This document shows, piece by piece, positions 1 to 64,000 of a stretch of 64,000 bases of DNA. The DNA comes from Paracoccaceae bacterium (GTDB lineage: Bacteria > Pseudomonadota > Alphaproteobacteria > Rhodobacterales > Rhodobacteraceae), in contig CANNIA010000007.1 of the NCBI GenBank assembly GCA_947504705.1, positions 1 through 64,000 of the forward strand. The letters are read 5' to 3'. Position 1 is the first letter of the stretch. Each line of letters opens with the position of its first letter. The notes below the pieces were generated by a model. The model had not been told where the DNA came from and searched no databases. It saw nothing but the letters and a program-made list of their open reading frames with translations. Position numbers and translations under genes: made by a program.

Positions 1-44
1 ATTCGCGCCATTTGGTCTTCGGAAAGCAAGAACATTTCGCTCAT
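1..44 (-). CDS. IS5-family transposase, N-terminal fragment (runs off the left edge)
   Basis: Reading leftwards from an ATG at 44, the sequence encodes MSEMFLLSEDQMARI. This matches the usual start of IS5-family (IS427/IS1031-like) DDE transposases, typically MSxxFWLTDEQMARL. A good ribosome-binding sequence, AAGGGGG, lies just upstream of the ATG. Only 14 complete codons are inside the window, so it is unknown whether the element is intact or which subgroup it belongs to. The right end of the element should lie between about 60 and 117, but I could not define its terminal repeat. Confidence 0.55.
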   Translation of the reverse strand, partial: MSEMFLLSEDQMAR

Positions 45-117
45 AGCAGCACCCCCTTGGTGCCGCCAATGAATCAATGAGTTGCCGTGCCCGCAAGCAA
101 TTTAATGGGTCCAGAGC

Positions 118-549
118 CTAGTAAGACGTACAATTCGTCTGATATCCAATTGTTGTGCAGTTCGTGTAAGTGGGACTCGTCGGCTGAAACGAATCAGCAA
201 TGATTGCTGCACTCGCAGCGGCAGCGGCGTTGTACTCTCTGTTCTGTGCCGCGATGACTGCATTGTCGTCGGTCTTCGTCCTCTCACACACGAAGGTATG
301 TACTTCCTTTGCGGAGAGAGGATTGGGAACGCTGACTCCCCGATAGTTTGCGTATAGGCCCCCTTGGGCTTTGCAGTGCTCGATGGCACGGTCCATGGCC
401 TCTGGTGTTAGCGTCGGTGTGGTTCCGTACGCTTGGTAGCTCACAGAAATGAGGTTCGGCGTCGCCTTCTCGACCATCATCTCTGTTGGCTGACAGGCGC
501 TGACGCCAAGCACTGAAACCATGCCGATCCAACCACTTAGCAACTTCAT
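118..549 (-). CDS. small hypothetical lipoprotein
   Basis: A 143-residue protein. It starts with a hydrophobic signal segment (MKLLSGWIGMVSVLGVSACQ) ending in a plausible lipobox, V-S-A-C, at about residue 19, so it is probably a lipoprotein anchored in a membrane. The mature part is polar, has an alanine-rich stretch in its second half, and ends with a short Cys/Thr-rich tail (NCTTIGYQTNCTSY) that could hold a disulphide. I chose the start at 549 because an upstream in-frame Met would place the signal peptide internally. The function is not recognised. It lies between an IS edge and tRNA-Lys, a typical accessory position. Confidence 0.65.
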   Translation of the reverse strand: MKLLSGWIGMVSVLGVSACQPTEMMVEKATPNLISVSYQAYGTTPTLTPEAMDRAIEHCKAQGGLYANYRGVSVPNPLSAKEVHTFVCERTKTDDNAVIAAQNREYNAAAAASAAIIADSFQPTSPTYTNCTTIGYQTNCTSY

Positions 550-783
550 GATGCCCCACAGCTTTTGACTTCGGACATCTTTGGGTTGAGACGTTGCGGG
601 TGTCAATAGGCGGGGGGTGGTGAAGTGACAGACCCAGAGATTTTCTGTGCTTCTTCACTTGGGCCATCAGAAGAATCGTCTTCCGCTACCCTCAAGACCT
701 AAGTTTATAACTGTTTACAACTCTTGGTCCGACACATTGGGCAGACCAAGATTCTCCTAACCTGTTGTAATTACAGGAAAAAG

Positions 784-859
784 TGGTGAGCCGGACAGGA
801 TTCGAACCTGTGACCCGCTGATTAAAAGTCAGCTGCTCTACCAACTGAGCTACCGGCCC
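784..859 (-). tRNA. tRNA-Lys (anticodon TTT)
   Basis: A complete 76-nt cloverleaf read on the minus strand. The acceptor stem is GGGCCGG paired with CCGGCTC, with one G-U pair. The anticodon loop CTTTTAA carries TTT, the T-loop is TTCGAAT, and the CCA end is encoded. It stands alone; the nearest genes are the small lipoprotein on one side and dapF, on the other strand, on the other. Confidence 0.97.
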
Positions 860-954
860 CACGAGGCGGCTGATTAGTGACGGCAGCCCCAAGGGTCAAG
901 GGCAAAAGCGCGCGGCACTGGCAAAACAGGCTGGTCGGGCGTATATGCCGGTTC

Positions 955-1794
955 ATGAAGGACACCAAGGCACAGACAGGCCTGCCGTTCATGAAAATGC
1001 ACGGGGCTGGCAATGACTTCGTGGTCATCGACTCACGCGGAAGTGGGACGGTGATGACCGAAGGGTTGGCGCGTGCGCTGGGGGATCGGAACCGGGGCGT
1101 GGGGTTCGATCAGCTGGCTGAGATTACCGACGCTGAGGGCGCCGATTTCGGGCTGGTGTTCTGGAACAGCGATGGGTCGCAGGCGGGGGCGTGCGGCAAC
1201 GCGACGCGCTGCGTGTCGGATTACGTGATGCGAGGGCTTGGGGCTGATCGGGTGGATCTGGTGACCGCTCGCGGTGGGCTGCGGGCGGAACGGCTGCCGG
1301 ATTGCAGGGTGTCGGTGAACATGGGGCAGCCTCAGTTGGGCTGGGACCAGGTGCCGTTGGCGCGGGCGGTGGATACGCTGCATCTGCCGCTGGGCGGCGA
1401 TCCTGTCGCGGTTGGGATGGGCAATCCGCATTGCGTGCGATTCGTGGGGGATGCAGAGGCGGTCGATCTGGCAGGTGTGGGTCCGAGGCATGAGCATGAT
1501 CCCTTGTTCCCGGAACGGACCAATGTGGAGTTCGTCTCGGTTCTTGGCCCGGATCATCTGCGGATGCGGGTGTGGGAGCGGGGGGCGGGGATCACCTTGG
1601 CCTGCGGCTCGGGGGCTTGCGCGACAGCGGTGGCTGCGCATCTGCGGGGCCTGACCGGGCGGCATGTGGTGATCGAGGCAGATGGCGGCACGCTGGAGAT
1701 CGACTGGCGCGAGGATGGCGTCTGGCTGACCGGGCCGGTGGCGCGGGTGTTTGATGGCGTGTTGTCGCCCGACTATGTTGCCGCGCACAGATGA
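955..1794 (+). CDS. dapF: diaminopimelate epimerase
   Basis: DapF interconverts LL- and meso-diaminopimelate in the lysine and peptidoglycan precursor pathway in the cytoplasm. The 279-residue protein has the family hallmarks: the N-terminal [12 protein letters not shown] motif and the two catalytic cysteine motifs GACGNATRC and ACGSGACAT. These act as the acid/base pair of this cofactor-independent racemase. I chose ATG 955 because it leaves a normal short N-terminus before [10 protein letters not shown]; upstream in-frame codons would add residues not seen in the family. Its stop overlaps the start of mtaB by four bases (ATGA), so the two are translationally coupled. This pairing of dapF with mtaB is common in alphaproteobacteria. 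Confidence 0.96.
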
Positions 1795-3053
1795 ATGTGC
1801 CGCAGAAACCACCTGTCTTCGCGACGCTTGGCTGTCGGCTGAACGCCTATGAGACCGAGGCGATGAAGGAACTGGCGGCGGCGGCGGGGCTGTCGGATGC
1901 GGTGATCGTGAACACCTGCGCAGTGACGGCCGAAGCGGTGCGCAAGGCCAAGCAGGAAATCCGGCGGTTGTCGCGCGAGAATCCGGGCGCGGCGATCATC
2001 GTGACCGGTTGTGCTGCCCAGACCGAGCCAGAGACCTTTGCCGCGATGGCCGAGGTGACGCGGGTCGTAGGCAACCATGAGAAGATGCAGGCCGAGACCT
2101 GGAAGGGCATCGCCGCGCCGGACCTGATTGGCGAGACCGAGCGGGTGCAGGTCGACGACATCATGTCGGTGCGGGAAACCGCTGGGCACCTGATCGACGG
2201 GTTCGGGCGGCATCGGGCCTATGTTCAGGTGCAAAACGGCTGCGACCATCGCTGCACCTTCTGCATCATCCCCTTTGGCCGGGGCAATTCGCGGTCGGTT
2301 CCGGCAGGGGTGGTTGTCGAGCAGATAAGCCGACTGGTCGATAAGGGCTTTAACGAGGTGGTGCTGACAGGGGTCGACTTGACCTCTTGGGGTGCTGATC
2401 TGCCCGCAACGCCACGTTTGGGCGATCTGGTGCGGCGAATCCTCAAGCTGACCTCGGTGCCCCGGCTGCGGATCAGTTCCATCGATTCCATCGAGGCCGA
2501 TCCGGCCCTGATCGAGGCGATTGCGACGGAGCCACGCCTGATGCCTCATCTGCATCTTTCGCTGCAGGCCGGGGATGACCTGATCCTAAAGCGAATGAAG
2601 CGGCGGCACCTGCGGGATGACGCGATCCGGTTTTGCCACGACATCCGTGCCCTGCGGCCTGATATGGTTTTCGGGGCCGACATTATCGCGGGTTTTCCGA
2701 CCGAGACCGAGGCGATGTTCCAGCGCAGCCTTGATCTGGTGCAGGATTGCGGGCTGACCTTCCTGCATGTCTTCCCCTTCAGCCCTCGCAAAGGCACGCC
2801 AGCCACTCGGATGCCGCAAGTGAAGGGGCCGGAGATCAAGGAACGTGCAGCGCGGTTGCGAGCGGCGGGGGAAGTAGTCTTGCAGGCACACTTGCTGGCG
2901 CAGGTCGGGCAGGTGCATCGCGTGCTGACCGAAGGGCCACGCCTTGGCCGGACAGCGCAATTCACCGAAGTCGCGTTCTCCGAAGACCAGCCGGAAGGCA
3001 CGATTCTTGACGTGCTGATCCGGGGGCAAGACGGGGCGCAGCTTTTGGCTTAG
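1791..3053 (+). CDS. mtaB: tRNA t6A37 methylthiotransferase MtaB
   Basis: A radical-SAM methylthiotransferase that converts N6-threonylcarbamoyladenosine at position 37 of ANN-decoding tRNAs to its 2-methylthio derivative. The 420-residue protein has the N-terminal UPF0004 domain starting [15 protein letters not shown], with further cluster-ligand cysteines in VNTCAVT and TGCAAQ. The radical-SAM motif [16 protein letters not shown] follows at about residue 147. The order fits the MiaB/MtaB/RimO family, and the GCRLN and CIIPFGRG wording favours MtaB over MiaB. It is coupled to dapF by an ATGA overlap. It ends six bases before the convergent polysaccharide operon, with no visible terminator between them. 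Confidence 0.93.
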
Positions 3054-3059
3054 GTCAAT

Positions 3060-4478
3060 CTAGGTCCGGCGATAGATGTCCTCATAACGGGTGATGTCGT
3101 CTTCTCCGAGGTAGGAGCCGGTCTGCACCTCGATCAAGACCACCGGAACCTTGCCCGGATTCTCCAGACGGTGAACTGCGCCCAAGGGGACATAGACGGA
3201 TTGATTCTCGGTCAGCATGCGCTGATCGGAGCCAATGGTGACCTGCGCTGTCCCTTCGACCACGATCCAATGTTCAGCCCGATGGACATGGCTTTGCAGG
3301 CTAAGGGAGCCACCAGGTTTCACGACGATGCGCTTGACCTGAAAACGCTCGCCAACGGCCAGGCTTTCAAACCATCCCCATGGCCGGTGATCCTTGGAAA
3401 AGCTTTCGGCCTGCCGGGCATTGCGGGCCTTCAGCGTAGCGACTGCCTGTTTCACGTCTTGGGCGCGATTCTTGTGCGCAATGAGCACGGCGTCCGGCAT
3501 TGCCACGGCAACAATATCCTCAAGACCAATACCGACGATTTCCAACCCGTCGGCCTCGGACCGCAGAAGCGTGTTTCGGCAGTCGATCGCAGTGGCCGCG
3601 CCTGAAAGCGCAAGGCCGTCGGTTTCCGTTTCACGCCAGACGGCGGCCCAATCGCCAAGATCGGACCACCGCCCGGAATAGGGCACGACGACAAGGTTCC
3701 GCGCCTTCTCCATCACGGCATAGTCGATTGAGATCGCCTCGGCTTTGGCCCAGGCAATAGGCTCAAGCCGGGTAAAGCCCAGATCATGCGATGCCCCGGC
3801 AAGTGCTGCCTGAACCGCAGCGAAGAGTTCGGGTTTTTCTTGGCGGAAGGCCTTAAGCAGGGTTGCCACAGTTGCCAAGAATATCCCGGCATTCCAGAGA
3901 TACCGCCCCTCGGCAAGCATCCCTGCGGCGCTTTCGGCATTGGGTTTTTCGACAAAGCTGCGCAGCGCAATCGGTTCTGGTGCTGTACCTGCGGGCTTCC
4001 AATCCAGTTCGAGATACCCAAAGCCGGTTTCTGGCCGATCCGGAGTGAGACCGAAGGTTACGATCTGGCCCGCTCTGGCTGCATCCACTCCAGCCAGCAC
4101 TGCCGCCGAGAAGGCCGCTGCGTCGGGGATGACGTGATCCGACGGCGCGATCAAAATGAGCCCTTCGGAATCGGTCTGGGCCCGGAACAGGGACGCTGCA
4201 AGGATGGCGGCTGCAGTGTCGCGCGGCTGGGGTTCAATAAGGACGGCCTCGGCGGCGATTCCGGCTGCGGAAAGCTGGTCGGTCACAATGAAGCGGAACG
4301 TGTCTGATGTAACGATGATGGGTGCGGAAAAGGCCTGACCGTATAGCCGCCGTGCCGAGGCCTGAAAGAGACTTTCCCCTTCAAGAAGCGAAGCGAACTG
4401 CTTGGGATGGCTCTTGCGGCTAAGCGGCCAAAGCCGGGTGCCAGAGCCGCCACAGAGCAGGACCGGGGTGATCGTCAT
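3060..4478 (-). CDS. mannose-1-phosphate guanylyltransferase / mannose-6-phosphate isomerase
   Basis: A bifunctional type II enzyme of about 472 residues that makes GDP-mannose for surface polysaccharide. The N-terminal nucleotidyltransferase domain has the signature VLLCGGSGTRLWPLSRKSHPKQF at residues 6-28. The C-terminal cupin (isomerase) domain begins near FSKDHRPWGWFE and contains the metal-site pattern QSHVHRAEHW. Start 4478 was chosen because it begins just before the signature and overlaps the stop of the upstream GSCFA gene by four bases (ATGA). Homologues are named ManC, CpsB, AlgA or XanB; I leave the symbol empty because the pathway is not defined here. Confidence 0.93.
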   Translation of the reverse strand: MTITPVLLCGGSGTRLWPLSRKSHPKQFASLLEGESLFQASARRLYGQAFSAPIIVTSDTFRFIVTDQLSAAGIAAEAVLIEPQPRDTAAAILAASLFRAQTDSEGLILIAPSDHVIPDAAAFSAAVLAGVDAARAGQIVTFGLTPDRPETGFGYLELDWKPAGTAPEPIALRSFVEKPNAESAAGMLAEGRYLWNAGIFLATVATLLKAFRQEKPELFAAVQAALAGASHDLGFTRLEPIAWAKAEAISIDYAVMEKARNLVVVPYSGRWSDLGDWAAVWRETETDGLALSGAATAIDCRNTLLRSEADGLEIVGIGLEDIVAVAMPDAVLIAHKNRAQDVKQAVATLKARNARQAESFSKDHRPWGWFESLAVGERFQVKRIVVKPGGSLSLQSHVHRAEHWIVVEGTAQVTIGSDQRMLTENQSVYVPLGAVHRLENPGKVPVVLIEVQTGSYLGEDDITRYEDIYRRT

Positions 4479-5863
4479 TCGGCCTTGTGGCCCGCCAGTC
4501 GGGGCGCAGGGGCGTGGATCCAGTCTTGCTTCAGCCTCCATTCTTCGCGTGCGGGGAATTTTCGTGCATGTTCGGCAAGCATGACCTTGGCTTCGTCGCG
4601 CCTGCCAATGTGGCGGCACAAGAGGATCATGCGTTCAAGTGGCATGGGCCGTCCTGGCGAAAGTGCCGCTGCCCGTGTGAGTGCGGTCCATGCCTCGGGT
4701 AGCAAGTTCACGCCGCGCAGACTGCTGGCTTCAAGCAGCAGAATGTCGGTGTTGCTGTCGGCGATTTCGCGGTTCTGCCCCACAAGATCGACAGCCTCTT
4801 GATACTGCTTGGTGTCGACGAGTTTCCGCAAGGAGGCACGAACGTTAGCCAGCCTGTTGAAGAGTTCGCCGGCTGCAGAGTGGCCTTCGAAGCCAGCAAC
4901 GTAGTTGTTCAGGACCCTCGACATGATCTTGTCGACAAGCTCGGGCGAAACATGGCGATAGTCGCCCCTGGACCAGGCCACATTCGGATCCGACAAGGTG
5001 ACGGCTTCATAGGACGGAAAGTAGTCGACGCCTTCCTTTCCGATGAGAAATTCGTCGATTGCTGCGCGCTGGGCGGCCTTGGAATAGGCGTTCGCGGTCA
5101 AGACATCCATCTCGCGGAAGGTTGTGATCAGCGGCACGGGCGAAACCGTGATCAGCATCTTGAGCGGCTTCGTACGATACTTCAGCAAAAGCGCATAAAA
5201 CTCTTCAAGCGCTTCAAGGACATCGCTGTAGCTGAGGACACGAAATTCAAAACGGTCGGGGTCAGCGTTTACCATTGAAACCGGCGGTGCGGTGTTCAGG
5301 TAAAGACCAAGCTCGTGGTCGAACCAGGTCTCAACATAGCCCAAGGTGACGATGACAACATCGGCTTCCACGATGCGCGCCATGACATCCAGGCAACGGT
5401 TCCGAAACTCCAGGATCTGGCCCGTGGGGAATTCGATCCGGGGCAGTCCCAACTGGCAATCGGCATAGGCGCCGTTTCCGACACGGTAGAACAGGTCGAC
5501 GCCTGGGAAAGTGTCGCGCTCAACCGCCCAGCGAAGCTCATTCGTGATCGAATGGATCGAATACTTGTTGAAGATGTTCGGCGTGAAATTTGCCGTCTGT
5601 CCGATCGGGCCCAGATCGAATTCGGCGCTTAGGACGCTGTTGCCGATACCTTGCAACGAGGTCTCGATCCTGCGGGCAAAGCACGAGCCGACGGCGAAGA
5701 TCGTGTCTTGCTTTTCGATCCGGAAACTTGGTCTGCTTTGCGGTGCGGCAAAAGGGTAAAGCCGGTCTCCGTCACGTTCAGGCGTTGGGTACTTTCGAAA
5801 TTCATTCTTTCGGGTGCGGTCCATCGCCGCCGCTGCGCTGACTTGTTCGATATGCTGGCCCAT
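4475..5863 (-). CDS. GSCFA-domain protein (polysaccharide-associated)
   Basis: A 462-residue protein with the diagnostic motif VGSCFARRIE near residue 58, followed by the GSCFA domain (SGNH-hydrolase-like) to about residue 330. The last ~110 residues are helical and resemble short TPR-type repeats. GSCFA proteins are common in polysaccharide clusters and are suspected esterases or acyltransferases acting on glycans; the exact reaction is unknown. A strong ribosome-binding sequence (GGAAGG) precedes the ATG at 5863. The gene overlaps the GDP-mannose gene downstream, so both are co-transcribed. No signal peptide is visible, which suggests a cytoplasmic location. Confidence 0.88.
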   Translation of the reverse strand: MGQHIEQVSAAAAMDRTRKNEFRKYPTPERDGDRLYPFAAPQSRPSFRIEKQDTIFAVGSCFARRIETSLQGIGNSVLSAEFDLGPIGQTANFTPNIFNKYSIHSITNELRWAVERDTFPGVDLFYRVGNGAYADCQLGLPRIEFPTGQILEFRNRCLDVMARIVEADVVIVTLGYVETWFDHELGLYLNTAPPVSMVNADPDRFEFRVLSYSDVLEALEEFYALLLKYRTKPLKMLITVSPVPLITTFREMDVLTANAYSKAAQRAAIDEFLIGKEGVDYFPSYEAVTLSDPNVAWSRGDYRHVSPELVDKIMSRVLNNYVAGFEGHSAAGELFNRLANVRASLRKLVDTKQYQEAVDLVGQNREIADSNTDILLLEASSLRGVNLLPEAWTALTRAAALSPGRPMPLERMILLCRHIGRRDEAKVMLAEHARKFPAREEWRLKQDWIHAPAPRLAGHKAE

Positions 5864-6211
5864 TCTTTACCTTCCCGACGGACTGCAGCTTCAAACTTCT
5901 GGCCGGCCAGTGCCGACGCGACAACGTAGGGTTGATCTCTGCATGCTTGGTGACACTATTCCCCCCATGTCCGGTGACGTCAAGCGCCGGGCCTGAAAAC
6001 ACATGTTGGTGCGCGGATGCAACCTGCCGGTGAGGTACAACTGGTGTTAGATCTGCTGCCGTTGGGAGGCGATTCAGGTCGGCTAAGAGGCGCGATCAAA
6101 GGCTTTGGGGATTGGTTCGCCAGGCCCGTGGTTTCCAAGAACGGGCCTTGCTAGCGCCACGATTTCGCAGATATTGTCCGGCTTTGAAAAGATGGTGCGA
6201 GTGGTTAGACG
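5864..6211. promoter_or_regulatory. divergent promoter region of the polysaccharide genes
   Basis: About 350 bases without a gene between the minus-strand GSCFA operon and the plus-strand GT61 gene. It must hold promoters for both directions. I see no convincing -35/-10 pair. The only clear structure is the inverted repeat at 6122-6148, listed separately. Confidence 0.4.
6122..6148. repeat. 8-bp inverted repeat upstream of the GT61 gene
   Basis: AGGCCCGT at 6122-6129 and ACGGGCCT at 6141-6148 form a perfect 8-bp inverted repeat with an 11-base spacer, 64 bases before the GT61 start. No T-run follows it, so an operator or a leader hairpin is more likely than a terminator. Confidence 0.4.
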
Positions 6212-7438
6212 ATGGCAGACACGGAATTGGGATCAGATCCTCCCCTTACGCTTGACCTGACAACGGCAAACGGCGCCATCCGGTTGGTAAAGGATGCGTT
6301 TGTCGTGCCGGTGGCGGCGACTGCAAGCCCAAGCAGATTTTCTGCCTCTGGCGTGCTTGATGCCGATGGAAACATGGTCGAGCAGTCGATCAGCTGGTCG
6401 TCTTCGACCGAGCGTGTGAACCAGGACCCACAAAAACCTGCTGAAGTGAAACGGCTAGCGGGCCGCTACATTTTTGGCGGCGTGCTCTATGGCCATTTCG
6501 GTCACTTCATCGTCGAGTCGCTGGCGCGAATGTGGGCTCTGGACGCTGAGGGCGTCGAAGCGGACGGAATCCTGTTCACGCCAAAGGCGGTCGGCTTTCC
6601 GGAAAAATCCGTGCAGAAGCTGCATGGCCTTGCCAGTTTGCTGGGGGCTCGTCTGCCTTTTGTCGTGGCAAACGAACCCCTGCAGGTTGATGAGCTTTAC
6701 GTCCCGGTCCAGGGTTTCGGGATGAAGGACCTGATTGTGGGCAGCGAAGCCTTCCGGGGCTTCATCAACAAACATGCTGGGGCGTCAATTGCGCCTGAGG
6801 GTGCCGAAAAGCTGTATATCTCGCGTTCTGCCCTGCCGCGTGACCGGGGAAGCATTCTGGGCGAGTACAAGCTTGAGGAATACCTTCGCGCAGAAGGTTA
6901 TGACATTTTCCACCCGCAGCGGGCCACCCCCGAGGAACAGATCGCACGCTACAAGGCGGCACGGCTGATCATCGCGGAAGACTGCTCACCTGTTCACTTG
7001 CTGGGCTATGTTGGGAACTCCAACCAGAACGTGGCCGTCGTCTTGCGTCGCAGCATGACGATCGGTGCCTATTTGGCGCGGCAATTGCAGGTCTTCAAGG
7101 GAATGCAGGCGACCGAGATCGAGTGCCTTGTTGACGACTGGATCCCCATGCCGGGCGCACGCCCAAGTCGGAGTTCCTGGGGCGAGATCGATTTCGGCAG
7201 GCTTCAGGCTGCTTTGTTGGCCTCGGGTCACATTACCGGAACGACACCTTGGCCATCGCTGACCGAAGAAGAGCGCGCGGCCGAGCTTGAGCGCGTGGGC
7301 AAGATGCACGAGACCACGATGGAATCGTTCAAGGAGATTCAGGCAAAGCGTCAGGCCAAGGTCGCGCGTCACGATCAGGCTGGGCGTGAAGCCCAGGCCA
7401 GACGCGACGCCAAGGCCCAGAAAACCGCAGGCGGCTGA
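6212..7438 (+). CDS. GT61 (DUF563) family glycosyltransferase
   Basis: A 408-residue protein with the glycosyltransferase 61 pattern. YGHFGHFIVESLARMWAL around residues 94-111 is the conserved N-terminal motif, LYISRSALPRDRG follows near residue 204, and AEDCSPVHLLGYVGN near residue 256 corresponds to the conserved region that ends the domain. The last ~60 residues are highly charged, rich in Lys, Arg and Glu, and probably form a coiled coil, which is unusual for the family. GT61 enzymes transfer sugars such as xylose or GlcNAc; the donor here is unknown. With the divergent GDP-mannose and GSCFA genes it suggests a small exopolysaccharide or capsule locus. Confidence 0.85.
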   Translation: MADTELGSDPPLTLDLTTANGAIRLVKDAFVVPVAATASPSRFSASGVLDADGNMVEQSISWSSSTERVNQDPQKPAEVKRLAGRYIFGGVLYGHFGHFIVESLARMWALDAEGVEADGILFTPKAVGFPEKSVQKLHGLASLLGARLPFVVANEPLQVDELYVPVQGFGMKDLIVGSEAFRGFINKHAGASIAPEGAEKLYISRSALPRDRGSILGEYKLEEYLRAEGYDIFHPQRATPEEQIARYKAARLIIAEDCSPVHLLGYVGNSNQNVAVVLRRSMTIGAYLARQLQVFKGMQATEIECLVDDWIPMPGARPSRSSWGEIDFGRLQAALLASGHITGTTPWPSLTEEERAAELERVGKMHETTMESFKEIQAKRQAKVARHDQAGREAQARRDAKAQKTAGG

Positions 7439-7469
7439 TCATGGCGGCTGACACAGCGACCAAATTGCG

Positions 7470-8489
7470 TCATCGAACGCGGATTGTGTCGCCTGTTTGC
7501 AGGGTCGGGAACAGCTCGACCTTTGCGCCTTGGCTTGCCTTTCCTGCGATGATCTCGGCCGCCTTGCGACCGATTTCCGTCCTGCAGGCGTCCATCGTGG
7601 CCAGCTTTCGCGGTAGGCCGTCAAGCAATTCGACGCCATTGAATCCGGCCAGGCCGATGCGGTTTGGAACGTCAAGCCCTTGGGCAAGGCAGTACAGCAA
7701 GCCGCCCGCGCCGATCATGTCATTGGAGTAATATAGAAAATCGACATCTGGCGTCCGTGACAGGACTGCCGCAGTCATTTCGCGCCCCTTCAACAGGGCC
7801 GAACCGCCCGAGTAGAACTCGCGATCGACAAGCGTCAGCCCGGCCTTGGCGAGGGCTTGTTCGAAGCCCTCAAGCCGCTTCTTGGCGCGGAAATCGTTCG
7901 GCATTTGTGTGCCAAGAAAGGCAATGCGCTTGTAGCCGGCGGCGATGATCGCTTCGGCCATCTCGCGGCCGGCGCGGTGGTGCGAGATCCCGACAGCATG
8001 GTCGACCGGGTCGCCGTCGATATCCATGATTTCCACAATCGGGATTCCGGCTTGTGCCAGCATGGCGCGGGCGGCAGGGCTGTGTTCAAGGCCAGCCACG
8101 ATCATTCCCGAGGGCCGCCAGGACAGCATCTCATAGATGACGCTTTCCTCACGGTCGGGCAGGTAGTTGGTGACGCCGACGACCGGTTGTAGCCCGGTAC
8201 CGTCAAGCACTTCGGATATGCCGGTCATCACTTCGGGGAAGACCATGTTGGAAAGCGACGGGATCACCACGCCCACAAGGGTCACCCGCTGCGACGCCAG
8301 CGCCCCAGCGATCTTGTTTGGCACATAGCCCAGGGTTCGCGCGGCCTCGAGCACCTTTTCCCGCGTCGCCGCCGAAACGTCGCCCCGGTTCCGTAGCACC
8401 CGGCTGACAGTCATTTCCGAAACGCCCGAGGCTTCGGAGACATCCCGTAGGGTCAGGGCGTGGCGTGGTTCAGGCGAAGACTTGGTCAA
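7470..8489 (-). CDS. LacI-family transcriptional regulator (GntR-like)
   Basis: A 339-residue repressor. Residues 11-60 form the LacI helix-turn-helix and hinge (LTLRDVSEASGVSEMTVSRVLRN followed by GYVPNKIAGALASQ). The rest is a periplasmic-binding-protein-like effector domain (VGVVIPSLSNMVFPEV onward) of the type seen in gluconate repressors. No sugar-utilisation gene is beside it: the neighbours are the GT61 gene (convergent) and tRNA-Arg. It therefore probably controls genes elsewhere. A near-perfect LacI-type operator lies 82 bases upstream of its start, which suggests autoregulation. Confidence 0.92.
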   Translation of the reverse strand: MTKSSPEPRHALTLRDVSEASGVSEMTVSRVLRNRGDVSAATREKVLEAARTLGYVPNKIAGALASQRVTLVGVVIPSLSNMVFPEVMTGISEVLDGTGLQPVVGVTNYLPDREESVIYEMLSWRPSGMIVAGLEHSPAARAMLAQAGIPIVEIMDIDGDPVDHAVGISHHRAGREMAEAIIAAGYKRIAFLGTQMPNDFRAKKRLEGFEQALAKAGLTLVDREFYSGGSALLKGREMTAAVLSRTPDVDFLYYSNDMIGAGGLLYCLAQGLDVPNRIGLAGFNGVELLDGLPRKLATMDACRTEIGRKAAEIIAGKASQGAKVELFPTLQTGDTIRVR

Positions 8490-8570
8490 AGCGAGTGGCT
8501 CCGTTTCGGTTCAGCCTGGTCCCTTGTTAGCGCCAAAGAGAATACTTGTCCAAGCGGCATTCATTCGATA

Positions 8571-8584
8571 TGATAGCGCTAACA
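8571..8584. promoter_or_regulatory. LacI-type operator upstream of the LacI-family gene
   Basis: TGATAGCGCTAACA matches the palindromic LacI-family pattern TGNTANCGNTANCA at every fixed base. A weaker copy, TGTTAGCGCCAAAG, starts at 8525, 46 bases away and closer to the gene. Two sites about four helical turns apart would allow looping by a tetrameric repressor. The link to the neighbouring regulator is inferred from position. Confidence 0.65.
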
Positions 8585-8739
8585 GTCCCACAGGTCTCCC
8601 GGGGCTGACGAAATCCAGCGTGTCCTGCAAGCTCTCAACCTGGACACGATGGCATGGGGGGGCGGTGGGCCAAAACGCGCCTCCCCTTTTTCCTTCCGCC
8701 AGTTGCGTTTTGCCGCGTTTCACCGCATTGAAGACGCGT

Positions 8740-8815
8740 GGCTCCGTAGCTCAGGGGATAGAGCGGCCGCCTCCTAAGCGGCAGGTCGATGGTTCGAATC
8801 CATCCGGGGTCACCA
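8740..8815 (+). tRNA. tRNA-Arg (anticodon CCT)
   Basis: A complete cloverleaf with acceptor GGCTCCG/CGGGGTC (two G-U pairs), anticodon stem GCCGC/GCGGC around the loop CTCCTAA (anticodon CCT), T-arm GATGG-TTCGAAT-CCATC, and an encoded CCA. It ends only two bases before the stop codon of a convergent small exported protein gene. I see no sign of integration at its 3' end. Confidence 0.97.
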
Positions 8816-8817
8816 CT

Positions 8818-9165
8818 CTATTCGCCGGAATAGGTTGCTTCCTTGATATAGGCGTCGGGTACGCAGGGAAGCGTTGCTTCAAGCAGGGCTTCGGCGGCGG
8901 GCTTGTCCAGCAGATCCTGTGTGTAGACCACGAACACGGTGCCGCGCCCGTCGGTGTTAAAGCCGTCGAACTTAGCCGCGAAGTCCCAATAGGCTGTATG
9001 TCCGCAAGTGTTCAGGTCTGCTTCAAGACCGTTCCCTTGAACCAAGATACCGTCGTCCCATTCCATCGGCGGATGGTCGAAATAGCCGATCACGACCCAC
9101 CAGTCTGCCGCAAGAGAGACGGTGGGAAGGCATGTAATCGAGGCCGCTAGAAGTAGTTTCCGCAT
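8818..9165 (-). CDS. small exported protein of unknown function
   Basis: A 115-residue protein with a typical signal peptide (MRKLLLAASITCLPTVSLA, cleavage about residue 19). The mature protein is acidic and aromatic-rich (DWWVVIGYFDHPP) and keeps two cysteines (NTCGH and LPCVPD) that could form a disulphide in the periplasm. I recognise no family. It is transcribed in the same direction as gyrB, 42 bases downstream of it, and converges on tRNA-Arg. Confidence 0.75.
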   Translation of the reverse strand: MRKLLLAASITCLPTVSLAADWWVVIGYFDHPPMEWDDGILVQGNGLEADLNTCGHTAYWDFAAKFDGFNTDGRGTVFVVYTQDLLDKPAAEALLEATLPCVPDAYIKEATYSGE

Positions 9166-9207
9166 GTTTGCATCCTGTTGTTCGCCGGTCCGGCATTCGC
9201 CAACCGG

Positions 9208-11688
<2,481 letters not shown>

Positions 11689-11739
11689 TTATAGCGTTTC
11701 GGGGGCGGAATGTCACCCCTTTGACACAAGATTTGGTAG

Positions 11740-12360
11740 TCAAAGGAAGGGAATGACCAGCCCGACCCCGATCAGCAGCACACCCGAACCAACGTTCATC
11801 TTGCGCAGATTTTCCGGGCTGGACAGAAGCTGCCGTGCCTTATCAAGGAACAGGGCCAGGCCAAGGTTTCCGGCCATCGGGATCGCTGCCGAAATCGCGA
11901 TGATCACTGCGATGTCCGGGGCCGTCAGGGTTTCCAGCGTGAAGAACCCCGGCAGCGCGCCCATGTAGAACAGGATCGCCTTGGGGTTCCCGATCACTGC
12001 TGCAACGCCCACCGAGAAGCCTGCCCAAAGGCCGGGACGGGTGAGGCGGCTGTCGGCGTTCAAAGTGGCGGCGGGCTTGCGGATCAGCAGCGCGCCCATC
12101 ACGAGGAAGATCACCGCCGCAACCCAGCGCAGCACGGACAGGACGTCGCCATAGCTGCTTTCGATCCAGCTTAGCCCGAGGATCGCGGCCAGCGGCCAGA
12201 CGAGATCGCCAATGGCCACCCCAATCGCCAATGGCCAAGCCGCTGCAAAGCCGCCTGACAGGGACCGAGCCGTCAGCGCCACCCAGACCGGCCCAGGCAC
12301 GGCCCAGAGGCCCGCCATGCCTAGCGCGTACAGAAGTAGTTCGTGAATCGAAACAGTCAT
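11740..12360 (-). CDS. LysE/RhtB-family amino-acid exporter
   Basis: A 206-residue inner-membrane protein with about six hydrophobic segments. The N-terminal motif GMAGLWAVPGPVWVALTARSLSGGF is typical of the LysE family (G-x-x-x-x-x-PGP). Such proteins export amino acids or related metabolites; the substrate cannot be read from the sequence. The gene begins three bases after the recF stop and so is probably part of the dnaN-recF transcript. That is an unusual passenger between recF and gyrB. Confidence 0.85.
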   Translation of the reverse strand: MTVSIHELLLYALGMAGLWAVPGPVWVALTARSLSGGFAAAWPLAIGVAIGDLVWPLAAILGLSWIESSYGDVLSVLRWVAAVIFLVMGALLIRKPAATLNADSRLTRPGLWAGFSVGVAAVIGNPKAILFYMGALPGFFTLETLTAPDIAVIIAISAAIPMAGNLGLALFLDKARQLLSSPENLRKMNVGSGVLLIGVGLVIPFL

Positions 12361-12363
12361 AAT

Positions 12364-13458
12364 TTACCCTGATGTAATCCTTGAAGCAGCGCCATCTTCT
12401 GTGACGGCAACGTTCTGAGCGCGATTGCCAAGACTGTCAAACAGCCCACGTTCAGTTCCCGTCATAAGGGCCTGAGCCCCCAGAGCGCAAATCTCGTCGT
12501 AAAGGGCGGCGCGGCGGGCCTCGTCCAGATGGGCGGCCACTTCGTCCAAAAGCAGGACCGGCGCGCGACCAAGCTCATGGGCAAGGGCGCGGGCATTGGC
12601 AAGGATCAAGCTGATCAAAAGCGCCTTCTGCTCGCCCGTTGAACACTGATCGGCGGGTACGGCCTTGGCCACGAACCGCGCAAGAAGATCGGCACGGTGC
12701 GGGCCGACAAGAGTGCGACCGGCCGCAATGTCGCGGCGGCGGCCTTCGGCAAGGGCGGTGGCCAAGTCTTCGGGTTCATCGCTGCCTTCGGGTCCGGTCA
12801 AGGTCAATTCGGCCGTCGGAAAGGCACTGGCGGGGTCAGCAGCGGCGGCGATCCGGGCAATGGCGATGCGGCGGTGGGTGGTGATTTCACGCCCCGCCTC
12901 GGCCATCTGCGCCTCAAGGGCTGCATACCAATGCGCGTCGGTCGCCTGATCCTTGATCAGCCGGTTCCGGTCGCGCATCGCCTTTTCGTAGGTCAAGGAA
13001 TGCTCGGCATGTTCGGGAAAGAAGGAAAGCGTCAGGCGGTCAAGGAACCTGCGGCGCCCTTCGGCAGCCTCGATCCACAGCCGATCCATGGCTGGGACCA
13101 GCCAAAGGATGCGCAGCACCCGGCCAAGACTGGCTTGCGTTGCGGCCTTGCTATCTATGCGAACCTGCCGTGCCTCGCCCGGCTCGGCCCAGGTTTCCAG
13201 CTCATGGGCGGCGGAGAGGCCCTGGACGCTGGCTGTTATCCTCCAGCCGAGAGATTCCGGGCGGCGGGACAAATCGTCACTTGACGCCCGGCGTAACCCG
13301 CGGCCCGGCGACAGCAGTGAGACCGCCTCAAGGATATTGGTCTTGCCCGCACCGTTCGGCCCGACAATCGCCACGGGCCGCCCGTCAAAGGCCAGCCGCG
13401 CAGCGCGGTGGCTGCGGAAATGCGACAGGGCGAGGGTTTCGATCACCAGACCGCCCAC
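12364..13458 (-). CDS. recF: DNA replication and repair protein RecF
   Basis: An SMC-like ATPase that loads RecA at single-strand gaps together with RecO and RecR. The 364-residue protein has Walker A GPNGAGKTNILEA near residue 33, the signature-like GEQKALLISL, and Walker B VLLLDEVAAHLD. Genes dnaA, dnaN and recF run in this order on the minus strand, the classical arrangement. The start at 13458 lies 34 bases after the dnaN stop. Confidence 0.96.
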   Translation of the reverse strand: MGGLVIETLALSHFRSHRAARLAFDGRPVAIVGPNGAGKTNILEAVSLLSPGRGLRRASSDDLSRRPESLGWRITASVQGLSAAHELETWAEPGEARQVRIDSKAATQASLGRVLRILWLVPAMDRLWIEAAEGRRRFLDRLTLSFFPEHAEHSLTYEKAMRDRNRLIKDQATDAHWYAALEAQMAEAGREITTHRRIAIARIAAAADPASAFPTAELTLTGPEGSDEPEDLATALAEGRRRDIAAGRTLVGPHRADLLARFVAKAVPADQCSTGEQKALLISLILANARALAHELGRAPVLLLDEVAAHLDEARRAALYDEICALGAQALMTGTERGLFDSLGNRAQNVAVTEDGAASRITSG

Positions 13459-13492
13459 GGGAATTCCCTTTCAGACCGGGCGTTTGCCTATG

Positions 13493-14611
13493 TCAGACCC
13501 GCATCGGCATGACGACATAGACTGCCGACATGTCGTTGCCTTCGCGCATCAAGGTCGGATCGGCGGCGGTGTTGAACAGAAATACCGCGTTCTCACGGTC
13601 AACTTGGCTGGCGATTTCCAGAAGGTACTTGGCGTTGAAACCAATCTCCAGCCGTTCGTCGCCATAGGCCACGGCAAGTTCTTCCTCGGCCGCGCCAGAG
13701 TCGGGTGCGTTGACCGACAGGATCAGGCGGTCTTCTTCCAGCGACAGTTTCACTGCGCGCGAGCGTTCCGAAGACACCGTGGCCACGCGGTCAACCGCTT
13801 TGGCGAATTCGGCGGCGTCCACCTCTAGCTTGCGGGTGTTGCCCGTCGGGATCACGCGGGTATAATCTGGGAAGGTCCCGTCGATGACCTTGGAGGTCAG
13901 AGTGATCGCCGGCGTGGCAAAGCGTACTTTGGTTTCGGAAACCGAAACGGCAATCATCGCGTCATCATCTTCCAGCAGCTTGCGAAGCTCGCCCACGGTC
14001 TTGCGCGGCACGATCACGCCGGGCATGTCCTCGGCCCCGGCGGGCAGGTCAGCGTCGATCCGGGCCAGACGGTGGCCATCAGTCGCCACGCAGCGCAGAA
14101 CCTTGCCGTTTTCGCCTTGGGACACGTGCATGTAGACGCCGTTCAGGTAATAGCGGGTCTCTTCGGTGGAAATCGCGAATTTCGCCTTGTCGAACAGGCG
14201 GCGCAGCACTGGGGCCTTGGCGGCGAAATTCGACGAATATTCGCTGGAGGCCATAACCGGGAAATCTTCCTTGGGCAGGGTCGCAACGCTGAAGGTCGAC
14301 CGCCCTGCCGTGATCGTCAGGCGACCGGCGGCGCTATCTTCAGACAGGCTGACCAGCGCACCATCGGGCAGCTTGCGGACGATTTCATGCAGCATGACCG
14401 CCGAAACCGTGGTTGCCCCGGCGCGTTCGACCATGGCAGGCGCACGATCGACGACCTCGATATCCAGATCGGTAGCGCGCAACGAAACCTGATTGCCCTC
14501 GGCCTCGATCAGCACGTTGGCGAGGATTGGTATCGTGTTGCGGCGTTCCACGACCGATTGTGCCTGCGCCAGAGCCTTCAAAAGCGTGGCGCGTTCGATC
14601 GAAAGCTTCAT
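13493..14611 (-). CDS. dnaN: DNA polymerase III beta subunit (sliding clamp)
   Basis: The processivity clamp of DNA polymerase III. The 372-residue protein begins MKLSIERATLLKALAQAQSVVERRNTIPILANVL and ends with the conserved MPMRV tail, which forms part of the binding groove for polymerase and other clamp partners. The length matches the three-domain clamp monomer. It sits 114 bases downstream of dnaA and upstream of recF on the minus strand. Confidence 0.98.
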   Translation of the reverse strand: MKLSIERATLLKALAQAQSVVERRNTIPILANVLIEAEGNQVSLRATDLDIEVVDRAPAMVERAGATTVSAVMLHEIVRKLPDGALVSLSEDSAAGRLTITAGRSTFSVATLPKEDFPVMASSEYSSNFAAKAPVLRRLFDKAKFAISTEETRYYLNGVYMHVSQGENGKVLRCVATDGHRLARIDADLPAGAEDMPGVIVPRKTVGELRKLLEDDDAMIAVSVSETKVRFATPAITLTSKVIDGTFPDYTRVIPTGNTRKLEVDAAEFAKAVDRVATVSSERSRAVKLSLEEDRLILSVNAPDSGAAEEELAVAYGDERLEIGFNAKYLLEIASQVDRENAVFLFNTAADPTLMREGNDMSAVYVVMPMRV

Positions 14612-14725
14612 GTCTTCCCCCTGCCATCCCCGAAGGGACGCAAAATCTATCCGGTTTTCACCGGTTCACAAGTGTTGATCCAGACTGTGCGGAGGTTTGC
14701 CGGAACCGTCAAGACCGGCCCGGCA

Positions 14726-16081
14726 TCATCCCTGCAAGAGGCGGCGCAGAAGTTGCAGATCGTCGGCCAACTGGCTGTCGATCGCCATCAACTCCTCAAT
14801 CTTGCGGACGCCATGAATGATCGTCGTATGATCACGCCCACCAAACCGACGCCCGATTTCGGGCAGGCTGCGGGGCGTCAGCTGTTTCGACAGATACATC
14901 GCCACCTGACGCGGCCGGGCGATGCTGCGCAGTCGCTTCGGCCCGATCATGTCGGAGAGTCGGATGTTGTAATGTTCCGCGACCTTGCGCTGGATTTCCT
15001 CGATTGTCAGCTTGCGGTCGGAAGAGCGCAGGATGTCGGCAAGACAGTCCTGGGTCAGTTCCAGCGTGATCTCGCGACCCACCAGAGAGGCAAAGGCGAA
15101 CAACCGGGTCAGAGCGCCTTCCAGCACACGGACGTTGGTGGTGATCCGGTGGGCAAGGAATTCCAGCACACCATCGGCGATGACCAGCCCGCGATACTGG
15201 CTGCGGTAGAATTCGACCTTCTGCTGCAGGATACCAAGGCGCAGTTCATAATCCGTCGGGTGCAAGTCCACGACCAGCCCGCATTGCAGGCGCGATTTGA
15301 TGCGTTCCTCAAGATCCTTGATTTCACCCGGGGCGCGGTCGGCGGAAATCACGATCTGCTTGTTCTGGTCAACCAGCGCGTTGAAGGTGTGGAAGAATTC
15401 TTCCTGCGTCGAATCCTTGCCCGCGACGAACTGCACGTCATCGACCATCAGCACATCAACCGAGCGGAACATTTCCTTGAAGTCCATGATCTGACGTTCG
15501 CGCAGAGCCTGGACAAAGCGGTACATGAACTGTTCGGCAGACAGGTAAAGGACCCGAAGCTCGGGCCGGCGAGCCTGAAGTTCATGCGCGATAGCATGCA
15601 TCAGGTGGGTTTTGCCAAGCCCGACCCCGCCATAAAGGAACAGCGGGTTGAACGTGACCGGACCGCCCTCAGCCACCCGGCGGGACGCCGCATGGGCAAG
15701 CTCGTTCGATTTTCCGACGACAAAGCTGTCGAAGGTAAAGCGCGAATCAAGCGGTGCGCCGGGCAGATCGTCATCGGCGGCAGAGCGGCTGCGCGCCGGA
15801 CGCGCCTGGGCCTTCGCGGGGGCCGGGGCTTCCGCAGCCGGACTTCCCAAGGCGAATTCGACGCGGTCAACGGCAGCGCCAGCGCTGGCCAACTGGCTGC
15901 GAATATGGTCGGCATAGTTGCGCTGCACCCAATCGCCAAAGAAAATGGTGGGAACCTCGAATCGCGCAACGCCGTCGGCCAAAAGCGCCAGCTTCAGCGG
16001 TTCGATCCAGGTGACGTAATTGTTCTTGCCAACGCGCTTGATCAGTTCTTGCCGGGCCTGAGCCCAAGTTTCATTCGTCAT
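14726..16081 (-). CDS. dnaA: chromosomal replication initiator DnaA
   Basis: The AAA+ initiator that binds DnaA boxes and opens the origin. The 451-residue protein has the N-terminal helicase-interaction domain (TWAQARQELIKRVGKNNYVTW), a short Ala/Pro-rich linker (about residues 90-115), the AAA+ core with Walker A GGVGLGKTHLMHA and Walker B VDVLMVDDVQF, and the C-terminal signature GGRDHTTIIHGVRKI. ATG 16081 was chosen because MTNETWAQAR is the usual N-terminus; an in-frame start eight codons upstream is possible. The upstream gene-free region holds palindromes and GANTC sites that may regulate it. Confidence 0.98.
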   Translation of the reverse strand: MTNETWAQARQELIKRVGKNNYVTWIEPLKLALLADGVARFEVPTIFFGDWVQRNYADHIRSQLASAGAAVDRVEFALGSPAAEAPAPAKAQARPARSRSAADDDLPGAPLDSRFTFDSFVVGKSNELAHAASRRVAEGGPVTFNPLFLYGGVGLGKTHLMHAIAHELQARRPELRVLYLSAEQFMYRFVQALRERQIMDFKEMFRSVDVLMVDDVQFVAGKDSTQEEFFHTFNALVDQNKQIVISADRAPGEIKDLEERIKSRLQCGLVVDLHPTDYELRLGILQQKVEFYRSQYRGLVIADGVLEFLAHRITTNVRVLEGALTRLFAFASLVGREITLELTQDCLADILRSSDRKLTIEEIQRKVAEHYNIRLSDMIGPKRLRSIARPRQVAMYLSKQLTPRSLPEIGRRFGGRDHTTIIHGVRKIEELMAIDSQLADDLQLLRRLLQG

Positions 16082-16145
16082 TCGCTTTGACCCGCCAATA
16101 TCCAAAAACCGACAGCCGCGCTGCCAGCCAACACCGTTCCTTTTT

Positions 16146-16160
16146 GCTTTTCACAAAAGC
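16146..16160. repeat. palindrome GCTTTT-CAC-AAAAGC upstream of dnaA
   Basis: A perfect inverted repeat with 6-bp arms and a 3-base centre, 65 bases upstream of the dnaA start. It could be an operator in the dnaA promoter or a small leader hairpin. No regulator can be assigned from the sequence. Confidence 0.45.
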
Positions 16161-16260
16161 CACACGCCGCCAAAAGCGAAGTACAGTCCATTTTAGCCCG
16201 GTGGAACAAACTGGATCACCGCTTGGCCAACAACGTGGCCCAGCAGGAAACCGCAGCATG

Positions 16261-16277
16261 GGCAGCGTGACGCTGCC
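16261..16277. repeat. hairpin GGCAGCG-TGA-CGCTGCC upstream of dnaA
   Basis: Perfect 7-bp arms around a 3-base loop, 180 bases upstream of dnaA. There is no T-run on either side, so it is not a standard terminator. It may be a regulator-binding site or part of a structured dnaA leader. Confidence 0.4.
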
Positions 16278-16533
16278 TTCATATTGGCCTCGCGAAAAGG
16301 GCACCCTTCATCTTAAGCTTCGGCATGGCAGGCCGAGCCGACGGGCTTCCCTTCGCGATCCGTCCTGTCCCCCAAGACGAAGTGAATCGCTTGGACAGGC
16401 TAGCAAGACGCACATCAAGGCTGCAACTGAACAACACGCTTGACACCGATTCACCTGATGCGAATCCCGGAGGCGGTGCAAAACGGCAACGCCCGGGTAT
16501 GACCAGAGGTCCAGGGCATGGAAAAATGACAAA

Positions 16534-16558
16534 GGGCGCAGCCCCTGCGGGTGCGCCC
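16534..16558 (-). terminator. Rho-independent terminator of rpsT
   Basis: GGGCGCA pairs with TGCGCCC, with a further CCC/GGG inside and a small loop. On the minus strand the hairpin is followed by TTTGTCATTTTT. It lies 36 bases after the rpsT stop, as expected for a highly expressed ribosomal protein gene. Confidence 0.8.
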
Positions 16559-16593
16559 AAAGCATTCGGTAAAGAATCGTCTGGCCCGCGGGC

Positions 16594-16863
16594 TCAGACC
16601 GTGGCGACGGCTTTCACGCGCGAAGCCAAGCGCGACATCTTCCGCGCGACGGTGTTCTTGTGCAGCACACCCTTGGTCACGCCACGGGCCAGTTCCGGCT
16701 GGGCAGCCTTCAAAGCGGCCTGAGCTGCTTCGCCGTTGCCCGAAGCGATGGCTTCTTCAACCTTGCGCAGGAACGTGCGGATGCGCGAACGGCGGGCCTT
16801 GTTTACGGCATAACGGGCGTCGGCCTGACGGGCGCGCTTTTTGGACTGGTCGGTATTCGCCAT
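16594..16863 (-). CDS. rpsT: 30S ribosomal protein S20
   Basis: An 89-residue basic protein of the small ribosomal subunit that binds 16S rRNA. The sequence [18 protein letters not shown] and the internal [17 protein letters not shown] are characteristic. A strong ribosome-binding sequence (TAGGAAG) precedes the ATG at 16863. It sits upstream of dnaA on the same strand but has its own terminator. Confidence 0.97.
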
Positions 16864-17037
16864 GATGGGCTTCCTAGGTCTATCGGTTTCAAATTCGTCG
16901 CACGAAAGACCACAGGGCTCCGCCCCTTGGGGACGGATCTGATTCTTGCCTAAGCGGGCCCACGCGCATGTGGGGCGGCCTATAGTGCAGCTTTGCGGAA
17001 AAGAAAAGCCCCGACCGAGATTCAGCGATCCTGGGTT

Positions 17038-17814
17038 TTAGCGGCCACGGAACTTTGGCTGACGCTTTTCAAGGAAAGCAGCCATGCCTTCCTTTTGATC
17101 CTCGGTGGCGAAAACCGCGTTGAACATGCGCCGTTCGAACAACACGCCCTCTTGCAACGAGGTTTCCTGTGCCCGATTCACGCATTCCTTGACCACCATG
17201 GCAGTGACCGCGGATTTTTCGGCGATCTTCGCGGCAGCCTTCATCGCGTCTTCGATCAGCGACTTGGCCGGTACGATCCGGCTGACCAACCCGCAGCGCT
17301 CGGCCTCGGCGGCCTCCATAAAGCGGCCAGTCAGGTGCATGTCCATCGACTTGGCCTTGCCCACAGCCCGCGTCAGGCGCTGTGTGCCACCCAGACCCGC
17401 GACGATGCCTAAGTTGATCTCGGGTTGGCCGAACTTGGCAGTGTCAGAGGCAATGATGAAATCGCACATCATCGCCAGCTCGCAGCCGCCGCCCAGACAA
17501 TAGCCTGATACAGCCGCGATGATCGGTTTTCGTGCCCTTGTGATCGCGGCAACCTCGGCGGTGAACATGTCGTCGAAAAAGACGTCGACGAAGCTCTTCT
17601 CGGCCATCTCGCGCACATCGGCCCCGGCGGCAAAAGCCTTTTCCGACCCGGTCAGGACGATGCAGCGGACCCGATCATTCGCTTCGGCTGCCGTGATAGC
17701 AGCGGCAAGCTCGTGCATCAGGGCCGAATTCAAGGCGTTCAGCGCATCGGGGCGGTTCAGTCGGATGAGGGCGACATAGTCCTCGATCTCGACGATCAGC
17801 GTCTCGTAGGCCAT
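17038..17814 (-). CDS. enoyl-CoA hydratase
   Basis: A 258-residue crotonase-fold enzyme that hydrates trans-2-enoyl-CoA in beta-oxidation. Both catalytic glutamates of the family are visible: GGGCELAMMCDF and FGQPEINLG. The oxyanion-hole segment FAAGADVREM and the GGTQRLTRAVG helix are standard, and the length matches short-chain enoyl-CoA hydratase (FadB1/Ech type). ATG 17814 (MAYETLIVEIED) was preferred over an in-frame codon 19 residues upstream because it gives the normal N-terminus. It follows mutM by 58 bases on the same strand and may share its transcript. Confidence 0.95.
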   Translation of the reverse strand: MAYETLIVEIEDYVALIRLNRPDALNALNSALMHELAAAITAAEANDRVRCIVLTGSEKAFAAGADVREMAEKSFVDVFFDDMFTAEVAAITRARKPIIAAVSGYCLGGGCELAMMCDFIIASDTAKFGQPEINLGIVAGLGGTQRLTRAVGKAKSMDMHLTGRFMEAAEAERCGLVSRIVPAKSLIEDAMKAAAKIAEKSAVTAMVVKECVNRAQETSLQEGVLFERRMFNAVFATEDQKEGMAAFLEKRQPKFRGR

Positions 17815-17872
17815 CGGGGGCTCCACTATGGCAGTCGCGGCGACTCCTAGCACCACTGGGCGCATTGGCAAG

Positions 17873-18724
17873 TCACCTCTGGCAGGCGGGACACCAGAAC
17901 GAGGATCGACCGGATTGCACGGTACGGGTCACGGTTCCTTTGCAACCGAGGGTCTCACAAGGCTGACTTTCACGATCATAGACCTGGAAATGCTTGGAGA
18001 AATAGCCAAGCTCGCCATTGGCCTGCCGGAAGTCGCGCAGAGAGGAACCGCCCGCCTCGATCGCCTCGGCCAGAACCTCGCGGATGACTGGGACAAGGGC
18101 ATGAGCCTCCCGTTCGGAAAGGTCGCCAGCCAGACGCAGGGGGCTGATCCGGGCGCGGTACAGAGTTTCGGCGACATAAATATTGCCTAGGCCCGCGACG
18201 ATCCTCTGATCCAGAAGGGCGGATTTGATCGGTGTCTTGCGGCACTTAAGGCGCCCCGCGAGATAGGGTTCGTTGAAGTCATTGCCAAAGGGTTCCGGCC
18301 CCAGACCCGCAAGCAGCAGATGCTGATCCGCACTGTCAGTCGGCAAAAGGTCCATCGCCCCAAATCGGCGGGCATCGTTGAATGTCACGCGCGCGCCACC
18401 CTGCATGTGCAAAACAACATGGTCGTGTTTCTGCGGGGCAGGATGGTGGTGATAGAAACTGCCAAGCTGCGCGCCCGAGATCAGCATTCGGCCCGACATC
18501 CCCAGGTGCACCAGCAGGGACTCACCGGAATCGAGGTCAGCAAGGATGTATTTCGACCGCCGCCGCAGCGCCGTAACCCGCTTGCCGGTCAGCCGTTCGG
18601 CCATCCGCTCCGGCAAGGGCCAGCGCAGGTCGGGTCGATTCACCTCTGCCCGCGCGATCACCGCGCCCTCCATCACTGGCAGAAGGCCCCGGCGGACGGT
18701 TTCAACCTCGGGAAGTTCAGGCAT
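17873..18724 (-). CDS. mutM: formamidopyrimidine-DNA glycosylase
   Basis: A DNA repair enzyme that removes 8-oxoguanine and formamidopyrimidines and nicks the abasic site. The 283-residue protein starts [14 protein letters not shown], giving the catalytic N-terminal proline and the following glutamate. It carries the conserved lysine in RRRSKYIL and ends with the zinc finger C-x4-C...C-P-A-C-Q-R. ATG 18724 was chosen because the N-terminal proline must follow the initiator Met. The start overlaps the end of the preceding membrane protein gene by eight bases. Confidence 0.97.
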
Positions 18725-19394
18725 TGCCCGCCCGATTCTTCTGAACCTGGGCGAGAGCGAAGGCCTTGAACTCGGCAATCCCGGTAGAGTGCTTCAGCAC
18801 CTTTGCCTTGCCGCCCGGCTTGAAAAACAGGATCAGATCGTAAGCACCGCCATCGCCGATTCGTGTAAGGGCCTTCCACCGGTATTTCCGGAGCTGGATC
18901 ATCATCCGGGTCACGATCAGCACGTCGCGATCATACCTTGCTTCGCTGGTGAAGATGTAAAGGACGCCATAGACAGCGGCGAAGGGCAAAAGGACCCGCG
19001 CGACCGAGAATATCCATTCCGTGCCCTTGTCCAACTCGCTGAACTCGGTCGGCCAGAACGCGGGCAGCGTCGAATAGTAAAGCACCATAACCGCGACACC
19101 CAGCACCACCAACCTGACCCCGATCGAGGGGCGCAGGATCTTTTCGCCAACCGAAGTGGCCACGGGCCCACCTGTACCGATCTTGGCGACAAAATTGTAA
19201 TGCACTGGCATGTCGCCGCTTTGAATGAACGACGCGCGGCCAATGGTTCCATCAGCCTCGTGCTGCCTCATCTCGCGCAGCCGACGACGAAGCCGCCGCG
19301 TGATCAAGAACCCCCAGAAGCCAAGCATGATCAGGGCAGGCAGAATTGTCGCACCGAAGGAGCCAATCTTCGAAAGCCAATCGGTCACACCCAC
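18717..19394 (-). CDS. conserved membrane protein of unknown function
   Basis: A 225-residue inner-membrane protein with three likely transmembrane segments: about residues 13-32 ([17 protein letters not shown]), 93-112 ([17 protein letters not shown]) and 128-150 ([18 protein letters not shown]). A basic cytoplasmic loop, [11 protein letters not shown], follows the first. The C-terminal ~75 residues look soluble. I do not recognise a family. It is translationally coupled to mutM by an 8-base overlap and is divergent from ubiE, 82 bases away. Confidence 0.75.
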
Positions 19395-19476
19395 CGTTCA
19401 ACCTTTCCTGCGTCAGACGGTTTTCCTTTCGTCCACTTCGGTATAACCCGGTGTAGACGACATTCAGGCGCATCCT

Positions 19477-20229
19477 ATGACGCAAGCTTCCGGCAAGACC
19501 ACCCATTTCGGTTTCCAGAACGTGCCCGAGGCCGACAAGGCCGGGATGGTGCATGGCGTCTTTTCCCGCGTGGCCTCGAAATACGATGTGATGAACGACC
19601 TGATGTCCGTCGGCATTCACCGCGTCTGGAAAGAAGCGATGATGGACTGGCTGGCGCCCCGACCCGGTCAGCGGCTGCTGGATGTGGCCGGGGGCACCGG
19701 CGACGTGGCCTTCCGCTTCCTTGGTCGGGCACGGGGTGCAACTGCCGTTGTCTGCGATTTGACCGAGCCGATGCTGATCGAAGGCCGCAAGCGCGCCGAG
19801 GCCGAGAAAATGGCGGACCGGCTTGACTGGGTGGTTGGCGATGCAATGGCCCTGCCCTTCCCGGATGCCAGTTTCGATACCTATACGATCTCCTTCGGCA
19901 TCCGGAACGTGACCCGCATCGCCGATGCCTTGGCCCAGGCTTACCGGGTGCTGAAACCCGGCGGGCGGCTGATGGTGCTGGAGTTCAGCCGGATACCAAA
20001 TGATCTGATGCAAAAGGCCTATGACCTTTATTCCTTCAACGTGATCCCGGTGATGGGCCAGATCGTCGCCAATGACCGGGCCAGCTATCAGTACCTGGTC
20101 GAATCGATCCGCAAGTTCCCCGATCAAGAGGCTTTCGCCGCGATGATCCGCGAGGCAGGCTTTGGCCAAGTGAAATACCGCAACCTCTCCATGGGCATTG
20201 CAGCCCTGCATTCGGGATGGAAGCTGTGA
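19477..20229 (+). CDS. ubiE: ubiquinone/menaquinone biosynthesis C-methyltransferase UbiE
   Basis: A SAM-dependent C-methyltransferase of ubiquinone (and menaquinone) biosynthesis. The 250-residue protein shows [25 protein letters not shown], the SAM-binding [13 protein letters not shown] and the family signature SFGIRNVT. It is divergent from the mutM group and followed 100 bases later by ubiB, another ubiquinone gene, a standard pairing in proteobacteria. Confidence 0.97.
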
Positions 20230-20329
20230 TGACCGGCCCCTCATCCCTTCCTTTCGCTCGGTCTTCGGTGGGGGATCCAGCGATGAGCGTCCGCAAGGAA
20301 GCGAAGAGCGCCCCCTTGCAGGTCCGGGC

Positions 20330-21862
20330 ATGAGAGGGCCGCACAACATCATCCGGCTGATCCGGACCGGTGCCACCTTCGAACGCACCGGGGCGATGGA
20401 TGTGGTGCTGGAGGCCTACAAGGCTCCGCGGCGGCTGCGCTTTGCCGCGCATCTTCTGGGCTGGCCCTTCAAATGGCTGGGGCTGAAGGGTGACCCCGCC
20501 CTTCCCCCAGCGACCCGGGCGCTGACTGCCCTTGGTCCGGCCTATATCAAGTTCGGGCAGGTGCTTTCGACCCGCCCCGACATTGTCGGCGACGAACTGG
20601 CCCAGCAGTTGAAATACCTGCAGGACAAGCTGCCGCCCTTTCCGACCGAAATCGCCAAGGCGATGATCGAGACCGAGCTTGGCGCGCCGGTCTCCGAGCT
20701 TTTCGCAGAATTCTCTGAACCCGTCGCCGCCGCGTCGATCGCGCAGGTCCATCGAGCGCGGCTGGCCGATACGGGTGAGGATGTCGCGGTCAAAGTTCTG
20801 CGTCCGGGCATCGAACGCGCCTTCCGCAAGGATATTGATGCCTTCTACTTGGCCGCCCGCTGGATCGAACGGCTGGCCCCATTTTCCCGTCGCCTGCGTC
20901 CGGTTGACGTGATCACCCATTTCGAAGGTGTCGTGGCTGGTGAGCTGGACCTTCGGCTAGAAAGCTCCGCCGCCGCCGAATTCGCGGCGAACACCGCCAA
21001 AGACGAAGGCTTTCAGGTGCCAAAGCCAGTCTGGTCGCTCTCCAGCCGCAATGTGATGACGCTGGGCTGGGCCGAAGGCATCGGTCTCAACGACAATGAT
21101 CTGATCGACGCGGCTGGCCATGACCGTCGGGTTCTTGGTGCGCGCGTGCTGCAGCTGTTCCTGAACCACGCGCTGCGCGACGGGTTCTTTCATGCCGACA
21201 TGCATCAGGGCAACCTGAAGGTCGCTGCGAATGGGGATATCATCGCCCTTGATTTCGGCATCATGGGCCGGATCGACGAATACACCCGCCGGGTCTATGC
21301 CGAGATCCTGATGGGCTTTATCCGCAAGGACTACCGCCGCGTCGCCGAGGTGCATTTCGAGGCCGGTTACGTGCCTGCCGATCGCGACATCGACGAATTC
21401 GCCCGTGCCTTGCGCGCCGTCGGCGAGCCGATCTTCGGGATGGAGGCAAGCTGGATCTCGATGGCGCGCCTGCTGTCCTATCTGTTCGAGGTGACCGAAC
21501 GGTTCGGGATGGAGACGCGCACCGAACTGATCCTTCTGCAGCGAACGATGGTCGTGGTCGAAGGGGTTGCTCGCTCGCTCGACCCGCATATCAATATCTG
21601 GCAGGTCGCCCGCCCCGTCGTTGAAGGCTACATCAAGCAGAATATCGGACCGAAGGCTTTGGTCCGCGACCTGATGAAGACGGCCCGCGTGCTCATGCGC
21701 TTTGGCCCGAAGTTGCCCGCGATGATCGAGGCCCAACTGATCCGGGCTGGGAATCCGGCCTCACCTCCCTCACGCGCAAAGGGCAGGGGCGTCTGGCTGC
21801 TATGGCCGGTCATCATAGGGCTGGCCATTGCCGCGGGCTATTTCCTGCGCGGTTTAGGCTAG
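20330..21862 (+). CDS. ubiB: ubiquinone biosynthesis protein UbiB (atypical kinase)
   Basis: An ADCK/UbiB-family atypical kinase/ATPase needed for the assembly or release of ubiquinone intermediates at the inner membrane. The 510-residue protein has the KxGQ motif in YIKFGQVLSTRPDIVGDEL, the alanine-rich nucleotide loop AAASIAQVHRARL, the HADMHQGNL catalytic loop and the LDFGIMGR metal motif. The C-terminal end is a transmembrane helix (LLWPVIIGLAIAAGYFL). ATG 20330 (MRGPHNIIRLIRTG) was chosen because the 44 upstream in-frame codons are low-complexity and unlike the family. The gene ends seven bases before the convergent flgD. Confidence 0.95.
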   Translation: MRGPHNIIRLIRTGATFERTGAMDVVLEAYKAPRRLRFAAHLLGWPFKWLGLKGDPALPPATRALTALGPAYIKFGQVLSTRPDIVGDELAQQLKYLQDKLPPFPTEIAKAMIETELGAPVSELFAEFSEPVAAASIAQVHRARLADTGEDVAVKVLRPGIERAFRKDIDAFYLAARWIERLAPFSRRLRPVDVITHFEGVVAGELDLRLESSAAAEFAANTAKDEGFQVPKPVWSLSSRNVMTLGWAEGIGLNDNDLIDAAGHDRRVLGARVLQLFLNHALRDGFFHADMHQGNLKVAANGDIIALDFGIMGRIDEYTRRVYAEILMGFIRKDYRRVAEVHFEAGYVPADRDIDEFARALRAVGEPIFGMEASWISMARLLSYLFEVTERFGMETRTELILLQRTMVVVEGVARSLDPHINIWQVARPVVEGYIKQNIGPKALVRDLMKTARVLMRFGPKLPAMIEAQLIRAGNPASPPSRAKGRGVWLLWPVIIGLAIAAGYFLRGLG

Positions 21863-21869
21863 GCCAATT

Positions 21870-22535
21870 TCAGGGGACGGGCTCGCGAAGCGCCGTAACA
21901 CTGTTCGCCAGCACCTCGATTCCACCTTCCAGCACAAGCTTGGTTCCACCCGGCCCACCACGCGCTTCGGTGACGAGGGCGTAGTACTCGATGGGGCGGG
22001 AGTCGATGACTTCGTCGCCGTTCATGCTTTCCAGCGTGATCGTATAGGTTCCCGGTGGCAACGGCATTCCATCAGCCCCGGCCCCCAGCCATTGATAGGG
22101 CTCGGCGCTGACCGGAATATCCTCACGCGAGACGAGATTACCCTCTGCATCTTTGACCGCTATCACAGCCCGGGTCGACCCGACTGCCGGATTGGGCGAC
22201 AGGGTAACCGGGGTTCCGTCATAGTAGACCGCCGCATTCGACCGCGCCTCTTTCCCGATCCAGCTCGCCATCTCCGCCATGCCGAATTGCTGGAAACTTG
22301 AGATCATTCCCGCCAAAAGCTCATTCGTGCGCACCTGTTGTTCGACACCCGAAAACGTGGCAAGCTGCACGGCATAGTCACTGGACTCGATTGGGTTCAT
22401 CGGGTCCTGGTTCTGCATCTGGACCGTCAGCATCCGAAGAAAGGTCATGTAGTCAGAACTGATTTTGGTCCCCGCGTCCGTCGACGTGGGGGGCGGAGTT
22501 GTGCTGGTCGCAGTGGTCGCTGGGGTTATGGTCAT
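21870..22535 (-). CDS. flgD: flagellar hook capping protein FlgD
   Basis: The scaffold that caps the growing hook and helps add FlgE subunits. The 221-residue protein has the N-terminal FlgD motif DYMTFLRMLTVQMQNQDPMNPIESSDYAVQLATFSGVEQQ, here at residues about 30-68, followed by beta-rich domains including an FLgD Ig-like segment (LPPGTYTITLESMNGD). ATG 22535 was chosen over an in-frame upstream codon because it gives the usual Thr-rich start. Its start overlaps the end of fliK, so both are translated from one minus-strand mRNA. Confidence 0.93.
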   Translation of the reverse strand: MTITPATTATSTTPPPTSTDAGTKISSDYMTFLRMLTVQMQNQDPMNPIESSDYAVQLATFSGVEQQVRTNELLAGMISSFQQFGMAEMASWIGKEARSNAAVYYDGTPVTLSPNPAVGSTRAVIAVKDAEGNLVSREDIPVSAEPYQWLGAGADGMPLPPGTYTITLESMNGDEVIDSRPIEYYALVTEARGGPGGTKLVLEGGIEVLANSVTALREPVP

Positions 22536-22542
22536 CGGTTCC

Positions 22543-24120
22543 TCACAATCGTAGGTCAAGTCCGCCAAGGGGTCCATTTCGCAGGGGCGTCGGAACAGTC
22601 ATCCCTTCACCCACCATCGCCATGTCATCCCCCTCACTACCAATGGAAGCCGCCCTACCAAGGGGTTGGCGGGAATTGCCATCCCCTGTGCCACCAAAGT
22701 CGATCTGAACGCCAGCATATCCCGCGGAGCGTAGGGCATCCGCCAGCTGATCGGCATGGCGACGGAACAGTTCCATGGTCTCGGGCCGGTCAAAGCCAAG
22801 CATGACGACCATTCTGTCGGCATTCTGCTTGTCCGGTCGGAACGACAGCCGAACCTTACCAAGCTCTTCCGGAGACAGAGTCAAGGTCGTCTCGCCATCG
22901 GCCCCCTTGACCACAGCAAGCATGACTTGCCCCACCAGTGGCGAAAGGATTGGCGCGGCGGTCTTTTGGCTTTCAGCCGGAGAGACCGCAGCCCCGACGC
23001 CTGCCGACTGACCCGGATGCGATACAGGTAAAGTCAGTTCTGTCATCCCGTTGTCGCCCTCATCCTTGCCAAATGGCAAAGCCACCTGGGGCAGCGTTGT
23101 ATGTGCCGGAACGAGGGCCGCCGCGATGCTTCCGGGGCCCAACCTCTCGGCCTTTGGTGGGTCGGCAATCAGCTTTGGGTCGGGCTCTGGCTGAACGATG
23201 GGCTTGGTCGAAGCGGCAATTCCAGGTCTGAATGCCTGTATCGGGGGCCGCTCGCCGGTGGTCTGCACGCCCAGATGGACCAAAGGCCCGACGGAAACTT
23301 CACGACCTTCGCTTTCGAACCGCAGCATCAATGCGGTCGGCAAATGGACTTCATGCCCTGCGCCGGTGAAGGGATCAACGACAGGCATTGTTCCCGCGCG
23401 ATCCAGCGAAGGGCTCGGGGTGTTAGTCAGGCCTGACGACACGTTCCCCGTTGAGACGGCGAGAGTGGGGGCGACCTTTGTCCGAGGTTGCGCTGCGTCT
23501 GGAAACCCAAGCGGCAGGGGTGCGGGCAGGACCGACAAAACCGCAGTCCCCTTGTCAGGCCTACGGGCGGGGGCCGGACCGCCAAATTCCGCCTCAATTG
23601 CCAATGGATCGGGGGCGGCGTCCAAAGCCGAAATCTTTTCCGGCAGCGCCGCCGCTGGAAATGGTTCGGGCATTTTGACCACTGCAGGCTCAGTACTTTC
23701 AGGAGATCCCGACACGGTCCCTTGGACGAACTCAACTGATGGATCTGACTGCGCTGGGCTTGGCGTCAGGATGCCACCGGACAGAACGCTTTCATCGGCA
23801 ACAGCGACCATAGTTTTCAACTCCAGACCTCCCGCTTCTACCCGTTCCACGTTCGGCGGTTGCAAAGCCGGCAAGGCCACCGAACGCAGATCCAATGCGG
23901 CGGGCATCGGAGCAGTTGGCATCATCCAGAATGGGTCCGGATCTTCCGACTTGTCCTTGTCCGTCGTCTGCCGAACAAGCCCGGCGAAACCACAGTCGTC
24001 AGGGTCAAGCATGGTTCCGGAAATGGCGGCAGCCTTGTCATCGGAGGAAGATCGCTCGACCATCGGCAGCCCTGAAACCGGGCCAATCGAAACGAATCCT
24101 TGCATCATAGGACTTGGCAT
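22543..24120 (-). CDS. fliK: flagellar hook-length control protein FliK
   Basis: The molecular ruler that sets hook length and triggers the export switch with FlhB. The 525-residue protein has a long, low-complexity Pro/Ala/Thr-rich N-terminus and a conserved C-terminal Flg_hook domain. The latter contains TLTLSPEELGKVRLSF and the segment PETMELFRRHADQLADALRSAGY, about residues 415-490. This layout is characteristic of FliK. It precedes flgD on the minus strand and is divergent from the rod-binding protein gene. Confidence 0.85.
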   Translation of the reverse strand: MPSPMMQGFVSIGPVSGLPMVERSSSDDKAAAISGTMLDPDDCGFAGLVRQTTDKDKSEDPDPFWMMPTAPMPAALDLRSVALPALQPPNVERVEAGGLELKTMVAVADESVLSGGILTPSPAQSDPSVEFVQGTVSGSPESTEPAVVKMPEPFPAAALPEKISALDAAPDPLAIEAEFGGPAPARRPDKGTAVLSVLPAPLPLGFPDAAQPRTKVAPTLAVSTGNVSSGLTNTPSPSLDRAGTMPVVDPFTGAGHEVHLPTALMLRFESEGREVSVGPLVHLGVQTTGERPPIQAFRPGIAASTKPIVQPEPDPKLIADPPKAERLGPGSIAAALVPAHTTLPQVALPFGKDEGDNGMTELTLPVSHPGQSAGVGAAVSPAESQKTAAPILSPLVGQVMLAVVKGADGETTLTLSPEELGKVRLSFRPDKQNADRMVVMLGFDRPETMELFRRHADQLADALRSAGYAGVQIDFGGTGDGNSRQPLGRAASIGSEGDDMAMVGEGMTVPTPLRNGPLGGLDLRL

Positions 24121-24232
24121 TGATTCCCCGACTTCTGTCGCTGCTTGCGCCCCCTTATCGCTGCGAGAGATTACTCATTCTTTACCTCCATCGCAGAAGC
24201 TTGGCCAAACTCCACTGAACCCGAGAGCTGCA

Positions 24233-24517
24233 ATGGAAACTGCACCAATCCTTCCTCAGCCGCATCCCAGCCCGACGCGGCAAGAGCAGATGATGGCCAA
24301 GGCCGAAGAGCTTGAGGCAAGTTTTCTGGCCGAAATGCTGTCTCATTCCGGCTTGGGCGAGATGACCGGCCCCTTCGGCGGCGGCAGTGGCGAGGCGCAG
24401 TTCTCGTCATTCCTCCGGTCGGAACAGGCCAAGCTGATGGTCGAACGCGGCGGGGTCGGGCTGGCCGAGCTCATCTTCAACAGCATGGTGAAGGCTGATC
24501 ATGTCGACCCAGCTTGA
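24233..24517 (+). CDS. rod-binding protein (CheL / FlgJ N-terminal domain)
   Basis: A 94-residue protein corresponding to the rod-binding domain of FlgJ without the muramidase domain. The diagnostic part is KAEELEASFLAEMLSHSGLGEM, then FSSFLRSEQAKLMVERGGVGLAE. In alphaproteobacteria this stand-alone form is often called CheL and is needed for rod assembly. ATG 24233 was chosen because the much longer upstream in-frame reading lies antisense to fliK. Its end overlaps the next gene by 17 bases. Confidence 0.85.
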   Translation: METAPILPQPHPSPTRQEQMMAKAEELEASFLAEMLSHSGLGEMTGPFGGGSGEAQFSSFLRSEQAKLMVERGGVGLAELIFNSMVKADHVDPA

Positions 24518-24821
24518 AGCCGTTCTTGATCAGACCCGCGACGCCTTGATCGCAGGGGACTTTGCTGATCTTTTCAAGCTTGCCGGAAAGGTCGAGGCTA
24601 TGGCCGTTGCCCTGCCCCAACTTGACCGTCCCACTGCCGATCGCCTGCGTCAGAAGGCCGATCGGAACGCCCGCCTTTTGCAGGCCGCCCAGCGCGGGAT
24701 CCGGGCCGCCAGACAGCGGATCAACGAGATCAATGCCGGCCCATCGCTTTCCACCTATGACATGCACGGGCGGCGTGCAGTGATTCCTGGCCCGTCGCTC
24801 CTTATGCCAAGACGTGTTTGA
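24501..24821 (+). CDS. FlgN-like flagellar protein
   Basis: A 106-residue, mostly helical protein (LEAVLDQTRDALIAGDFADLF, then DRLRQKADRNARLLQAAQRGIRAARQRI). Its size, helical character and position right after the rod-binding protein resemble the FlgN-type export chaperones for hook-associated proteins annotated in Rhodobacterales flagellar clusters. Sequence similarity to classical FlgN is weak, so the role is inferred mostly from context. Confidence 0.6.
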   Translation: MSTQLEAVLDQTRDALIAGDFADLFKLAGKVEAMAVALPQLDRPTADRLRQKADRNARLLQAAQRGIRAARQRINEINAGPSLSTYDMHGRRAVIPGPSLLMPRRV

Positions 24822-24978
24822 CTTAGCTCAAATCCACCCCAAATCGGGCTTGGCGATTAGGACTTGCTTAGTCTCCCCCGCGCTTTATTGACCTCGCGCC
24901 TCATGCTGTGGCGGCGCTGCCGGAACCCCCGGTGGCAGTGGAGAGAATGCCGTTTCGTCACCTGCGGGTGGCCCGACC

Positions 24979-24997
24979 GGCCGTGAAATCAGCGGCC
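24979..24997 (+). promoter_or_regulatory. hairpin in the flagellin mRNA leader
   Basis: GGCCG and CGGCC flank nine bases, forming a short stem 20 bases before the flagellin ATG and just ahead of the ribosome-binding sequence TTAAGGAA. FlbT is known to bind the flagellin leader in Caulobacter; a role for this stem as such a target is inferred. Confidence 0.35.
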
Positions 24998-25016
24998 AAT
25001 ACTTAAGGAACCAAAC

Positions 25017-26222
25017 ATGTCGTCGATCCTGACCAATACCAGTGCGATGGTTGCCCTGCAGACGATGAAGGGCATCAACGCCAATCTAAGCAAGACCCAG
25101 TCTGACATCTCGACCGGCAAGTCCGTTGCCACAGCACGGGACAATGCCGCCGTCTGGGCAATCTCGAAAGTGATGGAATCGGATGCTGAAGGCTTCAAGG
25201 GCATTTCTGACAGTCTTTCCGTTGGCAGCGCGACCCTGACCGTTGCCCGACAGGCTTCGGAATCGGTCACCAAACTTTTGACCGAGATGAAGGGCAAGAT
25301 CGTTGCCGCCCAGGCGGAAAACGTCGATCGCGGCAAGATCCAGACCGACATCGACGCCCTGACCGAACAGGTCAAATCCGTGATCGGAGCGGCGCAGTTC
25401 AACGGGCTGAACCTTGTCGATGGGTCGCATGCCTCGGTCAATGTTCTTGCCTCACTTGACCGAAGCTCGACTGGCGTGACCTCAAGCAACATCACGGTCA
25501 ATGCGCAAAACCTGTCAACCAATGCCGGTGCTGCCCTGACAGCGGGCGGAGGCACTTTGTCGGCAGCCACCGTGACCACCGGCACGCCGGAAACCCTGAA
25601 TGCCTTTGCGTTTCAAGGCGGTGCGGGGGCGCTGGCATCGAATGCACCCACTGCAGATCCGCTTGACATGACGGCGCTGGTCGCAGGCGACGCCATCGCG
25701 CTCAGCATCGGAAATGTCTCGGGCCGATATGTTGTACAACGGGGTGATACGAGCGACGCGGTGGTTGCGGGGTTGAAATCCGCGCTTGCGACGAACGGCC
25801 TGTCTTCGTCCGACTTCACGCTCACGCTCAATTCGGGTGAACTTGAGATTGCCAACAACACCAATGCGCCGGCGGACCTTGCCCTCACGGCGACGCGGGG
25901 CACAGGCGGGCTTTCCGGCCTGAACAATATCGACGTAGAAAACGCGCCCTCAAACGCGCTGGATGCTATCGAAGGCATGCTTCAGACCACAATCGACGCC
26001 GCCGCCGAGTTTGGCTCGTCGCAAAAGCGGATCGATATCCAGAACGAGTTTGTCGGCCAGTTGACCGATGCGCTCAAGACGGGGATCGGCGTGATGGTCG
26101 ACACCAACATGGAAGAAGCGTCGGCCCGGCTGCAGGCGCTGCAGGTCCAGCAGCAGCTTGCCACCCAGGCCCTGTCGATCGCCAACCAGCAGCCGCAGGG
26201 TCTTCTGTCCCTGTTCCGCTAA
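25017..26222 (+). CDS. fliC: flagellin
   Basis: The filament subunit. The 401-residue protein has the conserved helical N-terminal domain (SSILTNTSAMVALQTMKGINANL, DISTGKSVATARDNAAVW) and C-terminal D0/D1 helices ending in ALSIANQQPQGLLSLFR. A variable beta-rich middle covers about residues 150-300. The leader of nearly 200 bases upstream contains a hairpin and a strong Shine-Dalgarno. A sequence GGCGATTA at 24852 weakly resembles a sigma-28 -10 element, but I could not define a full promoter. A strong hairpin follows the stop codon, ahead of flaF and flbT. Confidence 0.96.
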   Translation: MSSILTNTSAMVALQTMKGINANLSKTQSDISTGKSVATARDNAAVWAISKVMESDAEGFKGISDSLSVGSATLTVARQASESVTKLLTEMKGKIVAAQAENVDRGKIQTDIDALTEQVKSVIGAAQFNGLNLVDGSHASVNVLASLDRSSTGVTSSNITVNAQNLSTNAGAALTAGGGTLSAATVTTGTPETLNAFAFQGGAGALASNAPTADPLDMTALVAGDAIALSIGNVSGRYVVQRGDTSDAVVAGLKSALATNGLSSSDFTLTLNSGELEIANNTNAPADLALTATRGTGGLSGLNNIDVENAPSNALDAIEGMLQTTIDAAAEFGSSQKRIDIQNEFVGQLTDALKTGIGVMVDTNMEEASARLQALQVQQQLATQALSIANQQPQGLLSLFR

Positions 26223-26229
26223 GCCTGAC

Positions 26230-26255
26230 GGGCCGCGAAGCGTGCTTCGCGGCCC
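26230..26255 (+). terminator. strong hairpin after the flagellin gene
   Basis: GGGCCGCGAAGC and GCTTCGCGGCCC form a perfect 12-bp stem with a 2-base loop, eight bases after the flagellin stop. No T-run follows. It is probably an mRNA-stabilising hairpin or partial terminator giving far more flagellin than FlaF and FlbT mRNA. Confidence 0.65.
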
Positions 26256-26285
26256 CCACCCCAGCCCTAAACAGATGGACCCCAG

Positions 26286-26657
26286 ATGACCCTGCATTCC
26301 CCAATCGCCTATGCCCGGCACGAAACCCCCGCGCGGTCGCTTCGATCAATCGAATACGACCTGATTGCCCAGGTCACCCAACGCCTGCGTTCTGCGTGGA
26401 ACAATCGCTCTGCCGATTTTCCTGGCTTTGTCCGCGCCTTGACCGACAATCAGAAACTTTGGACCACCTTGGCATCCGATGTCGCTTTGCCCGAAAATGG
26501 CCTGCCGCAGGCGCTCCGGGCCCGGCTTTTCTATCTTTATGAATTCACCGCCAGCCACAGCCGCGCAGTCTTGGAAAGTGACGCCAGCATCGACGTTTTG
26601 ACCGATATCAACACGGCCGTCATGCGTGGTCTGCGCGGTGATCGGGGGCCGGGATGA
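26286..26657 (+). CDS. flaF: flagellar biosynthesis regulator FlaF
   Basis: FlaF is needed in alphaproteobacteria for flagellin translation and secretion and acts opposite to FlbT. The 123-residue protein begins with a Ser/Arg-rich segment (ARHETPARSLRSIEYDLIAQVTQRL) and contains the family segment DNQKLWTTLASDVALPENGLPQALRARLFYLYEFT. It overlaps the start of flbT by four bases and lies directly after the flagellin gene, the usual context. Confidence 0.93.
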   Translation: MTLHSPIAYARHETPARSLRSIEYDLIAQVTQRLRSAWNNRSADFPGFVRALTDNQKLWTTLASDVALPENGLPQALRARLFYLYEFTASHSRAVLESDASIDVLTDINTAVMRGLRGDRGPG

Positions 26658-27058
26658 GCGGGCTGGTTCTGAAGCTTGGCCCGCATGAAAGGGTCCTGAT
26701 AAACGGCGCAGTGATCGAGAATGGCGACAAGCGATCCCGCCTTGCGGTCGTGACGCCCAACGCCAATATCCTGCGCCTGCGCGATGCGATCCACCCACAA
26801 GAGGTCAACACCCCGGTGCGGCGGGTCTGCTACATCGCGCAGTTGGTCCTGTCGGGTGATGCCGATGCCGGGGAAACTCGACTGCAGCTTCTGCGCGGGA
26901 TTGAGCAGCTCAGCCAGGTCCTTACCGACCACGACAGCCGCACCCAACTGGCTGTGGCCAGCCGCGCTGTGCTGGAGGATCAGCATTACCAGGTCCTGAA
27001 GGCACTTCGCAGCCTGCTACCGCGTGAGGAGCGGCTGTTCGCCGCCCATCCCCAATGA
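26654..27058 (+). CDS. flbT: flagellin synthesis repressor FlbT
   Basis: FlbT represses flagellin translation, in Caulobacter by binding the flagellin mRNA leader until the hook is complete. The 134-residue protein has the family pattern LVLKLGPHERVLINGAVIENGD and RRVCYIAQLVLSGDADAGE. It is coupled to flaF and to the following DUF1217 gene by four-base overlaps, so three proteins are made from one message. Confidence 0.95.
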   Translation: MSGLVLKLGPHERVLINGAVIENGDKRSRLAVVTPNANILRLRDAIHPQEVNTPVRRVCYIAQLVLSGDADAGETRLQLLRGIEQLSQVLTDHDSRTQLAVASRAVLEDQHYQVLKALRSLLPREERLFAAHPQ

Positions 27059-27849
27059 GCTTTCAGCCGGTATTGCCGATGTCGGGTTTTACCGGCTGGA
27101 GTTTCCTGAAACGCACCATGGCGCGCCAGCAAGTGGCGCAGAAAGCTGCCCCGGCCCAACAGCGGGACGAGGCCTATTTCCGGGAAAAGATCGGCAAGGT
27201 TAAGACGGCTGAACAGCTGGTTTCGGACAAGCGGCTGTTGCGGATCGCGCTGACAGCCTTCGGGCTTGAGGGCGATCTGAACAGCACGGCCTTTGTCCGC
27301 AAGGTGCTGGAAGGCGGGACGCTTAAGGTAGGCAGTCTGGCCAACAAGCTGGCCGACAAGCAGTATCAGAAGCTTTCTTCCGCCTTCGGATTTGGCGACT
27401 ATTCCGTTCCACGCACCAAGATCTCGACCTTTCCGGATGAAATCCTTTCCCGCTTCCGGGCGCGCAGTTTTGAAACCGCCGTGGGCGATCAGAACAACAC
27501 CTACCGGCTGGCCTTGAACGCCGAACGGGAAGTTGCCGCCGTTGCCGCCGGTTCCAGCAGCGAGAATGCCAAGTGGTACACAATCCTTGGCAACCAGCCG
27601 ATGCGCGAAGTTTTCCAGACTGCGCTTGGCCTGCCGAAAAGCTTTGCCTCTATCGACATCGACCAGCAGCTTTCCGTCCTGAAAACCCGCGCCGATGCCA
27701 CCTTTGGCGCAGGCACTGTCAGCCAGTTCAAGGACCCCGCCAAGATGGAGGCATTGGTTCGCCGCTACATCCTCCGTGCTGAAATGCAGGATCAGGGCTC
27801 AGGAAGTTCTCATTCCGCCATTGCCTTGCAGCTCTTGCGTCGGGGCTGA
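27055..27849 (+). CDS. DUF1217 flagellar-cluster protein
   Basis: A 264-residue protein with the DUF1217 pattern: EAYFREKIGKVKTAEQLVSDKRLLRIALTAFGL near residue 40 and YRLALNAEREVAA near residue 155. DUF1217 proteins are restricted mainly to alphaproteobacteria and occur in flagellar clusters. Their molecular role is unknown; secretion as a structural or hook-associated component is possible. The gene is coupled to flbT by an ATGA overlap and converges on fliI 140 bases later. The spacer holds only a weak 5-bp inverted repeat at 27868-27882. Confidence 0.8.
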   Translation: MSFQPVLPMSGFTGWSFLKRTMARQQVAQKAAPAQQRDEAYFREKIGKVKTAEQLVSDKRLLRIALTAFGLEGDLNSTAFVRKVLEGGTLKVGSLANKLADKQYQKLSSAFGFGDYSVPRTKISTFPDEILSRFRARSFETAVGDQNNTYRLALNAEREVAAVAAGSSSENAKWYTILGNQPMREVFQTALGLPKSFASIDIDQQLSVLKTRADATFGAGTVSQFKDPAKMEALVRRYILRAEMQDQGSGSSHSAIALQLLRRG

Positions 27850-27989
27850 TAGCTCTCTGTAAAGCGCAGGCCTGACCGGCCTTGGGCATACAAGGATATT
27901 CGACCTTGGCAAATGCGCCCGCACCGAAAGGTCAAGCCATCCCAGCCTGCGAGGATTGGGGACTGACATCTCGGAACCTGCCTTCAGCG

Positions 27990-29300
27990 TCACCCGGAAA
28001 GGCACGCCCGCAGCCGCTCGAAGCTGCCCGCCACACCATTTGCCGGTGCCGGTTCGGCGAGGAACGCGTCAAGCAAAGGCCAATGCTTGATCGCCCGGTC
28101 GATCAAAGGATCGGACCCCGCTGCATAAAGCCCGGCCTGAATCATCATCTCGGCCCGGCCATAGGTGCCAAGAAGCCGCCGCGCCTCGGTGATCAGGGTA
28201 TTCTCTTCCTCGCTCGCCGCTTCAGGTAACGACCGGGACACTGACCGCAGAAGATCAATCGCAGGGAAACGCCCCCGCTCGGCAATCCGGCGGTCCAGAA
28301 CGACATGGCCGTCAAGCACGCCACGTAGAATGTCGGCCACCGGCTCCTCCATATCCGACCCCGCGACCAGCACGGAAAAGACCGCTGTGATATCACCCGA
28401 GCCCTCCGGCCCCGGCCCCGCACGCTCTGCCAGACCCATGATCGCATGCGCCAGCGAGGGCGGATAGCCACGCAACGACGCCGCCTCGCCCCCCGCAAGG
28501 GCCACTTCGCGATGCGCTTCGGCAAAGCGGGTGACGGAATCGACCAGCAGCAAAACGTGCAGACCCTGGTCGCGGAAGTGTTCGGCCACTGCCATGGCCG
28601 TCAGGCAGCACATCCGCCGCATCAGGGGCGACTGGTCCGAAGTAGCCGTCACCACCACGCTGCGCGCCATACCGACGGGGCCAAGCACTGTCTCAGTGAA
28701 TTCCCGCAACTCGCGCCCGCGTTCACCCACCAGGGCGATCACAACGACATCAGCTTCCACCCCGCGCGCAAAGCGGGCCAACAACGAAGATTTTCCGACA
28801 CCCGACCCGGCGAAAAGCCCGATGCGCTGGCCGCGTACCAGCGGAAGCAATGTGTCAAACACCGCAACCCCAGTGCCCAGCCGCACGCCAAGCCGACGGC
28901 GAATCGCGGCTGGGGGAGCCGGGGCTCGCAAAGCGCGCGTTTTCGGGCCGCGCAGAAGCGGACGGCCATCCAGGGGTTGCCCGGTCGGGTCGACCACCCG
29001 CCCGATCCAGCTGTCATCCGGGGCGATTTCGGCCTTGCCCCAAAGCTCTACCCGGTCGTCAATCCCCATGCCGTCGCCCGAAGCATCGGGCAGCACCGAG
29101 CAACGACCCGGAACCAGCCGCAGCACCTCGCCCCCGGCAGCGCCGTCGCGGCTGTGGATTACCACCCGGTCGCCAATGGCGGCGTGATCCAGACCCGCTA
29201 CCTCGACCAGACCGCGCCGGGTTTCCACCACCCGCCCGACCCGCCGCAAGGGCGCCCTGCCCGCGATTTCCGCCAAAAGGCCGTCAAATAATCCAGACAC
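27990..29300 (-). CDS. fliI: flagellum-specific ATPase FliI
   Basis: The cytoplasmic ATPase that, with FliH, delivers export substrates to the flagellar type III gate. The 436-residue protein is F1-beta-like, with Walker A GLFAGSGVGKSSLLARF near residue 157, Walker B HVLLLVDSVTRFAEAHREV and the following GYPPSLAHAIMGLAERAG. A GTG start at 29300 is preceded by AAGGGAG. It is transcribed against the surrounding flagellar genes and diverges from flgB. No fliH is visible next to it. Confidence 0.94.
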   Translation of the reverse strand: MSGLFDGLLAEIAGRAPLRRVGRVVETRRGLVEVAGLDHAAIGDRVVIHSRDGAAGGEVLRLVPGRCSVLPDASGDGMGIDDRVELWGKAEIAPDDSWIGRVVDPTGQPLDGRPLLRGPKTRALRAPAPPAAIRRRLGVRLGTGVAVFDTLLPLVRGQRIGLFAGSGVGKSSLLARFARGVEADVVVIALVGERGRELREFTETVLGPVGMARSVVVTATSDQSPLMRRMCCLTAMAVAEHFRDQGLHVLLLVDSVTRFAEAHREVALAGGEAASLRGYPPSLAHAIMGLAERAGPGPEGSGDITAVFSVLVAGSDMEEPVADILRGVLDGHVVLDRRIAERGRFPAIDLLRSVSRSLPEAASEEENTLITEARRLLGTYGRAEMMIQAGLYAAGSDPLIDRAIKHWPLLDAFLAEPAPANGVAGSFERLRACLSG

Positions 29301-29383
29301 GGGATTCTCCCTTTGTTCGCCTCAACCGTTTCTAAAGGAATCACCCTTAAGCCTTGGTGAAAGCGGTCGAGGGAGAAGCCCCG

Positions 29384-29767
29384 ATGTTCGAAAAACTGGA
29401 ACTCATCCAAATGGCGCAGTCGCTGGCTGCACAGTCCGGGGCGCGCATGGCGGTCATCGCCGAGAATGTCGCGAATGCCGACACGCCCGGCTACAAGGCC
29501 AAGGACCTGCCCAGCTTTGCCGAAGCCTATGCCGCCGATCCGGGCGAGATGCGCAGGTCCCGGCCGGGCCATCTCAACGGCTCTTCCACCACTACAACCC
29601 TGATGCCAGAGCGCAGCCGGGGCCAAGAATCACCGAATGGAAACTCGGTCTCGCTTGAGGCTGAAATGGTCAAGTCCGTCGAAGCGCGACAGAACCACGA
29701 CATGGCGCTGGCGATCTATCGGGCAAGCTCGGATGTGATCCGCGCCAGCCTTGGCCGGAACCGGTAG
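29384..29767 (+). CDS. flgB: flagellar basal-body rod protein FlgB
   Basis: A proximal rod subunit. The 127-residue protein has the rod-protein N-terminal motif MAVIAENVANADTPGYKAKDLPSF and the helical C-terminus (VSLEAEMVKSVEARQNHDMALAIYRAS). ATG 29384 (MFEKLEL) is preferred because of the GGGAGAAG ribosome-binding sequence and a normal length. First gene of the flgB-flgC-fliE-fliQ-flgF-flgG-flgA-flgH-fliL operon. Confidence 0.94.
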   Translation: MFEKLELIQMAQSLAAQSGARMAVIAENVANADTPGYKAKDLPSFAEAYAADPGEMRRSRPGHLNGSSTTTTLMPERSRGQESPNGNSVSLEAEMVKSVEARQNHDMALAIYRASSDVIRASLGRNR

Positions 29768-29776
29768 GGGGCATAG

Positions 29777-30160
29777 ATGGGCAATGACCTGATCTCTTCG
29801 CTATCCTTTTCCGCTTCCGGGATGGAGGCACAGTCGATGCGGCTTCGCCATGTGTCGGAAAACATCGCCAATGCCGACACCCCCGGTTACCACCGCAAGC
29901 TTGTCAGCTTTGATCAGGCGATGGATACCGGCCTCGTTGAAGTCGGGCCAGTCCGGCTTGATCAAAGCGAACTTACCAGCATCTACGATCCCGGCCACCC
30001 GTTGGCGGATGATACCGGTCACTACGACGGCTCGAATGTCGATCTGGTGATCGAAATCGCGGACGCGCGCGAAGCGCAGCGCAGCTATGAGGCAAACCTC
30101 AGGATGTTCGACCAGACGCGTCAGATGACGCAAAGTCTGTTCGACCTGCTGCGCCGATAG
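29777..30160 (+). CDS. flgC: flagellar basal-body rod protein FlgC
   Basis: A proximal rod subunit of 127 residues. It carries the N-terminal SASGMEAQSMRLRHVSENIANADTPGYHRK motif and ends with RSYEANLRMFDQTRQMTQSLFDLLRR, the C-terminal helix shared by axial proteins. It follows flgB by nine bases and precedes fliE by twelve. Confidence 0.95.
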   Translation: MGNDLISSLSFSASGMEAQSMRLRHVSENIANADTPGYHRKLVSFDQAMDTGLVEVGPVRLDQSELTSIYDPGHPLADDTGHYDGSNVDLVIEIADAREAQRSYEANLRMFDQTRQMTQSLFDLLRR

Positions 30161-30172
30161 AGGAGATCCAGA

Positions 30173-30463
30173 ATGGACGTGAATACCTCTTTCGTCTCCA
30201 AGGCCTATGCCAATGCACGCACCGCTGCTGCCCCCCAGCCAAAGGCTGATGGGGCAGAGGCGGGCTTTGCAAGGTTGGCCGGGGATTTCATGGGCACGCT
30301 TCAAGAGCATGAAGCCACTGCCCGTGCGGCCATGACAGGTGGGGCCGATCCACATGCATTGGTTCAGGCTTTGGCCTCGTCGCAGCTGGCGGTCGAAACC
30401 GTGGCGACCGTGCGCGACCGGGTGGTCGAGGCCTATCAGGAAATCCTGAGGATGCCGGTATGA
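30173..30463 (+). CDS. fliE: flagellar hook-basal body protein FliE
   Basis: FliE joins the MS ring/export gate to the proximal rod. The 96-residue protein has the usual C-terminal segment ALASSQLAVETVATVRDRVVEAYQEILRMPV. A strong ribosome-binding sequence (GAGGAGA) lies upstream. Its stop overlaps the start of fliQ by four bases. Confidence 0.93.
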   Translation: MDVNTSFVSKAYANARTAAAPQPKADGAEAGFARLAGDFMGTLQEHEATARAAMTGGADPHALVQALASSQLAVETVATVRDRVVEAYQEILRMPV

Positions 30464-30726
30464 CCGAAGCCCAGATCTTTGACATGCTCCGCCAGGGGCT
30501 TTGGACTTCGGTCCTGATCTCGACGCCGCTTCTGGCGGTGGCACTGGTGGTGGGCGTCGTGATCGGTCTCTTCCAGGCCCTGACTTCGGTGCAGGAAATG
30601 ACGCTGACCTTCGTGCCCAAGGCCGCCGCGATGATGGCTGTCTTCTGGGTCTCGATGAGCTTCATGACCTCGACTTTGGTCGCCTTCTTCGCCGACACGA
30701 TCATTCCTCAGATCGCAGGGGGCTAG
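30460..30726 (+). CDS. fliQ: flagellar export gate protein FliQ
   Basis: An 88-residue inner-membrane component of the type III export gate (FliPQR). It has two transmembrane segments (VLISTPLLAVALVVGVVIGLFQALTSV and AAAMMAVFWVSMSFMTSTLVAFF) with the QEMTLTFVPK loop between them, as in all FliQ/SctS proteins. Coupled to fliE by an ATGA overlap. Confidence 0.95.
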   Translation: MTEAQIFDMLRQGLWTSVLISTPLLAVALVVGVVIGLFQALTSVQEMTLTFVPKAAAMMAVFWVSMSFMTSTLVAFFADTIIPQIAGG

Positions 30727-30729
30727 ACC

Positions 30730-31440
30730 ATGGACGCCGCCGGATACGCCACGCTGACCCGCCAATCAGGTCTGATGCGCGAAATGGGTGTGGTGGCGAA
30801 CAACATCGCCAACGCCTCGACCACCGGCTTTCGCCGCGAAGGTGTGGTCTTTTCCGAATTCGTCGCGGCCCTTGATCAGGACCCGTCGCTCTCGATGTCC
30901 TACGCCAGCGGTCGCGAAGTCGACCTGTCGCAGGCCGGTCTGTCGCAGACGGGGGGCAGCTTCGACTTTGGCATTCAGGGCGACGGTTTCTTCCTGATCG
31001 AAACCCCGGATGGCGAAAGGCTGACCCGCGCGGGCAGTTTCACCCCCTCCGCCGAAGGCGAGTTGGTCACCCCCGACGGTTTCCGACTGCTTGATGCCGG
31101 GGGCGCACCGATCTTCATTCCGCCCGACGCGAAGTCGGTTGCGATGGCCAGCGACGGCACGCTTTCCACCAACGGCCAGCCCATCGCGCAGGTTGGGCTG
31201 TGGCAGCCCACCGATCCGCTGGCGCTGCGCCATCAGTCCGGGACCATGTTTTCCGCCGGGGAACTGGAACCCGCCGCAGGGGCGACCGTGATGCAGGGCA
31301 TGCTGGAGGACAGCAACGTCCAACCCATTTCCGAAATCGCCCGCATGATCGAGGTTCAGCGCGCCTATGAGCTGGGCCAGAAGTTTCTTGACGCCGAAGA
31401 TGAACGGGTCCGCGGCGTGATCCAGACACTTGGCCGATAG
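30730..31440 (+). CDS. flgF: flagellar basal-body rod protein FlgF
   Basis: A proximal rod protein of 236 residues. The N-terminus has GVVANNIANASTTGFRREGV and the middle has FGIQGDGFFLIETPDGERLTRAGSF, typical of the FlgE/F/G family. The C-terminus MIEVQRAYELGQKFLDAEDER is standard. The length and its place before flgG favour FlgF. It starts three bases after the fliQ stop. Confidence 0.93.
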   Translation: MDAAGYATLTRQSGLMREMGVVANNIANASTTGFRREGVVFSEFVAALDQDPSLSMSYASGREVDLSQAGLSQTGGSFDFGIQGDGFFLIETPDGERLTRAGSFTPSAEGELVTPDGFRLLDAGGAPIFIPPDAKSVAMASDGTLSTNGQPIAQVGLWQPTDPLALRHQSGTMFSAGELEPAAGATVMQGMLEDSNVQPISEIARMIEVQRAYELGQKFLDAEDERVRGVIQTLGR

Positions 31441-31449
31441 GAACCTGCG

Positions 31450-32235
31450 ATGAAAGCCCTGCAAATCGCCGCGACCGGCATGGCCGCCCAGCAGATGAAG
31501 GTCGATGTTGTGTCGAACAACCTCGCCAACATGTCGACCACCGGTTACAGCCCCCGTCGTGCCGACTTTGCCGATCTGAGCTATCAGCAGATGGTGCGCC
31601 CGGGCAGCGTTTCGGCGTCTGATGGGTCGATGCTGCCGACCGGCATCCAGATCGGGCTTGGGGTTCGCCCCGCTTCGGTGACGATCATTCCCGGCCAAGG
31701 CTCTCTGGACGCCACCGGCGGCGATCTGGATGTGGCCATCGACGGCAACGGCTATATTGAAGTGACCCTTCCCAACGGGACAACAGCCTATACCCGCGAC
31801 GGGGCGCTGAAACGCTCGGCGGATGGATTGATCGTGACATCGGACGGGTTTCCAGTGGTCCCCGGCATCACCATCCCCACCGATGCGCGCGGGTTGACCA
31901 TCAGCCCCACGGGCGAGGTTTGGGCCGATTTTGCTGATCGAGTGGACCCGGAACTCCTTGGCCAGCTTACCCTTTCCACCTTTGCCAACGAAAAGGGGCT
32001 GGAGGCTTTGGGGTCGAACCTCTTTGCCGAAAGCCCGGCCTCGGGTGCGGCCTTTTCGGGCCAACCGGGGCTCGATGGGCTTGGCACTCTGCGTCAGGGC
32101 TATCTTGAGTCAAGTTCCGTCGATGCCGTGCGCGAAGTGACCGAACTGATCAAGGCCCAACGTGGCTATGAACTGAACGCCAAGGTCATCACAGCCGCCG
32201 ACCAGATGCTGGCCGCAACCACGCAGGTGCGTTGA
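31450..32235 (+). CDS. flgG: flagellar distal rod protein FlgG
   Basis: The distal rod subunit, of 261 residues. Motifs: KVDVVSNNLANMSTTGYSPRRADF at the N-terminus, then GDLDVAIDGNGYIEVTLPNGTTAYTRDGA, and the C-terminal VTELIKAQRGYELNAKVITAADQML. This length and wording are diagnostic of FlgG. Its stop TGA shares a base with the flgA start. Confidence 0.96.
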   Translation: MKALQIAATGMAAQQMKVDVVSNNLANMSTTGYSPRRADFADLSYQQMVRPGSVSASDGSMLPTGIQIGLGVRPASVTIIPGQGSLDATGGDLDVAIDGNGYIEVTLPNGTTAYTRDGALKRSADGLIVTSDGFPVVPGITIPTDARGLTISPTGEVWADFADRVDPELLGQLTLSTFANEKGLEALGSNLFAESPASGAAFSGQPGLDGLGTLRQGYLESSSVDAVREVTELIKAQRGYELNAKVITAADQMLAATTQVR

Positions 32236-32666
32236 TGCTAAGGTTTACGCTTTTCCTGCTGATCGCCGCACCAGCCGCCGCCGACAGTGTCGTCGCCACA
32301 CGAACGCTAAGGGCCCAGACGGTGATTGCAGCTGACGATCTGACCCTTGTCGCGGCGGATCTGCCCGGCGCACTCTCGGATCCGCTTGGAGCCTACGGGT
32401 TGGAAACACGCGTGGCCATCTATGCTGGTCGGCCCGTCCGGCCCGAAGACCTTGGCCAACCCACTCTGGTTCAGCGCAACCAGACCGTGACGCTGATCTA
32501 TGCCACTGGCGCGCTTGCCATTTCGACCGAAGGCCGGGCGCTTGCGCGTGGGTCGGAAGGGGAAGTTGTCCAAGTGATCAACCTTGCCTCGCGCACAACT
32601 GTCTCGGGCCGTGTCGGCGCGGATGGTGCGGTTTATGTCGGATGGGATGACAAGAATGCTGACTAA
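32235..32666 (+). CDS. flgA: flagellar P-ring assembly chaperone FlgA
   Basis: The periplasmic chaperone for P-ring (FlgI) assembly. The 143-residue protein has a signal peptide (MLRFTLFLLIAAPAAADS) and the SAF domain (RTLRAQTVIAADDLTL, then YAGRPVRPEDLGQPTLVQRNQTVTLIY). ATG 32235 is chosen over a TTG one codon earlier. Its end overlaps the flgH start by eleven bases. The expected partner gene flgI is not in the window. Confidence 0.92.
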   Translation: MLRFTLFLLIAAPAAADSVVATRTLRAQTVIAADDLTLVAADLPGALSDPLGAYGLETRVAIYAGRPVRPEDLGQPTLVQRNQTVTLIYATGALAISTEGRALARGSEGEVVQVINLASRTTVSGRVGADGAVYVGWDDKNAD

Positions 32667-33381
32667 AATTGCAATCTTCCTGATACTTACCCTTGCCGGC
32701 TGCGCAAAGCTTGATCAGGTCGGTCGTGCGCCCGGCTTCGCGCCCTTCGCCGAGACAGACCAGTACTATGCCCTTCATTCGGCCGAACTGCCCGAGGATG
32801 TCGCGGCAGGCACGCCATCGGATCATTCCTCACTGTGGTCCGGCGGGACGGACGCCCTTTTTGGCGACCGCCGGGCAGCGCATCGTGGCGATATCCTGAC
32901 CGTCGTGATCGAGATTGACGACAGTGCTGCAATTTCCAATTCCACTGGCCGGAACCGCAGCGGCAAGCAAAGCGGGGGCCTTGGCCAGTTCTTTGGCATT
33001 CCCCAGCGGATCGATGAGCAGCTTCCGGACGGCGCCAGCATGGAGGAAGCCTTCGATACCTCATCCGCGTCGACCTTCAAGGGGTCGGGCAATGTCTCGC
33101 GCAAGGAACAATTGACCCTGCGGATTGCCGCAACAGTTGTCGAAGACATGCCGAACGGACTTCTAAGGATCGAAGGCCAGTAAGAGGTCCGGGTGAATTT
33201 CGAAAAGCGGATCCTGACCGTGACCGGTTATGTCCGGCCAATCGACATCTCGCGCAACAACGAGATCACCTATGACAAGATCGCCGGAGCCCAAATCTCA
33301 TATGGGGGCGAGGGGCAGATTACCGATGTCCAACAGCCTACCTATGGCCAGCAAGCCGCCGACATCGTGCTTCCGTTCTGA
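32656..33381 (+). pseudogene. flgH: flagellar L-ring lipoprotein FlgH, interrupted by an in-frame TAA
   Basis: FlgH forms the L ring in the outer membrane. Translation from ATG 32656 gives a lipoprotein signal (MLTKIAIFLILTLAGCAK, lipobox L-A-G-C), the segment SLWSGGTDALFGDRRAAHRGDILTVVIEIDDSA, and NVSRKEQLTLRIAATVVEDMPNGLLRIEGQ. A TAA stop then occurs at 33181-33183, after 175 residues. In the same frame without a gap the FlgH C-terminus continues (EVRVNFEKRILTVTGYVRP, then NEITYDKIAGAQISYGGEG) to 33381. The family usually has G-x-Q-E-V-R-V here, so the stop most simply replaces a Gln codon (CAA to TAA). The total reading length of about 240 residues is normal. It may be a real nonsense mutation, a sequencing error or, less likely, readthrough. 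Confidence 0.9.
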
Positions 33382-33383
33382 TC

Positions 33384-33944
33384 ATGCTGCGCAAACTTTT
33401 CCCCCTTCTTCTGGCCCTTGTGGGCTTGGGTGGCGGCATCGGAGCCGGGCTGTTTCTGCGCCCGACGGCAGAGGTCGGCGAACACGCCGCAGCCGAAGGA
33501 GGCGAACAGGCTTCGGAGGCTCAAGGTAACGGCACTGAAACGGCCGTTAAAACCGAAGCTGCCGCCGATGACCACGGCGGGGCTTCAACTTCAGGCGAAC
33601 TTGGCGATGGTTCGGAGGATGGCCCCGAATACGTGAAGATGAACAACCAATTCGTCGTGCCCGTGGTCAAGGACGGTCGGGTTGATGCGATGGTGGTCCT
33701 GGCAATCTCGCTTGAGATCGAACCCGGCAATACCGAAACGGTATATTCCCATGAGCCGAAATTGCGCGATGCCTTTCTGCAGGTGATGTTCGACCACGCG
33801 AATGTCGGGGGTTTCAGCGGCTCCTTTACCGACAGCTCGAACCTTGTGGTCCTGCGGGCGAACCTGAAAGAGGCGGCGGCAATGATCCTTGGCACAGTCG
33901 TGCGGGATGTGCTGATCACCGACATTGCGCGGCAAGACAGCTGA
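33384..33944 (+). CDS. fliL: flagellar basal body-associated protein FliL
   Basis: An inner-membrane protein at the motor that modulates stator function. The 186-residue protein has one N-terminal transmembrane helix (LFPLLLALVGLGGGIGAGLFL), a long acidic Glu/Ala-rich linker (about residues 30-85), and the FliL periplasmic domain (YVKMNNQFVVPVV, LEIEPG, LRDAFLQVMF). It begins two bases after the flgH stop and is the last gene of this flagellar operon. Confidence 0.87.
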   Translation: MLRKLFPLLLALVGLGGGIGAGLFLRPTAEVGEHAAAEGGEQASEAQGNGTETAVKTEAAADDHGGASTSGELGDGSEDGPEYVKMNNQFVVPVVKDGRVDAMVVLAISLEIEPGNTETVYSHEPKLRDAFLQVMFDHANVGGFSGSFTDSSNLVVLRANLKEAAAMILGTVVRDVLITDIARQDS

Positions 33945-33971
33945 GGGCCAGAACAGGCAGCCGACGGGTTT

Positions 33972-34886
33972 TCATGTTGTACCGCTGTCTGGCTCTTCGG
34001 CCTTCAGCCATTCCACCAACAGGGACAGCGGTCGACTAAGCGTCCGGCCCTTTGGCCAAACAAGGTAGTATCCGGCCTCAAGCGCGTCATATTCTACAGC
34101 AGCAGCCACCAGCCGACCGCGTTTTGCCTCGGCTTCGAACAGGAACGATGGCAGAAGGGCTAGGCCAAAACCCAAGGCGGCCGCCTCGGACATATGGGCG
34201 AACTGGTCGAAAAGCATTCCGCTTAGCCGATCGACATGCAGCTTGCGACGGGAGAACCAGTCCTCCCAAGCTCCCGGCCGGCTTTCCAGATGCAGAAGCG
34301 GAAGCGAGAGAATCTCGCTTGGTGAAACCGGGCCATTGGGCAGCAGCACAGGCGCGCCCGCCGGGATCACCCGTTCGCGCATCAGCTCCAGATATTCGAC
34401 ACCCTGCCAATCCGGGACGCCGAAATGGACTGCCGCGTCAAAAGGTTCACTGCCAAAGTCGAACGGGGCAAGCCTTGTGCCAAGATTTACCACCACTGCA
34501 GGGTTCGCATCGCAGAACTCCTTCAGCCGGGGCAGAAGCCAATGCGATCCAAATGTAGGAAGCACTGCCAGGTTCAGGCTCATCCGCGCACCTGCAGCGC
34601 GGATCTTCAGGCTGGCCCGGGCAAGGTCTTGCAGATAGCCTCGCGCTGTGGCCGCATAGTCCCGCCCTGCCGGGGTCAGAACCAAGGCTCGCCCGGCCCG
34701 TTCAAACAGGGTCACGCCGATCTGGCCCTCAAGATGCTTCAACTGCCGGGAAATCGCCGAATGGGTCAGCGACAGCTCACCCGCGGCAAGCGTGGCCGAT
34801 CCAAGCCGATCAACGGCTTCCAGCGCAAGCAGCGAACTGACCGACGGCAGAAACCGGCGCGGGGCAATCATGTGCAGAAACCTCAC
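33972..34886 (-). CDS. LysR-family transcriptional regulator (GcvA-like)
   Basis: A 304-residue LysR regulator. The N-terminal winged helix has the family pattern SSLLALEAVDRLGSATLAAGELSLTHSAISRQLKHLEGQIGVTLFERAGRALVLT. The effector domain resembles the GcvA/AmpR branch, with AVHFGVPDW in the middle. It is transcribed divergently from the aminotransferase operon, the classical LysR arrangement, so that operon is its likely target. A Met five codons inside is an alternative start. Confidence 0.92.
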   Translation of the reverse strand: MRFLHMIAPRRFLPSVSSLLALEAVDRLGSATLAAGELSLTHSAISRQLKHLEGQIGVTLFERAGRALVLTPAGRDYAATARGYLQDLARASLKIRAAGARMSLNLAVLPTFGSHWLLPRLKEFCDANPAVVVNLGTRLAPFDFGSEPFDAAVHFGVPDWQGVEYLELMRERVIPAGAPVLLPNGPVSPSEILSLPLLHLESRPGAWEDWFSRRKLHVDRLSGMLFDQFAHMSEAAALGFGLALLPSFLFEAEAKRGRLVAAAVEYDALEAGYYLVWPKGRTLSRPLSLLVEWLKAEEPDSGTT

Positions 34887-34907
34887 ATATAGGCGACCAT
34901 TCGTCGT

Positions 34908-34926
34908 TTTTACTTGAGTTTTACTT
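34908..34926. promoter_or_regulatory. direct repeat in the LysR/aminotransferase intergenic region
   Basis: TTTTACTT occurs at 34908-34915 and again at 34919-34926, an 11-base period that places both on one DNA face. It lies between the divergent LysR gene and the aminotransferase operon and is AT-rich against its surroundings, so it is a candidate operator or promoter element. The assignment is positional only. Confidence 0.35.
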
Positions 34927-34961
34927 CATATACATCAGCGAAAACTTCGCCCGGGCAGAAA

Positions 34962-36140
34962 ATGAACATCGAATCCCCCTTCCGCCGCGCCAAGCGCATG
35001 GCGGGCCTTGAGATTTCTGAAATCGTCCAGATCGCCGAACGCGCGGCGGCTTTGAAGAAGGCTGGTCACAGCGTGGTGTCGCTGGCAACCGGTGAGCCGG
35101 ATTTCCCCACGCCGCCCGAGGTGATCGAGGCCGCGCATCGGGCCGCCTTGGCCGGGCAGACCAAGTATACCGCCACGCTTGGCACCGCCGACCTGCGCGC
35201 CGCCGTTGCTGCCGATGCGGGTGCGAATCCGGCTGAGGTGATCATCTCAACCGGGGCAAAGCAGGTAATCGCCAACGCGATGCTCGCCACGCTGGATCCG
35301 GGCGATGAAGTCTTGATGCCCGCGCCCTATTGGACATCCTACTCCGACATCGTGGCCATGGCGGGCGGCGAAGCGACGGTGATCCCTTGCAGCATGGAAG
35401 ACAGCTTCAAGCTGTCTGCGGATCGGCTGGCAGCCGCACTGACGCCAAACACCCGCTGGGTCATGCTGAATGCGCCGTCAAACCCATCCGGCGCGATCTA
35501 TTCACCGGATGAAATCGCCGCGCTGGCCACAGTCTTGCGCCAACACCCGCAAGTGATGATCTTGGCCGATGAGATCTATGAACATCTGAATTTCGTCCCC
35601 TTCACCCGCTTTGCCGACGCCGCACCTGACCTTCGGCACCGGATCCTGACGGTGAACGGCGCATCGAAAGCCTGGTCAATGACCGGCTGGCGGATCGGTT
35701 GGGGCATCGGCCCGGCTGCGCTGATTGCCGTGATGGGGGCCGTTCAAGGCCAGATCACTTCGGGCGCGAGTTCGATTTCGCAGGCGGCAGCGCTGGCCGC
35801 TCTGACCGGCGACCGCGCCCTGATCGACTCCCGGCGTCAGGCGCTTCGGGCGCGGCGCGACCGGGTGGTTGCCGGGCTGAATGCCGTGCCGGGGTTTGAC
35901 TGCCCCAGCCCGGACGGGGCCTTCTATGTCTTCCCGCGCATTACCGGGGCCATGCAGGCCAAGGGTTTCGCAACCGATGCCGCCTTTTGCGAATGGTTGT
36001 TGGAAACCGCAGGCGTCGCCATCGTGCCGGGCCGCGCTTTCGGCCTGCCGGGCCATGCGCGCCTGTCCTTTGCCTATGCCGACAAGGACCTTGACGAAGG
36101 CATCGCCCGGATCAAGACCGCCATGGAAAGCGGGACCTGA
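34962..36140 (+). CDS. class I/II PLP aminotransferase (AspC/2-aminoadipate type)
   Basis: A 392-residue fold-type I aminotransferase. Visible motifs are SLATGEPDFPTPPEV (substrate and helix), MLNAPSNPSGAIYS, LADEIYEHL and the PLP lysine in NGASKAWSMTGWRIGW. These fit the aspartate/aromatic aminotransferase group Igamma. The operon also holds a 2-oxoacid dehydrogenase E1 and an ALDH7-type aldehyde dehydrogenase, so 2-aminoadipate to 2-oxoadipate is a plausible reaction; the sequence alone does not fix it. ATG 34962 was chosen because an upstream TTG would fall inside the regulatory repeat. Confidence 0.9.
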   Translation: MNIESPFRRAKRMAGLEISEIVQIAERAAALKKAGHSVVSLATGEPDFPTPPEVIEAAHRAALAGQTKYTATLGTADLRAAVAADAGANPAEVIISTGAKQVIANAMLATLDPGDEVLMPAPYWTSYSDIVAMAGGEATVIPCSMEDSFKLSADRLAAALTPNTRWVMLNAPSNPSGAIYSPDEIAALATVLRQHPQVMILADEIYEHLNFVPFTRFADAAPDLRHRILTVNGASKAWSMTGWRIGWGIGPAALIAVMGAVQGQITSGASSISQAAALAALTGDRALIDSRRQALRARRDRVVAGLNAVPGFDCPSPDGAFYVFPRITGAMQAKGFATDAAFCEWLLETAGVAIVPGRAFGLPGHARLSFAYADKDLDEGIARIKTAMESGT

Positions 36141-36143
36141 CCC

Positions 36144-38327
36144 ATGGATCGCTGCGAGATCGTCCACGAAAACTTCCTGCGCCGGGTTGCCGCGCGCGAC
36201 CTGCCTCAGGGCCAACCGCCCGCAGGACCGCTTTCCCCCGAACTGGCCGTTCAGGCCTTCCGCGCCGGTTGCCTGACCCGCGTGCTGGACCGCCAAAGCC
36301 GCGCGATGCAACGCGCCGGTCAAGGCTTCTACACCATCGGCTCTTCGGGGCATGAGGGGCTGGCGGCCGTCGCCCTGGCCCTGCGCCCGACCGACATGGC
36401 CTTTCTTCACTACCGCGATGCCGCCTTCCAGATCGCCCGCTCGGGCCAAGTGCCGGGGCAAAACCCGGCCTGGGACATGCTGCTTTCCTTCGCCACCTCG
36501 ACCGAGGACCCGATCTCGGGCGGCAGGCACAAGGTTCTGGGATCCCAAAGCCTGATGATCCCGCCGCAAACATCGACCATCGCCAGCCACCTGCCCAAGG
36601 CCGTGGGCACGGCCTATTCCGTGGGTGCCGCCCGCCGTCACCGGCCCGAACATGCAATCCTGCCCGACGATGCCATCGTCTATTGCAGCTTTGGTGACGC
36701 CTCGGCCAACCATTCCACCGCGCAGGGGGCCTTCAACACCGCGCAGTGGACCTCTTACCAGTCGGTCCCCATGCCGCTTCTGTTCGTCTGCGAAGACAAC
36801 GGTATCGGCATTTCCACCAAGACCCCGAAAGGCTGGATCGAGGCGACCTTCTCTGCCCGCCCCGGCCTGAAATACTTCAAGGCCGACGGGCTGGACCTTT
36901 ACGACACCTACCGCGTCGCCCAGGAAGCTGCCGACTACGTCCGCACCCGTAGGAAACCCGCCTTCCTGCACCTGCGCACCATCCGGCTTTACGGCCATGC
37001 CGGGGCGGATATGCCAACGACCTACCTGCCGCGCGAAGAGGTCGAGGCCGAAGAGGCCAACGATCCGCTGCTTCATTCCGTGCGCCTTCTGGATCAGGCC
37101 GGGGTGATGGCCCCCGATCAGGCCTTGGCGATCTATCAGGAAACGCTGGACCGTGTTGCCCGTGTCGCTGGTGACGCGGTGAAACGGCCCCGCTTGAAGA
37201 CCGCAAAAGAGGTGATGGCCAGCATTATCCCGCCCCGCCGCCAGAACCGCCCCACCAACGGCCCCACGCCCGAGGCGCGGGCGCAGGCCTTCGGCGGCGA
37301 TCTGAAGGCGATGAATGAGCCGCAGATCATGTCGCGCATCATCAACTGGGCGCTAACCGATCTGATGCTTGCCCACCGTGAAATCGTGATGATGGGCGAA
37401 GACGTGGGTCGCAAGGGCGGCGTCTATGGCGTGACCCAAAAGCTGACCCAGCGCTTCGGGTCCGACCGGATGATCGACACGCTTCTGGACGAACAGTCGA
37501 TCCTTGGCCTTGCCATCGGCATGGCGCAGAATGGCTTTGTCCCGATGCCGGAGATCCAGTTCCTCGCCTATCTTCACAATGCCGAAGATCAGCTTCGGGG
37601 TGAGGCTGCGACGCTGTCGTTCTTCAGTAAGGGCGCTTTCACCAACCCGATGGTGCTGCGCATTGCCGGGCTTGGCTACCAAAAGGGCTTCGGCGGGCAT
37701 TTCCACAACGACAACTCGGTCGCCGTGCTGCGTGACATTCCCGGCGTGATCCTTGCCGTGCCGTCGAACGGAGCCGACGCCGCCCGGATGCTGCGTGAAT
37801 GCGTGCGTCTTGCGCGTGAGGAACAGCGGGTTGTCGTCTTCCTTGAACCCATCGCGCTGTATCCGATGCGCGATCTGCACGCCGACAAGGATGGGGCCTG
37901 GATGACTCGCTATCCCGACCCGTCAGAGATCATTCCCTTGGGCGAAGTCGGCATTACCGGCGACGGTCAGGACCTTGCCATTGTGACTTTCGGCAACGGC
38001 ACTTACCTCTCGCAACAGGCCCTGCCGGGGATCAAGGCCGCTGGCATCAAGACCCGGATCATCGACACCCGCTGGCTTTCCCCCCTGCCGAAGGCTGCGC
38101 TGACCAAGGCAGTTGAGGGTTGCAAGAACATCCTGATCGTCGATGAAACCCGCCATTCCGGCGGCGTGGCCGAAGCCTTGATGGCGCATTTCCACGAAGC
38201 TGCCCCCGGCGTTAAACTCGCACGGATCACGGCGGAAGACAGCTTCATCGCCACCGGCCCCGCCTATGCGGTTACCATGCCCTCCTCAGCCGATATCGTG
38301 GCTGCAGCCAAAGGGATGGTCGCATGA
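36144..38327 (+). CDS. 2-oxoacid dehydrogenase E1, fused alpha and beta subunits
   Basis: A thiamine-diphosphate-dependent decarboxylase/dehydrogenase of 727 residues. Residues ~30-370 are an E1-alpha domain with GQGFYTIGSSGHEG, the ThDP-binding FGDASANHSTAQGAFNTA and CEDNGIGIST. Residues ~395-727 are an E1-beta domain with MMGEDVGRKGGVYGVTQKL and DETRHSGGVAE. Fused chains like this occur in branched-chain-type enzymes. No E2 or E3 gene is in the window, so it must borrow those subunits or work differently. The gene starts three bases after the aminotransferase and overlaps the next gene by four. In this setting 2-oxoadipate is the favoured substrate; branched-chain 2-oxoacids are the alternative. 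Confidence 0.88.
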   Translation: MDRCEIVHENFLRRVAARDLPQGQPPAGPLSPELAVQAFRAGCLTRVLDRQSRAMQRAGQGFYTIGSSGHEGLAAVALALRPTDMAFLHYRDAAFQIARSGQVPGQNPAWDMLLSFATSTEDPISGGRHKVLGSQSLMIPPQTSTIASHLPKAVGTAYSVGAARRHRPEHAILPDDAIVYCSFGDASANHSTAQGAFNTAQWTSYQSVPMPLLFVCEDNGIGISTKTPKGWIEATFSARPGLKYFKADGLDLYDTYRVAQEAADYVRTRRKPAFLHLRTIRLYGHAGADMPTTYLPREEVEAEEANDPLLHSVRLLDQAGVMAPDQALAIYQETLDRVARVAGDAVKRPRLKTAKEVMASIIPPRRQNRPTNGPTPEARAQAFGGDLKAMNEPQIMSRIINWALTDLMLAHREIVMMGEDVGRKGGVYGVTQKLTQRFGSDRMIDTLLDEQSILGLAIGMAQNGFVPMPEIQFLAYLHNAEDQLRGEAATLSFFSKGAFTNPMVLRIAGLGYQKGFGGHFHNDNSVAVLRDIPGVILAVPSNGADAARMLRECVRLAREEQRVVVFLEPIALYPMRDLHADKDGAWMTRYPDPSEIIPLGEVGITGDGQDLAIVTFGNGTYLSQQALPGIKAAGIKTRIIDTRWLSPLPKAALTKAVEGCKNILIVDETRHSGGVAEALMAHFHEAAPGVKLARITAEDSFIATGPAYAVTMPSSADIVAAAKGMVA

Positions 38328-39361
38328 AAACCGCCGTCCTGATCTGCCCCGGTCGTGGCACCTATACCAAGGCCGAGCTTGGCAGCCTGACCCGCACCTT
38401 CCCCGACCCAAACCTTCTGGCCCGCTTCGACACCGAACGCGCGCGGCTGGGGCAAGAGACGCTGACCGCCCTTGATACCGCCCCCGCCTATTCAGTCTCG
38501 CGCCACACGCGGGGCGACAATGCCTCAGCGCTCATATACGCGTGCAGCCTGGGCGATGCCCTGTCGCTGAAAGGGGTCGAGGTTGTCGCCGTGACCGGCA
38601 ATTCCATGGGCTGGTATTCAGCGCTCGCCTGCGCTGGCGCGCTGTCGCCGATGGACGGCTTCACCGTGGTCAACACCATGGGCACCCTGATGCAAGAGGC
38701 GCTGATCGGTGGGCAGACCGTCTACCCCTTCATGGGTGAAGACTGGCAGCATAACCCCGCGCGCCACGCTGAATTGCTGGCCCTTGTAATTGAGATCGCC
38801 GCAAGGCCGGGCCACGACCTTGGCCTTTCCATCGACCTCGGCGGCATGCTTATCATCGCCGGAAACGAACCCGGCCTCGCAGCCTTCGAAGCCGCCGTTC
38901 CTCCAGTCCAAACCCGCTTCCCCCTGCGCCTTGGCAATCACGCCGCCTTCCACACCGCACTTCAGGCCCCGGTCGCCGCCAATGGCCGCGCTGCCCTGCC
39001 TGAAACCCTGTTCCGCCAGCCCGCCAAACCCCTTGTCGACGGGCGTGGCCATGTCTGGTGGCCGGGTGCCGCAACGACCGCTGCCTTGCGCAACTACACC
39101 CTCGGCCATCAGGTCGTCGAACCCTACGACTTCACCGCCGCCATCCGCACCGCCGCCCGCGAATTAGCGCCCGATTACTTCATCATCCCCGGCCCCGGCA
39201 CCACCCTTGGCGGAGCCGTCGCGCAAAGCCTCATCCGCGCAAACTGGCGCGGCCTAGCCTCCAAATCCGACTTCCAGCGGCTACAGGCCGAAACCCCTTT
39301 CCTCATCTCCATGGCGCTGCCCGAACAGCGCCCCCTCGTTACAGAAGGTATGCCAAAATGA
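38324..39361 (+). CDS. FabD-like acyltransferase (ACP S-malonyltransferase fold)
   Basis: A 345-residue protein with the start pattern AVLICPGRGTYTKAELG and the nucleophile elbow VTGNSMGWYSALACAGAL. The latter corresponds to G-H-S-x-G of malonyl-CoA:ACP transacylases, with Asn replacing the usual His. A C-terminal IIPGPGTTLGGAVAQSLI resembles the end of this fold. It is embedded by four-base overlaps between an E1 gene and an ALDH gene, so it probably acts in that catabolic route rather than in fatty-acid synthesis. An acyl transfer from the E1 product is conceivable but unproven. Confidence 0.75.
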   Translation: MKTAVLICPGRGTYTKAELGSLTRTFPDPNLLARFDTERARLGQETLTALDTAPAYSVSRHTRGDNASALIYACSLGDALSLKGVEVVAVTGNSMGWYSALACAGALSPMDGFTVVNTMGTLMQEALIGGQTVYPFMGEDWQHNPARHAELLALVIEIAARPGHDLGLSIDLGGMLIIAGNEPGLAAFEAAVPPVQTRFPLRLGNHAAFHTALQAPVAANGRAALPETLFRQPAKPLVDGRGHVWWPGAATTAALRNYTLGHQVVEPYDFTAAIRTAARELAPDYFIIPGPGTTLGGAVAQSLIRANWRGLASKSDFQRLQAETPFLISMALPEQRPLVTEGMPK

Positions 39362-40851
39362 CCCATGCCACGATCCTTGCCGCTGCAGGCCTCACCCAAG
39401 CCGACCTGACCGGCGGCACGCTTCCCGTCCGCTCGCCCATCGACGGGGCCGAGATTGCACGGGTCCATGAAACCGAAAGTCGCGAGATGCCCGCCATCAT
39501 CGCCCGCTCGCAAGCCGCTTTCCGGCAATGGCGTGAGGTTCCCGGCCCCCGTCGCGGCGAACTGGTCCGCCTGATGGGCGAAGAACTGCGCGCCGCAAAG
39601 GCCGAACTGGGTGCGCTGGTTACGCTAGAGGTCGGCAAGATCACCTCGGAAGGCCTTGGCGAAGTGCAGGAGATGATCGACATCTGCGATTTCGCAGTAG
39701 GCCTGTCCCGCCAGTTGTACGGCCTGACCATCGCCTCGGAACGCCCCGGCCACCGCATGGCCGAAACCTGGCTTCCGCTCGGTCCGGTCGGCATCATCAC
39801 CGCCTTCAACTTCCCGGTGGCTGTCTGGTCCTGGAACGCGGCCCTCGCGCTGGTCTGCGGCGATCCGGTGATCTGGAAACCGTCGGAAAAGACCCCGCTG
39901 ACCGCCATCGCAACGCAAAAGATCATGGACCGCGCCCTTGCCCGTTTCGGCGACGCGCCCGAAGGCCTGTGCCAGCTGGTCATCGGCGGCCCCGCCATTG
40001 GCGACGCGCTGGTGTCGTCGAAAGACGTGCCGATCCTGTCGGCCACCGGCTCCACCCGGATGGGCGGGATCGTCGGGCCGAAGGTCGCCGCCCGCTGGGG
40101 CCGCCCGATCCTTGAACTTGGCGGCAACAACGCGATGATCGTTGCCCCCTCCGCCGATCTGGAAATGGCCGTCCGCGCCATTGCTTTCGGCGCGGTCGGC
40201 ACCGCAGGCCAGCGCTGCACCTCGCTCCGCCGCCTGATCGTCCACCGCTCGATCCGTGACGACCTCGTGGCCCGGCTGTCCAAGGTATATGCCAACCTGC
40301 CCGTCGGCGACCCACGCAAGGCTGGCACCCTGATCGGCCCGCTGATCGACATGGGCGCGCGTGACCGGATGCTTGCGCAAATCGCCCGCGCCAAGGCCGA
40401 AGGCGGCACGGTCCATGGCGGCCAGGTGGTCGAAGCCATCACTGGCGGCGCCTACATCCGGCCCGCGCTGGTCGAAATGCCGGGCCAAACCGCGACCGTC
40501 TGCGAAGAATGCTTCGCCCCGATCCTTTACGTCCTGACCTATGACACGCTGGACGAAGCCATCGCGCTGCAAAACGAAGTGCCACAGGGCCTGTCGTCCT
40601 GCATCTTCACCCTGAATCTGCGCGAAGCTGAAACGTTCCTGTCGGCAGCCGGTTCCGATTGCGGCATCGCCAACGTCAACATCGGCCCCTCGGGTGCCGA
40701 AATCGGCGGTGCCTTCGGCGGCGAAAAGGAAACCGGCGGTGGACGCGAAAGCGGTTCGGACGCCTGGAAGGGCTATATGCGGCGGCAAACCTCGACGGTG
40801 AACTACTCGGCCAAACTTCCGCTGGCACAGGGCGTGACTTTCGAGGTCTGA
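39358..40851 (+). CDS. aldehyde dehydrogenase, ALDH7 type (probable 2-aminoadipate semialdehyde dehydrogenase)
   Basis: A 497-residue NAD-dependent aldehyde dehydrogenase. It shows GPVGIITAFNFPVAVWSWNAALAL, ILELGGNNAMIV (general base Glu), GTAGQRCTSLRR (catalytic Cys) and NVNIGPSGAEIGGAFGGEKETGGGRESG. The NIGPSGAEIGGAFGG stretch is typical of ALDH7 (antiquitin/AmaB), which oxidises 2-aminoadipate 6-semialdehyde (AAS) to 2-aminoadipate. ATG 39358 follows from the ATGA overlap with the acyltransferase gene. A strong terminator follows. This enzyme is the key link to hydroxylysine, whose degradation by the fusion protein at 51373 should yield AAS. Confidence 0.88.
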   Translation: MTHATILAAAGLTQADLTGGTLPVRSPIDGAEIARVHETESREMPAIIARSQAAFRQWREVPGPRRGELVRLMGEELRAAKAELGALVTLEVGKITSEGLGEVQEMIDICDFAVGLSRQLYGLTIASERPGHRMAETWLPLGPVGIITAFNFPVAVWSWNAALALVCGDPVIWKPSEKTPLTAIATQKIMDRALARFGDAPEGLCQLVIGGPAIGDALVSSKDVPILSATGSTRMGGIVGPKVAARWGRPILELGGNNAMIVAPSADLEMAVRAIAFGAVGTAGQRCTSLRRLIVHRSIRDDLVARLSKVYANLPVGDPRKAGTLIGPLIDMGARDRMLAQIARAKAEGGTVHGGQVVEAITGGAYIRPALVEMPGQTATVCEECFAPILYVLTYDTLDEAIALQNEVPQGLSSCIFTLNLREAETFLSAAGSDCGIANVNIGPSGAEIGGAFGGEKETGGGRESGSDAWKGYMRRQTSTVNYSAKLPLAQGVTFEV

Positions 40852-40868
40852 CGCCTGACCGACACTCA

Positions 40869-40900
40869 GAAAGCGCGCTGGCCTCGACCAGCGCGCTTTC
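40869..40900 (+). terminator. terminator after the ALDH operon
   Basis: GAAAGCGCGCTGG and CCAGCGCGCTTTC form a perfect 13-bp stem with a 6-base loop, followed by GTCATTTTGG. It lies 18 bases after the ALDH stop and probably ends the aminotransferase-to-ALDH transcript. Confidence 0.8.
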
Positions 40901-41051
40901 GTCATTTTGGCGGGTCCACACCAGCATTCTGGCGTGCATTTCCGTGGTTTTCGCTGATTGGCCCGGCGGAATCGACAGCTGGGCGGCGTATCCTTGCGGC
41001 AATGAAATCAACTGCCTCTGCCTGACAGGGCGGGGATGAAAGGGAAAGACC

Positions 41052-42131
41052 ATGTCATTCAAGAAAGTGGCCGTGCTTGGCCTTGGCAAAGTCGGCCATC
41101 TCGCTGCCGAGCTTCTGTCGGAATCCGGCTTCGAGGTGACCGGCGTCGACGCGCGCCCGGTCAAGGCCGCTTTCCCGACCAAGGTCGTCGACCTGCAGGA
41201 CGCCGCCGCCTTGGGAGAGCTTCTGAAAGGGCAAGAGGCTGTCCTGTCCTGCCTTCCCTTCCATCTGAACATCGGCGTATCGACCGTCGCGCACGGCCTT
41301 GGACTGCATTACTTCGACCTCACCGAAGACGTGCCCACGACCAAGCACATCCGTGAGCTTTCCAAGACCTCCAAGGGCCTGATGGCCCCGCAATGTGGCT
41401 TGGCTCCCGGTTTCGTGGGCATCGTTGGCGCGCATCTGGCCGACCAGTTCGACAAGGTCCGCTCGATCCGCCTTCGCGTCGGTGCCTTGCCGCAGAACCC
41501 GACCGGGCTTCTTGGCTATGCCTTCAACTGGTCGCCCGAAGGCGTGGTCAACGAATACCTCAACGACTGCGAAGTGATCGAGGAAGGCGTCCTCAAGAAC
41601 GTCTCGGCGATGGAATGGCTGGAAACGATCTATATCGACGGCATGCAGCTAGAGGCCTTCACCACCTCGGGCGGGCTTGGCACGATGTGCGAAACCTATG
41701 CCGACCGGATCGAGAACCTTGACTACAAGACCATGCGCTATCCGGGCCACGTCAAGCTGATGAACTTCTTTTTCCATGAACTTCTGATGCGCGAAAACCG
41801 GGCCGAGGCTGGGCGGATCCTCACCAATGCCAAACCCCCGGTCGATGAGGATGTGGTCTATGTCCACGTCGCCGCCGAAGGCTTCCAAAATGGCCAGCTT
41901 CGTCGCAAGGAATTCGTGCGTTCGTATTATCCCATCGAAATCGGCGGCAAGATGCGCACCGCGATTGCCTGGACGACCTCGGCTTCGGTCGTCGGCGTGA
42001 TCGAAATGGTGCGTGGCGGGCACCTGCCGCAGCAGGGCTTCCTGAAGCAGGAAGAGATCAAGCTGGAACCCTATCTGAAGACGCGCACCGGCAACTATTA
42101 CAACATCGGCCACCGCAGCCGTCACGCATGA
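41052..42131 (+). CDS. saccharopine dehydrogenase / lysine 6-dehydrogenase family protein
   Basis: A 359-residue NAD(P)-binding oxidoreductase. The N-terminal Rossmann motif is VAVLGLGKVGHLAAELLSESGFEVTGVD, followed by LSCLPFHLNIGVSTVAHGLGLHYFDLTED and APQCGLAPGFVGIVGAHLA, all typical of the saccharopine-dehydrogenase-like family. Bacterial lysine 6-dehydrogenases, which turn lysine into AAS (cyclising to piperideine-6-carboxylate), belong to the same family and have this size. With an ALDH7 gene just upstream, either role fits and both give AAS. It has its own promoter region after the terminator at 40869 and a GGGAAAG ribosome-binding sequence. Its last ~110 bases recur at 43027-43146. Confidence 0.82.
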   Translation: MSFKKVAVLGLGKVGHLAAELLSESGFEVTGVDARPVKAAFPTKVVDLQDAAALGELLKGQEAVLSCLPFHLNIGVSTVAHGLGLHYFDLTEDVPTTKHIRELSKTSKGLMAPQCGLAPGFVGIVGAHLADQFDKVRSIRLRVGALPQNPTGLLGYAFNWSPEGVVNEYLNDCEVIEEGVLKNVSAMEWLETIYIDGMQLEAFTTSGGLGTMCETYADRIENLDYKTMRYPGHVKLMNFFFHELLMRENRAEAGRILTNAKPPVDEDVVYVHVAAEGFQNGQLRRKEFVRSYYPIEIGGKMRTAIAWTTSASVVGVIEMVRGGHLPQQGFLKQEEIKLEPYLKTRTGNYYNIGHRSRHA

Positions 42132-42212
42132 CGACAGGGTTCACCCACAATTATCATAGTAAGGGCGGGTGGCCTCTCTACCGACTGACGAAACCGTTTC
42201 ATAGGGGCCGAC

Positions 42213-43082
42213 ATGATGGCACAGTCAAGGAAGATCGGGCTAGTCGGCCTGCCTTATGACGCCAATTCCAGTTTCATGCCCGGCCCGCGCCTTGCCCCGG
42301 CGCGGATCCGGGAAGCGTTGCACTCGACTTCCTGGAACCTGACCACTGAACGCGGAGTCGACCTCGGCGCCTGTGGCTGGACCGATCATGGCGATCTGCG
42401 GCTTGAAGAGATGACCGCCACCGACGCCCGCGACGCCATCGAAGCCAAGATTGCCGAAATCATCGACCGCGGCGGCAGCGTCATGGCACTGGGCGGCGAT
42501 CACTCGGTGTCCTTCCCGTCGATCAAGGCCCATGCCGAGCGCTATCCGGGTCTGAACGTGCTACATCTGGACGCCCACCCCGATCTATATCACTCGCTTC
42601 TCGACAATCCGCTGTCCCACGCTTCGCCCTTCGCGCGGGCGATGGAAACGGGGTTGGTCAAGCGGCTGGTGCAGGTGGGGATTCGCACTCTGAATGCCCA
42701 CCAGACGGCGCAGGCGGAAAAATTCGGGGTCGAGATTGTAACGATGGCTGATTTTGGCGCCGACACCCGGATCGCCTTTGACGGCCCGGTCTACCTGTCG
42801 CTAGATCTGGATGTTCTGGACCCTGCCTTTGCGCCGGGAGTCTCACATTTCGAGCCCGGCGGGCTTTCCAGCCGCGAGGTGATCCGCATCATCCACGGGT
42901 TCAAGGGCAAGCTCGTGGGCGCGGATGTGGTTGAGTTGAACCCCTACCGCGATCCGATCGGCATGACGGCGGCGGTCGCGGGCAAGATGGTGAAAGAGCT
43001 GATGGGCCGCATGACTGAAGATGGTGCACTGCAGGCAACTGCCGCAGCAGGGCTTCCTGAAACAGGAAGAAATCAAGCTTGA
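42213..43082 (+). CDS. arginase/agmatinase-family ureohydrolase
   Basis: A 289-residue binuclear-manganese ureohydrolase. The metal-binding motifs are complete: GGDHSVSFPS, LHLDAHPDLYHS and SLDLDVLDPAFAPG. The substrate (arginine, agmatine, guanidinobutyrate or another guanidino compound) cannot be decided; proximity to lysine catabolism leaves several options. The last ~18 codons (ALQATAAAGLPETGRNQA) are not typical of the family. They arise because the reading frame runs into a duplicated 3' end of a saccharopine-dehydrogenase-like gene, read in a different frame, where it meets its stop. Confidence 0.87.
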   Translation: MMAQSRKIGLVGLPYDANSSFMPGPRLAPARIREALHSTSWNLTTERGVDLGACGWTDHGDLRLEEMTATDARDAIEAKIAEIIDRGGSVMALGGDHSVSFPSIKAHAERYPGLNVLHLDAHPDLYHSLLDNPLSHASPFARAMETGLVKRLVQVGIRTLNAHQTAQAEKFGVEIVTMADFGADTRIAFDGPVYLSLDLDVLDPAFAPGVSHFEPGGLSSREVIRIIHGFKGKLVGADVVELNPYRDPIGMTAAVAGKMVKELMGRMTEDGALQATAAAGLPETGRNQA

Positions 43083-43146
43083 GCCCTATCTGAAGACGCG
43101 CACCGGCAACTACTACAACATCGGCCACCGCAGCCGCCACGCCTGA
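43027..43146 (+). pseudogene. 3' remnant of a second saccharopine-dehydrogenase-like gene
   Basis: These bases match the 3' end of the gene at 41052-42131 (about 42013-42131). In that gene's frame they read PQQGFLKQEEIKLEPYLKTR and onward through GNYYNIGHRSRHA to a stop at 43146. From the CCGCAGCAG onwards all seven differences fall in third codon positions and are synonymous (for example AAG/AAA, GAG/GAA, CTG/CTT, TAT/TAC, GCA/GCC). The copy was therefore under protein-level selection before its front part was lost. The arginase stop codon lies inside it. Confidence 0.85.
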
Positions 43147-43157
43147 AATCACAGCCC

Positions 43158-43200
43158 GTGGACGGGGATTTCAACCTCTTAAGAAATCCCTAATGTCCAC
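43158..43200. repeat. stem-loop with switchable outer arm
   Basis: GGGATTTC (43165) pairs with GAAATCCC (43183), extended outside by GTGGAC (43158) and GTCCAC (43195). The same GTCCAC can instead pair with a second GTGGAC at 43245-43250, inside the loop of the next hairpin. This gives two mutually exclusive folds in the arginase to reductase spacer. Confidence 0.5.
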
Positions 43201-43229
43201 CGACAACTAAATGATTCTATTATTAAAAT

Positions 43230-43258
43230 GCCAGACTGACCACCGTGGACAGTCTGGC
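43230..43258. terminator. bidirectional terminator between arginase and ProC-like genes
   Basis: GCCAGACTG and CAGTCTGGC form a 9-bp stem. On the plus strand CTTTCTC follows. On the minus strand the hairpin is followed by ATTTTAATAATAG. It separates the convergent arginase gene and ProC-like gene. Confidence 0.75.
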
Positions 43259-43272
43259 CTTTCTCAGCCCTG

Positions 43273-44043
43273 TCAGGGCCCTTTACCCGCCCCCCCAATC
43301 CGCTCCAGCACCCGGTCCAGCCCCTCTTCCCAGGCCGCCAGCGCCCCCCGATCCGCTAGCGTCGCCAGCAGCATCTCAGTGATCCCCCCCGGCGTCGCCA
43401 CCATGCCGGCGATCTCTTCCAGCGGGCGGTTCTCCTTCAGCAGAACCTCCGCATTCCCCCGCAAGGAGCCCGCCACCAAGGCCCGCGCGGTTTCGGGGGC
43501 AAGACCTTGATCCTCGAACCAGTCGATCAGATGGATCATCCAGCCGAACGTCGCCCCGGAAAGCGCGCCGAAAGCGGCAGCGGCGGTGAAGGTCGTCTCG
43601 TCCGCGAAGCCATGCACCGGCCCGACCTTGGACAGGAACTCCCGCCAGAATCCATCGTCAGGGCAAAGGATCGACGGCCCCATCCGCAGCGCGTTCGCAT
43701 AGCCCGGCATCATCGCCACCGCCCCCCGCGCCGGGCCGATCACCGATTGAAGGCGGTCAAGACCCGTCCCCGCCATGGCTGAAAGGACCGGCTGGCCCGC
43801 GCGGAAGCGCAGCCGCGCCAGTTCCTCGGCCCCGGTTGCGGCCGGAAGAGACACGAAGACTCCGTCAGCCCCATCCACCATCGCCTGATTGCTGGCGGCG
43901 ACCTCACAGCCATAGTCAGCCGCCAGACGGGCCGAGACCGTAGCTCCGCGCGGGGACAGGAGCAGGCGATAGCCCGACCCCTCCAGCCCCCGCACCATCA
44001 ACTCGGCAAGACCCCCGACGCCAAGGAAGCCGACCGTGATCAT
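43273..44043 (-). CDS. pyrroline-5-carboxylate reductase-like protein (ProC family)
   Basis: A 256-residue NAD(P)-dependent reductase-fold protein. The N-terminal Rossmann segment is VGFLGVGGLAELMVRGLEGSGY. The helical C-terminal domain contains TFTAAAAFGALSGATFGWMIHL and the family signature-like VATPGGITEMLLATLADRG. It is shorter than housekeeping ProC and likely acts on a related cyclic imine; piperideine-6-carboxylate, the cyclic form of AAS, would fit its neighbours. It is translationally coupled to the upstream GSA-aminomutase-like gene by a four-base overlap. Confidence 0.75.
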   Translation of the reverse strand: MITVGFLGVGGLAELMVRGLEGSGYRLLLSPRGATVSARLAADYGCEVAASNQAMVDGADGVFVSLPAATGAEELARLRFRAGQPVLSAMAGTGLDRLQSVIGPARGAVAMMPGYANALRMGPSILCPDDGFWREFLSKVGPVHGFADETTFTAAAAFGALSGATFGWMIHLIDWFEDQGLAPETARALVAGSLRGNAEVLLKENRPLEEIAGMVATPGGITEMLLATLADRGALAAWEEGLDRVLERIGGAGKGP

Positions 44044-45362
44044 GGCATTTCGTCCAATACTTCGGCCATCGCCTTGGCCGTCGCCGCAATATCCGCCTCG
44101 GTATGGACGATCGAAGACAGCGAATGCAGCGTGGCCGAGGGGTTCATATAGATGCCCTTGTCCATCAGCCTCAGGGCAAAGTCGCGGAACTTCATCCGGT
44201 CAACTTTGCTGCAGAAATCGCGGTAGTCGCCGATCTCTACAGCCTCGGTGAAGAAGACCTGGAACATCGAATTCACGCCCTGCACCACCAACCCATGCCG
44301 GTTCGAGGTGCGGGCGACCTGACGGACCGCCTCGGCCATCTTCAAGCCCAAGTCCTTGATCTTGGCGAATCCGGCCTGATTGTCGGCCAGCATGGTTTCA
44401 AGCATCACCTTGGTCACATGCAGCGCCAGCCGCCCGGCATTATGAGTGCCGAAATGCAGCACTTTGCCCCATTCGAGGCCCGCCATGATATCAGCCCGCC
44501 CGCCAATCATCGCCATCGGGAGGCCACCCCCCAATGCCTTGCCGTAGGTCACGATGTCCGGGGTCAGCCCGTACAATTCCGCGCAGCCCCCGGCGGCGAG
44601 GCGGAAACCGGTCACCGTCTCGTCAAGGTAGAACAGCGCCCCATGCTGGCGGCACAGCTCTTGCATCCGGTTCAGATAGCCGAGCTTCGGTGGGATGACG
44701 CCCATGTTCGACATCACGCCTTCGGTGACGACACAGGCCGCTTGATCGCCATGCAACGCCATCGCCCGTTCCAGCGCCTCGAAGTCATTCCAGCGGACGA
44801 CGATGGTGTCCTTCCACGCCTCCTCGGGGATGCCAGAGCTGTCGGGAATGCGGATCGGGTCGTTCGGGTGGCCCAAAAGCGTGGGCGGATAGGGGTTGGT
44901 ATTGACCAGAACCGCATCCCACCAGCCGTGATAATGGCCTTCGAACTTGATGATCTTGCGCCGTCCGGTATGGCCGCGGGCCAGCCGAAAGGCCGCCATC
45001 GCGGCCTCGGTTCCCGTGTTGGCAAAGCGGACCTTGTCGACATGGGGCAGAAGGGCGACCAGCATCTCGGCCACCTCGACCTCGACCTCCAGCGCGGTCG
45101 CGAAATGGGTGCCGCGCGCGACCTCGCGCGCCACAACCTCGGCCACTTTCGGATGCGCATGGCCAAGCGGCAATGCGCCGAAGGCCATCATCCAGTCGAT
45201 GTATTCGTTGCCGTCCACATCATAAAGCCGCGCGCCTGCGCCGTGGCTCATGTATCGCGGTGCGCCGCCAAAGGTCGCCGGGCCGCGTGAGGCCGAGGAG
45301 ACCCCCTCGACCAGAACCTTCATACCCCGTTCGAAAAGCGCCTGTGATTTTGGCCCGGCCAT
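44040..45362 (-). CDS. class III aminotransferase, glutamate-1-semialdehyde aminomutase-like
   Basis: A 440-residue PLP enzyme with the HemL-like pattern PGGVSS-like SSASRGPATFGGAPRYM, DGNEYIDWMMAFGALPLGHAHP, FANTGTEAAMAAFRLARGHTGRRKIIKFEGHYHG, LDETVTGFRLAAGG and the PLP lysine in VTYGKALGGGLPMA. HemL itself supplies tetrapyrroles, but this divergent member paired with a ProC-like reductase in a catabolic locus is more likely a specialised transaminase or aminomutase. ATG 45362 was preferred to two Met codons just upstream as the most typical start. It is divergent from the sugar transporter operon. Confidence 0.82.
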   Translation of the reverse strand: MAGPKSQALFERGMKVLVEGVSSASRGPATFGGAPRYMSHGAGARLYDVDGNEYIDWMMAFGALPLGHAHPKVAEVVAREVARGTHFATALEVEVEVAEMLVALLPHVDKVRFANTGTEAAMAAFRLARGHTGRRKIIKFEGHYHGWWDAVLVNTNPYPPTLLGHPNDPIRIPDSSGIPEEAWKDTIVVRWNDFEALERAMALHGDQAACVVTEGVMSNMGVIPPKLGYLNRMQELCRQHGALFYLDETVTGFRLAAGGCAELYGLTPDIVTYGKALGGGLPMAMIGGRADIMAGLEWGKVLHFGTHNAGRLALHVTKVMLETMLADNQAGFAKIKDLGLKMAEAVRQVARTSNRHGLVVQGVNSMFQVFFTEAVEIGDYRDFCSKVDRMKFRDFALRLMDKGIYMNPSATLHSLSSIVHTEADIAATAKAMAEVLDEMP

Positions 45363-45495
45363 GTTCCACCCCATTTCCTGCTGACGCCCGACCAAGGGTC
45401 CGGCGAGATCTTTTCCCAGCCTAATGCAGTCCCTTTCCCGGCACCATGCCTCAGTCCTGCGGGCCTCTACCGATCCGAGCTATGTGCAATAAAAT

Positions 45496-45518
45496 CGTTT
45501 TCACACGAAATAAAAACG
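45496..45518. promoter_or_regulatory. inverted repeat CGTTTT-N11-AAAACG in the divergent promoter region
   Basis: Perfect 6-bp arms sit in a markedly AT-rich stretch between the divergent GSA-aminomutase-like gene and the ABC transporter ATPase gene. It is a candidate operator for a regulator of the transporter operon, perhaps the LacI-family protein encoded at 56640. The assignment is inference. Confidence 0.4.
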
Positions 45519-45538
45519 TATAGCATCGCCAAAATGAC

Positions 45539-46699
45539 GTGATTCTGCGGGGGTTGGGCTTGGCTGGTCTTGCGATCTTGGGTCTGAAGAAATCCTTCGG
45601 CACGGTCGACGTGCTGAAGGGGATCGACCTTGAAATCCGTGAAGGCGAGTTCATCAGCTTTCTTGGCCCTTCGGGCTGCGGCAAGTCCACGCTTCTGCGC
45701 TGCATTGCGGGGCTGGAAGAGCTGACCGAAGGCGCGATCCAACTTGGGGGGCGTGAGATCACCGATCTTCCCTCGGCCAAGCGCGACATCGCGATGGTGT
45801 TCCAGAATTACGCGCTTTATCCGCATATGAACGTGCGCAAGAACATGGCTTTCGGCCTGTCCTTGAACGGAATGCCCGGTGTCGAGATCGACACCCGCGT
45901 CCGCAATGCCGCCGAGATCCTGCGCATTACCGAGCTTCTGGATCGCAAGCCCCGGCAGCTTTCCGGCGGCCAGCGCCAGCGCGTTGCCATTGGCCGCGCC
46001 ATCACGCGCCAGCCAAAGCTGTTCCTGCTGGACGAACCCCTGTCGAACCTTGACGCCAGCCTGCGTGTGACAATGCGGGCGGAGCTTTCGGCGTTGCATG
46101 ACCGGCTGGGCGTGACGATGATCTATGTCACCCATGATCAGGTCGAGGCGATGACGCTTTCCGACCGAGTGGTGGTGCTGGACAAGGGCCGGGTCGCCCA
46201 GTTCGGTCACCCGCTGGAGCTTTTCCACCGACCGGCGAACCTGTTCGTGGCCGGGTTCATCGGCAGCCCGCAGATGAACTTTCTTACGGCCAAGGTTGAG
46301 GGGCAGACCGCCGACAGCATCACGGTTTCGCTGAATGGCGCGGCCCTGACGATCCCGACCCTTGGTCATGCGCCGGTCGATCCCGCGCGCCCGGTGACGC
46401 TGGGCATCCGCCCCGACCGGCTGGAGATTGCGGACGAGGGCCAGCTTACCGGCACGATCCGGCTTGCTGAACGGTTGGGCACCGAAAACCACCTGCACAT
46501 CGCGCTTTCAAGCGGGGGATCGGTCGTCGTCATCACCGACGGCACCCATCCGGCACGAGCGGGCGATCAGGTCAAGCTGCGCATCCCGCCTGCAGACGCG
46601 CATGTTTTCGACGCAGACGGCATCGCGCTGCCCCGGCGGCTGGATGCAGCCACCGAAGCCTTGATTTCTGAACCAGAAGGACCGGCAGACCCGGCCTGA
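45539..46699 (+). CDS. sugar ABC transporter ATP-binding protein (MalK/UgpC type)
   Basis: The 386-residue ATPase of a carbohydrate importer. Walker A is FLGPSGCGKSTLLR, the signature LSGGQRQRVAIGRA, Walker B LFLLDEPLSNLDASL, and the switch histidine VTHDQVEAM. A C-terminal TOBE/regulatory domain follows (about residues 245-370). The start is uncertain: a GTG at 45539 or a TTG at 45560, since no ATG lies before AILGLKKSFG. First gene of the operon that continues through the binding protein and two permeases. Confidence 0.92.
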   Translation: MILRGLGLAGLAILGLKKSFGTVDVLKGIDLEIREGEFISFLGPSGCGKSTLLRCIAGLEELTEGAIQLGGREITDLPSAKRDIAMVFQNYALYPHMNVRKNMAFGLSLNGMPGVEIDTRVRNAAEILRITELLDRKPRQLSGGQRQRVAIGRAITRQPKLFLLDEPLSNLDASLRVTMRAELSALHDRLGVTMIYVTHDQVEAMTLSDRVVVLDKGRVAQFGHPLELFHRPANLFVAGFIGSPQMNFLTAKVEGQTADSITVSLNGAALTIPTLGHAPVDPARPVTLGIRPDRLEIADEGQLTGTIRLAERLGTENHLHIALSSGGSVVVITDGTHPARAGDQVKLRIPPADAHVFDADGIALPRRLDAATEALISEPEGPADPA

Positions 46700-46715
46700 C
46701 CAAGGGAGGACGACC

Positions 46716-47951
46716 ATGAACACCACAAGACGTGCTTTGCTTTCGGCCACGCTTCTGGCCTTTGCCCTGCCCGGCGCAAGCTTTGCCGAGGACCAGGTGC
46801 TGCGCTTTGCGACCTGGAACACCGATCCGGCCAGCATCGCCATCAACCAGGCGATTGCTACCAGCTTCGAAGCGGCCAACCCCGGCGTGAAGGTGCAGAT
46901 CGAGCTTTACGGCGACGGGTTTGACGACAAGCTGACCGCCGCCATGGGGGCCGGTGACGCGCCCGACGTGATGTATATGTGGAACTACCCGGCCTACAAA
47001 GAGGCGCTTCTGCCCATGGACGAGCTGATCGCCCGCGACGCCGCCGAGTTGAGCCTTGATGACATCCCGCAGGGGTTGATGAACATCTCGAAGATCGACG
47101 GCATGACTTATGCGATGCCGGTCGGTTTCACCACGCAGGTCGTCTTCTACAACAAGGACATGTTTGCAGCCGCAGGTGTCGCTGAACCCGCCGCTGGCTG
47201 GACCTGGGCCGATCTGCGCGCCGCTGCTGCCAAGTTCCGCAATGCCGACACCAAGACCTATGGCTTTGCAGTCGATGCCAAGCCCGACCCGTTCGATTTC
47301 GAGCAGTTCTTCTGGTCGAACGGCACCAAGTACATCTCGGACGACGGCAAGGTGCTGGACGGCTACATGAACAGCCCTGAGGCTGCCGAAGTGCTGGACA
47401 TGTTCGGCGACATGATCAAGACCGAAGAGGCTGTTGCGCTGAACATTGGAGACGACACCCCCGGCTCTTCGCTGTTCAAGGCGGGCCAGATTGCCATGTT
47501 CCAGTCGGCGATGTGGTCGAAGACGGGAATTGATGAGTCTGGCATCAACTATGGCGTGGCCCCCCTGCCTGCCTTTGGCGACAAACCCGTCCATTCAGTC
47601 ATCGGTGCCTCGGGCATTTCGATCTCCAAAGATGCCAAGGATGTTGAACTCGCATGGAAGTTCATCAAGTTCTTCTTGACCCCCGAAGCCGTCGAGATGC
47701 GGACGAACGACCTACCAATCCGCACTTCGGTTGCTGACAAGCTGGGGCTGGCGACGGACCCGATCACCAAGCCCTTCTTCGACATGCTGGCCGTGTCGAA
47801 CCGCGAAACCAACGCCTTCCTCAAGAACCCGAACTGGGGCCAGATCCAGGCCAACCTTGCCCTCGCGATCGAGGCAACCATGGTCGATCAGGGCAATGCC
47901 AAGGCCCATCTTGATGAAGCCGTCGCCGCTTCGGCCCGGTTCCTGAACTAG
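46716..47951 (+). CDS. sugar ABC transporter substrate-binding protein
   Basis: A 411-residue periplasmic binding protein (family 1, MalE-like). A signal peptide MNTTRRALLSATLLAFALPGASFA is cleaved after about residue 24. The mature protein shows LRFATWNTDPASIAINQ, DAPDVMYMWNYPAYKEALLPMDEL and AWKFIKFFLTPEAVEM, which fit binding proteins for oligosaccharides or glycosides. Strong GGGAGGA ribosome-binding sequence. It follows the ATPase gene by 16 bases. Confidence 0.93.
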   Translation: MNTTRRALLSATLLAFALPGASFAEDQVLRFATWNTDPASIAINQAIATSFEAANPGVKVQIELYGDGFDDKLTAAMGAGDAPDVMYMWNYPAYKEALLPMDELIARDAAELSLDDIPQGLMNISKIDGMTYAMPVGFTTQVVFYNKDMFAAAGVAEPAAGWTWADLRAAAAKFRNADTKTYGFAVDAKPDPFDFEQFFWSNGTKYISDDGKVLDGYMNSPEAAEVLDMFGDMIKTEEAVALNIGDDTPGSSLFKAGQIAMFQSAMWSKTGIDESGINYGVAPLPAFGDKPVHSVIGASGISISKDAKDVELAWKFIKFFLTPEAVEMRTNDLPIRTSVADKLGLATDPITKPFFDMLAVSNRETNAFLKNPNWGQIQANLALAIEATMVDQGNAKAHLDEAVAASARFLN

Positions 47952-47989
47952 GGCCGCTGAAGGTTCACGGAGAGAGAAAGGCCCATGCC

Positions 47990-48910
47990 ATGACCGATGC
48001 CCGACGGATTTCCTCCCGACGCCTGCCCGGCCTTGCGCCCTGGCTTTTCATCTCTCCGTGGATCCTTGGCTTCTTTCTGTTCACCCTTGGGCCCATGATC
48101 TTTTCCCTGATCATGAGCCTGCATGACTGGCCGGTTGTGGGCGAACGCAAGTTCATCTGGTTCGACAATTACACGACCATGCTGACCCAGGACCCGCGCT
48201 TTTGGGAAAGCCTTGGGATCACGGCGAAGTTTGCACTGGTCTTCGTGCCGCTGAACATCGCGCTGTCCTTCCTTCTGGCCGTGCTTTTGAACGTCAAGGT
48301 GCGCGGCACCTCGCTGTTCCGCACGGCATTTTACCTGCCTTCGATCATCTCGGGCGTTGCTTTGGTGATGATCTGGAAATGGATCTACTCCAAGGATTAT
48401 GGCCTTTTGAACTATGGCCTTTCGCTGCTTGGGGTGGATGGGCCGAACTGGCTGGGCGATCCGAACTGGTCGATTTTGGCCATCATCATCGCCTCGCTTT
48501 GGGGACTGGGTGGCACGATGCTGATCCTTCTGGCGGGCCTGCAGTCGATCCCGAAAGAGCTTTACGAAGCCGCCCGGGTATCGGGCGTGCCAGCTTGGGC
48601 GCAGACGGTCTACATCACCATCCCGATGCTGTCGCCCATGCTTCTGTTCACCTTCATCACCTCGCTGATCTCGGCCTTTCAGCAGCTGACTATCGCGCTG
48701 TTGCTGACCAAGGGCGGGCCGACGAATTCGACCTATTTCTTCGCGATGTATATCTATGACAACGCCTTCAAGTTTCACGACATGGGCTATGCCGCCGCGA
48801 TGAGCTGGGTGATGTTCCTGATCATTCTGACGCTAAGCGTTCTGGTCCTGAAATATTCCGCCGCCTGGGTGCATTACGAAGGCGAAGCCAAGGGGGGCGG
48901 CAATGGTTAG
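47990..48910 (+). CDS. sugar ABC transporter permease (MalF/UgpA type)
   Basis: A 306-residue inner-membrane permease with six predicted transmembrane segments, beginning LAPWLFISPWILGFFLFTLGPMIFSL. The EAA loop that contacts the ATPase reads KELYEAARVSGVPAWAQTVYITIPML. It overlaps the second permease gene by eight bases. Partner of the gene at 48903. Confidence 0.93.
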   Translation: MTDARRISSRRLPGLAPWLFISPWILGFFLFTLGPMIFSLIMSLHDWPVVGERKFIWFDNYTTMLTQDPRFWESLGITAKFALVFVPLNIALSFLLAVLLNVKVRGTSLFRTAFYLPSIISGVALVMIWKWIYSKDYGLLNYGLSLLGVDGPNWLGDPNWSILAIIIASLWGLGGTMLILLAGLQSIPKELYEAARVSGVPAWAQTVYITIPMLSPMLLFTFITSLISAFQQLTIALLLTKGGPTNSTYFFAMYIYDNAFKFHDMGYAAAMSWVMFLIILTLSVLVLKYSAAWVHYEGEAKGGGNG

Positions 48911-49715
48911 AACCCTCACCTACGGCGCGCTGATCTTTCTGTCGGCGCTGTTCGTCGCGCCCTTCGTGTGGACCCTGCTGACCGCTGTGAAGTCAGAGGC
49001 AGAGCTGGTCACCTGGCCCCCGGTCTTCTGGCCCGAGGATTGGCGGTGGGAGAACTTCGCCGAAAGCTGGGCCAAGCAGCCCTTTGGGACCTATCTGTGG
49101 AATTCGACCACGGTCGTGGTCCTGTCGACCATCGGGCAGGTCTTTTCGTCCTCGCTGGTGGCCTTCGGCTTCGCCCGGTTCCGCTTTCGTGGTCGCGATC
49201 CGCTGTTCGTGCTTTTGTTGGCGACGATGATGATCCCGTGGGACGTGAAAATGATCCCGCTTTACATGGAGTTCAACCTTCTTGGCTGGATCAACACCTT
49301 GAAACCCTTGATCGTTCCTGCCTGGTTCGGCGAGGCGTTTTTCATCTTCCTGCTGCGCCAATACATCATGACTATCCCGATGGAGATTGATGAGGCCGCC
49401 CGGATGGACGGCGCAAACGCCTGGCAGCTTTACTGGCGCATCCATCTGCCCTTGATGGTTCCGGGGCTGGTGCTGGTTGGCACCTTCCACTTCATGAACG
49501 CCTGGAATGATTACCTTGGCCCGCTGATCTTTCTGAACGATCAGACGAAATACACCCTGCCGCTGGGTCTTGGCCTGTTCCAAGGTCGGCACGACGTGGA
49601 CAACATCGCCATCGCCGCGATCACCGCTATCTTGTGCCTGCCGCCGCTTGTGCTGTTCTTTTTCGTCCAGCGCTACATCATGGACAACGCCCTTGGCTCA
49701 TCGGTGAAGGGTTGA
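48903..49715 (+). CDS. sugar ABC transporter permease (MalG/UgpE type)
   Basis: A 270-residue inner-membrane permease. The first transmembrane segment is GALIFLSALFVAPFVWTLLTAVKS, and the EAA loop reads MEIDEAARMDGANAWQLYWRIHLPLM. The end (ILCLPPLVLFFFVQRYIMDNALGSSVKG) is typical of MalG-type subunits. Its TGA stop shares one base with the ATG of the following glycosidase gene, which ties the importer to that enzyme. Confidence 0.94.
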   Translation: MVRTLTYGALIFLSALFVAPFVWTLLTAVKSEAELVTWPPVFWPEDWRWENFAESWAKQPFGTYLWNSTTVVVLSTIGQVFSSSLVAFGFARFRFRGRDPLFVLLLATMMIPWDVKMIPLYMEFNLLGWINTLKPLIVPAWFGEAFFIFLLRQYIMTIPMEIDEAARMDGANAWQLYWRIHLPLMVPGLVLVGTFHFMNAWNDYLGPLIFLNDQTKYTLPLGLGLFQGRHDVDNIAIAAITAILCLPPLVLFFFVQRYIMDNALGSSVKG

Positions 49716-51376
49716 TGTTCGATTTCGCCCATATCCCGTTCAGCCGATTTGGCCGGTTCCTGACCCTGTCCGTGATGGACGGCCAGGTCTGGCTGCGGTC
49801 GGTCAAGGGCGGCGATCTTCGCCTCTCGCTTGGTCGTTTGTGCCGGGTTTTTTTGCCCGGCGCTGCGGTGGCCAAATGGCGCCTTACCCCCGACTGTCTG
49901 ACCGCTGAAACCGCCGAAGGCCACGTCGCGTTTGTCATTGGTGAGGGGGAAAGGCTGCACCTGCGCGGGCAGGGCAGCGTGACCTTCGCGCTTGAAGGGT
50001 CGCGCTACGATTATGCCTATGTCACACCGCAGGGCGCGCATTGTGTCGTCGCCGCGGGTGAGGATTTGCGCCTTATGCCGCGCGCGACCAAGGGCACGGT
50101 TCAGGTCATGGGCGACTGGCGGCGTGACCATGCCGATAATGTGGCGATGACCTTTTCGGGGAACGAGGGGTTCGAGGGGACGATCGATCTGTTCCCTGTG
50201 ATCCCGCCCACAGCTTCCACCGAAAGCTTCGATCAGGCGCGCGCCGGGGCGGCCAGTGCCTTCGCCGACTGGCTTGCCCGCACTCCCAAAGGTGACCAGA
50301 AAGAAGCCCGCACCCTTGCCGCCTATCTCCTCTGGGCCAACACGGTCCCGGCCTCGGGCAACCTGACGCGGCCAGCGGTCTATATGTCCAAGAACGCCAT
50401 GATCAACATCTGGTCATGGGACAACGCCTTCTCGGCCCTTGGTGTCGCGGCGATGGACCCCGCCTTGGCTTTCGACCAGTTCGCCGCGATCTATGATCAC
50501 CAGCACCCCTCGGGCCTGCTGCCGGATTTCGTCAACGACCGTGAGGCCTATTTCACCTTCACCAAACCGCCCGTCCATGGCTGGGCGATCCTGCGGCTGA
50601 TCGAAAGCCACCCCGACTGGCTGACCGAAGCCCGCCGTGCCGCGCTTGTCCCTTGGCTGGAGCGCCAGCTTTCCTATTGGCTTACCCATGCACGCAAGGA
50701 TGGCCAAAGCCTTCCCGCCTATTGCCACGGCAACGATTCCGGCTGGGACAACGCCACGTTCTTTGCCGAGGGCGGGCCGGTTCTGACCCCCGACCTGCCC
50801 ACTTTCCTGATCCTGACCTGCGATTGCCTCTCCCGCCTTGACCCCACCCGCGCCGCGCATTGGCAGGCCGAGGGCGCAGCTCTCTATGCACTTCTCACCA
50901 CGCTCTGGACCGGCCAGGCCTTCGGAACCCGTCTTGCCGCCGACCCCGCCCGCCTGCGGCAGGATGAAAGCCTGATCGGCTTTATCCCCTTGCTCCTTGG
51001 CCCCCGCCTTGCGCCCGAAGTGGCCGCCCGGCTGATCGACCGTCTGGGCCAAGGCTGGATCACCGACTGGGGCCCGGCGACGGAGCGGCCGCAAAGCCCC
51101 TTTTACGAACCCGACGGCTATTGGCGCGGGCCGATCTGGGCGCCGACGGCGATGCTTTTGTGGGATGGCCTGCTTCGGCAGAACCAAGAAGACCTTGCCG
51201 CCGACATCGCCCTGCGTTTTTGTCGCTTGTGCGAAACCTCGGGCATGGCAGAGAACTTCGATGCGCTGACCGGCAAAGGCCTTCGTGACCGCGCCTTTGC
51301 CTGGACTTCGGCGGTCTATCTTCTGCTTTCGGCCTGGCTCGCCGCCCGAAATACTCAAGGACAAGACCAAGCATGA
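49715..51376 (+). CDS. GH63-type glycoside hydrolase (cytoplasmic)
   Basis: A 553-residue (alpha/alpha)6-barrel glycosidase of the GH63/GH37-like group. Visible landmarks are NIWSWDNAFSALG with the candidate general acid Asp at residue 236, DDSGWDNATFF-like GNDSGWDNATFFAEG, and EPDGYWRGPIWAPTAMLLWDGL at residues 465-486. GH63 was founded on processing alpha-glucosidase I, which removes alpha-1,2-linked glucose; other members hydrolyse mannosylglycerate or glucosylglycerate. No signal peptide is present, so it acts on imported substrate. It is coupled by a 1-base overlap to the permease and by 4 bases to the kinase/lyase fusion, which suggests that one glycosylated amine is first deglycosylated, then phosphorylated. 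Confidence 0.85.
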   Translation: MFDFAHIPFSRFGRFLTLSVMDGQVWLRSVKGGDLRLSLGRLCRVFLPGAAVAKWRLTPDCLTAETAEGHVAFVIGEGERLHLRGQGSVTFALEGSRYDYAYVTPQGAHCVVAAGEDLRLMPRATKGTVQVMGDWRRDHADNVAMTFSGNEGFEGTIDLFPVIPPTASTESFDQARAGAASAFADWLARTPKGDQKEARTLAAYLLWANTVPASGNLTRPAVYMSKNAMINIWSWDNAFSALGVAAMDPALAFDQFAAIYDHQHPSGLLPDFVNDREAYFTFTKPPVHGWAILRLIESHPDWLTEARRAALVPWLERQLSYWLTHARKDGQSLPAYCHGNDSGWDNATFFAEGGPVLTPDLPTFLILTCDCLSRLDPTRAAHWQAEGAALYALLTTLWTGQAFGTRLAADPARLRQDESLIGFIPLLLGPRLAPEVAARLIDRLGQGWITDWGPATERPQSPFYEPDGYWRGPIWAPTAMLLWDGLLRQNQEDLAADIALRFCRLCETSGMAENFDALTGKGLRDRAFAWTSAVYLLLSAWLAARNTQGQDQA

Positions 51377-54300
51377 CCCTGTTCGCAACCGCCAACCCCG
51401 CGTTTTCCGAGGCTGAGCTTCTGGAGCTTGCCGCCCAGACCTTTGGCAAATCAGGCAAGATCCGCCCCTTACCATCCGAGCGTGACCAGAATGCCCGGCT
51501 GATTGCCGGAGAGGAGGAGTTCGTCCTCAAGATCGCCAACCCATCCGAAGATCCCGGTCAGATCGACCTGCAGAATGCCACGATGCTGCACCTTGCCCGC
51601 GTCGGACACCCCGGCATCCCGCGTGTCGTGCCAACGCTTTCGGGTCAGGATCGTGCGACGGTTATGGTCGCGGGCCAACCCGCCTTGATGCGGCTTGTCA
51701 CCTGGATCGGCGGCAAACCCCTGGCCGAGGCCACGCGCAGCCTTGAGCAACTGGCGGCGCTTGGGGCCTTTATGGGCGGACTTACCCGGTCGATGCAGGG
51801 TTTTGGCCACCCCCACGCCTTTCGCCCCGATTTCCCATGGTCGCTGGACCACGTGATCCAGCTGCGCGACCATGTGGCCGACATTGCCAACCCCGCCCGC
51901 CGCGCGTTGGTTGAACGGCTTTTTGCCCGCTATGAGGCGCAAGTTCTGCCCCGCTTGCCAGGCCTTCGCGCCTCGGTCCTGCATCAGGATGCGAATGACT
52001 GGAATGTCATCGTTGACCCGACCGACCCCAACCGGATCGCGGGGCTGATCGACTTTGGCGACATGTGCCATGGCCGCACCGTCAATGAGTTGGCGATCAC
52101 GCTGGCCTATGCCCTGCTGGACACGCCCGATCTCTATTCCGCCCTGCGCGTGCTGATCTCTGCCTTTGCCGAAGCCTTCCCGCTAACCGAGGACGAGGCC
52201 GAGCTTGTCTATGACCTTACGCGGATGCGGCTGGTCTCATCGGTCTGCATCTCCTCGCGCCAGTCAAAGCTGCACCCGGAAAACGACTATCTTCTGATCA
52301 GCCAAGCCCCCGCCTTCGCGCTGCTGGAGCGGCTTGACAGCCTTGACCCCGCCTTCATGATCGCGCTGTGCCGCAAGGCCGCCGGGTTCGAGGCTATTCC
52401 CGGCACATCGGAGATCACCGCCGATCTTGCCACCCGGACCCTGCACCCGATCCTTGCCACCGACCCCCGTCGCGCCGCGCGGATCGCTTTGCCAACCGAT
52501 GGCAGCCGCACCGGCATGCCCGTTTATTCCGACCGCGCTTTCGATGCGTGGATGCAGGCCCAGCGCTCCGCGAACCTTCCCGCCGACATCCCCTTCCTTG
52601 GCTTCGGTCTTTATGGCGAGAGACGCTCGGTCTACACCTCGGTCCATTTCGCCGATGCCGCCAGCGAGGAGCGCCGCACCCGCCACCTGGGCGTCGATAT
52701 CTTCGCCCCGGCACGGACGGCTGTGCATGCGCCCCTCGACGGGGTGGTCGAAAGCGTCACCTACAACGCCGACCCCTTGGACTATGGCAATACGCTGGTC
52801 CTGCGGCACGAAACCGCACAGGGGCGGCCCTTCTTTACCCTTTACGGTCACCTCGCGGGCACACTCCCCGGTCTTTGCTCCAAGGGCCAGACCATCAAAG
52901 CCGGAGACCACATCGCCGATTTCGGCGACTGGCACGAAAACGGTGGCTGGGCCCCGCATCTGCATTTCCAGCTGATCACCAGCATGCTGACCCAGTCCGG
53001 CAACTTCTTTGGCGTGGGCCATGCCAGCCTGTGGGACACTTGGGCCGACATCAGCCCCGATGCCAATCTGATCCTGCGGCTGGAACCCGAAAGCTTCCAG
53101 ATCGACCCCGAGCCGCCCGAAGCCCTGCTGGCCCGCCGCCGCAAGGTGATCGGGCCGTCGCTGTCGATTTCCTACCGCGAGAAGCTGAAGATCGTCCGGG
53201 GTCGCGGGCCGTGGCTGATCGACCATACCGGACGGCGCTATCTGGATACGGTCAACAACATCACCCATGTCGGCCACTGCCACCCCCATGTGGTGGAGGC
53301 GCTGGCCCGGCAGGCGGCAGAGCTGAATACCAACTCCCGCTACCTGCACGACGCCATGCCCCGCCTTGCCGAGCGCATCGCCGCCACCATGCCGGGCGAT
53401 TTGCGGGTGGTCTATTTCGTGAACTCCGGCACCGAGGCGAACGAGCTTGCCCTGCGCATCGCGCGCACAGCGCTGGGGAAAAGGGATACCGTGGTTCTTG
53501 ACTGGGCCTATCACGGCAACTCTGGCGGCACAGTCGACATCAGCCCCTACAAGTTCAAACGCAAGGGCGGCTTCCCGCAGCCCGATTTCGTGCAGATCGC
53601 CACTTTCCCCGACTCCTACCGTGGCCCGCATCGTGGCCCGGACTCCGGCCCCGCCTATGCCGCCGACATCGACCGCTGCCTTGATGCGGTCGAGGCCCGC
53701 ACCGGAACCTGCGCTGCCACTTTCATCGCCGAGTCCCTCTCTGGCGTCGGTGGGCAGGTGATCCTGCCGAAGGGCTATCTGCATGAGGTCTATACCCGCG
53801 TCCGCGCCCGTGGTGGCCTTTGCATCGCTGATGAGGTCCAATGCGGCTTTGGGCGCGTCGGCACCGCCTTCTGGGGTTTCGCCACCCAGAACGTGACACC
53901 CGACATCGTCGTTCTTGGCAAACCCATCGGCAACGGCCACCCGCTTGCCGCTGTAGTCACAACGCCCGAACTTGCCGCGAAATTCGCCAACGGGATGGAG
54001 TATTTCAACTCTTTTGGCGGCAACCCCGTCTCTATGGCCGTGGGTCACGTGGTCATGGATGTGATCGAGGCCGAAAACCTGCCCGCCAAGGCCGTCACCA
54101 CGGGCGAAGCCCTGATGCAGGGCTACCGCGATCTGGCGAACCGCTTCCCGATCATTGGCGATGTGCGCGGCATGGGGCTGTTCATCGGGGTCGAACTTGT
54201 CAGCAACCGTGACGCCCGCACTCCGGCCACCAAAGCCGCCGACCATGTCGTCGATCAGCTGCGCCTGCGCGGCGTGCTCGCCTCGACCGATGGGCCGGAT

Positions 54301-54426
54301 GACAATGTCCTGAAGATCAAGCCGCCCATGGTCTTCGGCCCTACCGAGGCTGCAATCCTGCTGGCCGAGACCGAAGCCGCCCTTTCAACCCTTGACCAAG
54401 ACCAACCAACCCGGAGGAAGACATGA
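51373..54426 (+). CDS. trifunctional fusion: APH-type kinase, M23 peptidase, class III aminotransferase-fold phospho-lyase
   Basis: A 1017-residue three-domain protein. Residues ~1-340 are an aminoglycoside-phosphotransferase-like kinase of the hydroxylysine kinase (HYKK/AGPHD1) type, with catalytic HQDANDWN (H204, D206, N211) and metal motif DFGD (227-230). Residues ~410-560 are an M23/LytM domain with an intact zinc site: HLGVD (438-442), YGHL (491-494) and HLHF (529-532). Residues ~590-1010 are a class III aminotransferase fold with PLP lysine K850 in [14 protein letters not shown], of the AGXT2L branch that includes ethanolamine-phosphate and 5-phosphohydroxylysine phospho-lyases. No signal peptide. 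Such fusions are known in alphaproteobacteria. The predicted sequence is amine alcohol, phosphate ester, then aldehyde plus ammonia and phosphate; hydroxylysine would give 2-aminoadipate semialdehyde. Confidence 0.9.
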
Positions 54427-55166
54427 AACACACTGTCCTTACCCTGCTTGCCGCCCTTGCACTGACCACGGCTGCCGATGCCGCCGATCTTGGGGGTGCT
54501 ACCCTGAAGGTCGGCTCTGACACCACCTCGCCGCCGATGGAATTCATCGACCCTGCAACCGGTGCCATCGTCGGCTTTGACGTCGATGTAGTGAATGCGA
54601 TCTGTGACAAGATCAACTGCACCGCTGAATTTGTCACCACCGGCTGGGACGGCATTTTCACCGCCCTGCAGGAAGGCCAGTTCGACCTTGTTGCTTCGGG
54701 CGTTTCGATCACCGACGAACGGCTGGAAGTGATGGACTTCTCCGAGCCCTACATCATCAACGGTCAGGCGATCCTGGTGCGTGCCGCCGACGCCGCTTTG
54801 ACGGTTGATGACTTCAAGTCCGGCAAGAAGCTTTCGGCCCAAGCCAACACCACCGACGCAGCCACCGCCGAAGAAATCGCCGGGAAGGAAAACGTGCAGG
54901 CCTATGACACGTTCACCGGTTCGGTCCTTGCCTTGCGCAACGGCGATGTCGACGGCGTGGTGATCAACGGCGCCAATGCCGGGGCTTACGAGGCCGAATT
55001 CGCCGGTGAGTTGGTCGTAACGATCCGCGACCTCAAGGCCGATCCGCTGGGTCTGGTGTTCCAGAAGGGCGACGAACGGGCCGTTGCCTTCAACGAAGGC
55101 CTCGCCGCGATCAAGGCCGACGGTACGCTTGACGCGCTGATCGCCAAATACTGGACCGCCGAGTAG
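54423..55166 (+). CDS. amino-acid ABC transporter substrate-binding protein
   Basis: A 247-residue periplasmic binding protein of the polar amino-acid family (PBPb). The signal peptide [20 protein letters not shown] is cleaved near residue 20. The mature part has LKVGSDTTSPPMEFIDPATGAIVGFDVDV and GWDGIFTALQEGQFDLVASGVSITDERLEVMDFSEPY. It overlaps the fusion protein gene by four bases and is followed by a strong hairpin that may raise its mRNA level. Its likely permease is encoded at 57693. The ligand may be the amino-acid part of the same substrate. Confidence 0.92.
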   Translation: MKHTVLTLLAALALTTAADAADLGGATLKVGSDTTSPPMEFIDPATGAIVGFDVDVVNAICDKINCTAEFVTTGWDGIFTALQEGQFDLVASGVSITDERLEVMDFSEPYIINGQAILVRAADAALTVDDFKSGKKLSAQANTTDAATAEEIAGKENVQAYDTFTGSVLALRNGDVDGVVINGANAGAYEAEFAGELVVTIRDLKADPLGLVFQKGDERAVAFNEGLAAIKADGTLDALIAKYWTAE

Positions 55167-55174
55167 TCCCCTCC

Positions 55175-55204
55175 CGGCCATGGCGGAACCCTCCGCCATG
55201 GCCG
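55175..55204 (+). terminator. 13-bp hairpin between binding-protein and GH1 genes
   Basis: CGGCCATGGCGGA and TCCGCCATGGCCG form a perfect 13-bp stem with loop ACCC, followed by CTTTTG. It begins nine bases after the binding-protein stop. It can act as a partial terminator or 3' stabiliser giving extra binding protein relative to downstream genes. Confidence 0.8.
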
Positions 55205-55236
55205 CTTTTGATGCGCATTCCCAAGGTAGCGAACCC

Positions 55237-56610
55237 ATGCTTGACCACAGCTCTGACGACCTTCTCGCTCGCGCCGGCGCGCTGCAATTGCCCCGCGACT
55301 TTGTCTTTGGCGGGGCGACTGCGGCTTACCAGATCGAAGGGGCGTGGGACGCGGACGGCAAGGGCGAAAGCATCTGGGACCGGTTCTGCCGCAAGCCCGG
55401 TGCCGTCATCGACAAAAGCTCGGGAGATGTGGCCTGCGACCATTATCATCTGTGGCAGGAGGACATTCGCCTGATGCAGGACCTGGGCCTTGATGCCTAC
55501 CGTTTCTCCATCGCCTGGAGCCGCGTACAGCCCGAAGGCCAGGGGGCTGCGAACCCCAAAGGCATCGCCTTCTACGACCGGCTGATCGATGGGCTGCTGA
55601 AAGCAGGGATCACCCCCTATCTCACGCTTTACCACTGGGACCTGCCCCAGGCGCTGCAAGACAAGGGCGGCTGGTACAACCGCGACACCGCGCACCATCT
55701 GGCCGACCATGCCGAAGCGATGGCGCGCCACTTCGGCGACCGGGTCCGGCACTGGACCACGCTGAACGAACCCTGGACCTTTTGCTGGTCGGGCCATGCC
55801 TCCGGCGAAGACGCGCCCGGCCTTCTGGACGGCGTGAAGGGGGGCCTTGCCGCCAGCCACCACGCCCTTCTTGGCCACGGGCTTTCCGTCCCCCGCATCC
55901 GGGCCGCAGCCCCGGGGGCCGAGGTTGGCATCGTCCTTGACCTGAACGTGGTCGAACCAGCCTCACAGAAACCGCAGGACATTCAGGCTGCCCGCCATTT
56001 CGAACTGGCGCAAAACCGCTTCTATCTGGATGCCGTCTTCAAAGGCCGCTATCCGCAGGAACTGCTGACCCTTTGCCAAGACCTGCTGCCTGAAATCCGC
56101 GAAGGCGACCTCGCCACGATCAATGCCCCCGTCGACTACCTTGGCGTCAACATCTACCGCCGGTCCGTCATGCAGGCAGGCGCCGAACTGCCGCCCTTGA
56201 ACTTCGCCCGCGTCAGCCCGCCCGGGGACTATACCGCCGTCGGCTACGAGATCTATCCGCCCTGCATTCACGACATCCTCATGTATGTTCACCGCGACTA
56301 TGCCCCGAAAGTGATCCATATTTCCGAAAGCGGCATGGCCACCCGGCCCGAAACCCCGGAAGCCGACGGTTTGATCCACGATCGCCAGCGCGCCGCTTAT
56401 TACATCGACCACATCGCCGAACTGGACCGCGCCCGCCGCGCCGGGGTGCCGGTCAAAGCCTATTTCGCCTGGACGCTGATCGACAATTTCGAATGGGCTT
56501 ACGGCTATACAACCCCCTTCGGCATCGTGCATGTCGATCTGGAAACCCAGAAACGCAGCCCCAAGCTTTCCGCCCTTTGCTACCGTGAGGTCATTCGCGC
56601 CCGAAGCTGA
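55237..56610 (+). CDS. GH1 family beta-glycosidase (beta-glucosidase/beta-galactosidase)
   Basis: A 457-residue cytoplasmic retaining beta-glycosidase of family GH1. The family start FVFGGATAAYQIEGAWDADGKGESIWDRF, the acid/base TLNEPW (E178) and the nucleophile motif HISESG (E364, usually ITENG) are present, with the C-terminal YFAWTLIDNFEWAYGYTTPFGIVHVD. GH1 enzymes act on beta-glucosides, beta-galactosides and related compounds. ATG 55237 was chosen because earlier in-frame ATG codons lie within the terminator-like hairpin. In this operon removal of a beta-linked galactose from an amino-acid glycoside is a reasonable inference. Confidence 0.93.
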   Translation: MLDHSSDDLLARAGALQLPRDFVFGGATAAYQIEGAWDADGKGESIWDRFCRKPGAVIDKSSGDVACDHYHLWQEDIRLMQDLGLDAYRFSIAWSRVQPEGQGAANPKGIAFYDRLIDGLLKAGITPYLTLYHWDLPQALQDKGGWYNRDTAHHLADHAEAMARHFGDRVRHWTTLNEPWTFCWSGHASGEDAPGLLDGVKGGLAASHHALLGHGLSVPRIRAAAPGAEVGIVLDLNVVEPASQKPQDIQAARHFELAQNRFYLDAVFKGRYPQELLTLCQDLLPEIREGDLATINAPVDYLGVNIYRRSVMQAGAELPPLNFARVSPPGDYTAVGYEIYPPCIHDILMYVHRDYAPKVIHISESGMATRPETPEADGLIHDRQRAAYYIDHIAELDRARRAGVPVKAYFAWTLIDNFEWAYGYTTPFGIVHVDLETQKRSPKLSALCYREVIRARS

Positions 56611-56639
56611 CCCCTTCCAAGCCCTGCATGAGGTGACCC

Positions 56640-57680
56640 TTGCGTTCCACCACCCCGCGACCCACGATCAAGACGCTGTCCGAGATGACCGGCTTTTCCA
56701 TAGCCACCATCTCGAAAGCGCTTGGAAATTCGCCGGTGGTGACCGACGCGACGCGGAAAGCCATCATCGAAGCGGCAGAGAAGGTCGGCTATCAAGCCTC
56801 GCTTCGGGGCCGGTCGCTGCGCACGGGGAAGTCCTATCAGATCGCTGTGCTGATGCCGCTATCGGTGGCGAAAAGCCATGAATGGAACGGGGTCGAACAC
56901 GCCGAGATTCTGGCCGGCATCGTCGAGGGGCTGGAAGGTTCACCCTATCGCATTGCCGTCCATCTGGTCCGCGACACAGAAGACAGCCTTGAGGTGGTGC
57001 GCAGCATCGTCGAAGGGCATCAGGCTGATGGTCTGATCTTTTCGGGCATCCTGTCCGACGATCCGCGCATCGCGTTTCTGGCCGCCCACGGGTTCCCCTT
57101 CGTCACGCTTGGCCGCAGCCATACCGCCGCACCCCATGCCTTTGTCGATCTTGACAGCGACTGGGCCGCCCACGCCGCCACCCGCCGCTTGCTGGACGGG
57201 GGCCACCGCCGCATCGCGCTGGTGAACCCCGCGCCCGAGCTTGCCTATAGCCGCGACCGGGTCAACGGCTATTCCCGTGCGCTGGCGGAGGTGGGTCTGA
57301 CCCCCGATCCCGCGATGATCATCGGCGGCGATCTGACCACGCGGCACGGAAAAGAAGCAGTCCTTGCCCTGCGCGCCCTGCCCGATCCCGCCACCGGCTT
57401 TGTCTGCGTCAACGAATCTACCGCGCTTGGAGTGCTGTCCGGCCTGCATGGACTTGGCGTCGATGTGGGCCACAAGGCCTCGGTCATCGCCTATGACGAC
57501 ATCAACGCCAGCGCCTATTTCTGGCCGCCGCTGACCACCTTTCTTTACCCGCTGGAAACGCTTAGCCGCGTGCTGGCCAATTTCATGTTGCGGCTGCTTC
57601 AGGGCGAGGATCCCGCCAGCCTGACGCATTTTGTCCAGCCTGAAATGATCATCCGCCAACCCGACCACCTGATCTCGTGA
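56640..57680 (+). CDS. LacI-family transcriptional regulator
   Basis: A 346-residue repressor. The helix-turn-helix and hinge are TIKTLSEMTGFSIATISKALGNSPVVTDATRKAIIEAAEKVGYQASLRGRSLRTGKSY, followed by a sugar-binding-type effector domain. Start TTG 56640 is supported by GAGGTG just upstream. It lies 29 bases after the GH1 gene inside the operon, so it probably controls the operon in response to a sugar released from the substrate. The inverted repeat at 45496 is one possible target. Confidence 0.9.
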   Translation: MRSTTPRPTIKTLSEMTGFSIATISKALGNSPVVTDATRKAIIEAAEKVGYQASLRGRSLRTGKSYQIAVLMPLSVAKSHEWNGVEHAEILAGIVEGLEGSPYRIAVHLVRDTEDSLEVVRSIVEGHQADGLIFSGILSDDPRIAFLAAHGFPFVTLGRSHTAAPHAFVDLDSDWAAHAATRRLLDGGHRRIALVNPAPELAYSRDRVNGYSRALAEVGLTPDPAMIIGGDLTTRHGKEAVLALRALPDPATGFVCVNESTALGVLSGLHGLGVDVGHKASVIAYDDINASAYFWPPLTTFLYPLETLSRVLANFMLRLLQGEDPASLTHFVQPEMIIRQPDHLIS

Positions 57681-57692
57681 CGGAGTCCCCTT

Positions 57693-59294
57693 GTGAAACG
57701 CCTGCCCCGGCTTGACGCCTTGCGCCCTGCGAATTTCCTTTTGCTGCTGGCGTTTCCCTTTCTGGTCTGGCTGTTCCTGTCCTCGACCGACTACAGCCGC
57801 TCCTTCGCCGCAATCATCGGCGTCGAACGGGGCGGTGCCGCGCTTCTTCCGGGTTTCCTGCTGTGCGTCGCTCTCTTTGCCGGGGCCACCGCCACCGCCG
57901 TTACAAACCGCCTTGGCCTTTCCCTGATCTCGCTTGTGGCCGGGCTGCTGCTTGCCGTGACCAGCCTTGGTCAACCCTTCCTCGCCTCAACCCTTGCCAA
58001 CGCGGTTGACCCCGCCTCGTCCCTCGTTGTCGCCGGAGAGACCCCCTACATCCTCACCGAAACTGCCGCCGCGACCACCGCCACGGTCATCCGCATCCTA
58101 GCCATCGCCCTGACTCTAATGAACGCAGCGCTTTTCTGGCTTCTGCGCCGCCCCGCCACACGAACCCTAGCCAAACCCGCCCTTCTGGCGCTGAACGGAT
58201 TGGGCCTTGGCTGGCTGTTCCTCTTCGCCCATCTCGGCTTTGCCACCGGCCTTGCGGTCGCTGTGCGGGCCGGGATCACCGCCTATATCCTCGCCTCGGT
58301 CCTAGCCCTGTTCTGGGTAGGCCTGATGGACCTGCGCCTTTCGCGTCGCAGCTTGCCGATCTTCGCAGCCCTTGCCCTTGCCGCCCTGGCCCTTGCAACC
58401 TCGCAATTCCTGCAACCCCACATCCCGGTGGCGCTGATCGGCGATGCCTCCGGCACCGTCGGGATCAACGTCGGTACCCCCGCACAGGTGGTTGATGCGA
58501 TCCGCCACGGCTCCTGGCCCGATGCCCCCGAAACCGACCCCAAGATCCGCACCGTTCTTACCCCGGAAGAAGGCCTCGCCCAGATGCAATCCGGCAAGCT
58601 TTCAGGCGTCGTGCTGCCCACCCCTCTTGCCCCGCCCGAGCTGATCCTTTGGCAGACAGAAGTCCTGCCCGACGCCCAGGCCAATCTTGGCATCACTGCG
58701 CTGGTCCTTGGGATCGCGCTTTTGCTCCTGACCGTCTGCGGCTGGATCTACCGCCGCCATCCCCTGTCGATTGCGGCCGAGTTCCTGATCGACACCCTGC
58801 GTGGCATCCCGATGCTGGTGATCATCCTTTACATCGGGCTGCCCCTGGCCGGGGTGCTGAAATCCTCGACCAACGGCTTTCTCGATCCGCCAAACCTGCT
58901 GCGCGGGATCACCGCCATGGCGATCGCCTATTCCGCCTATATGGCCGAGATTTTCCGCGCCGGGATCAACGCGGTGCCCACGGGGCAGATCGAGGCCGCC
59001 CGCTCGCTTGGCCTGACCCGATGGCAGACCGCCCGCCATGTGATCCTGCCGCAGGCCTTCCGCATCGTGATCCCGCCGATGGGCAACGAGTTCATCGCGA
59101 TCCTGAAGGACACGTCGCTCCTCTCAATCCTGTCGATCCGCGACCTGACCCAACGGATGCGCGAGTTCCAGTCCGCGACCTTTCTGACCTTTGCGCCCTA
59201 TAACACGGTGGCCATCATCTATGTCTTCCTCACCCTCATCGCCGCCAGCCTTGTCGCTCGCGTCGAACATCGGTTCCGCAACCATCAGCGGTAA
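57693..59294 (+). CDS. amino-acid ABC transporter permease with long extra N-terminal membrane domain
   Basis: A 533-residue membrane protein. Residues ~315-530 are a standard polar amino-acid permease (HisM/GlnP type) with TLRGIPMLVIILYIGLPL and the EAA loop IEAARSLGLTRWQTARHVILPQAFRIVIPPMGNEF. Before it lies an added region with about seven hydrophobic segments (residues ~14-240) and a soluble loop of ~65 residues (GTVGINVGTPAQVVDAIRHG through LSGVVLPTPL) that faintly resembles a binding-protein fragment. GTG start 57693 has GGAG upstream. No cognate ATPase is encoded nearby. It probably pairs with the binding protein at 54423. Confidence 0.85.
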   Translation: MKRLPRLDALRPANFLLLLAFPFLVWLFLSSTDYSRSFAAIIGVERGGAALLPGFLLCVALFAGATATAVTNRLGLSLISLVAGLLLAVTSLGQPFLASTLANAVDPASSLVVAGETPYILTETAAATTATVIRILAIALTLMNAALFWLLRRPATRTLAKPALLALNGLGLGWLFLFAHLGFATGLAVAVRAGITAYILASVLALFWVGLMDLRLSRRSLPIFAALALAALALATSQFLQPHIPVALIGDASGTVGINVGTPAQVVDAIRHGSWPDAPETDPKIRTVLTPEEGLAQMQSGKLSGVVLPTPLAPPELILWQTEVLPDAQANLGITALVLGIALLLLTVCGWIYRRHPLSIAAEFLIDTLRGIPMLVIILYIGLPLAGVLKSSTNGFLDPPNLLRGITAMAIAYSAYMAEIFRAGINAVPTGQIEAARSLGLTRWQTARHVILPQAFRIVIPPMGNEFIAILKDTSLLSILSIRDLTQRMREFQSATFLTFAPYNTVAIIYVFLTLIAASLVARVEHRFRNHQR

Positions 59295-59937
59295 GACCTG
59301 GCTTGTCACTGGCGCGGCGCGTGGGCTGGGCCTGTGCCTTGTCCGGCATCTTTCGGCGCAAGGCGCCCGCGTTCTGGCCCTGTCCCGCGCGCCGGGACTC
59401 GTGATGCCCGGCGTGACCCACATCCCCTACGACCAGGCGGACGAAACCTCGATCAATGCTGCCGCCCAGGCCGTCTCCGGCCAGATCGACTACGTCATCC
59501 ACAACGCCGCTATCCGGGGCGATACTGGAGGATTGGCGACCTTGACCGCCAGCGATCTGGCCGCGGTCATCCGGATCAACGTCGCTGGCCCCCTCCTGCT
59601 GACTCGCGCGCTCATCCCGCATCTCTCACCGGGGGCAACCCTTGCCTTCATCTCCAGCCGAGCGGGGTCGTTCACCGAAGGCCGCGATTCCGATGGTGAC
59701 TATGCCTATTGCCTATCCAAAGCCGCGCTTAACCGGGCGGTGGCCAAGCTTGCCGATGACCTGCCATTCCGGGTTCTGGCCCTGCACCCCGGCTGGCTCC
59801 GCACCGAAATGGGTGGAGACCAAGCGCCGGAAGACCCGGATGATGCCGCCGCAAGGATTCTGTCCCTGTTGGCGGGCCCAAAGGGGCCGGTATCGGGCAG
59901 CTTTGCCGATTCCCATGGAAAACTGATCCAACCTTAA
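59221..59937 (+). CDS. short-chain dehydrogenase/reductase
   Basis: A 238-residue SDR with the cofactor motif KTWLVTGAARGLGLCLVRHL (TGxxxGxG), the NAG-like HNAAIRG, the catalytic serine region FISSRAGS and the YCLSK motif (Y-x-x-x-K). The substrate is unknown. The start is uncertain: ATG 59221 overlaps the permease gene by 74 bases, and a TTG at 59251 would shorten the overlap and give the usual short N-terminus. It is the last gene of the operon and converges on the flagellar export genes five bases away. Confidence 0.82.
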   Translation: MSSSPSSPPALSLASNIGSATISGKTWLVTGAARGLGLCLVRHLSAQGARVLALSRAPGLVMPGVTHIPYDQADETSINAAAQAVSGQIDYVIHNAAIRGDTGGLATLTASDLAAVIRINVAGPLLLTRALIPHLSPGATLAFISSRAGSFTEGRDSDGDYAYCLSKAALNRAVAKLADDLPFRVLALHPGWLRTEMGGDQAPEDPDDAAARILSLLAGPKGPVSGSFADSHGKLIQP

Positions 59938-59941
59938 GCCG

Positions 59942-60304
59942 CTATCCAGAAGCATCCCCATAGCTTGGCCGGTCCTTGACCAAAAGCGCCAGCCCCTGCA
60001 ACGCCTCACGCCGACCGAAAGCTGTCCTCGCCTCATCCCGCGCGGTCAGCCAATCTGCCGTTTGGCGGGCGATCACCAGGTTCAGCTCACTGCGCCGCTG
60101 ATCCGCCCAGCGCCGATAGGCCCACTCCGCCCTCGCCCCCGCGACTAACGGCAGATCGGCGGGTTTTCCTGCCTCGTTGATCGCGGCAAGCTGGTCGCGG
60201 CTTCGCTCCAGCGCCTGGCTGGCGGCCCGCATCTGGCCCAGCCGATGATCAAGCGTCAGCGCGGCAAGCTCGGTCAGCCGTGCAAGGTCGCGCGCCTTGC
60301 TCAT
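59942..60304 (-). CDS. FliJ-like flagellar protein (hypothetical)
   Basis: A 120-residue, almost wholly helical and charged protein (ARDLARLTELAALTLDHRLGQMRAASQALERSRDQLAAINEAG) that probably forms a coiled coil like the export chaperone escort FliJ. It overlaps the end of flhB by four bases, and small proteins of this kind follow flhB in other Rhodobacterales. The similarity is structural in character rather than clear in sequence. Confidence 0.55.
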   Translation of the reverse strand: MSKARDLARLTELAALTLDHRLGQMRAASQALERSRDQLAAINEAGKPADLPLVAGARAEWAYRRWADQRRSELNLVIARQTADWLTARDEARTAFGRREALQGLALLVKDRPSYGDASG

Positions 60305-61383
60305 CTTTTCCGCGCCTTCCGCCGCATTGCATCGGCAAAGCGAACCGCTGCGGCAATGGCGCGATAATGCTCGACCCTGATTTCCTGCCCAATCTCGACC
60401 GCGGCAAAGACCGCCCGTGCTGTCGGCGGGTCGCTGTGAATGGGCACATCATGTTCCGCCGCCCGTTCGCGAATTCGCAACGCAATCTCGTCGACCCCCT
60501 TGGCAACGCAGACCGGAGCCTTGCCTTTTGTCCGCTCCCATCGCAGGGCCACGGCATAGTGCGTCGGGTTCACCACCACTACATCCGCCTTGGCGACATC
60601 GGTCAGCATCCGGTTCGTCGCCACCTCTTGCGCGCGTTGGCGGCGGGCCGATTTCAGATGCGGATCGCCCTCACTTTCCTTGTACTCATCCATCACCTCC
60701 TTGCGCGACATCCGGTTGCGCTGGCGGAACTGATGGACCTGCCAAAGGAAATCGGCCCCGCCCATGGCAACGGCCAAAAGCAAAAGGACAACCAGAAATT
60801 CCTGAATCACCTTGGCCAATACCGCCGACGAAAGGTTCGGCTCCATGTAGACGGTAGAGATGATCTCCTCGGCCCGCGAGGCGAGGAACGTGTATAGGAT
60901 CGCAGCTACAAGGCCAAGCTTCACCGCGCTTTTCGCGAACTCTACCAGCCCATCGACACCGAACTTCTGCCGGGCCGCAGCCATGGGCGAGATGCGCGAC
61001 AGCTTCGGTGCCAGCCGACTTGGCGCAAAGACAAACCCCTTGGTCGCGGCAAGCACCGTCAGAACCAACAGCGGCGGCAGGCCAAGCAGAGCCAGCGGTG
61101 GCCCGGCAAAGGCCAGCAGAAGGCCGCCAATCTGTCCTTCCGCCCCGCCCGTTGCGAGCAGGCGTGACAGCTGCTCCGAATGGTCCAGCAGCACAAGTCC
61201 CACATCACCCGCCGACCGGACCGCCCAGGCGCCCATTGCGTAAAGCGACAGAAGAAAGCCACCGATCCCCGCCGCCGTCAGAAGATCGACCGAACGCGGA
61301 ACATCGCCCTGTTTCCGCGCCTCGATCAGCTTTTGCGGCGTGGCCTCATGTTCCTTGTCTTGGTCGTCGTCGTCCTGGCTCAT
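60301..61383 (-). CDS. flhB: flagellar export switch protein FlhB
   Basis: The export-gate subunit that switches specificity from rod/hook to filament proteins. The 360-residue protein has the start EHEATPQKLIEARKQGDVPRS, four transmembrane segments to about residue 215, and a cytoplasmic domain with the self-cleavage site VVVNPTHYAVALRW (N-P-T-H). Four-base overlaps couple it to fliR upstream and the FliJ-like gene downstream. Confidence 0.96.
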   Translation of the reverse strand: MSQDDDDQDKEHEATPQKLIEARKQGDVPRSVDLLTAAGIGGFLLSLYAMGAWAVRSAGDVGLVLLDHSEQLSRLLATGGAEGQIGGLLLAFAGPPLALLGLPPLLVLTVLAATKGFVFAPSRLAPKLSRISPMAAARQKFGVDGLVEFAKSAVKLGLVAAILYTFLASRAEEIISTVYMEPNLSSAVLAKVIQEFLVVLLLLAVAMGGADFLWQVHQFRQRNRMSRKEVMDEYKESEGDPHLKSARRQRAQEVATNRMLTDVAKADVVVVNPTHYAVALRWERTKGKAPVCVAKGVDEIALRIRERAAEHDVPIHSDPPTARAVFAAVEIGQEIRVEHYRAIAAAVRFADAMRRKARKR

Positions 61384-62162
61384 TGCGGGGCCTGGAAGGG
61401 GTCGGCAAGATAGTCCTGAAAGACCCCAAGCCAGACCGAAAGCAAGACCGGCGTGACCACCGCCAACAGCGCAAGCGCCCCAAGCGTCAAGGCCGGTGCG
61501 CCCACCATCGAGACCATCAGCTGCGGCATCGCCCGGTTAATCGCACCAAGGGCAAGGTTGTAGATCATCCCCGCGATGACGAAAGGTGCCGCCAGCGAAA
61601 AGGCAAGCGCAAAGGTCCGACCAATCAGCGCAAGCCCCCAGTCCGCCGTGATCCCGGCATCGGGGAAAAGGCCAGGCGGCAGGATGTCATAGCTTGCGAC
61701 GACCAGTTCAGCCGCGCGGACATGCAGGCCTGCAGACAGGGCCAGAGCGATTCCGGCAATCGTGACAAGATTGCCGATCGCCGGCTGCGGTTCGGGCCCG
61801 GCCCCGCCAAAAAGCTGCGACAGTGTCGTTGCCTGCGCGATGATCGCGGCAGCGGTCTGCAGCGCGAGCAAACAAAGCCGCATCCCGACCCCTAGGATCA
61901 GGCCAGCCACCGCCTCGGCCCCCAGCATTGCGGCACCGGGGGTGGAACCGGCAACCGCCAGCTTTTCGGCCAGCACCGGGGTGATCACCAGCGTAAACGC
62001 CACAACCAGCGCCAGCTTCACCCTTTGCGGCACCGCCGTTTCGCCAAAACCCGGCATCAGCGCAACCATTGCCCCGACCCGCAGGAAGACGAGAGCTGCG
62101 GCCCAAGCCACCCCTTCGCCAAGGTCAAGCAGCCCCGAAAATTCGGTGATGATCCCGTTCAT
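61380..62162 (-). CDS. fliR: flagellar export gate protein FliR
   Basis: An inner-membrane component of the export gate. The 260-residue protein has six hydrophobic segments with LVFLRVGAMVALMPGFGETAVPQRVKLALVVAFTLVI near the N-terminus and GRTFALAFSLAAPFVIAGMIYNLALGAINRAMPQLMVSMVGAPA later, both typical of FliR/SctT. It overlaps flhA and flhB by four bases each. Confidence 0.95.
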   Translation of the reverse strand: MNGIITEFSGLLDLGEGVAWAAALVFLRVGAMVALMPGFGETAVPQRVKLALVVAFTLVITPVLAEKLAVAGSTPGAAMLGAEAVAGLILGVGMRLCLLALQTAAAIIAQATTLSQLFGGAGPEPQPAIGNLVTIAGIALALSAGLHVRAAELVVASYDILPPGLFPDAGITADWGLALIGRTFALAFSLAAPFVIAGMIYNLALGAINRAMPQLMVSMVGAPALTLGALALLAVVTPVLLSVWLGVFQDYLADPFQAPQ

Positions 62163-64000
62163 GCTGGGATCTGTCCGATCAGGGCAGGCCGCGCCTCGGT
62201 GCCGATTTCCTCATAGGACAGGACCGGCATCTGCAACCCCTTGGCCTGCACCACCGTCCGCAGGAACCGCCGCCGTGCGACCGAGGTAACAAGCGCTGGA
62301 TAAACCCCACCTTCAGCCGCCCGGTTCACCCGTTCGGTCAGCCCATTGGCCAGCCGGGCAAAAAGCTCGGGCGGCAGCGCCACATCCCGCTGCCCGCGGT
62401 CGCCATCGATCTGATAGGTCGCGAAAGTCTTCTCCCAATCGGGCGCAAGCTGGATCAGCGGCACTGTTCCGTCCGTCCGCTTAAGGTCTGAAATGATCTG
62501 AAACCCCAGCCGCTGCCGGACATGTTCGCAGATCGCCTCGGGCGGGCCGAAGGTGCGCGCTTCTGCGACTGCTTCCAGGATCAAGGGCAGGTTACGGATC
62601 GAAACTCGCTCATCCAGCAACAGCCGCAGAACAGCGTGCAAAAGATCTACCGGCACCTTTTCGGGCAAAAGCTCGTCAAGCAAACGGCGGTTTGCCTCGG
62701 CCCGTGCCGGGTCGGAGAGCCGCACGAATTCATCCAATAGCCGCCGCAAGCCGCGCAGGGTAAGAAGTCGGGACAGGTTGGCCTTCAGCACTTCCAGCAG
62801 ATGGGTCGCCAGGACCTCGGTCGGCGAGACGACCGTCAGGCCGGACAGGGCCGCTTCCTCTTGCTGATCCGGCAGGATCCAGCGCGCCGGGGCCGCATAG
62901 ACCGGCTCTTTCACGTCCAGACCGTCGGGGGCTAGGATACCATCGGTCAAAAGCACCAGAACCCGGTCGGGAAACAGCCGATCAGCCACCCGTTCAACCC
63001 CCTGCAACCGGATGCGATAGGACCCGGCGGGCAGGCGTGCCTCATCCGTCAGGCGGATCTCGGGCAGGATGAAACCAAAGGCCGTGGCCACATGGTTGCG
63101 CATATTGGCAATTCGGCCGTCGAGTCCAGTCGCCGGATCCAGCACCATCGCAACCAGGTTCGGCGCAAATTCGATATGGATGTCATCAAAATCCAGCACA
63201 TCACCGATGGTCTTCTGCCGCGCCGGTTCGATCGCGGCGGGCGGGCTGGCTTCTGGCCTTGCGGCCTTGCGGGCCTGCATGAAGGCCATCGTTCCAAGTC
63301 CGGCTGCCGCCAGAATGAACGGCAGAAACGGCATCCCGGGCACCACGGCGAACAGCGCCATCAGCCCCGCCACCGTGCCGAGCGCGCCGGGATAGCGGCC
63401 AAGCTGCGCGAAAAAGCTGATGTCGGCCGCGCCCTTCTGGCTTCCCTTCGCCAAAAGCAGCGCCGCCGCGACCGAGATGATCACTGCCGGGATCTGACTG
63501 ACCAGCCCGTCCCCAACCGTCAGGATCGTATAGGTCTGGATCGCGGTTGCCGTGTCCAGACCGTGGATCAAGACCCCGACAATCAGCCCGACGACGATGT
63601 TCAGACCGGTGATCAACAGGCCCGCAATCGCATCGCCCTTGACGAATTTCGACGCCCCGTCCAGCGAGCCGAAGAAGTTCGTCTCGGCCAGCTCCAACTC
63701 GCGCCGACGTTTCGCCTCGGCGTGATCGATCGCTCCCGCAGACATGTCGGCGTCAATCGCAAGCTGTCGTCCCGGCATCCCATCAAGCGCAAAGCGGGCG
63801 CCAACCTCAGCCATGCGCCCCGCGCCCTTGGTGATCACGATGAAATTCACGATCAGGATGACGATGAAGATCACCAAGCCCAGCACAAGATTGCCACCCA
63901 TGATGAATTCAGCGAACCCTTCGATCACATGGCCCGCAGCGTCGGTGCCGGTGTGGCCTTCCCCGATGATCAGTTTGGTGGACGAGACGTTCAACGACAG
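62159..64000 (-). CDS. flhA: flagellar export protein FlhA (5' end beyond the window)
   Basis: The major export-gate protein with a nonameric cytoplasmic ring. The visible ~613 residues include the end of the membrane domain (NLVLGLVIFIVILIVNFIVITKGAGRMAEVGARFALDGMPGRQLAIDADMSAG, the conserved FHIPEP region) and the full cytoplasmic domain (LVSQIPAVIISVAAALL, then VLSYEEIGTEARPALIGQIPA at the end). The frame stays open to base 64000, so roughly 80-90 N-terminal residues are missing. It heads the flhA-fliR-flhB-fliJ-like operon. Confidence 0.95.
   Translation of the reverse strand: MSLNVSSTKLIIGEGHTGTDAAGHVIEGFAEFIMGGNLVLGLVIFIVILIVNFIVITKGAGRMAEVGARFALDGMPGRQLAIDADMSAGAIDHAEAKRRRELELAETNFFGSLDGASKFVKGDAIAGLLITGLNIVVGLIVGVLIHGLDTATAIQTYTILTVGDGLVSQIPAVIISVAAALLLAKGSQKGAADISFFAQLGRYPGALGTVAGLMALFAVVPGMPFLPFILAAAGLGTMAFMQARKAARPEASPPAAIEPARQKTIGDVLDFDDIHIEFAPNLVAMVLDPATGLDGRIANMRNHVATAFGFILPEIRLTDEARLPAGSYRIRLQGVERVADRLFPDRVLVLLTDGILAPDGLDVKEPVYAAPARWILPDQQEEAALSGLTVVSPTEVLATHLLEVLKANLSRLLTLRGLRRLLDEFVRLSDPARAEANRRLLDELLPEKVPVDLLHAVLRLLLDERVSIRNLPLILEAVAEARTFGPPEAICEHVRQRLGFQIISDLKRTDGTVPLIQLAPDWEKTFATYQIDGDRGQRDVALPPELFARLANGLTERVNRAAEGGVYPALVTSVARRRFLRTVVQAKGLQMPVLSYEEIGTEARPALIGQIPA

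What the first reader, a model, noticed from the sequence alone, without database searches (positions are those of the whole stretch)
34962..59937. Candidate pathway for glycosylated hydroxylysine (collagen Glc-Gal-Hyl) breakdown
Seen: one operon holds a sugar importer, a GH63 enzyme, a kinase/M23/phospho-lyase fusion, an amino-acid binding protein, a GH1 enzyme and a LacI regulator. About 11 kb away in the same block lies an operon with ALDH7, a class I aminotransferase and a 2-oxoacid dehydrogenase E1. Known: the collagen unit is Glc(alpha1-2)Gal(beta)-O-hydroxylysine; GH63 includes alpha-1,2-glucosidases; GH1 includes beta-galactosidases; hydroxylysine kinase plus 5-phosphohydroxylysine phospho-lyase yield 2-aminoadipate semialdehyde, the ALDH7 substrate. 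Inferred: the genes form one route from the glycoside to 2-oxoadipate and glutaryl-CoA. Each step has a matching gene, and the GH63 gene is coupled to both importer and kinase by overlaps.
Basis: partly seen in the sequence, partly recalled or inferred. Interest (0 to 1): 0.88.

Follow-up and report, generated by a model that had tools for sequence, protein, structure and literature searches.

The report
Bacterial collagen sugar–hydroxylysine breakdown genes
A bacterial operon appears built to import and dismantle the sugar-decorated amino acid hydroxylysine that animals put on collagen, and related gene sets in very different bacteria point the same way, although no activity has been measured.

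Summary
In detail: operon B (45539-59937) encodes a sugar importer, a GH63-type enzyme, a kinase/M23/phospho-lyase fusion (FUS), amino-acid transport proteins, GH1, LacI and an SDR, with the stated overlaps. Comparison supports the idea for this operon. GH63+FUS recurs in 9 of 10 Rhodobacterales-like loci, in Sinorhizobium meliloti and in 35 of 63 Bacteroidota-like loci. In 199 genomes of one flavobacterial family, 17 of 18 with this GH63 also carry FUS; 16 of 18 have it within 5 kb. Three unrelated beta-galactosidase-type families (GH1, GH42, GH2) fill the same place. Some loci add galactose or hydroxyproline genes. A LacI-type operator precedes operon B and, in S. meliloti, its separate units. 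M23 catalytic residues are invariant in 82 of 82 fusions, an unexplained third activity. The second operon is weaker: its E1 is in 76 of 248 family genomes, it lacks that operator, and co-occurrence is not significant (3 of 4; p=0.087). Its ALDH7 is nevertheless the genome's only one above the family cut-off, and in another genome shares operon B's operator region. Best reading: uptake and breakdown of (Glc-)Gal-hydroxylysine. Substrates are inferred, not shown.

The parts
45488..45521 (+). two LacI-type operator-like repeats (AATAAAATCGTTT, AATAAAAACGTAT) 21 bp apart, upstream of operon B
   Evidence: With at most 1 mismatch the only two places in the whole 3.72 Mb genome; similar sites before UgpC in L003, L005-L008, L010, L120 and L089. 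Within the window alone two such matches at up to 2 mismatches are reached by 8 of 100 shuffles
45539..46699 (+). UgpC/MalK-type ABC ATPase
   Evidence: NF008653 450.7, cut-off 432
46716..47951 (+). sugar-type solute-binding protein (SBP_bac_1)
47990..48910 (+). ABC permease (MalF/UgpA-like)
48903..49715 (+). ABC permease (MalG/UgpE-like)
49715..51376 (+). GH63-type (PF22422) glycoside hydrolase, proposed alpha-1,2-glucosidase on Glc-Gal-hydroxylysine; no signal sequence apparent by eye, so probably cytoplasmic
   Evidence: PF22422 149.5 bits, cut-off 27; motifs SGxDN and EN(F/Y) invariant in 21 of 21; linked to FUS
51373..54426 (+). FUS: APH kinase (about aa 30-246) - M23 metallopeptidase (about aa 437-535) - class III PLP phospho-lyase (about aa 605-1001)
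   Evidence: Pfam; NF004799 above cut-off; active residues conserved
54423..55166 (+). amino-acid-type solute-binding protein (SBP_bac_3)
   Evidence: 69% identical in the S. meliloti locus
55180..56610 (+). GH1 enzyme, proposed beta-galactosidase; its place is taken by a GH42 homolog in L008, L120 and S. meliloti and by GH2 LacZ type in Bacteroidota-like loci
   Evidence: TIGR03356 559.9, cut-off 478.5
56640..57680 (+). LacI-family regulator
57693..59294 (+). amino-acid ABC permease with a long N-terminal part; no amino-acid-type partner ATPase in the operon
   Evidence: PF00528 at aa 349-529
59260..59937 (+). short-chain dehydrogenase; role unknown, kept in 8 of 10 Rhodobacterales-like loci and in S. 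meliloti (45%)
39358..40851 (+). ALDH7, L-piperidine-6-carboxylate / aminoadipate-semialdehyde dehydrogenase (operon A); likely takes the FUS product
   Evidence: NF050084 798.5, cut-off 730; only one above cut-off in the genome
34962..36140 (+). class I aminotransferase (operon A), possible 2-aminoadipate aminotransferase
   Evidence: specificity not tested
36144..38327 (+). fused 2-oxoacid dehydrogenase E1 (operon A), no E2/E3 among the window ORFs scanned
   Evidence: orthologs in 76 of 248 genomes

Best explanation
Operon B is a regulon for using collagen-type glycosylated hydroxylysine. Proposed order: the CUT1 importer and/or the amino-acid binding protein with its permease bring in Glc(a1-2)Gal(b)-O-hydroxylysine, galactosyl-hydroxylysine or short glycopeptides. 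The GH63 enzyme removes the alpha-glucose. The GH1 enzyme (GH42 or GH2 elsewhere) removes the beta-galactose. The kinase domain of FUS phosphorylates 5-hydroxylysine and its PLP domain eliminates phosphate and ammonia to give 2-aminoadipate semialdehyde. ALDH7 in operon A oxidises that to 2-aminoadipate. The M23 domain probably trims a peptide bond of hydroxylysine-containing peptides. LacI controls the operon through the AAACGTTT-like sites at 45488-45521. Shown here: gene content, conservation of catalytic residues, repeated linkage and shared operator-like sites. Inferred: all substrates, the reaction order, the role of M23, the binding of LacI to these sites, and the hand-over to operon A.
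For: Families. GH63+FUS in 9 of 10 Rhodobacterales-like loci L001-L010 (all but L009; the GH63 reading frame is cut by the contig end in L001, L002 and L004) and in S. meliloti 1021 and ml21. In 63 Bacteroidota-like loci: GH63 35, GH2 33, both 31; GH63 directly upstream of FUS in 31 and GH2 directly downstream in 32 (one representative of each scanned with Pfam). Twenty flavobacterial genomes searched whole: the 15 chosen with a GH63 locus have one such GH63 each, the 5 chosen without have none. In 199 genomes of the family of G258: GH63 18, FUS 42, both 17, 16 of 18 GH63 within 5 kb on the same strand, Fisher p=2.4e-12. Linkage changes state 16 times on the FUS tree, at least 10 forced by starred branches. 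Between the window and S. meliloti, sugar importer and GH63 are 60-79% identical but FUS 43%, and the beta-galactosidase is of another family. Galactokinase in 10, GalT in 8, aldose epimerase in 11 of 63 loci; hydroxyproline-epimerase family in 8 and D-amino-acid dehydrogenase in 9 of 63. GH63 and FUS catalytic residues are invariant. Operators. ALDH7. The AT3 domain is closest in PDB to human ethanolamine-phosphate phospho-lyase (426 bits), whose sister enzyme acts on phosphohydroxylysine (PMC9283133, passages seen).
Against: No activity has been measured. FUS occurs without GH63 in 25 of 42 flavobacterial genomes, and 23 of 63 Bacteroidota-like loci have none of GH63, GH2 or Hyp-epimerase family. 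A 66%-identical FUS in Paracoccus seriniphilus sits with an amino-acid-type importer and no annotated glycosidase. Hyp genes are near only 8-11 of 63 loci, and the window genome has no match to the 4-hydroxyproline epimerase family NF010578. The PDB relative is a phosphoethanolamine enzyme, so ethanolamine-like substrates are not excluded. GH1 passes a beta-glucosidase model. S. meliloti lives with plants, which are not known to make hydroxylysine glycosides (recalled). In 385 genomes of the class GH63 was found only in the window genome and FUS in 13, so no test was possible at that level. A degenerate form of the operator had no match in the window, and the looser form is reached by 8 of 100 shuffles there. 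Operon A is common and separate.
Confidence: 0.68

Rival explanations
1. The operon uses another glycoside of an amino alcohol, for example a glucosyl-galactosyl or galactosyl conjugate of ethanolamine or a related lipid head group; FUS would be an ethanolamine-type kinase and phosphoethanolamine lyase.
For: Best solved relative of the PLP domain is human ethanolamine-phosphate phospho-lyase 6tor (426 bits), next the phospholyase 5g4i. The genome has further kinase/phospho-lyase pairs without M23, so the family is broad.
Against: Amino-acid-type binding protein and permease in the operon; Lrp-type regulator and amino-acid binding protein beside another S. meliloti FUS; hydroxyproline-epimerase-family genes in 8 of 63 Bacteroidota-like FUS loci and in the Gemmatimonadota locus L023; ALDH7 sharing the operator region in G034.
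Confidence: 0.13
2. An ordinary plant or algal galactoside system (raffinose, melibiose, lactose type) in which FUS is a passenger gene.
For: CUT1 importer, beta-galactosidase and LacI are typical of sugar operons. S. meliloti SMb20931, a CUT1 binding protein, is reported as induced by raffinose, melibiose and lactose (PMC3333776, passage); whether it is this operon's binding protein was not established. FUS is often found without GH63.
Against: GH63 was found without FUS in 1 of 18 genomes; linkage was gained or lost many times on the tree; overlapping coding ends; the FUS and importer units of S. meliloti carry the same operator-like sites.
Confidence: 0.11
3. GH63 is a glucosylglycerate or mannosylglycerate hydrolase and the operon serves a compatible solute.
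For: Pfam name MGH1-like; NF047898 glucosylglycerate hydrolase is the best NCBIfam match; the window protein's best solved relative is TTHA0978, a glycerate-type enzyme as I recall it.
Against: Far below that family's cut-off (60.6, cut-off 550). At the proposed base the window and the other 20 aligned homologs have E-N-(F/Y) as in E. coli YgjK, while TTHA0978 and 6g3n have E-Y-Y. The Bacteroidota homolog also hits YgjK_N. A compatible solute does not explain FUS or the beta-galactosidase.
Confidence: 0.04

Closest known systems
Mammalian hydroxylysine catabolism: HYKK (AGPHD1) + PHYKPL (AGXT2L2)
   Same: APH-type kinase plus class III PLP ammonio-phospholyase; bacterial fusions of the two helped to find the human enzymes (Veiga-da-Cunha 2012, content recalled, paper not held; cited in PMC9283133 and PMC8154272, passages seen)
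   Different: Here fused into one protein with an intact M23 domain and embedded with importer, alpha-glucosidase, beta-galactosidase and LacI
PGGHG (ATHL1), GH65 glucosidase of Glc-a1,2-Gal-Hyl
   Same: Proposed same reaction (PMC8626586 passages)
   Different: GH65, reported from human and chicken; here a GH63-type enzyme in bacteria
E. coli YgjK (GH63)
   Same: Same family; closest solved relative of the Bacteroidota GH63. Its glycosynthase product is, from memory, Glc-a1,2-Gal; PMC9061262 (passage) says its natural substrate was assumed to be another alpha-glucoside
   Different: The window enzyme is shorter and more diverged; its best phmmer hit in PDB is TTHA0978. The surroundings of ygjK were not examined
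PRK06148 (NF004799) fusion proteins
   Same: Window protein passes the cut-off
   Different: The model's own description is 'hypothetical protein'; no function assigned there
LYSDH/AASADH lysine catabolism of alphaproteobacteria (recalled)
   Same: Operon A looks like this: lysine-dehydrogenase-like, ALDH7, aminotransferase, E1
   Different: Not specific to collagen; E1 in 76 of 248 genomes, GH63 in 4

Membership tests
PRK06148 / NF004799 kinase-M23-phospholyase fusion | curated score cut-off over the whole protein | tested here: met
   1207.9 bits, cut-off 1128; also over cut-off in the genome search
PRK06148 / NF004799 kinase-M23-phospholyase fusion | kinase, M23 and PLP catalytic residues intact (roles recalled) | tested here: met
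   D206, N208, N211, D227 82/82 (H204 79/82); M23 H438, D442, H493, H529, H531 82/82; PLP Lys850 81 of 82, one gap
Hydroxylysine kinase + 5-phosphohydroxylysine phospho-lyase | activity on 5-hydroxy-L-lysine and its phosphate | not testable with these tools
   no assay; no PHYKPL among the 60 PDB rows shown; nearest solved relative is the ethanolamine enzyme
GH63 (MGH1-like, PF22422) | Pfam gathering score and catalytic acid/base | tested here: met
   149.5 bits, cut-off 27; SGxDN and EN(F/Y) invariant in 21 of 21, corresponding to YgjK WESGRD and QENYNP in the Bacteroidota homolog; catalytic assignment recalled
Glucosylglycerate hydrolase NF047898 | equivalog cut-off | tested here: not met
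   60.6, cut-off 550
PGGHG-type collagen glucosidase (GH65) | GH65 family | tested here: not met
   no GH65 family among the Pfam hits at E up to 0.001; PF22422 and a weak Trehalase hit only
L-piperidine-6-carboxylate dehydrogenase NF050084 | equivalog cut-off | tested here: met
   798.5, cut-off 730
GH1 beta-glycosidase TIGR03356 | equivalog cut-off | tested here: met
   559.9, cut-off 478.5; beta-galactosidase activity not testable
One pathway of operons A and B | co-occurrence of the two operons across genomes | tested here: inconclusive
   3 of 4 GH63 genomes have E1, 76 of 248 overall, p=0.087

The most novel reading that the evidence does not exclude
A previously undescribed collagen-glycan utilisation system spread over at least two phyla, in which the FUS protein is a three-activity enzyme: its cytoplasmic M23 metallopeptidase frees hydroxylysine (or its glycoside) from Gly-X-Hyl type peptides, the kinase phosphorylates it and the PLP domain splits it. 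GH63 would be the bacterial counterpart of the animal GH65 collagen glucosidase, invented independently.
Probability: 0.25. Interest if true: 0.86.

Novelty: new variant of a known kind. Interest (0 to 1): 0.74.

Why it matters
Collagen is a very abundant animal protein and its Glc-Gal-hydroxylysine units need enzymes of their own. No paper describing a bacterial pathway for them was among those listed; those listings are capped (for example 25 of 43,777, 30 of 80, 30 of 54) and the library holds only open-licence PubMed Central papers, so this is weak evidence of absence. If confirmed, the operon gives a substrate to a family whose NCBIfam model is described as 'hypothetical protein', a tool enzyme for the collagen disaccharide, a role for this GH63 group in soil and marine bacteria including S. 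meliloti, and genetic markers for collagen turnover in water, soil and on marine animals.

Tried and rejected
Rejected: GH63 as glycerate-glycoside hydrolase (score; motif). Rejected: linkage as one inherited accident. Not accepted: operon A as a dedicated partner. Searched for and not found: a further copy of the operator in the genome at up to 1 mismatch; a 4-hydroxyproline epimerase in the window genome; a report on the S. meliloti operon beyond one table entry for SMb20973, a locus tag that I guessed and did not map to the operon. Led nowhere: the GH63 structure model is of low confidence (mean pLDDT 61.8) and could not be searched; no M23 model was obtained; E2/E3 partners of E1 were not among the window ORFs scanned, and the rest of the genome was not searched for them; the class-level search had GH63 in 1 of 385 genomes, the window's own.

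Limits: one search kept the best 80 of 165 relatives, so distant FUS are under-sampled. ORFs in the scripts were taken mechanically (greedy longest), which misreads high-GC loci; those were read by tblastn instead. Of the 80 loci, L016-L080 without L023 and L071 make the 63 counted as Bacteroidota-like; L028 bears a gammaproteobacterial name but groups with them on the tree. Counts by family rest on cluster membership with one or two representatives scanned by HMM (10 proteins each). GH42 in L008 and L120 is by tblastn similarity to the S. meliloti protein, which alone was scanned. The residue counts use 82 rows (window, L001-L080, S. meliloti 1021). The alignment has 21 GH63 rows out of those available. 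In one search it was not checked row by row that the single GH63 is the one at the FUS locus. The family of G258 is not named by the tool; G258 is the genome of locus L057, titled Aquimarina. In one search the first two of the six matches are the two strands of one palindrome, so there are about five separate sites, at up to 2 mismatches.


Full report
What is there. The window lies in a 3.72 Mb genome whose nearest named relatives by FUS are Tabrizicola, Rhodobacter and Stagnihabitans loci. Operon B runs from 45539 to 59937 on the plus strand: ATPase, sugar-binding protein, two permeases, GH63-type enzyme, kinase-M23-phospholyase fusion (FUS), amino-acid binding protein, GH1, LacI, amino-acid permease, SDR. 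Operon A (34962-43082) holds a class I aminotransferase, fused E1, acyltransferase-like gene, ALDH7, lysine-dehydrogenase-like gene and agmatinase-family gene. A minus-strand P5CR-like/HemL-like pair separates the two (43273-45395). The block sits between flagellar genes.

Is GH63 really tied to FUS? Yes. In the 80 best FUS loci of 165 found, 9 of 10 Rhodobacterales-like loci carry both (L009 is the exception, and L001, L002 and L004 are cut within GH63 by the contig end). In the 63 Bacteroidota-like loci GH63 is present in 35 and lies directly upstream of FUS on the same strand in 31, with gaps from -59 to 27 bases. A wider test used genomes not chosen for GH63: of 199 in the family of G258, 18 have this GH63, 42 have FUS, 17 have both; 16 of the 18 GH63 genes are within 5 kb of FUS on the same strand and 13 within 250 bases; one genome has GH63 without FUS and one has the two 13 kb apart and on opposite strands (Fisher p=2.4e-12). 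In 20 genomes searched whole, 15 chosen with and 5 without a GH63 locus, the 15 have one such GH63 each and the 5 have none. FUS is the broader partner (25 of the 42 genomes have it without GH63); GH63 behaves as an add-on that needs FUS. On the FUS tree the association changes 16 times, at least 10 forced by starred branches (quick method, some long branches, S. meliloti's among them). At class level GH63 was too rare for a test: 1 of 385 genomes, the window's own, against FUS in 13.

Is the sugar a beta-galactoside? The third partner changes family while its place stays. GH1 is in the window, L001-L007 and L010; a GH42 enzyme with the beta-galactosidase trimerisation domain is in S. meliloti, with homologs in L008 and L120; a LacZ-type GH2 with Bgal_small_N is directly downstream of FUS in 32 of 63 Bacteroidota-like loci. 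Galactokinase (10 of 63), GalT (8 of 63), aldose epimerase (11 of 63) and an SSS symporter (13 of 63) accompany some. GH1 itself passes only a beta-glucosidase model, so galactose is argued from the replacements.

Is the aglycone hydroxylysine? Indirectly supported. FUS combines an APH kinase with a class III PLP domain nearest, among solved structures, to human ethanolamine-phosphate phospho-lyase. Its human sister enzyme acts on phosphohydroxylysine (PMC9283133 passages), and the kinase-lyase logic was established by Veiga-da-Cunha 2012 (not held; content recalled). FUS lies near hydroxyproline-type enzymes in 8-11 of 63 Bacteroidota-like loci: a Pro_racemase-family protein over the cut-off of 4-hydroxyproline epimerase in L044 (582.6, cut-off 376) and a pyrroline/piperideine-2-carboxylate reductase over cut-off in L061 (384.3, cut-off 322); a second Pro_racemase type in L066 best matches trans-3-hydroxyproline dehydratase but below its cut-off (364.3, cut-off 540), and the D-amino-acid dehydrogenase (282.7, cut-off 383) and Xaa-Pro aminopeptidase-like protein (264, cut-off 465) are also below theirs. 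Hydroxyproline and hydroxylysine together are the mark of collagen. A Pro_racemase-family gene also lies near FUS in the Gemmatimonadota locus L023 (by cluster). Against: many FUS loci show none of this, a 66%-identical FUS in Paracoccus seriniphilus has amino-acid-type transport and no annotated glycosidase, and the window genome has no match to NF010578.

Regulation. A pair of LacI-type operator-like repeats 21 bp apart stands at 45488 and 45509; with at most one mismatch these are the only two places in the genome. Taken in the window alone the evidence is modest: 8 of 100 shuffles reach two matches at up to 2 mismatches, and a more degenerate pattern had none. The weight comes from conservation: related sites precede the importer gene in L003, L005-L008, L010, L120 and S. 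meliloti L089. In L089, six matches at up to 2 mismatches (about five separate sites) against 0.07 expected precede the LacI-SBP3-permease-SDR-FUS unit, the importer-GH63 unit and GH42, so three units there look like one regulon. In L120 the sites lie between operon B and a head-to-head ALDH7 (79% identical to the window's). No such site precedes operon A in the window. Binding by LacI is inferred.

Operon A. Its E1 is in 76 of 248 family genomes and GH63 in 4 of 248; 3 of 4 have both (p=0.087). It reads as a general lysine/aminoadipate module that would also take the FUS product; its ALDH7 is the only NF050084 member over the cut-off in the genome.

The overlooked part. The M23 residues that by family knowledge (recalled) bind zinc or act in catalysis, H438, D442, H493, H529 and H531, are invariant in 82 of 82 FUS; the profile's best solved relatives are M23-type peptidases such as 8s3m ('lytic endopeptidase') and 9gy1. 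The two other kinase-lyase pairs of the genome lack M23, and no glycosidase was among the 10 neighbouring proteins scanned, the pairs included. A cytoplasmic peptidase in a hydroxylysine enzyme would fit uptake of short collagen peptides; this is the boldest open point.

GH63 details. The motifs SGxDN and EN(F/Y) are invariant in 21 of 21, and for the Bacteroidota homolog they correspond to YgjK; the TTHA0978 and 6g3n structures shown (glycerate-type as I recall them) have EYY at the second. The window protein falls far short of the glucosylglycerate hydrolase model (60.6, cut-off 550). PMC8626586 (passages) describes PGGHG, a eukaryotic GH65 enzyme that removes glucose from Glc-a1,2-Gal-Hyl; a bacterial GH63 doing this would be a convergent solution. 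The structure model obtained is of low confidence and is not used.

Verdict. The gene observation is confirmed. The pathway idea is well supported as a hypothesis for operon B, weak for the union with operon A, and enzymatically untested.

Noticed in passing
window 36144-39361; L122, L123, L124, L127, L128: E1 (fused alpha/beta) and the MdcH/FabD-like acyltransferase gene stay adjacent in 5 of 7 relatives' loci read (not L125, L126); only window proteins were used as queries there, so E2/E3 were not looked for. Possibly an E1 that works with an unusual acyl acceptor.
   Followed up: partly
window 43273-45395; L003 1251-3400: HemL-like aminotransferase and P5CR-like gene run divergently from operon B and share its operator-bearing upstream region; also present in L003, but no hit beside operon B in L005-L007 or L010.
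   Followed up: no
window 57693-59294: Amino-acid permease with about 330 extra N-terminal residues and no amino-acid-type ATPase in the operon; the UgpC-type ATPase may serve both importers.
   Followed up: no
L091 8840-11155; L092 8926-11264: Two other kinase/phospho-lyase pairs in the same genome, one fused without M23 some 5 kb from a BADH-like aldehyde dehydrogenase, one as separate genes beside pstB-phoU.
   Followed up: partly
L008: Record titled Exiguobacterium profundum (Bacillota) carries Rhodobacterales-like genes and groups with Tabrizicola on the FUS tree: probably a mislabelled MAG.
   Followed up: no
L061 8798-9976: A GH27-type alpha-galactosidase-like gene (PF16499) lies between two GH2-cluster genes, directly before FUS.
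   Followed up: no
L148 9001-16183: In S. meliloti Ak57 a second FUS-type gene beside an Lrp regulator and amino-acid binding protein lies convergent with another long 'aminotransferase'.
   Followed up: no
window 30730-32663 and 60304-63994: Flagellar genes (hook/rod FlgF/G type, FlgA-type chaperone; FlhB, FliR, FlhA families) flank the whole metabolic block on both sides, as if it had been inserted into a flagellar cluster.
   Followed up: no
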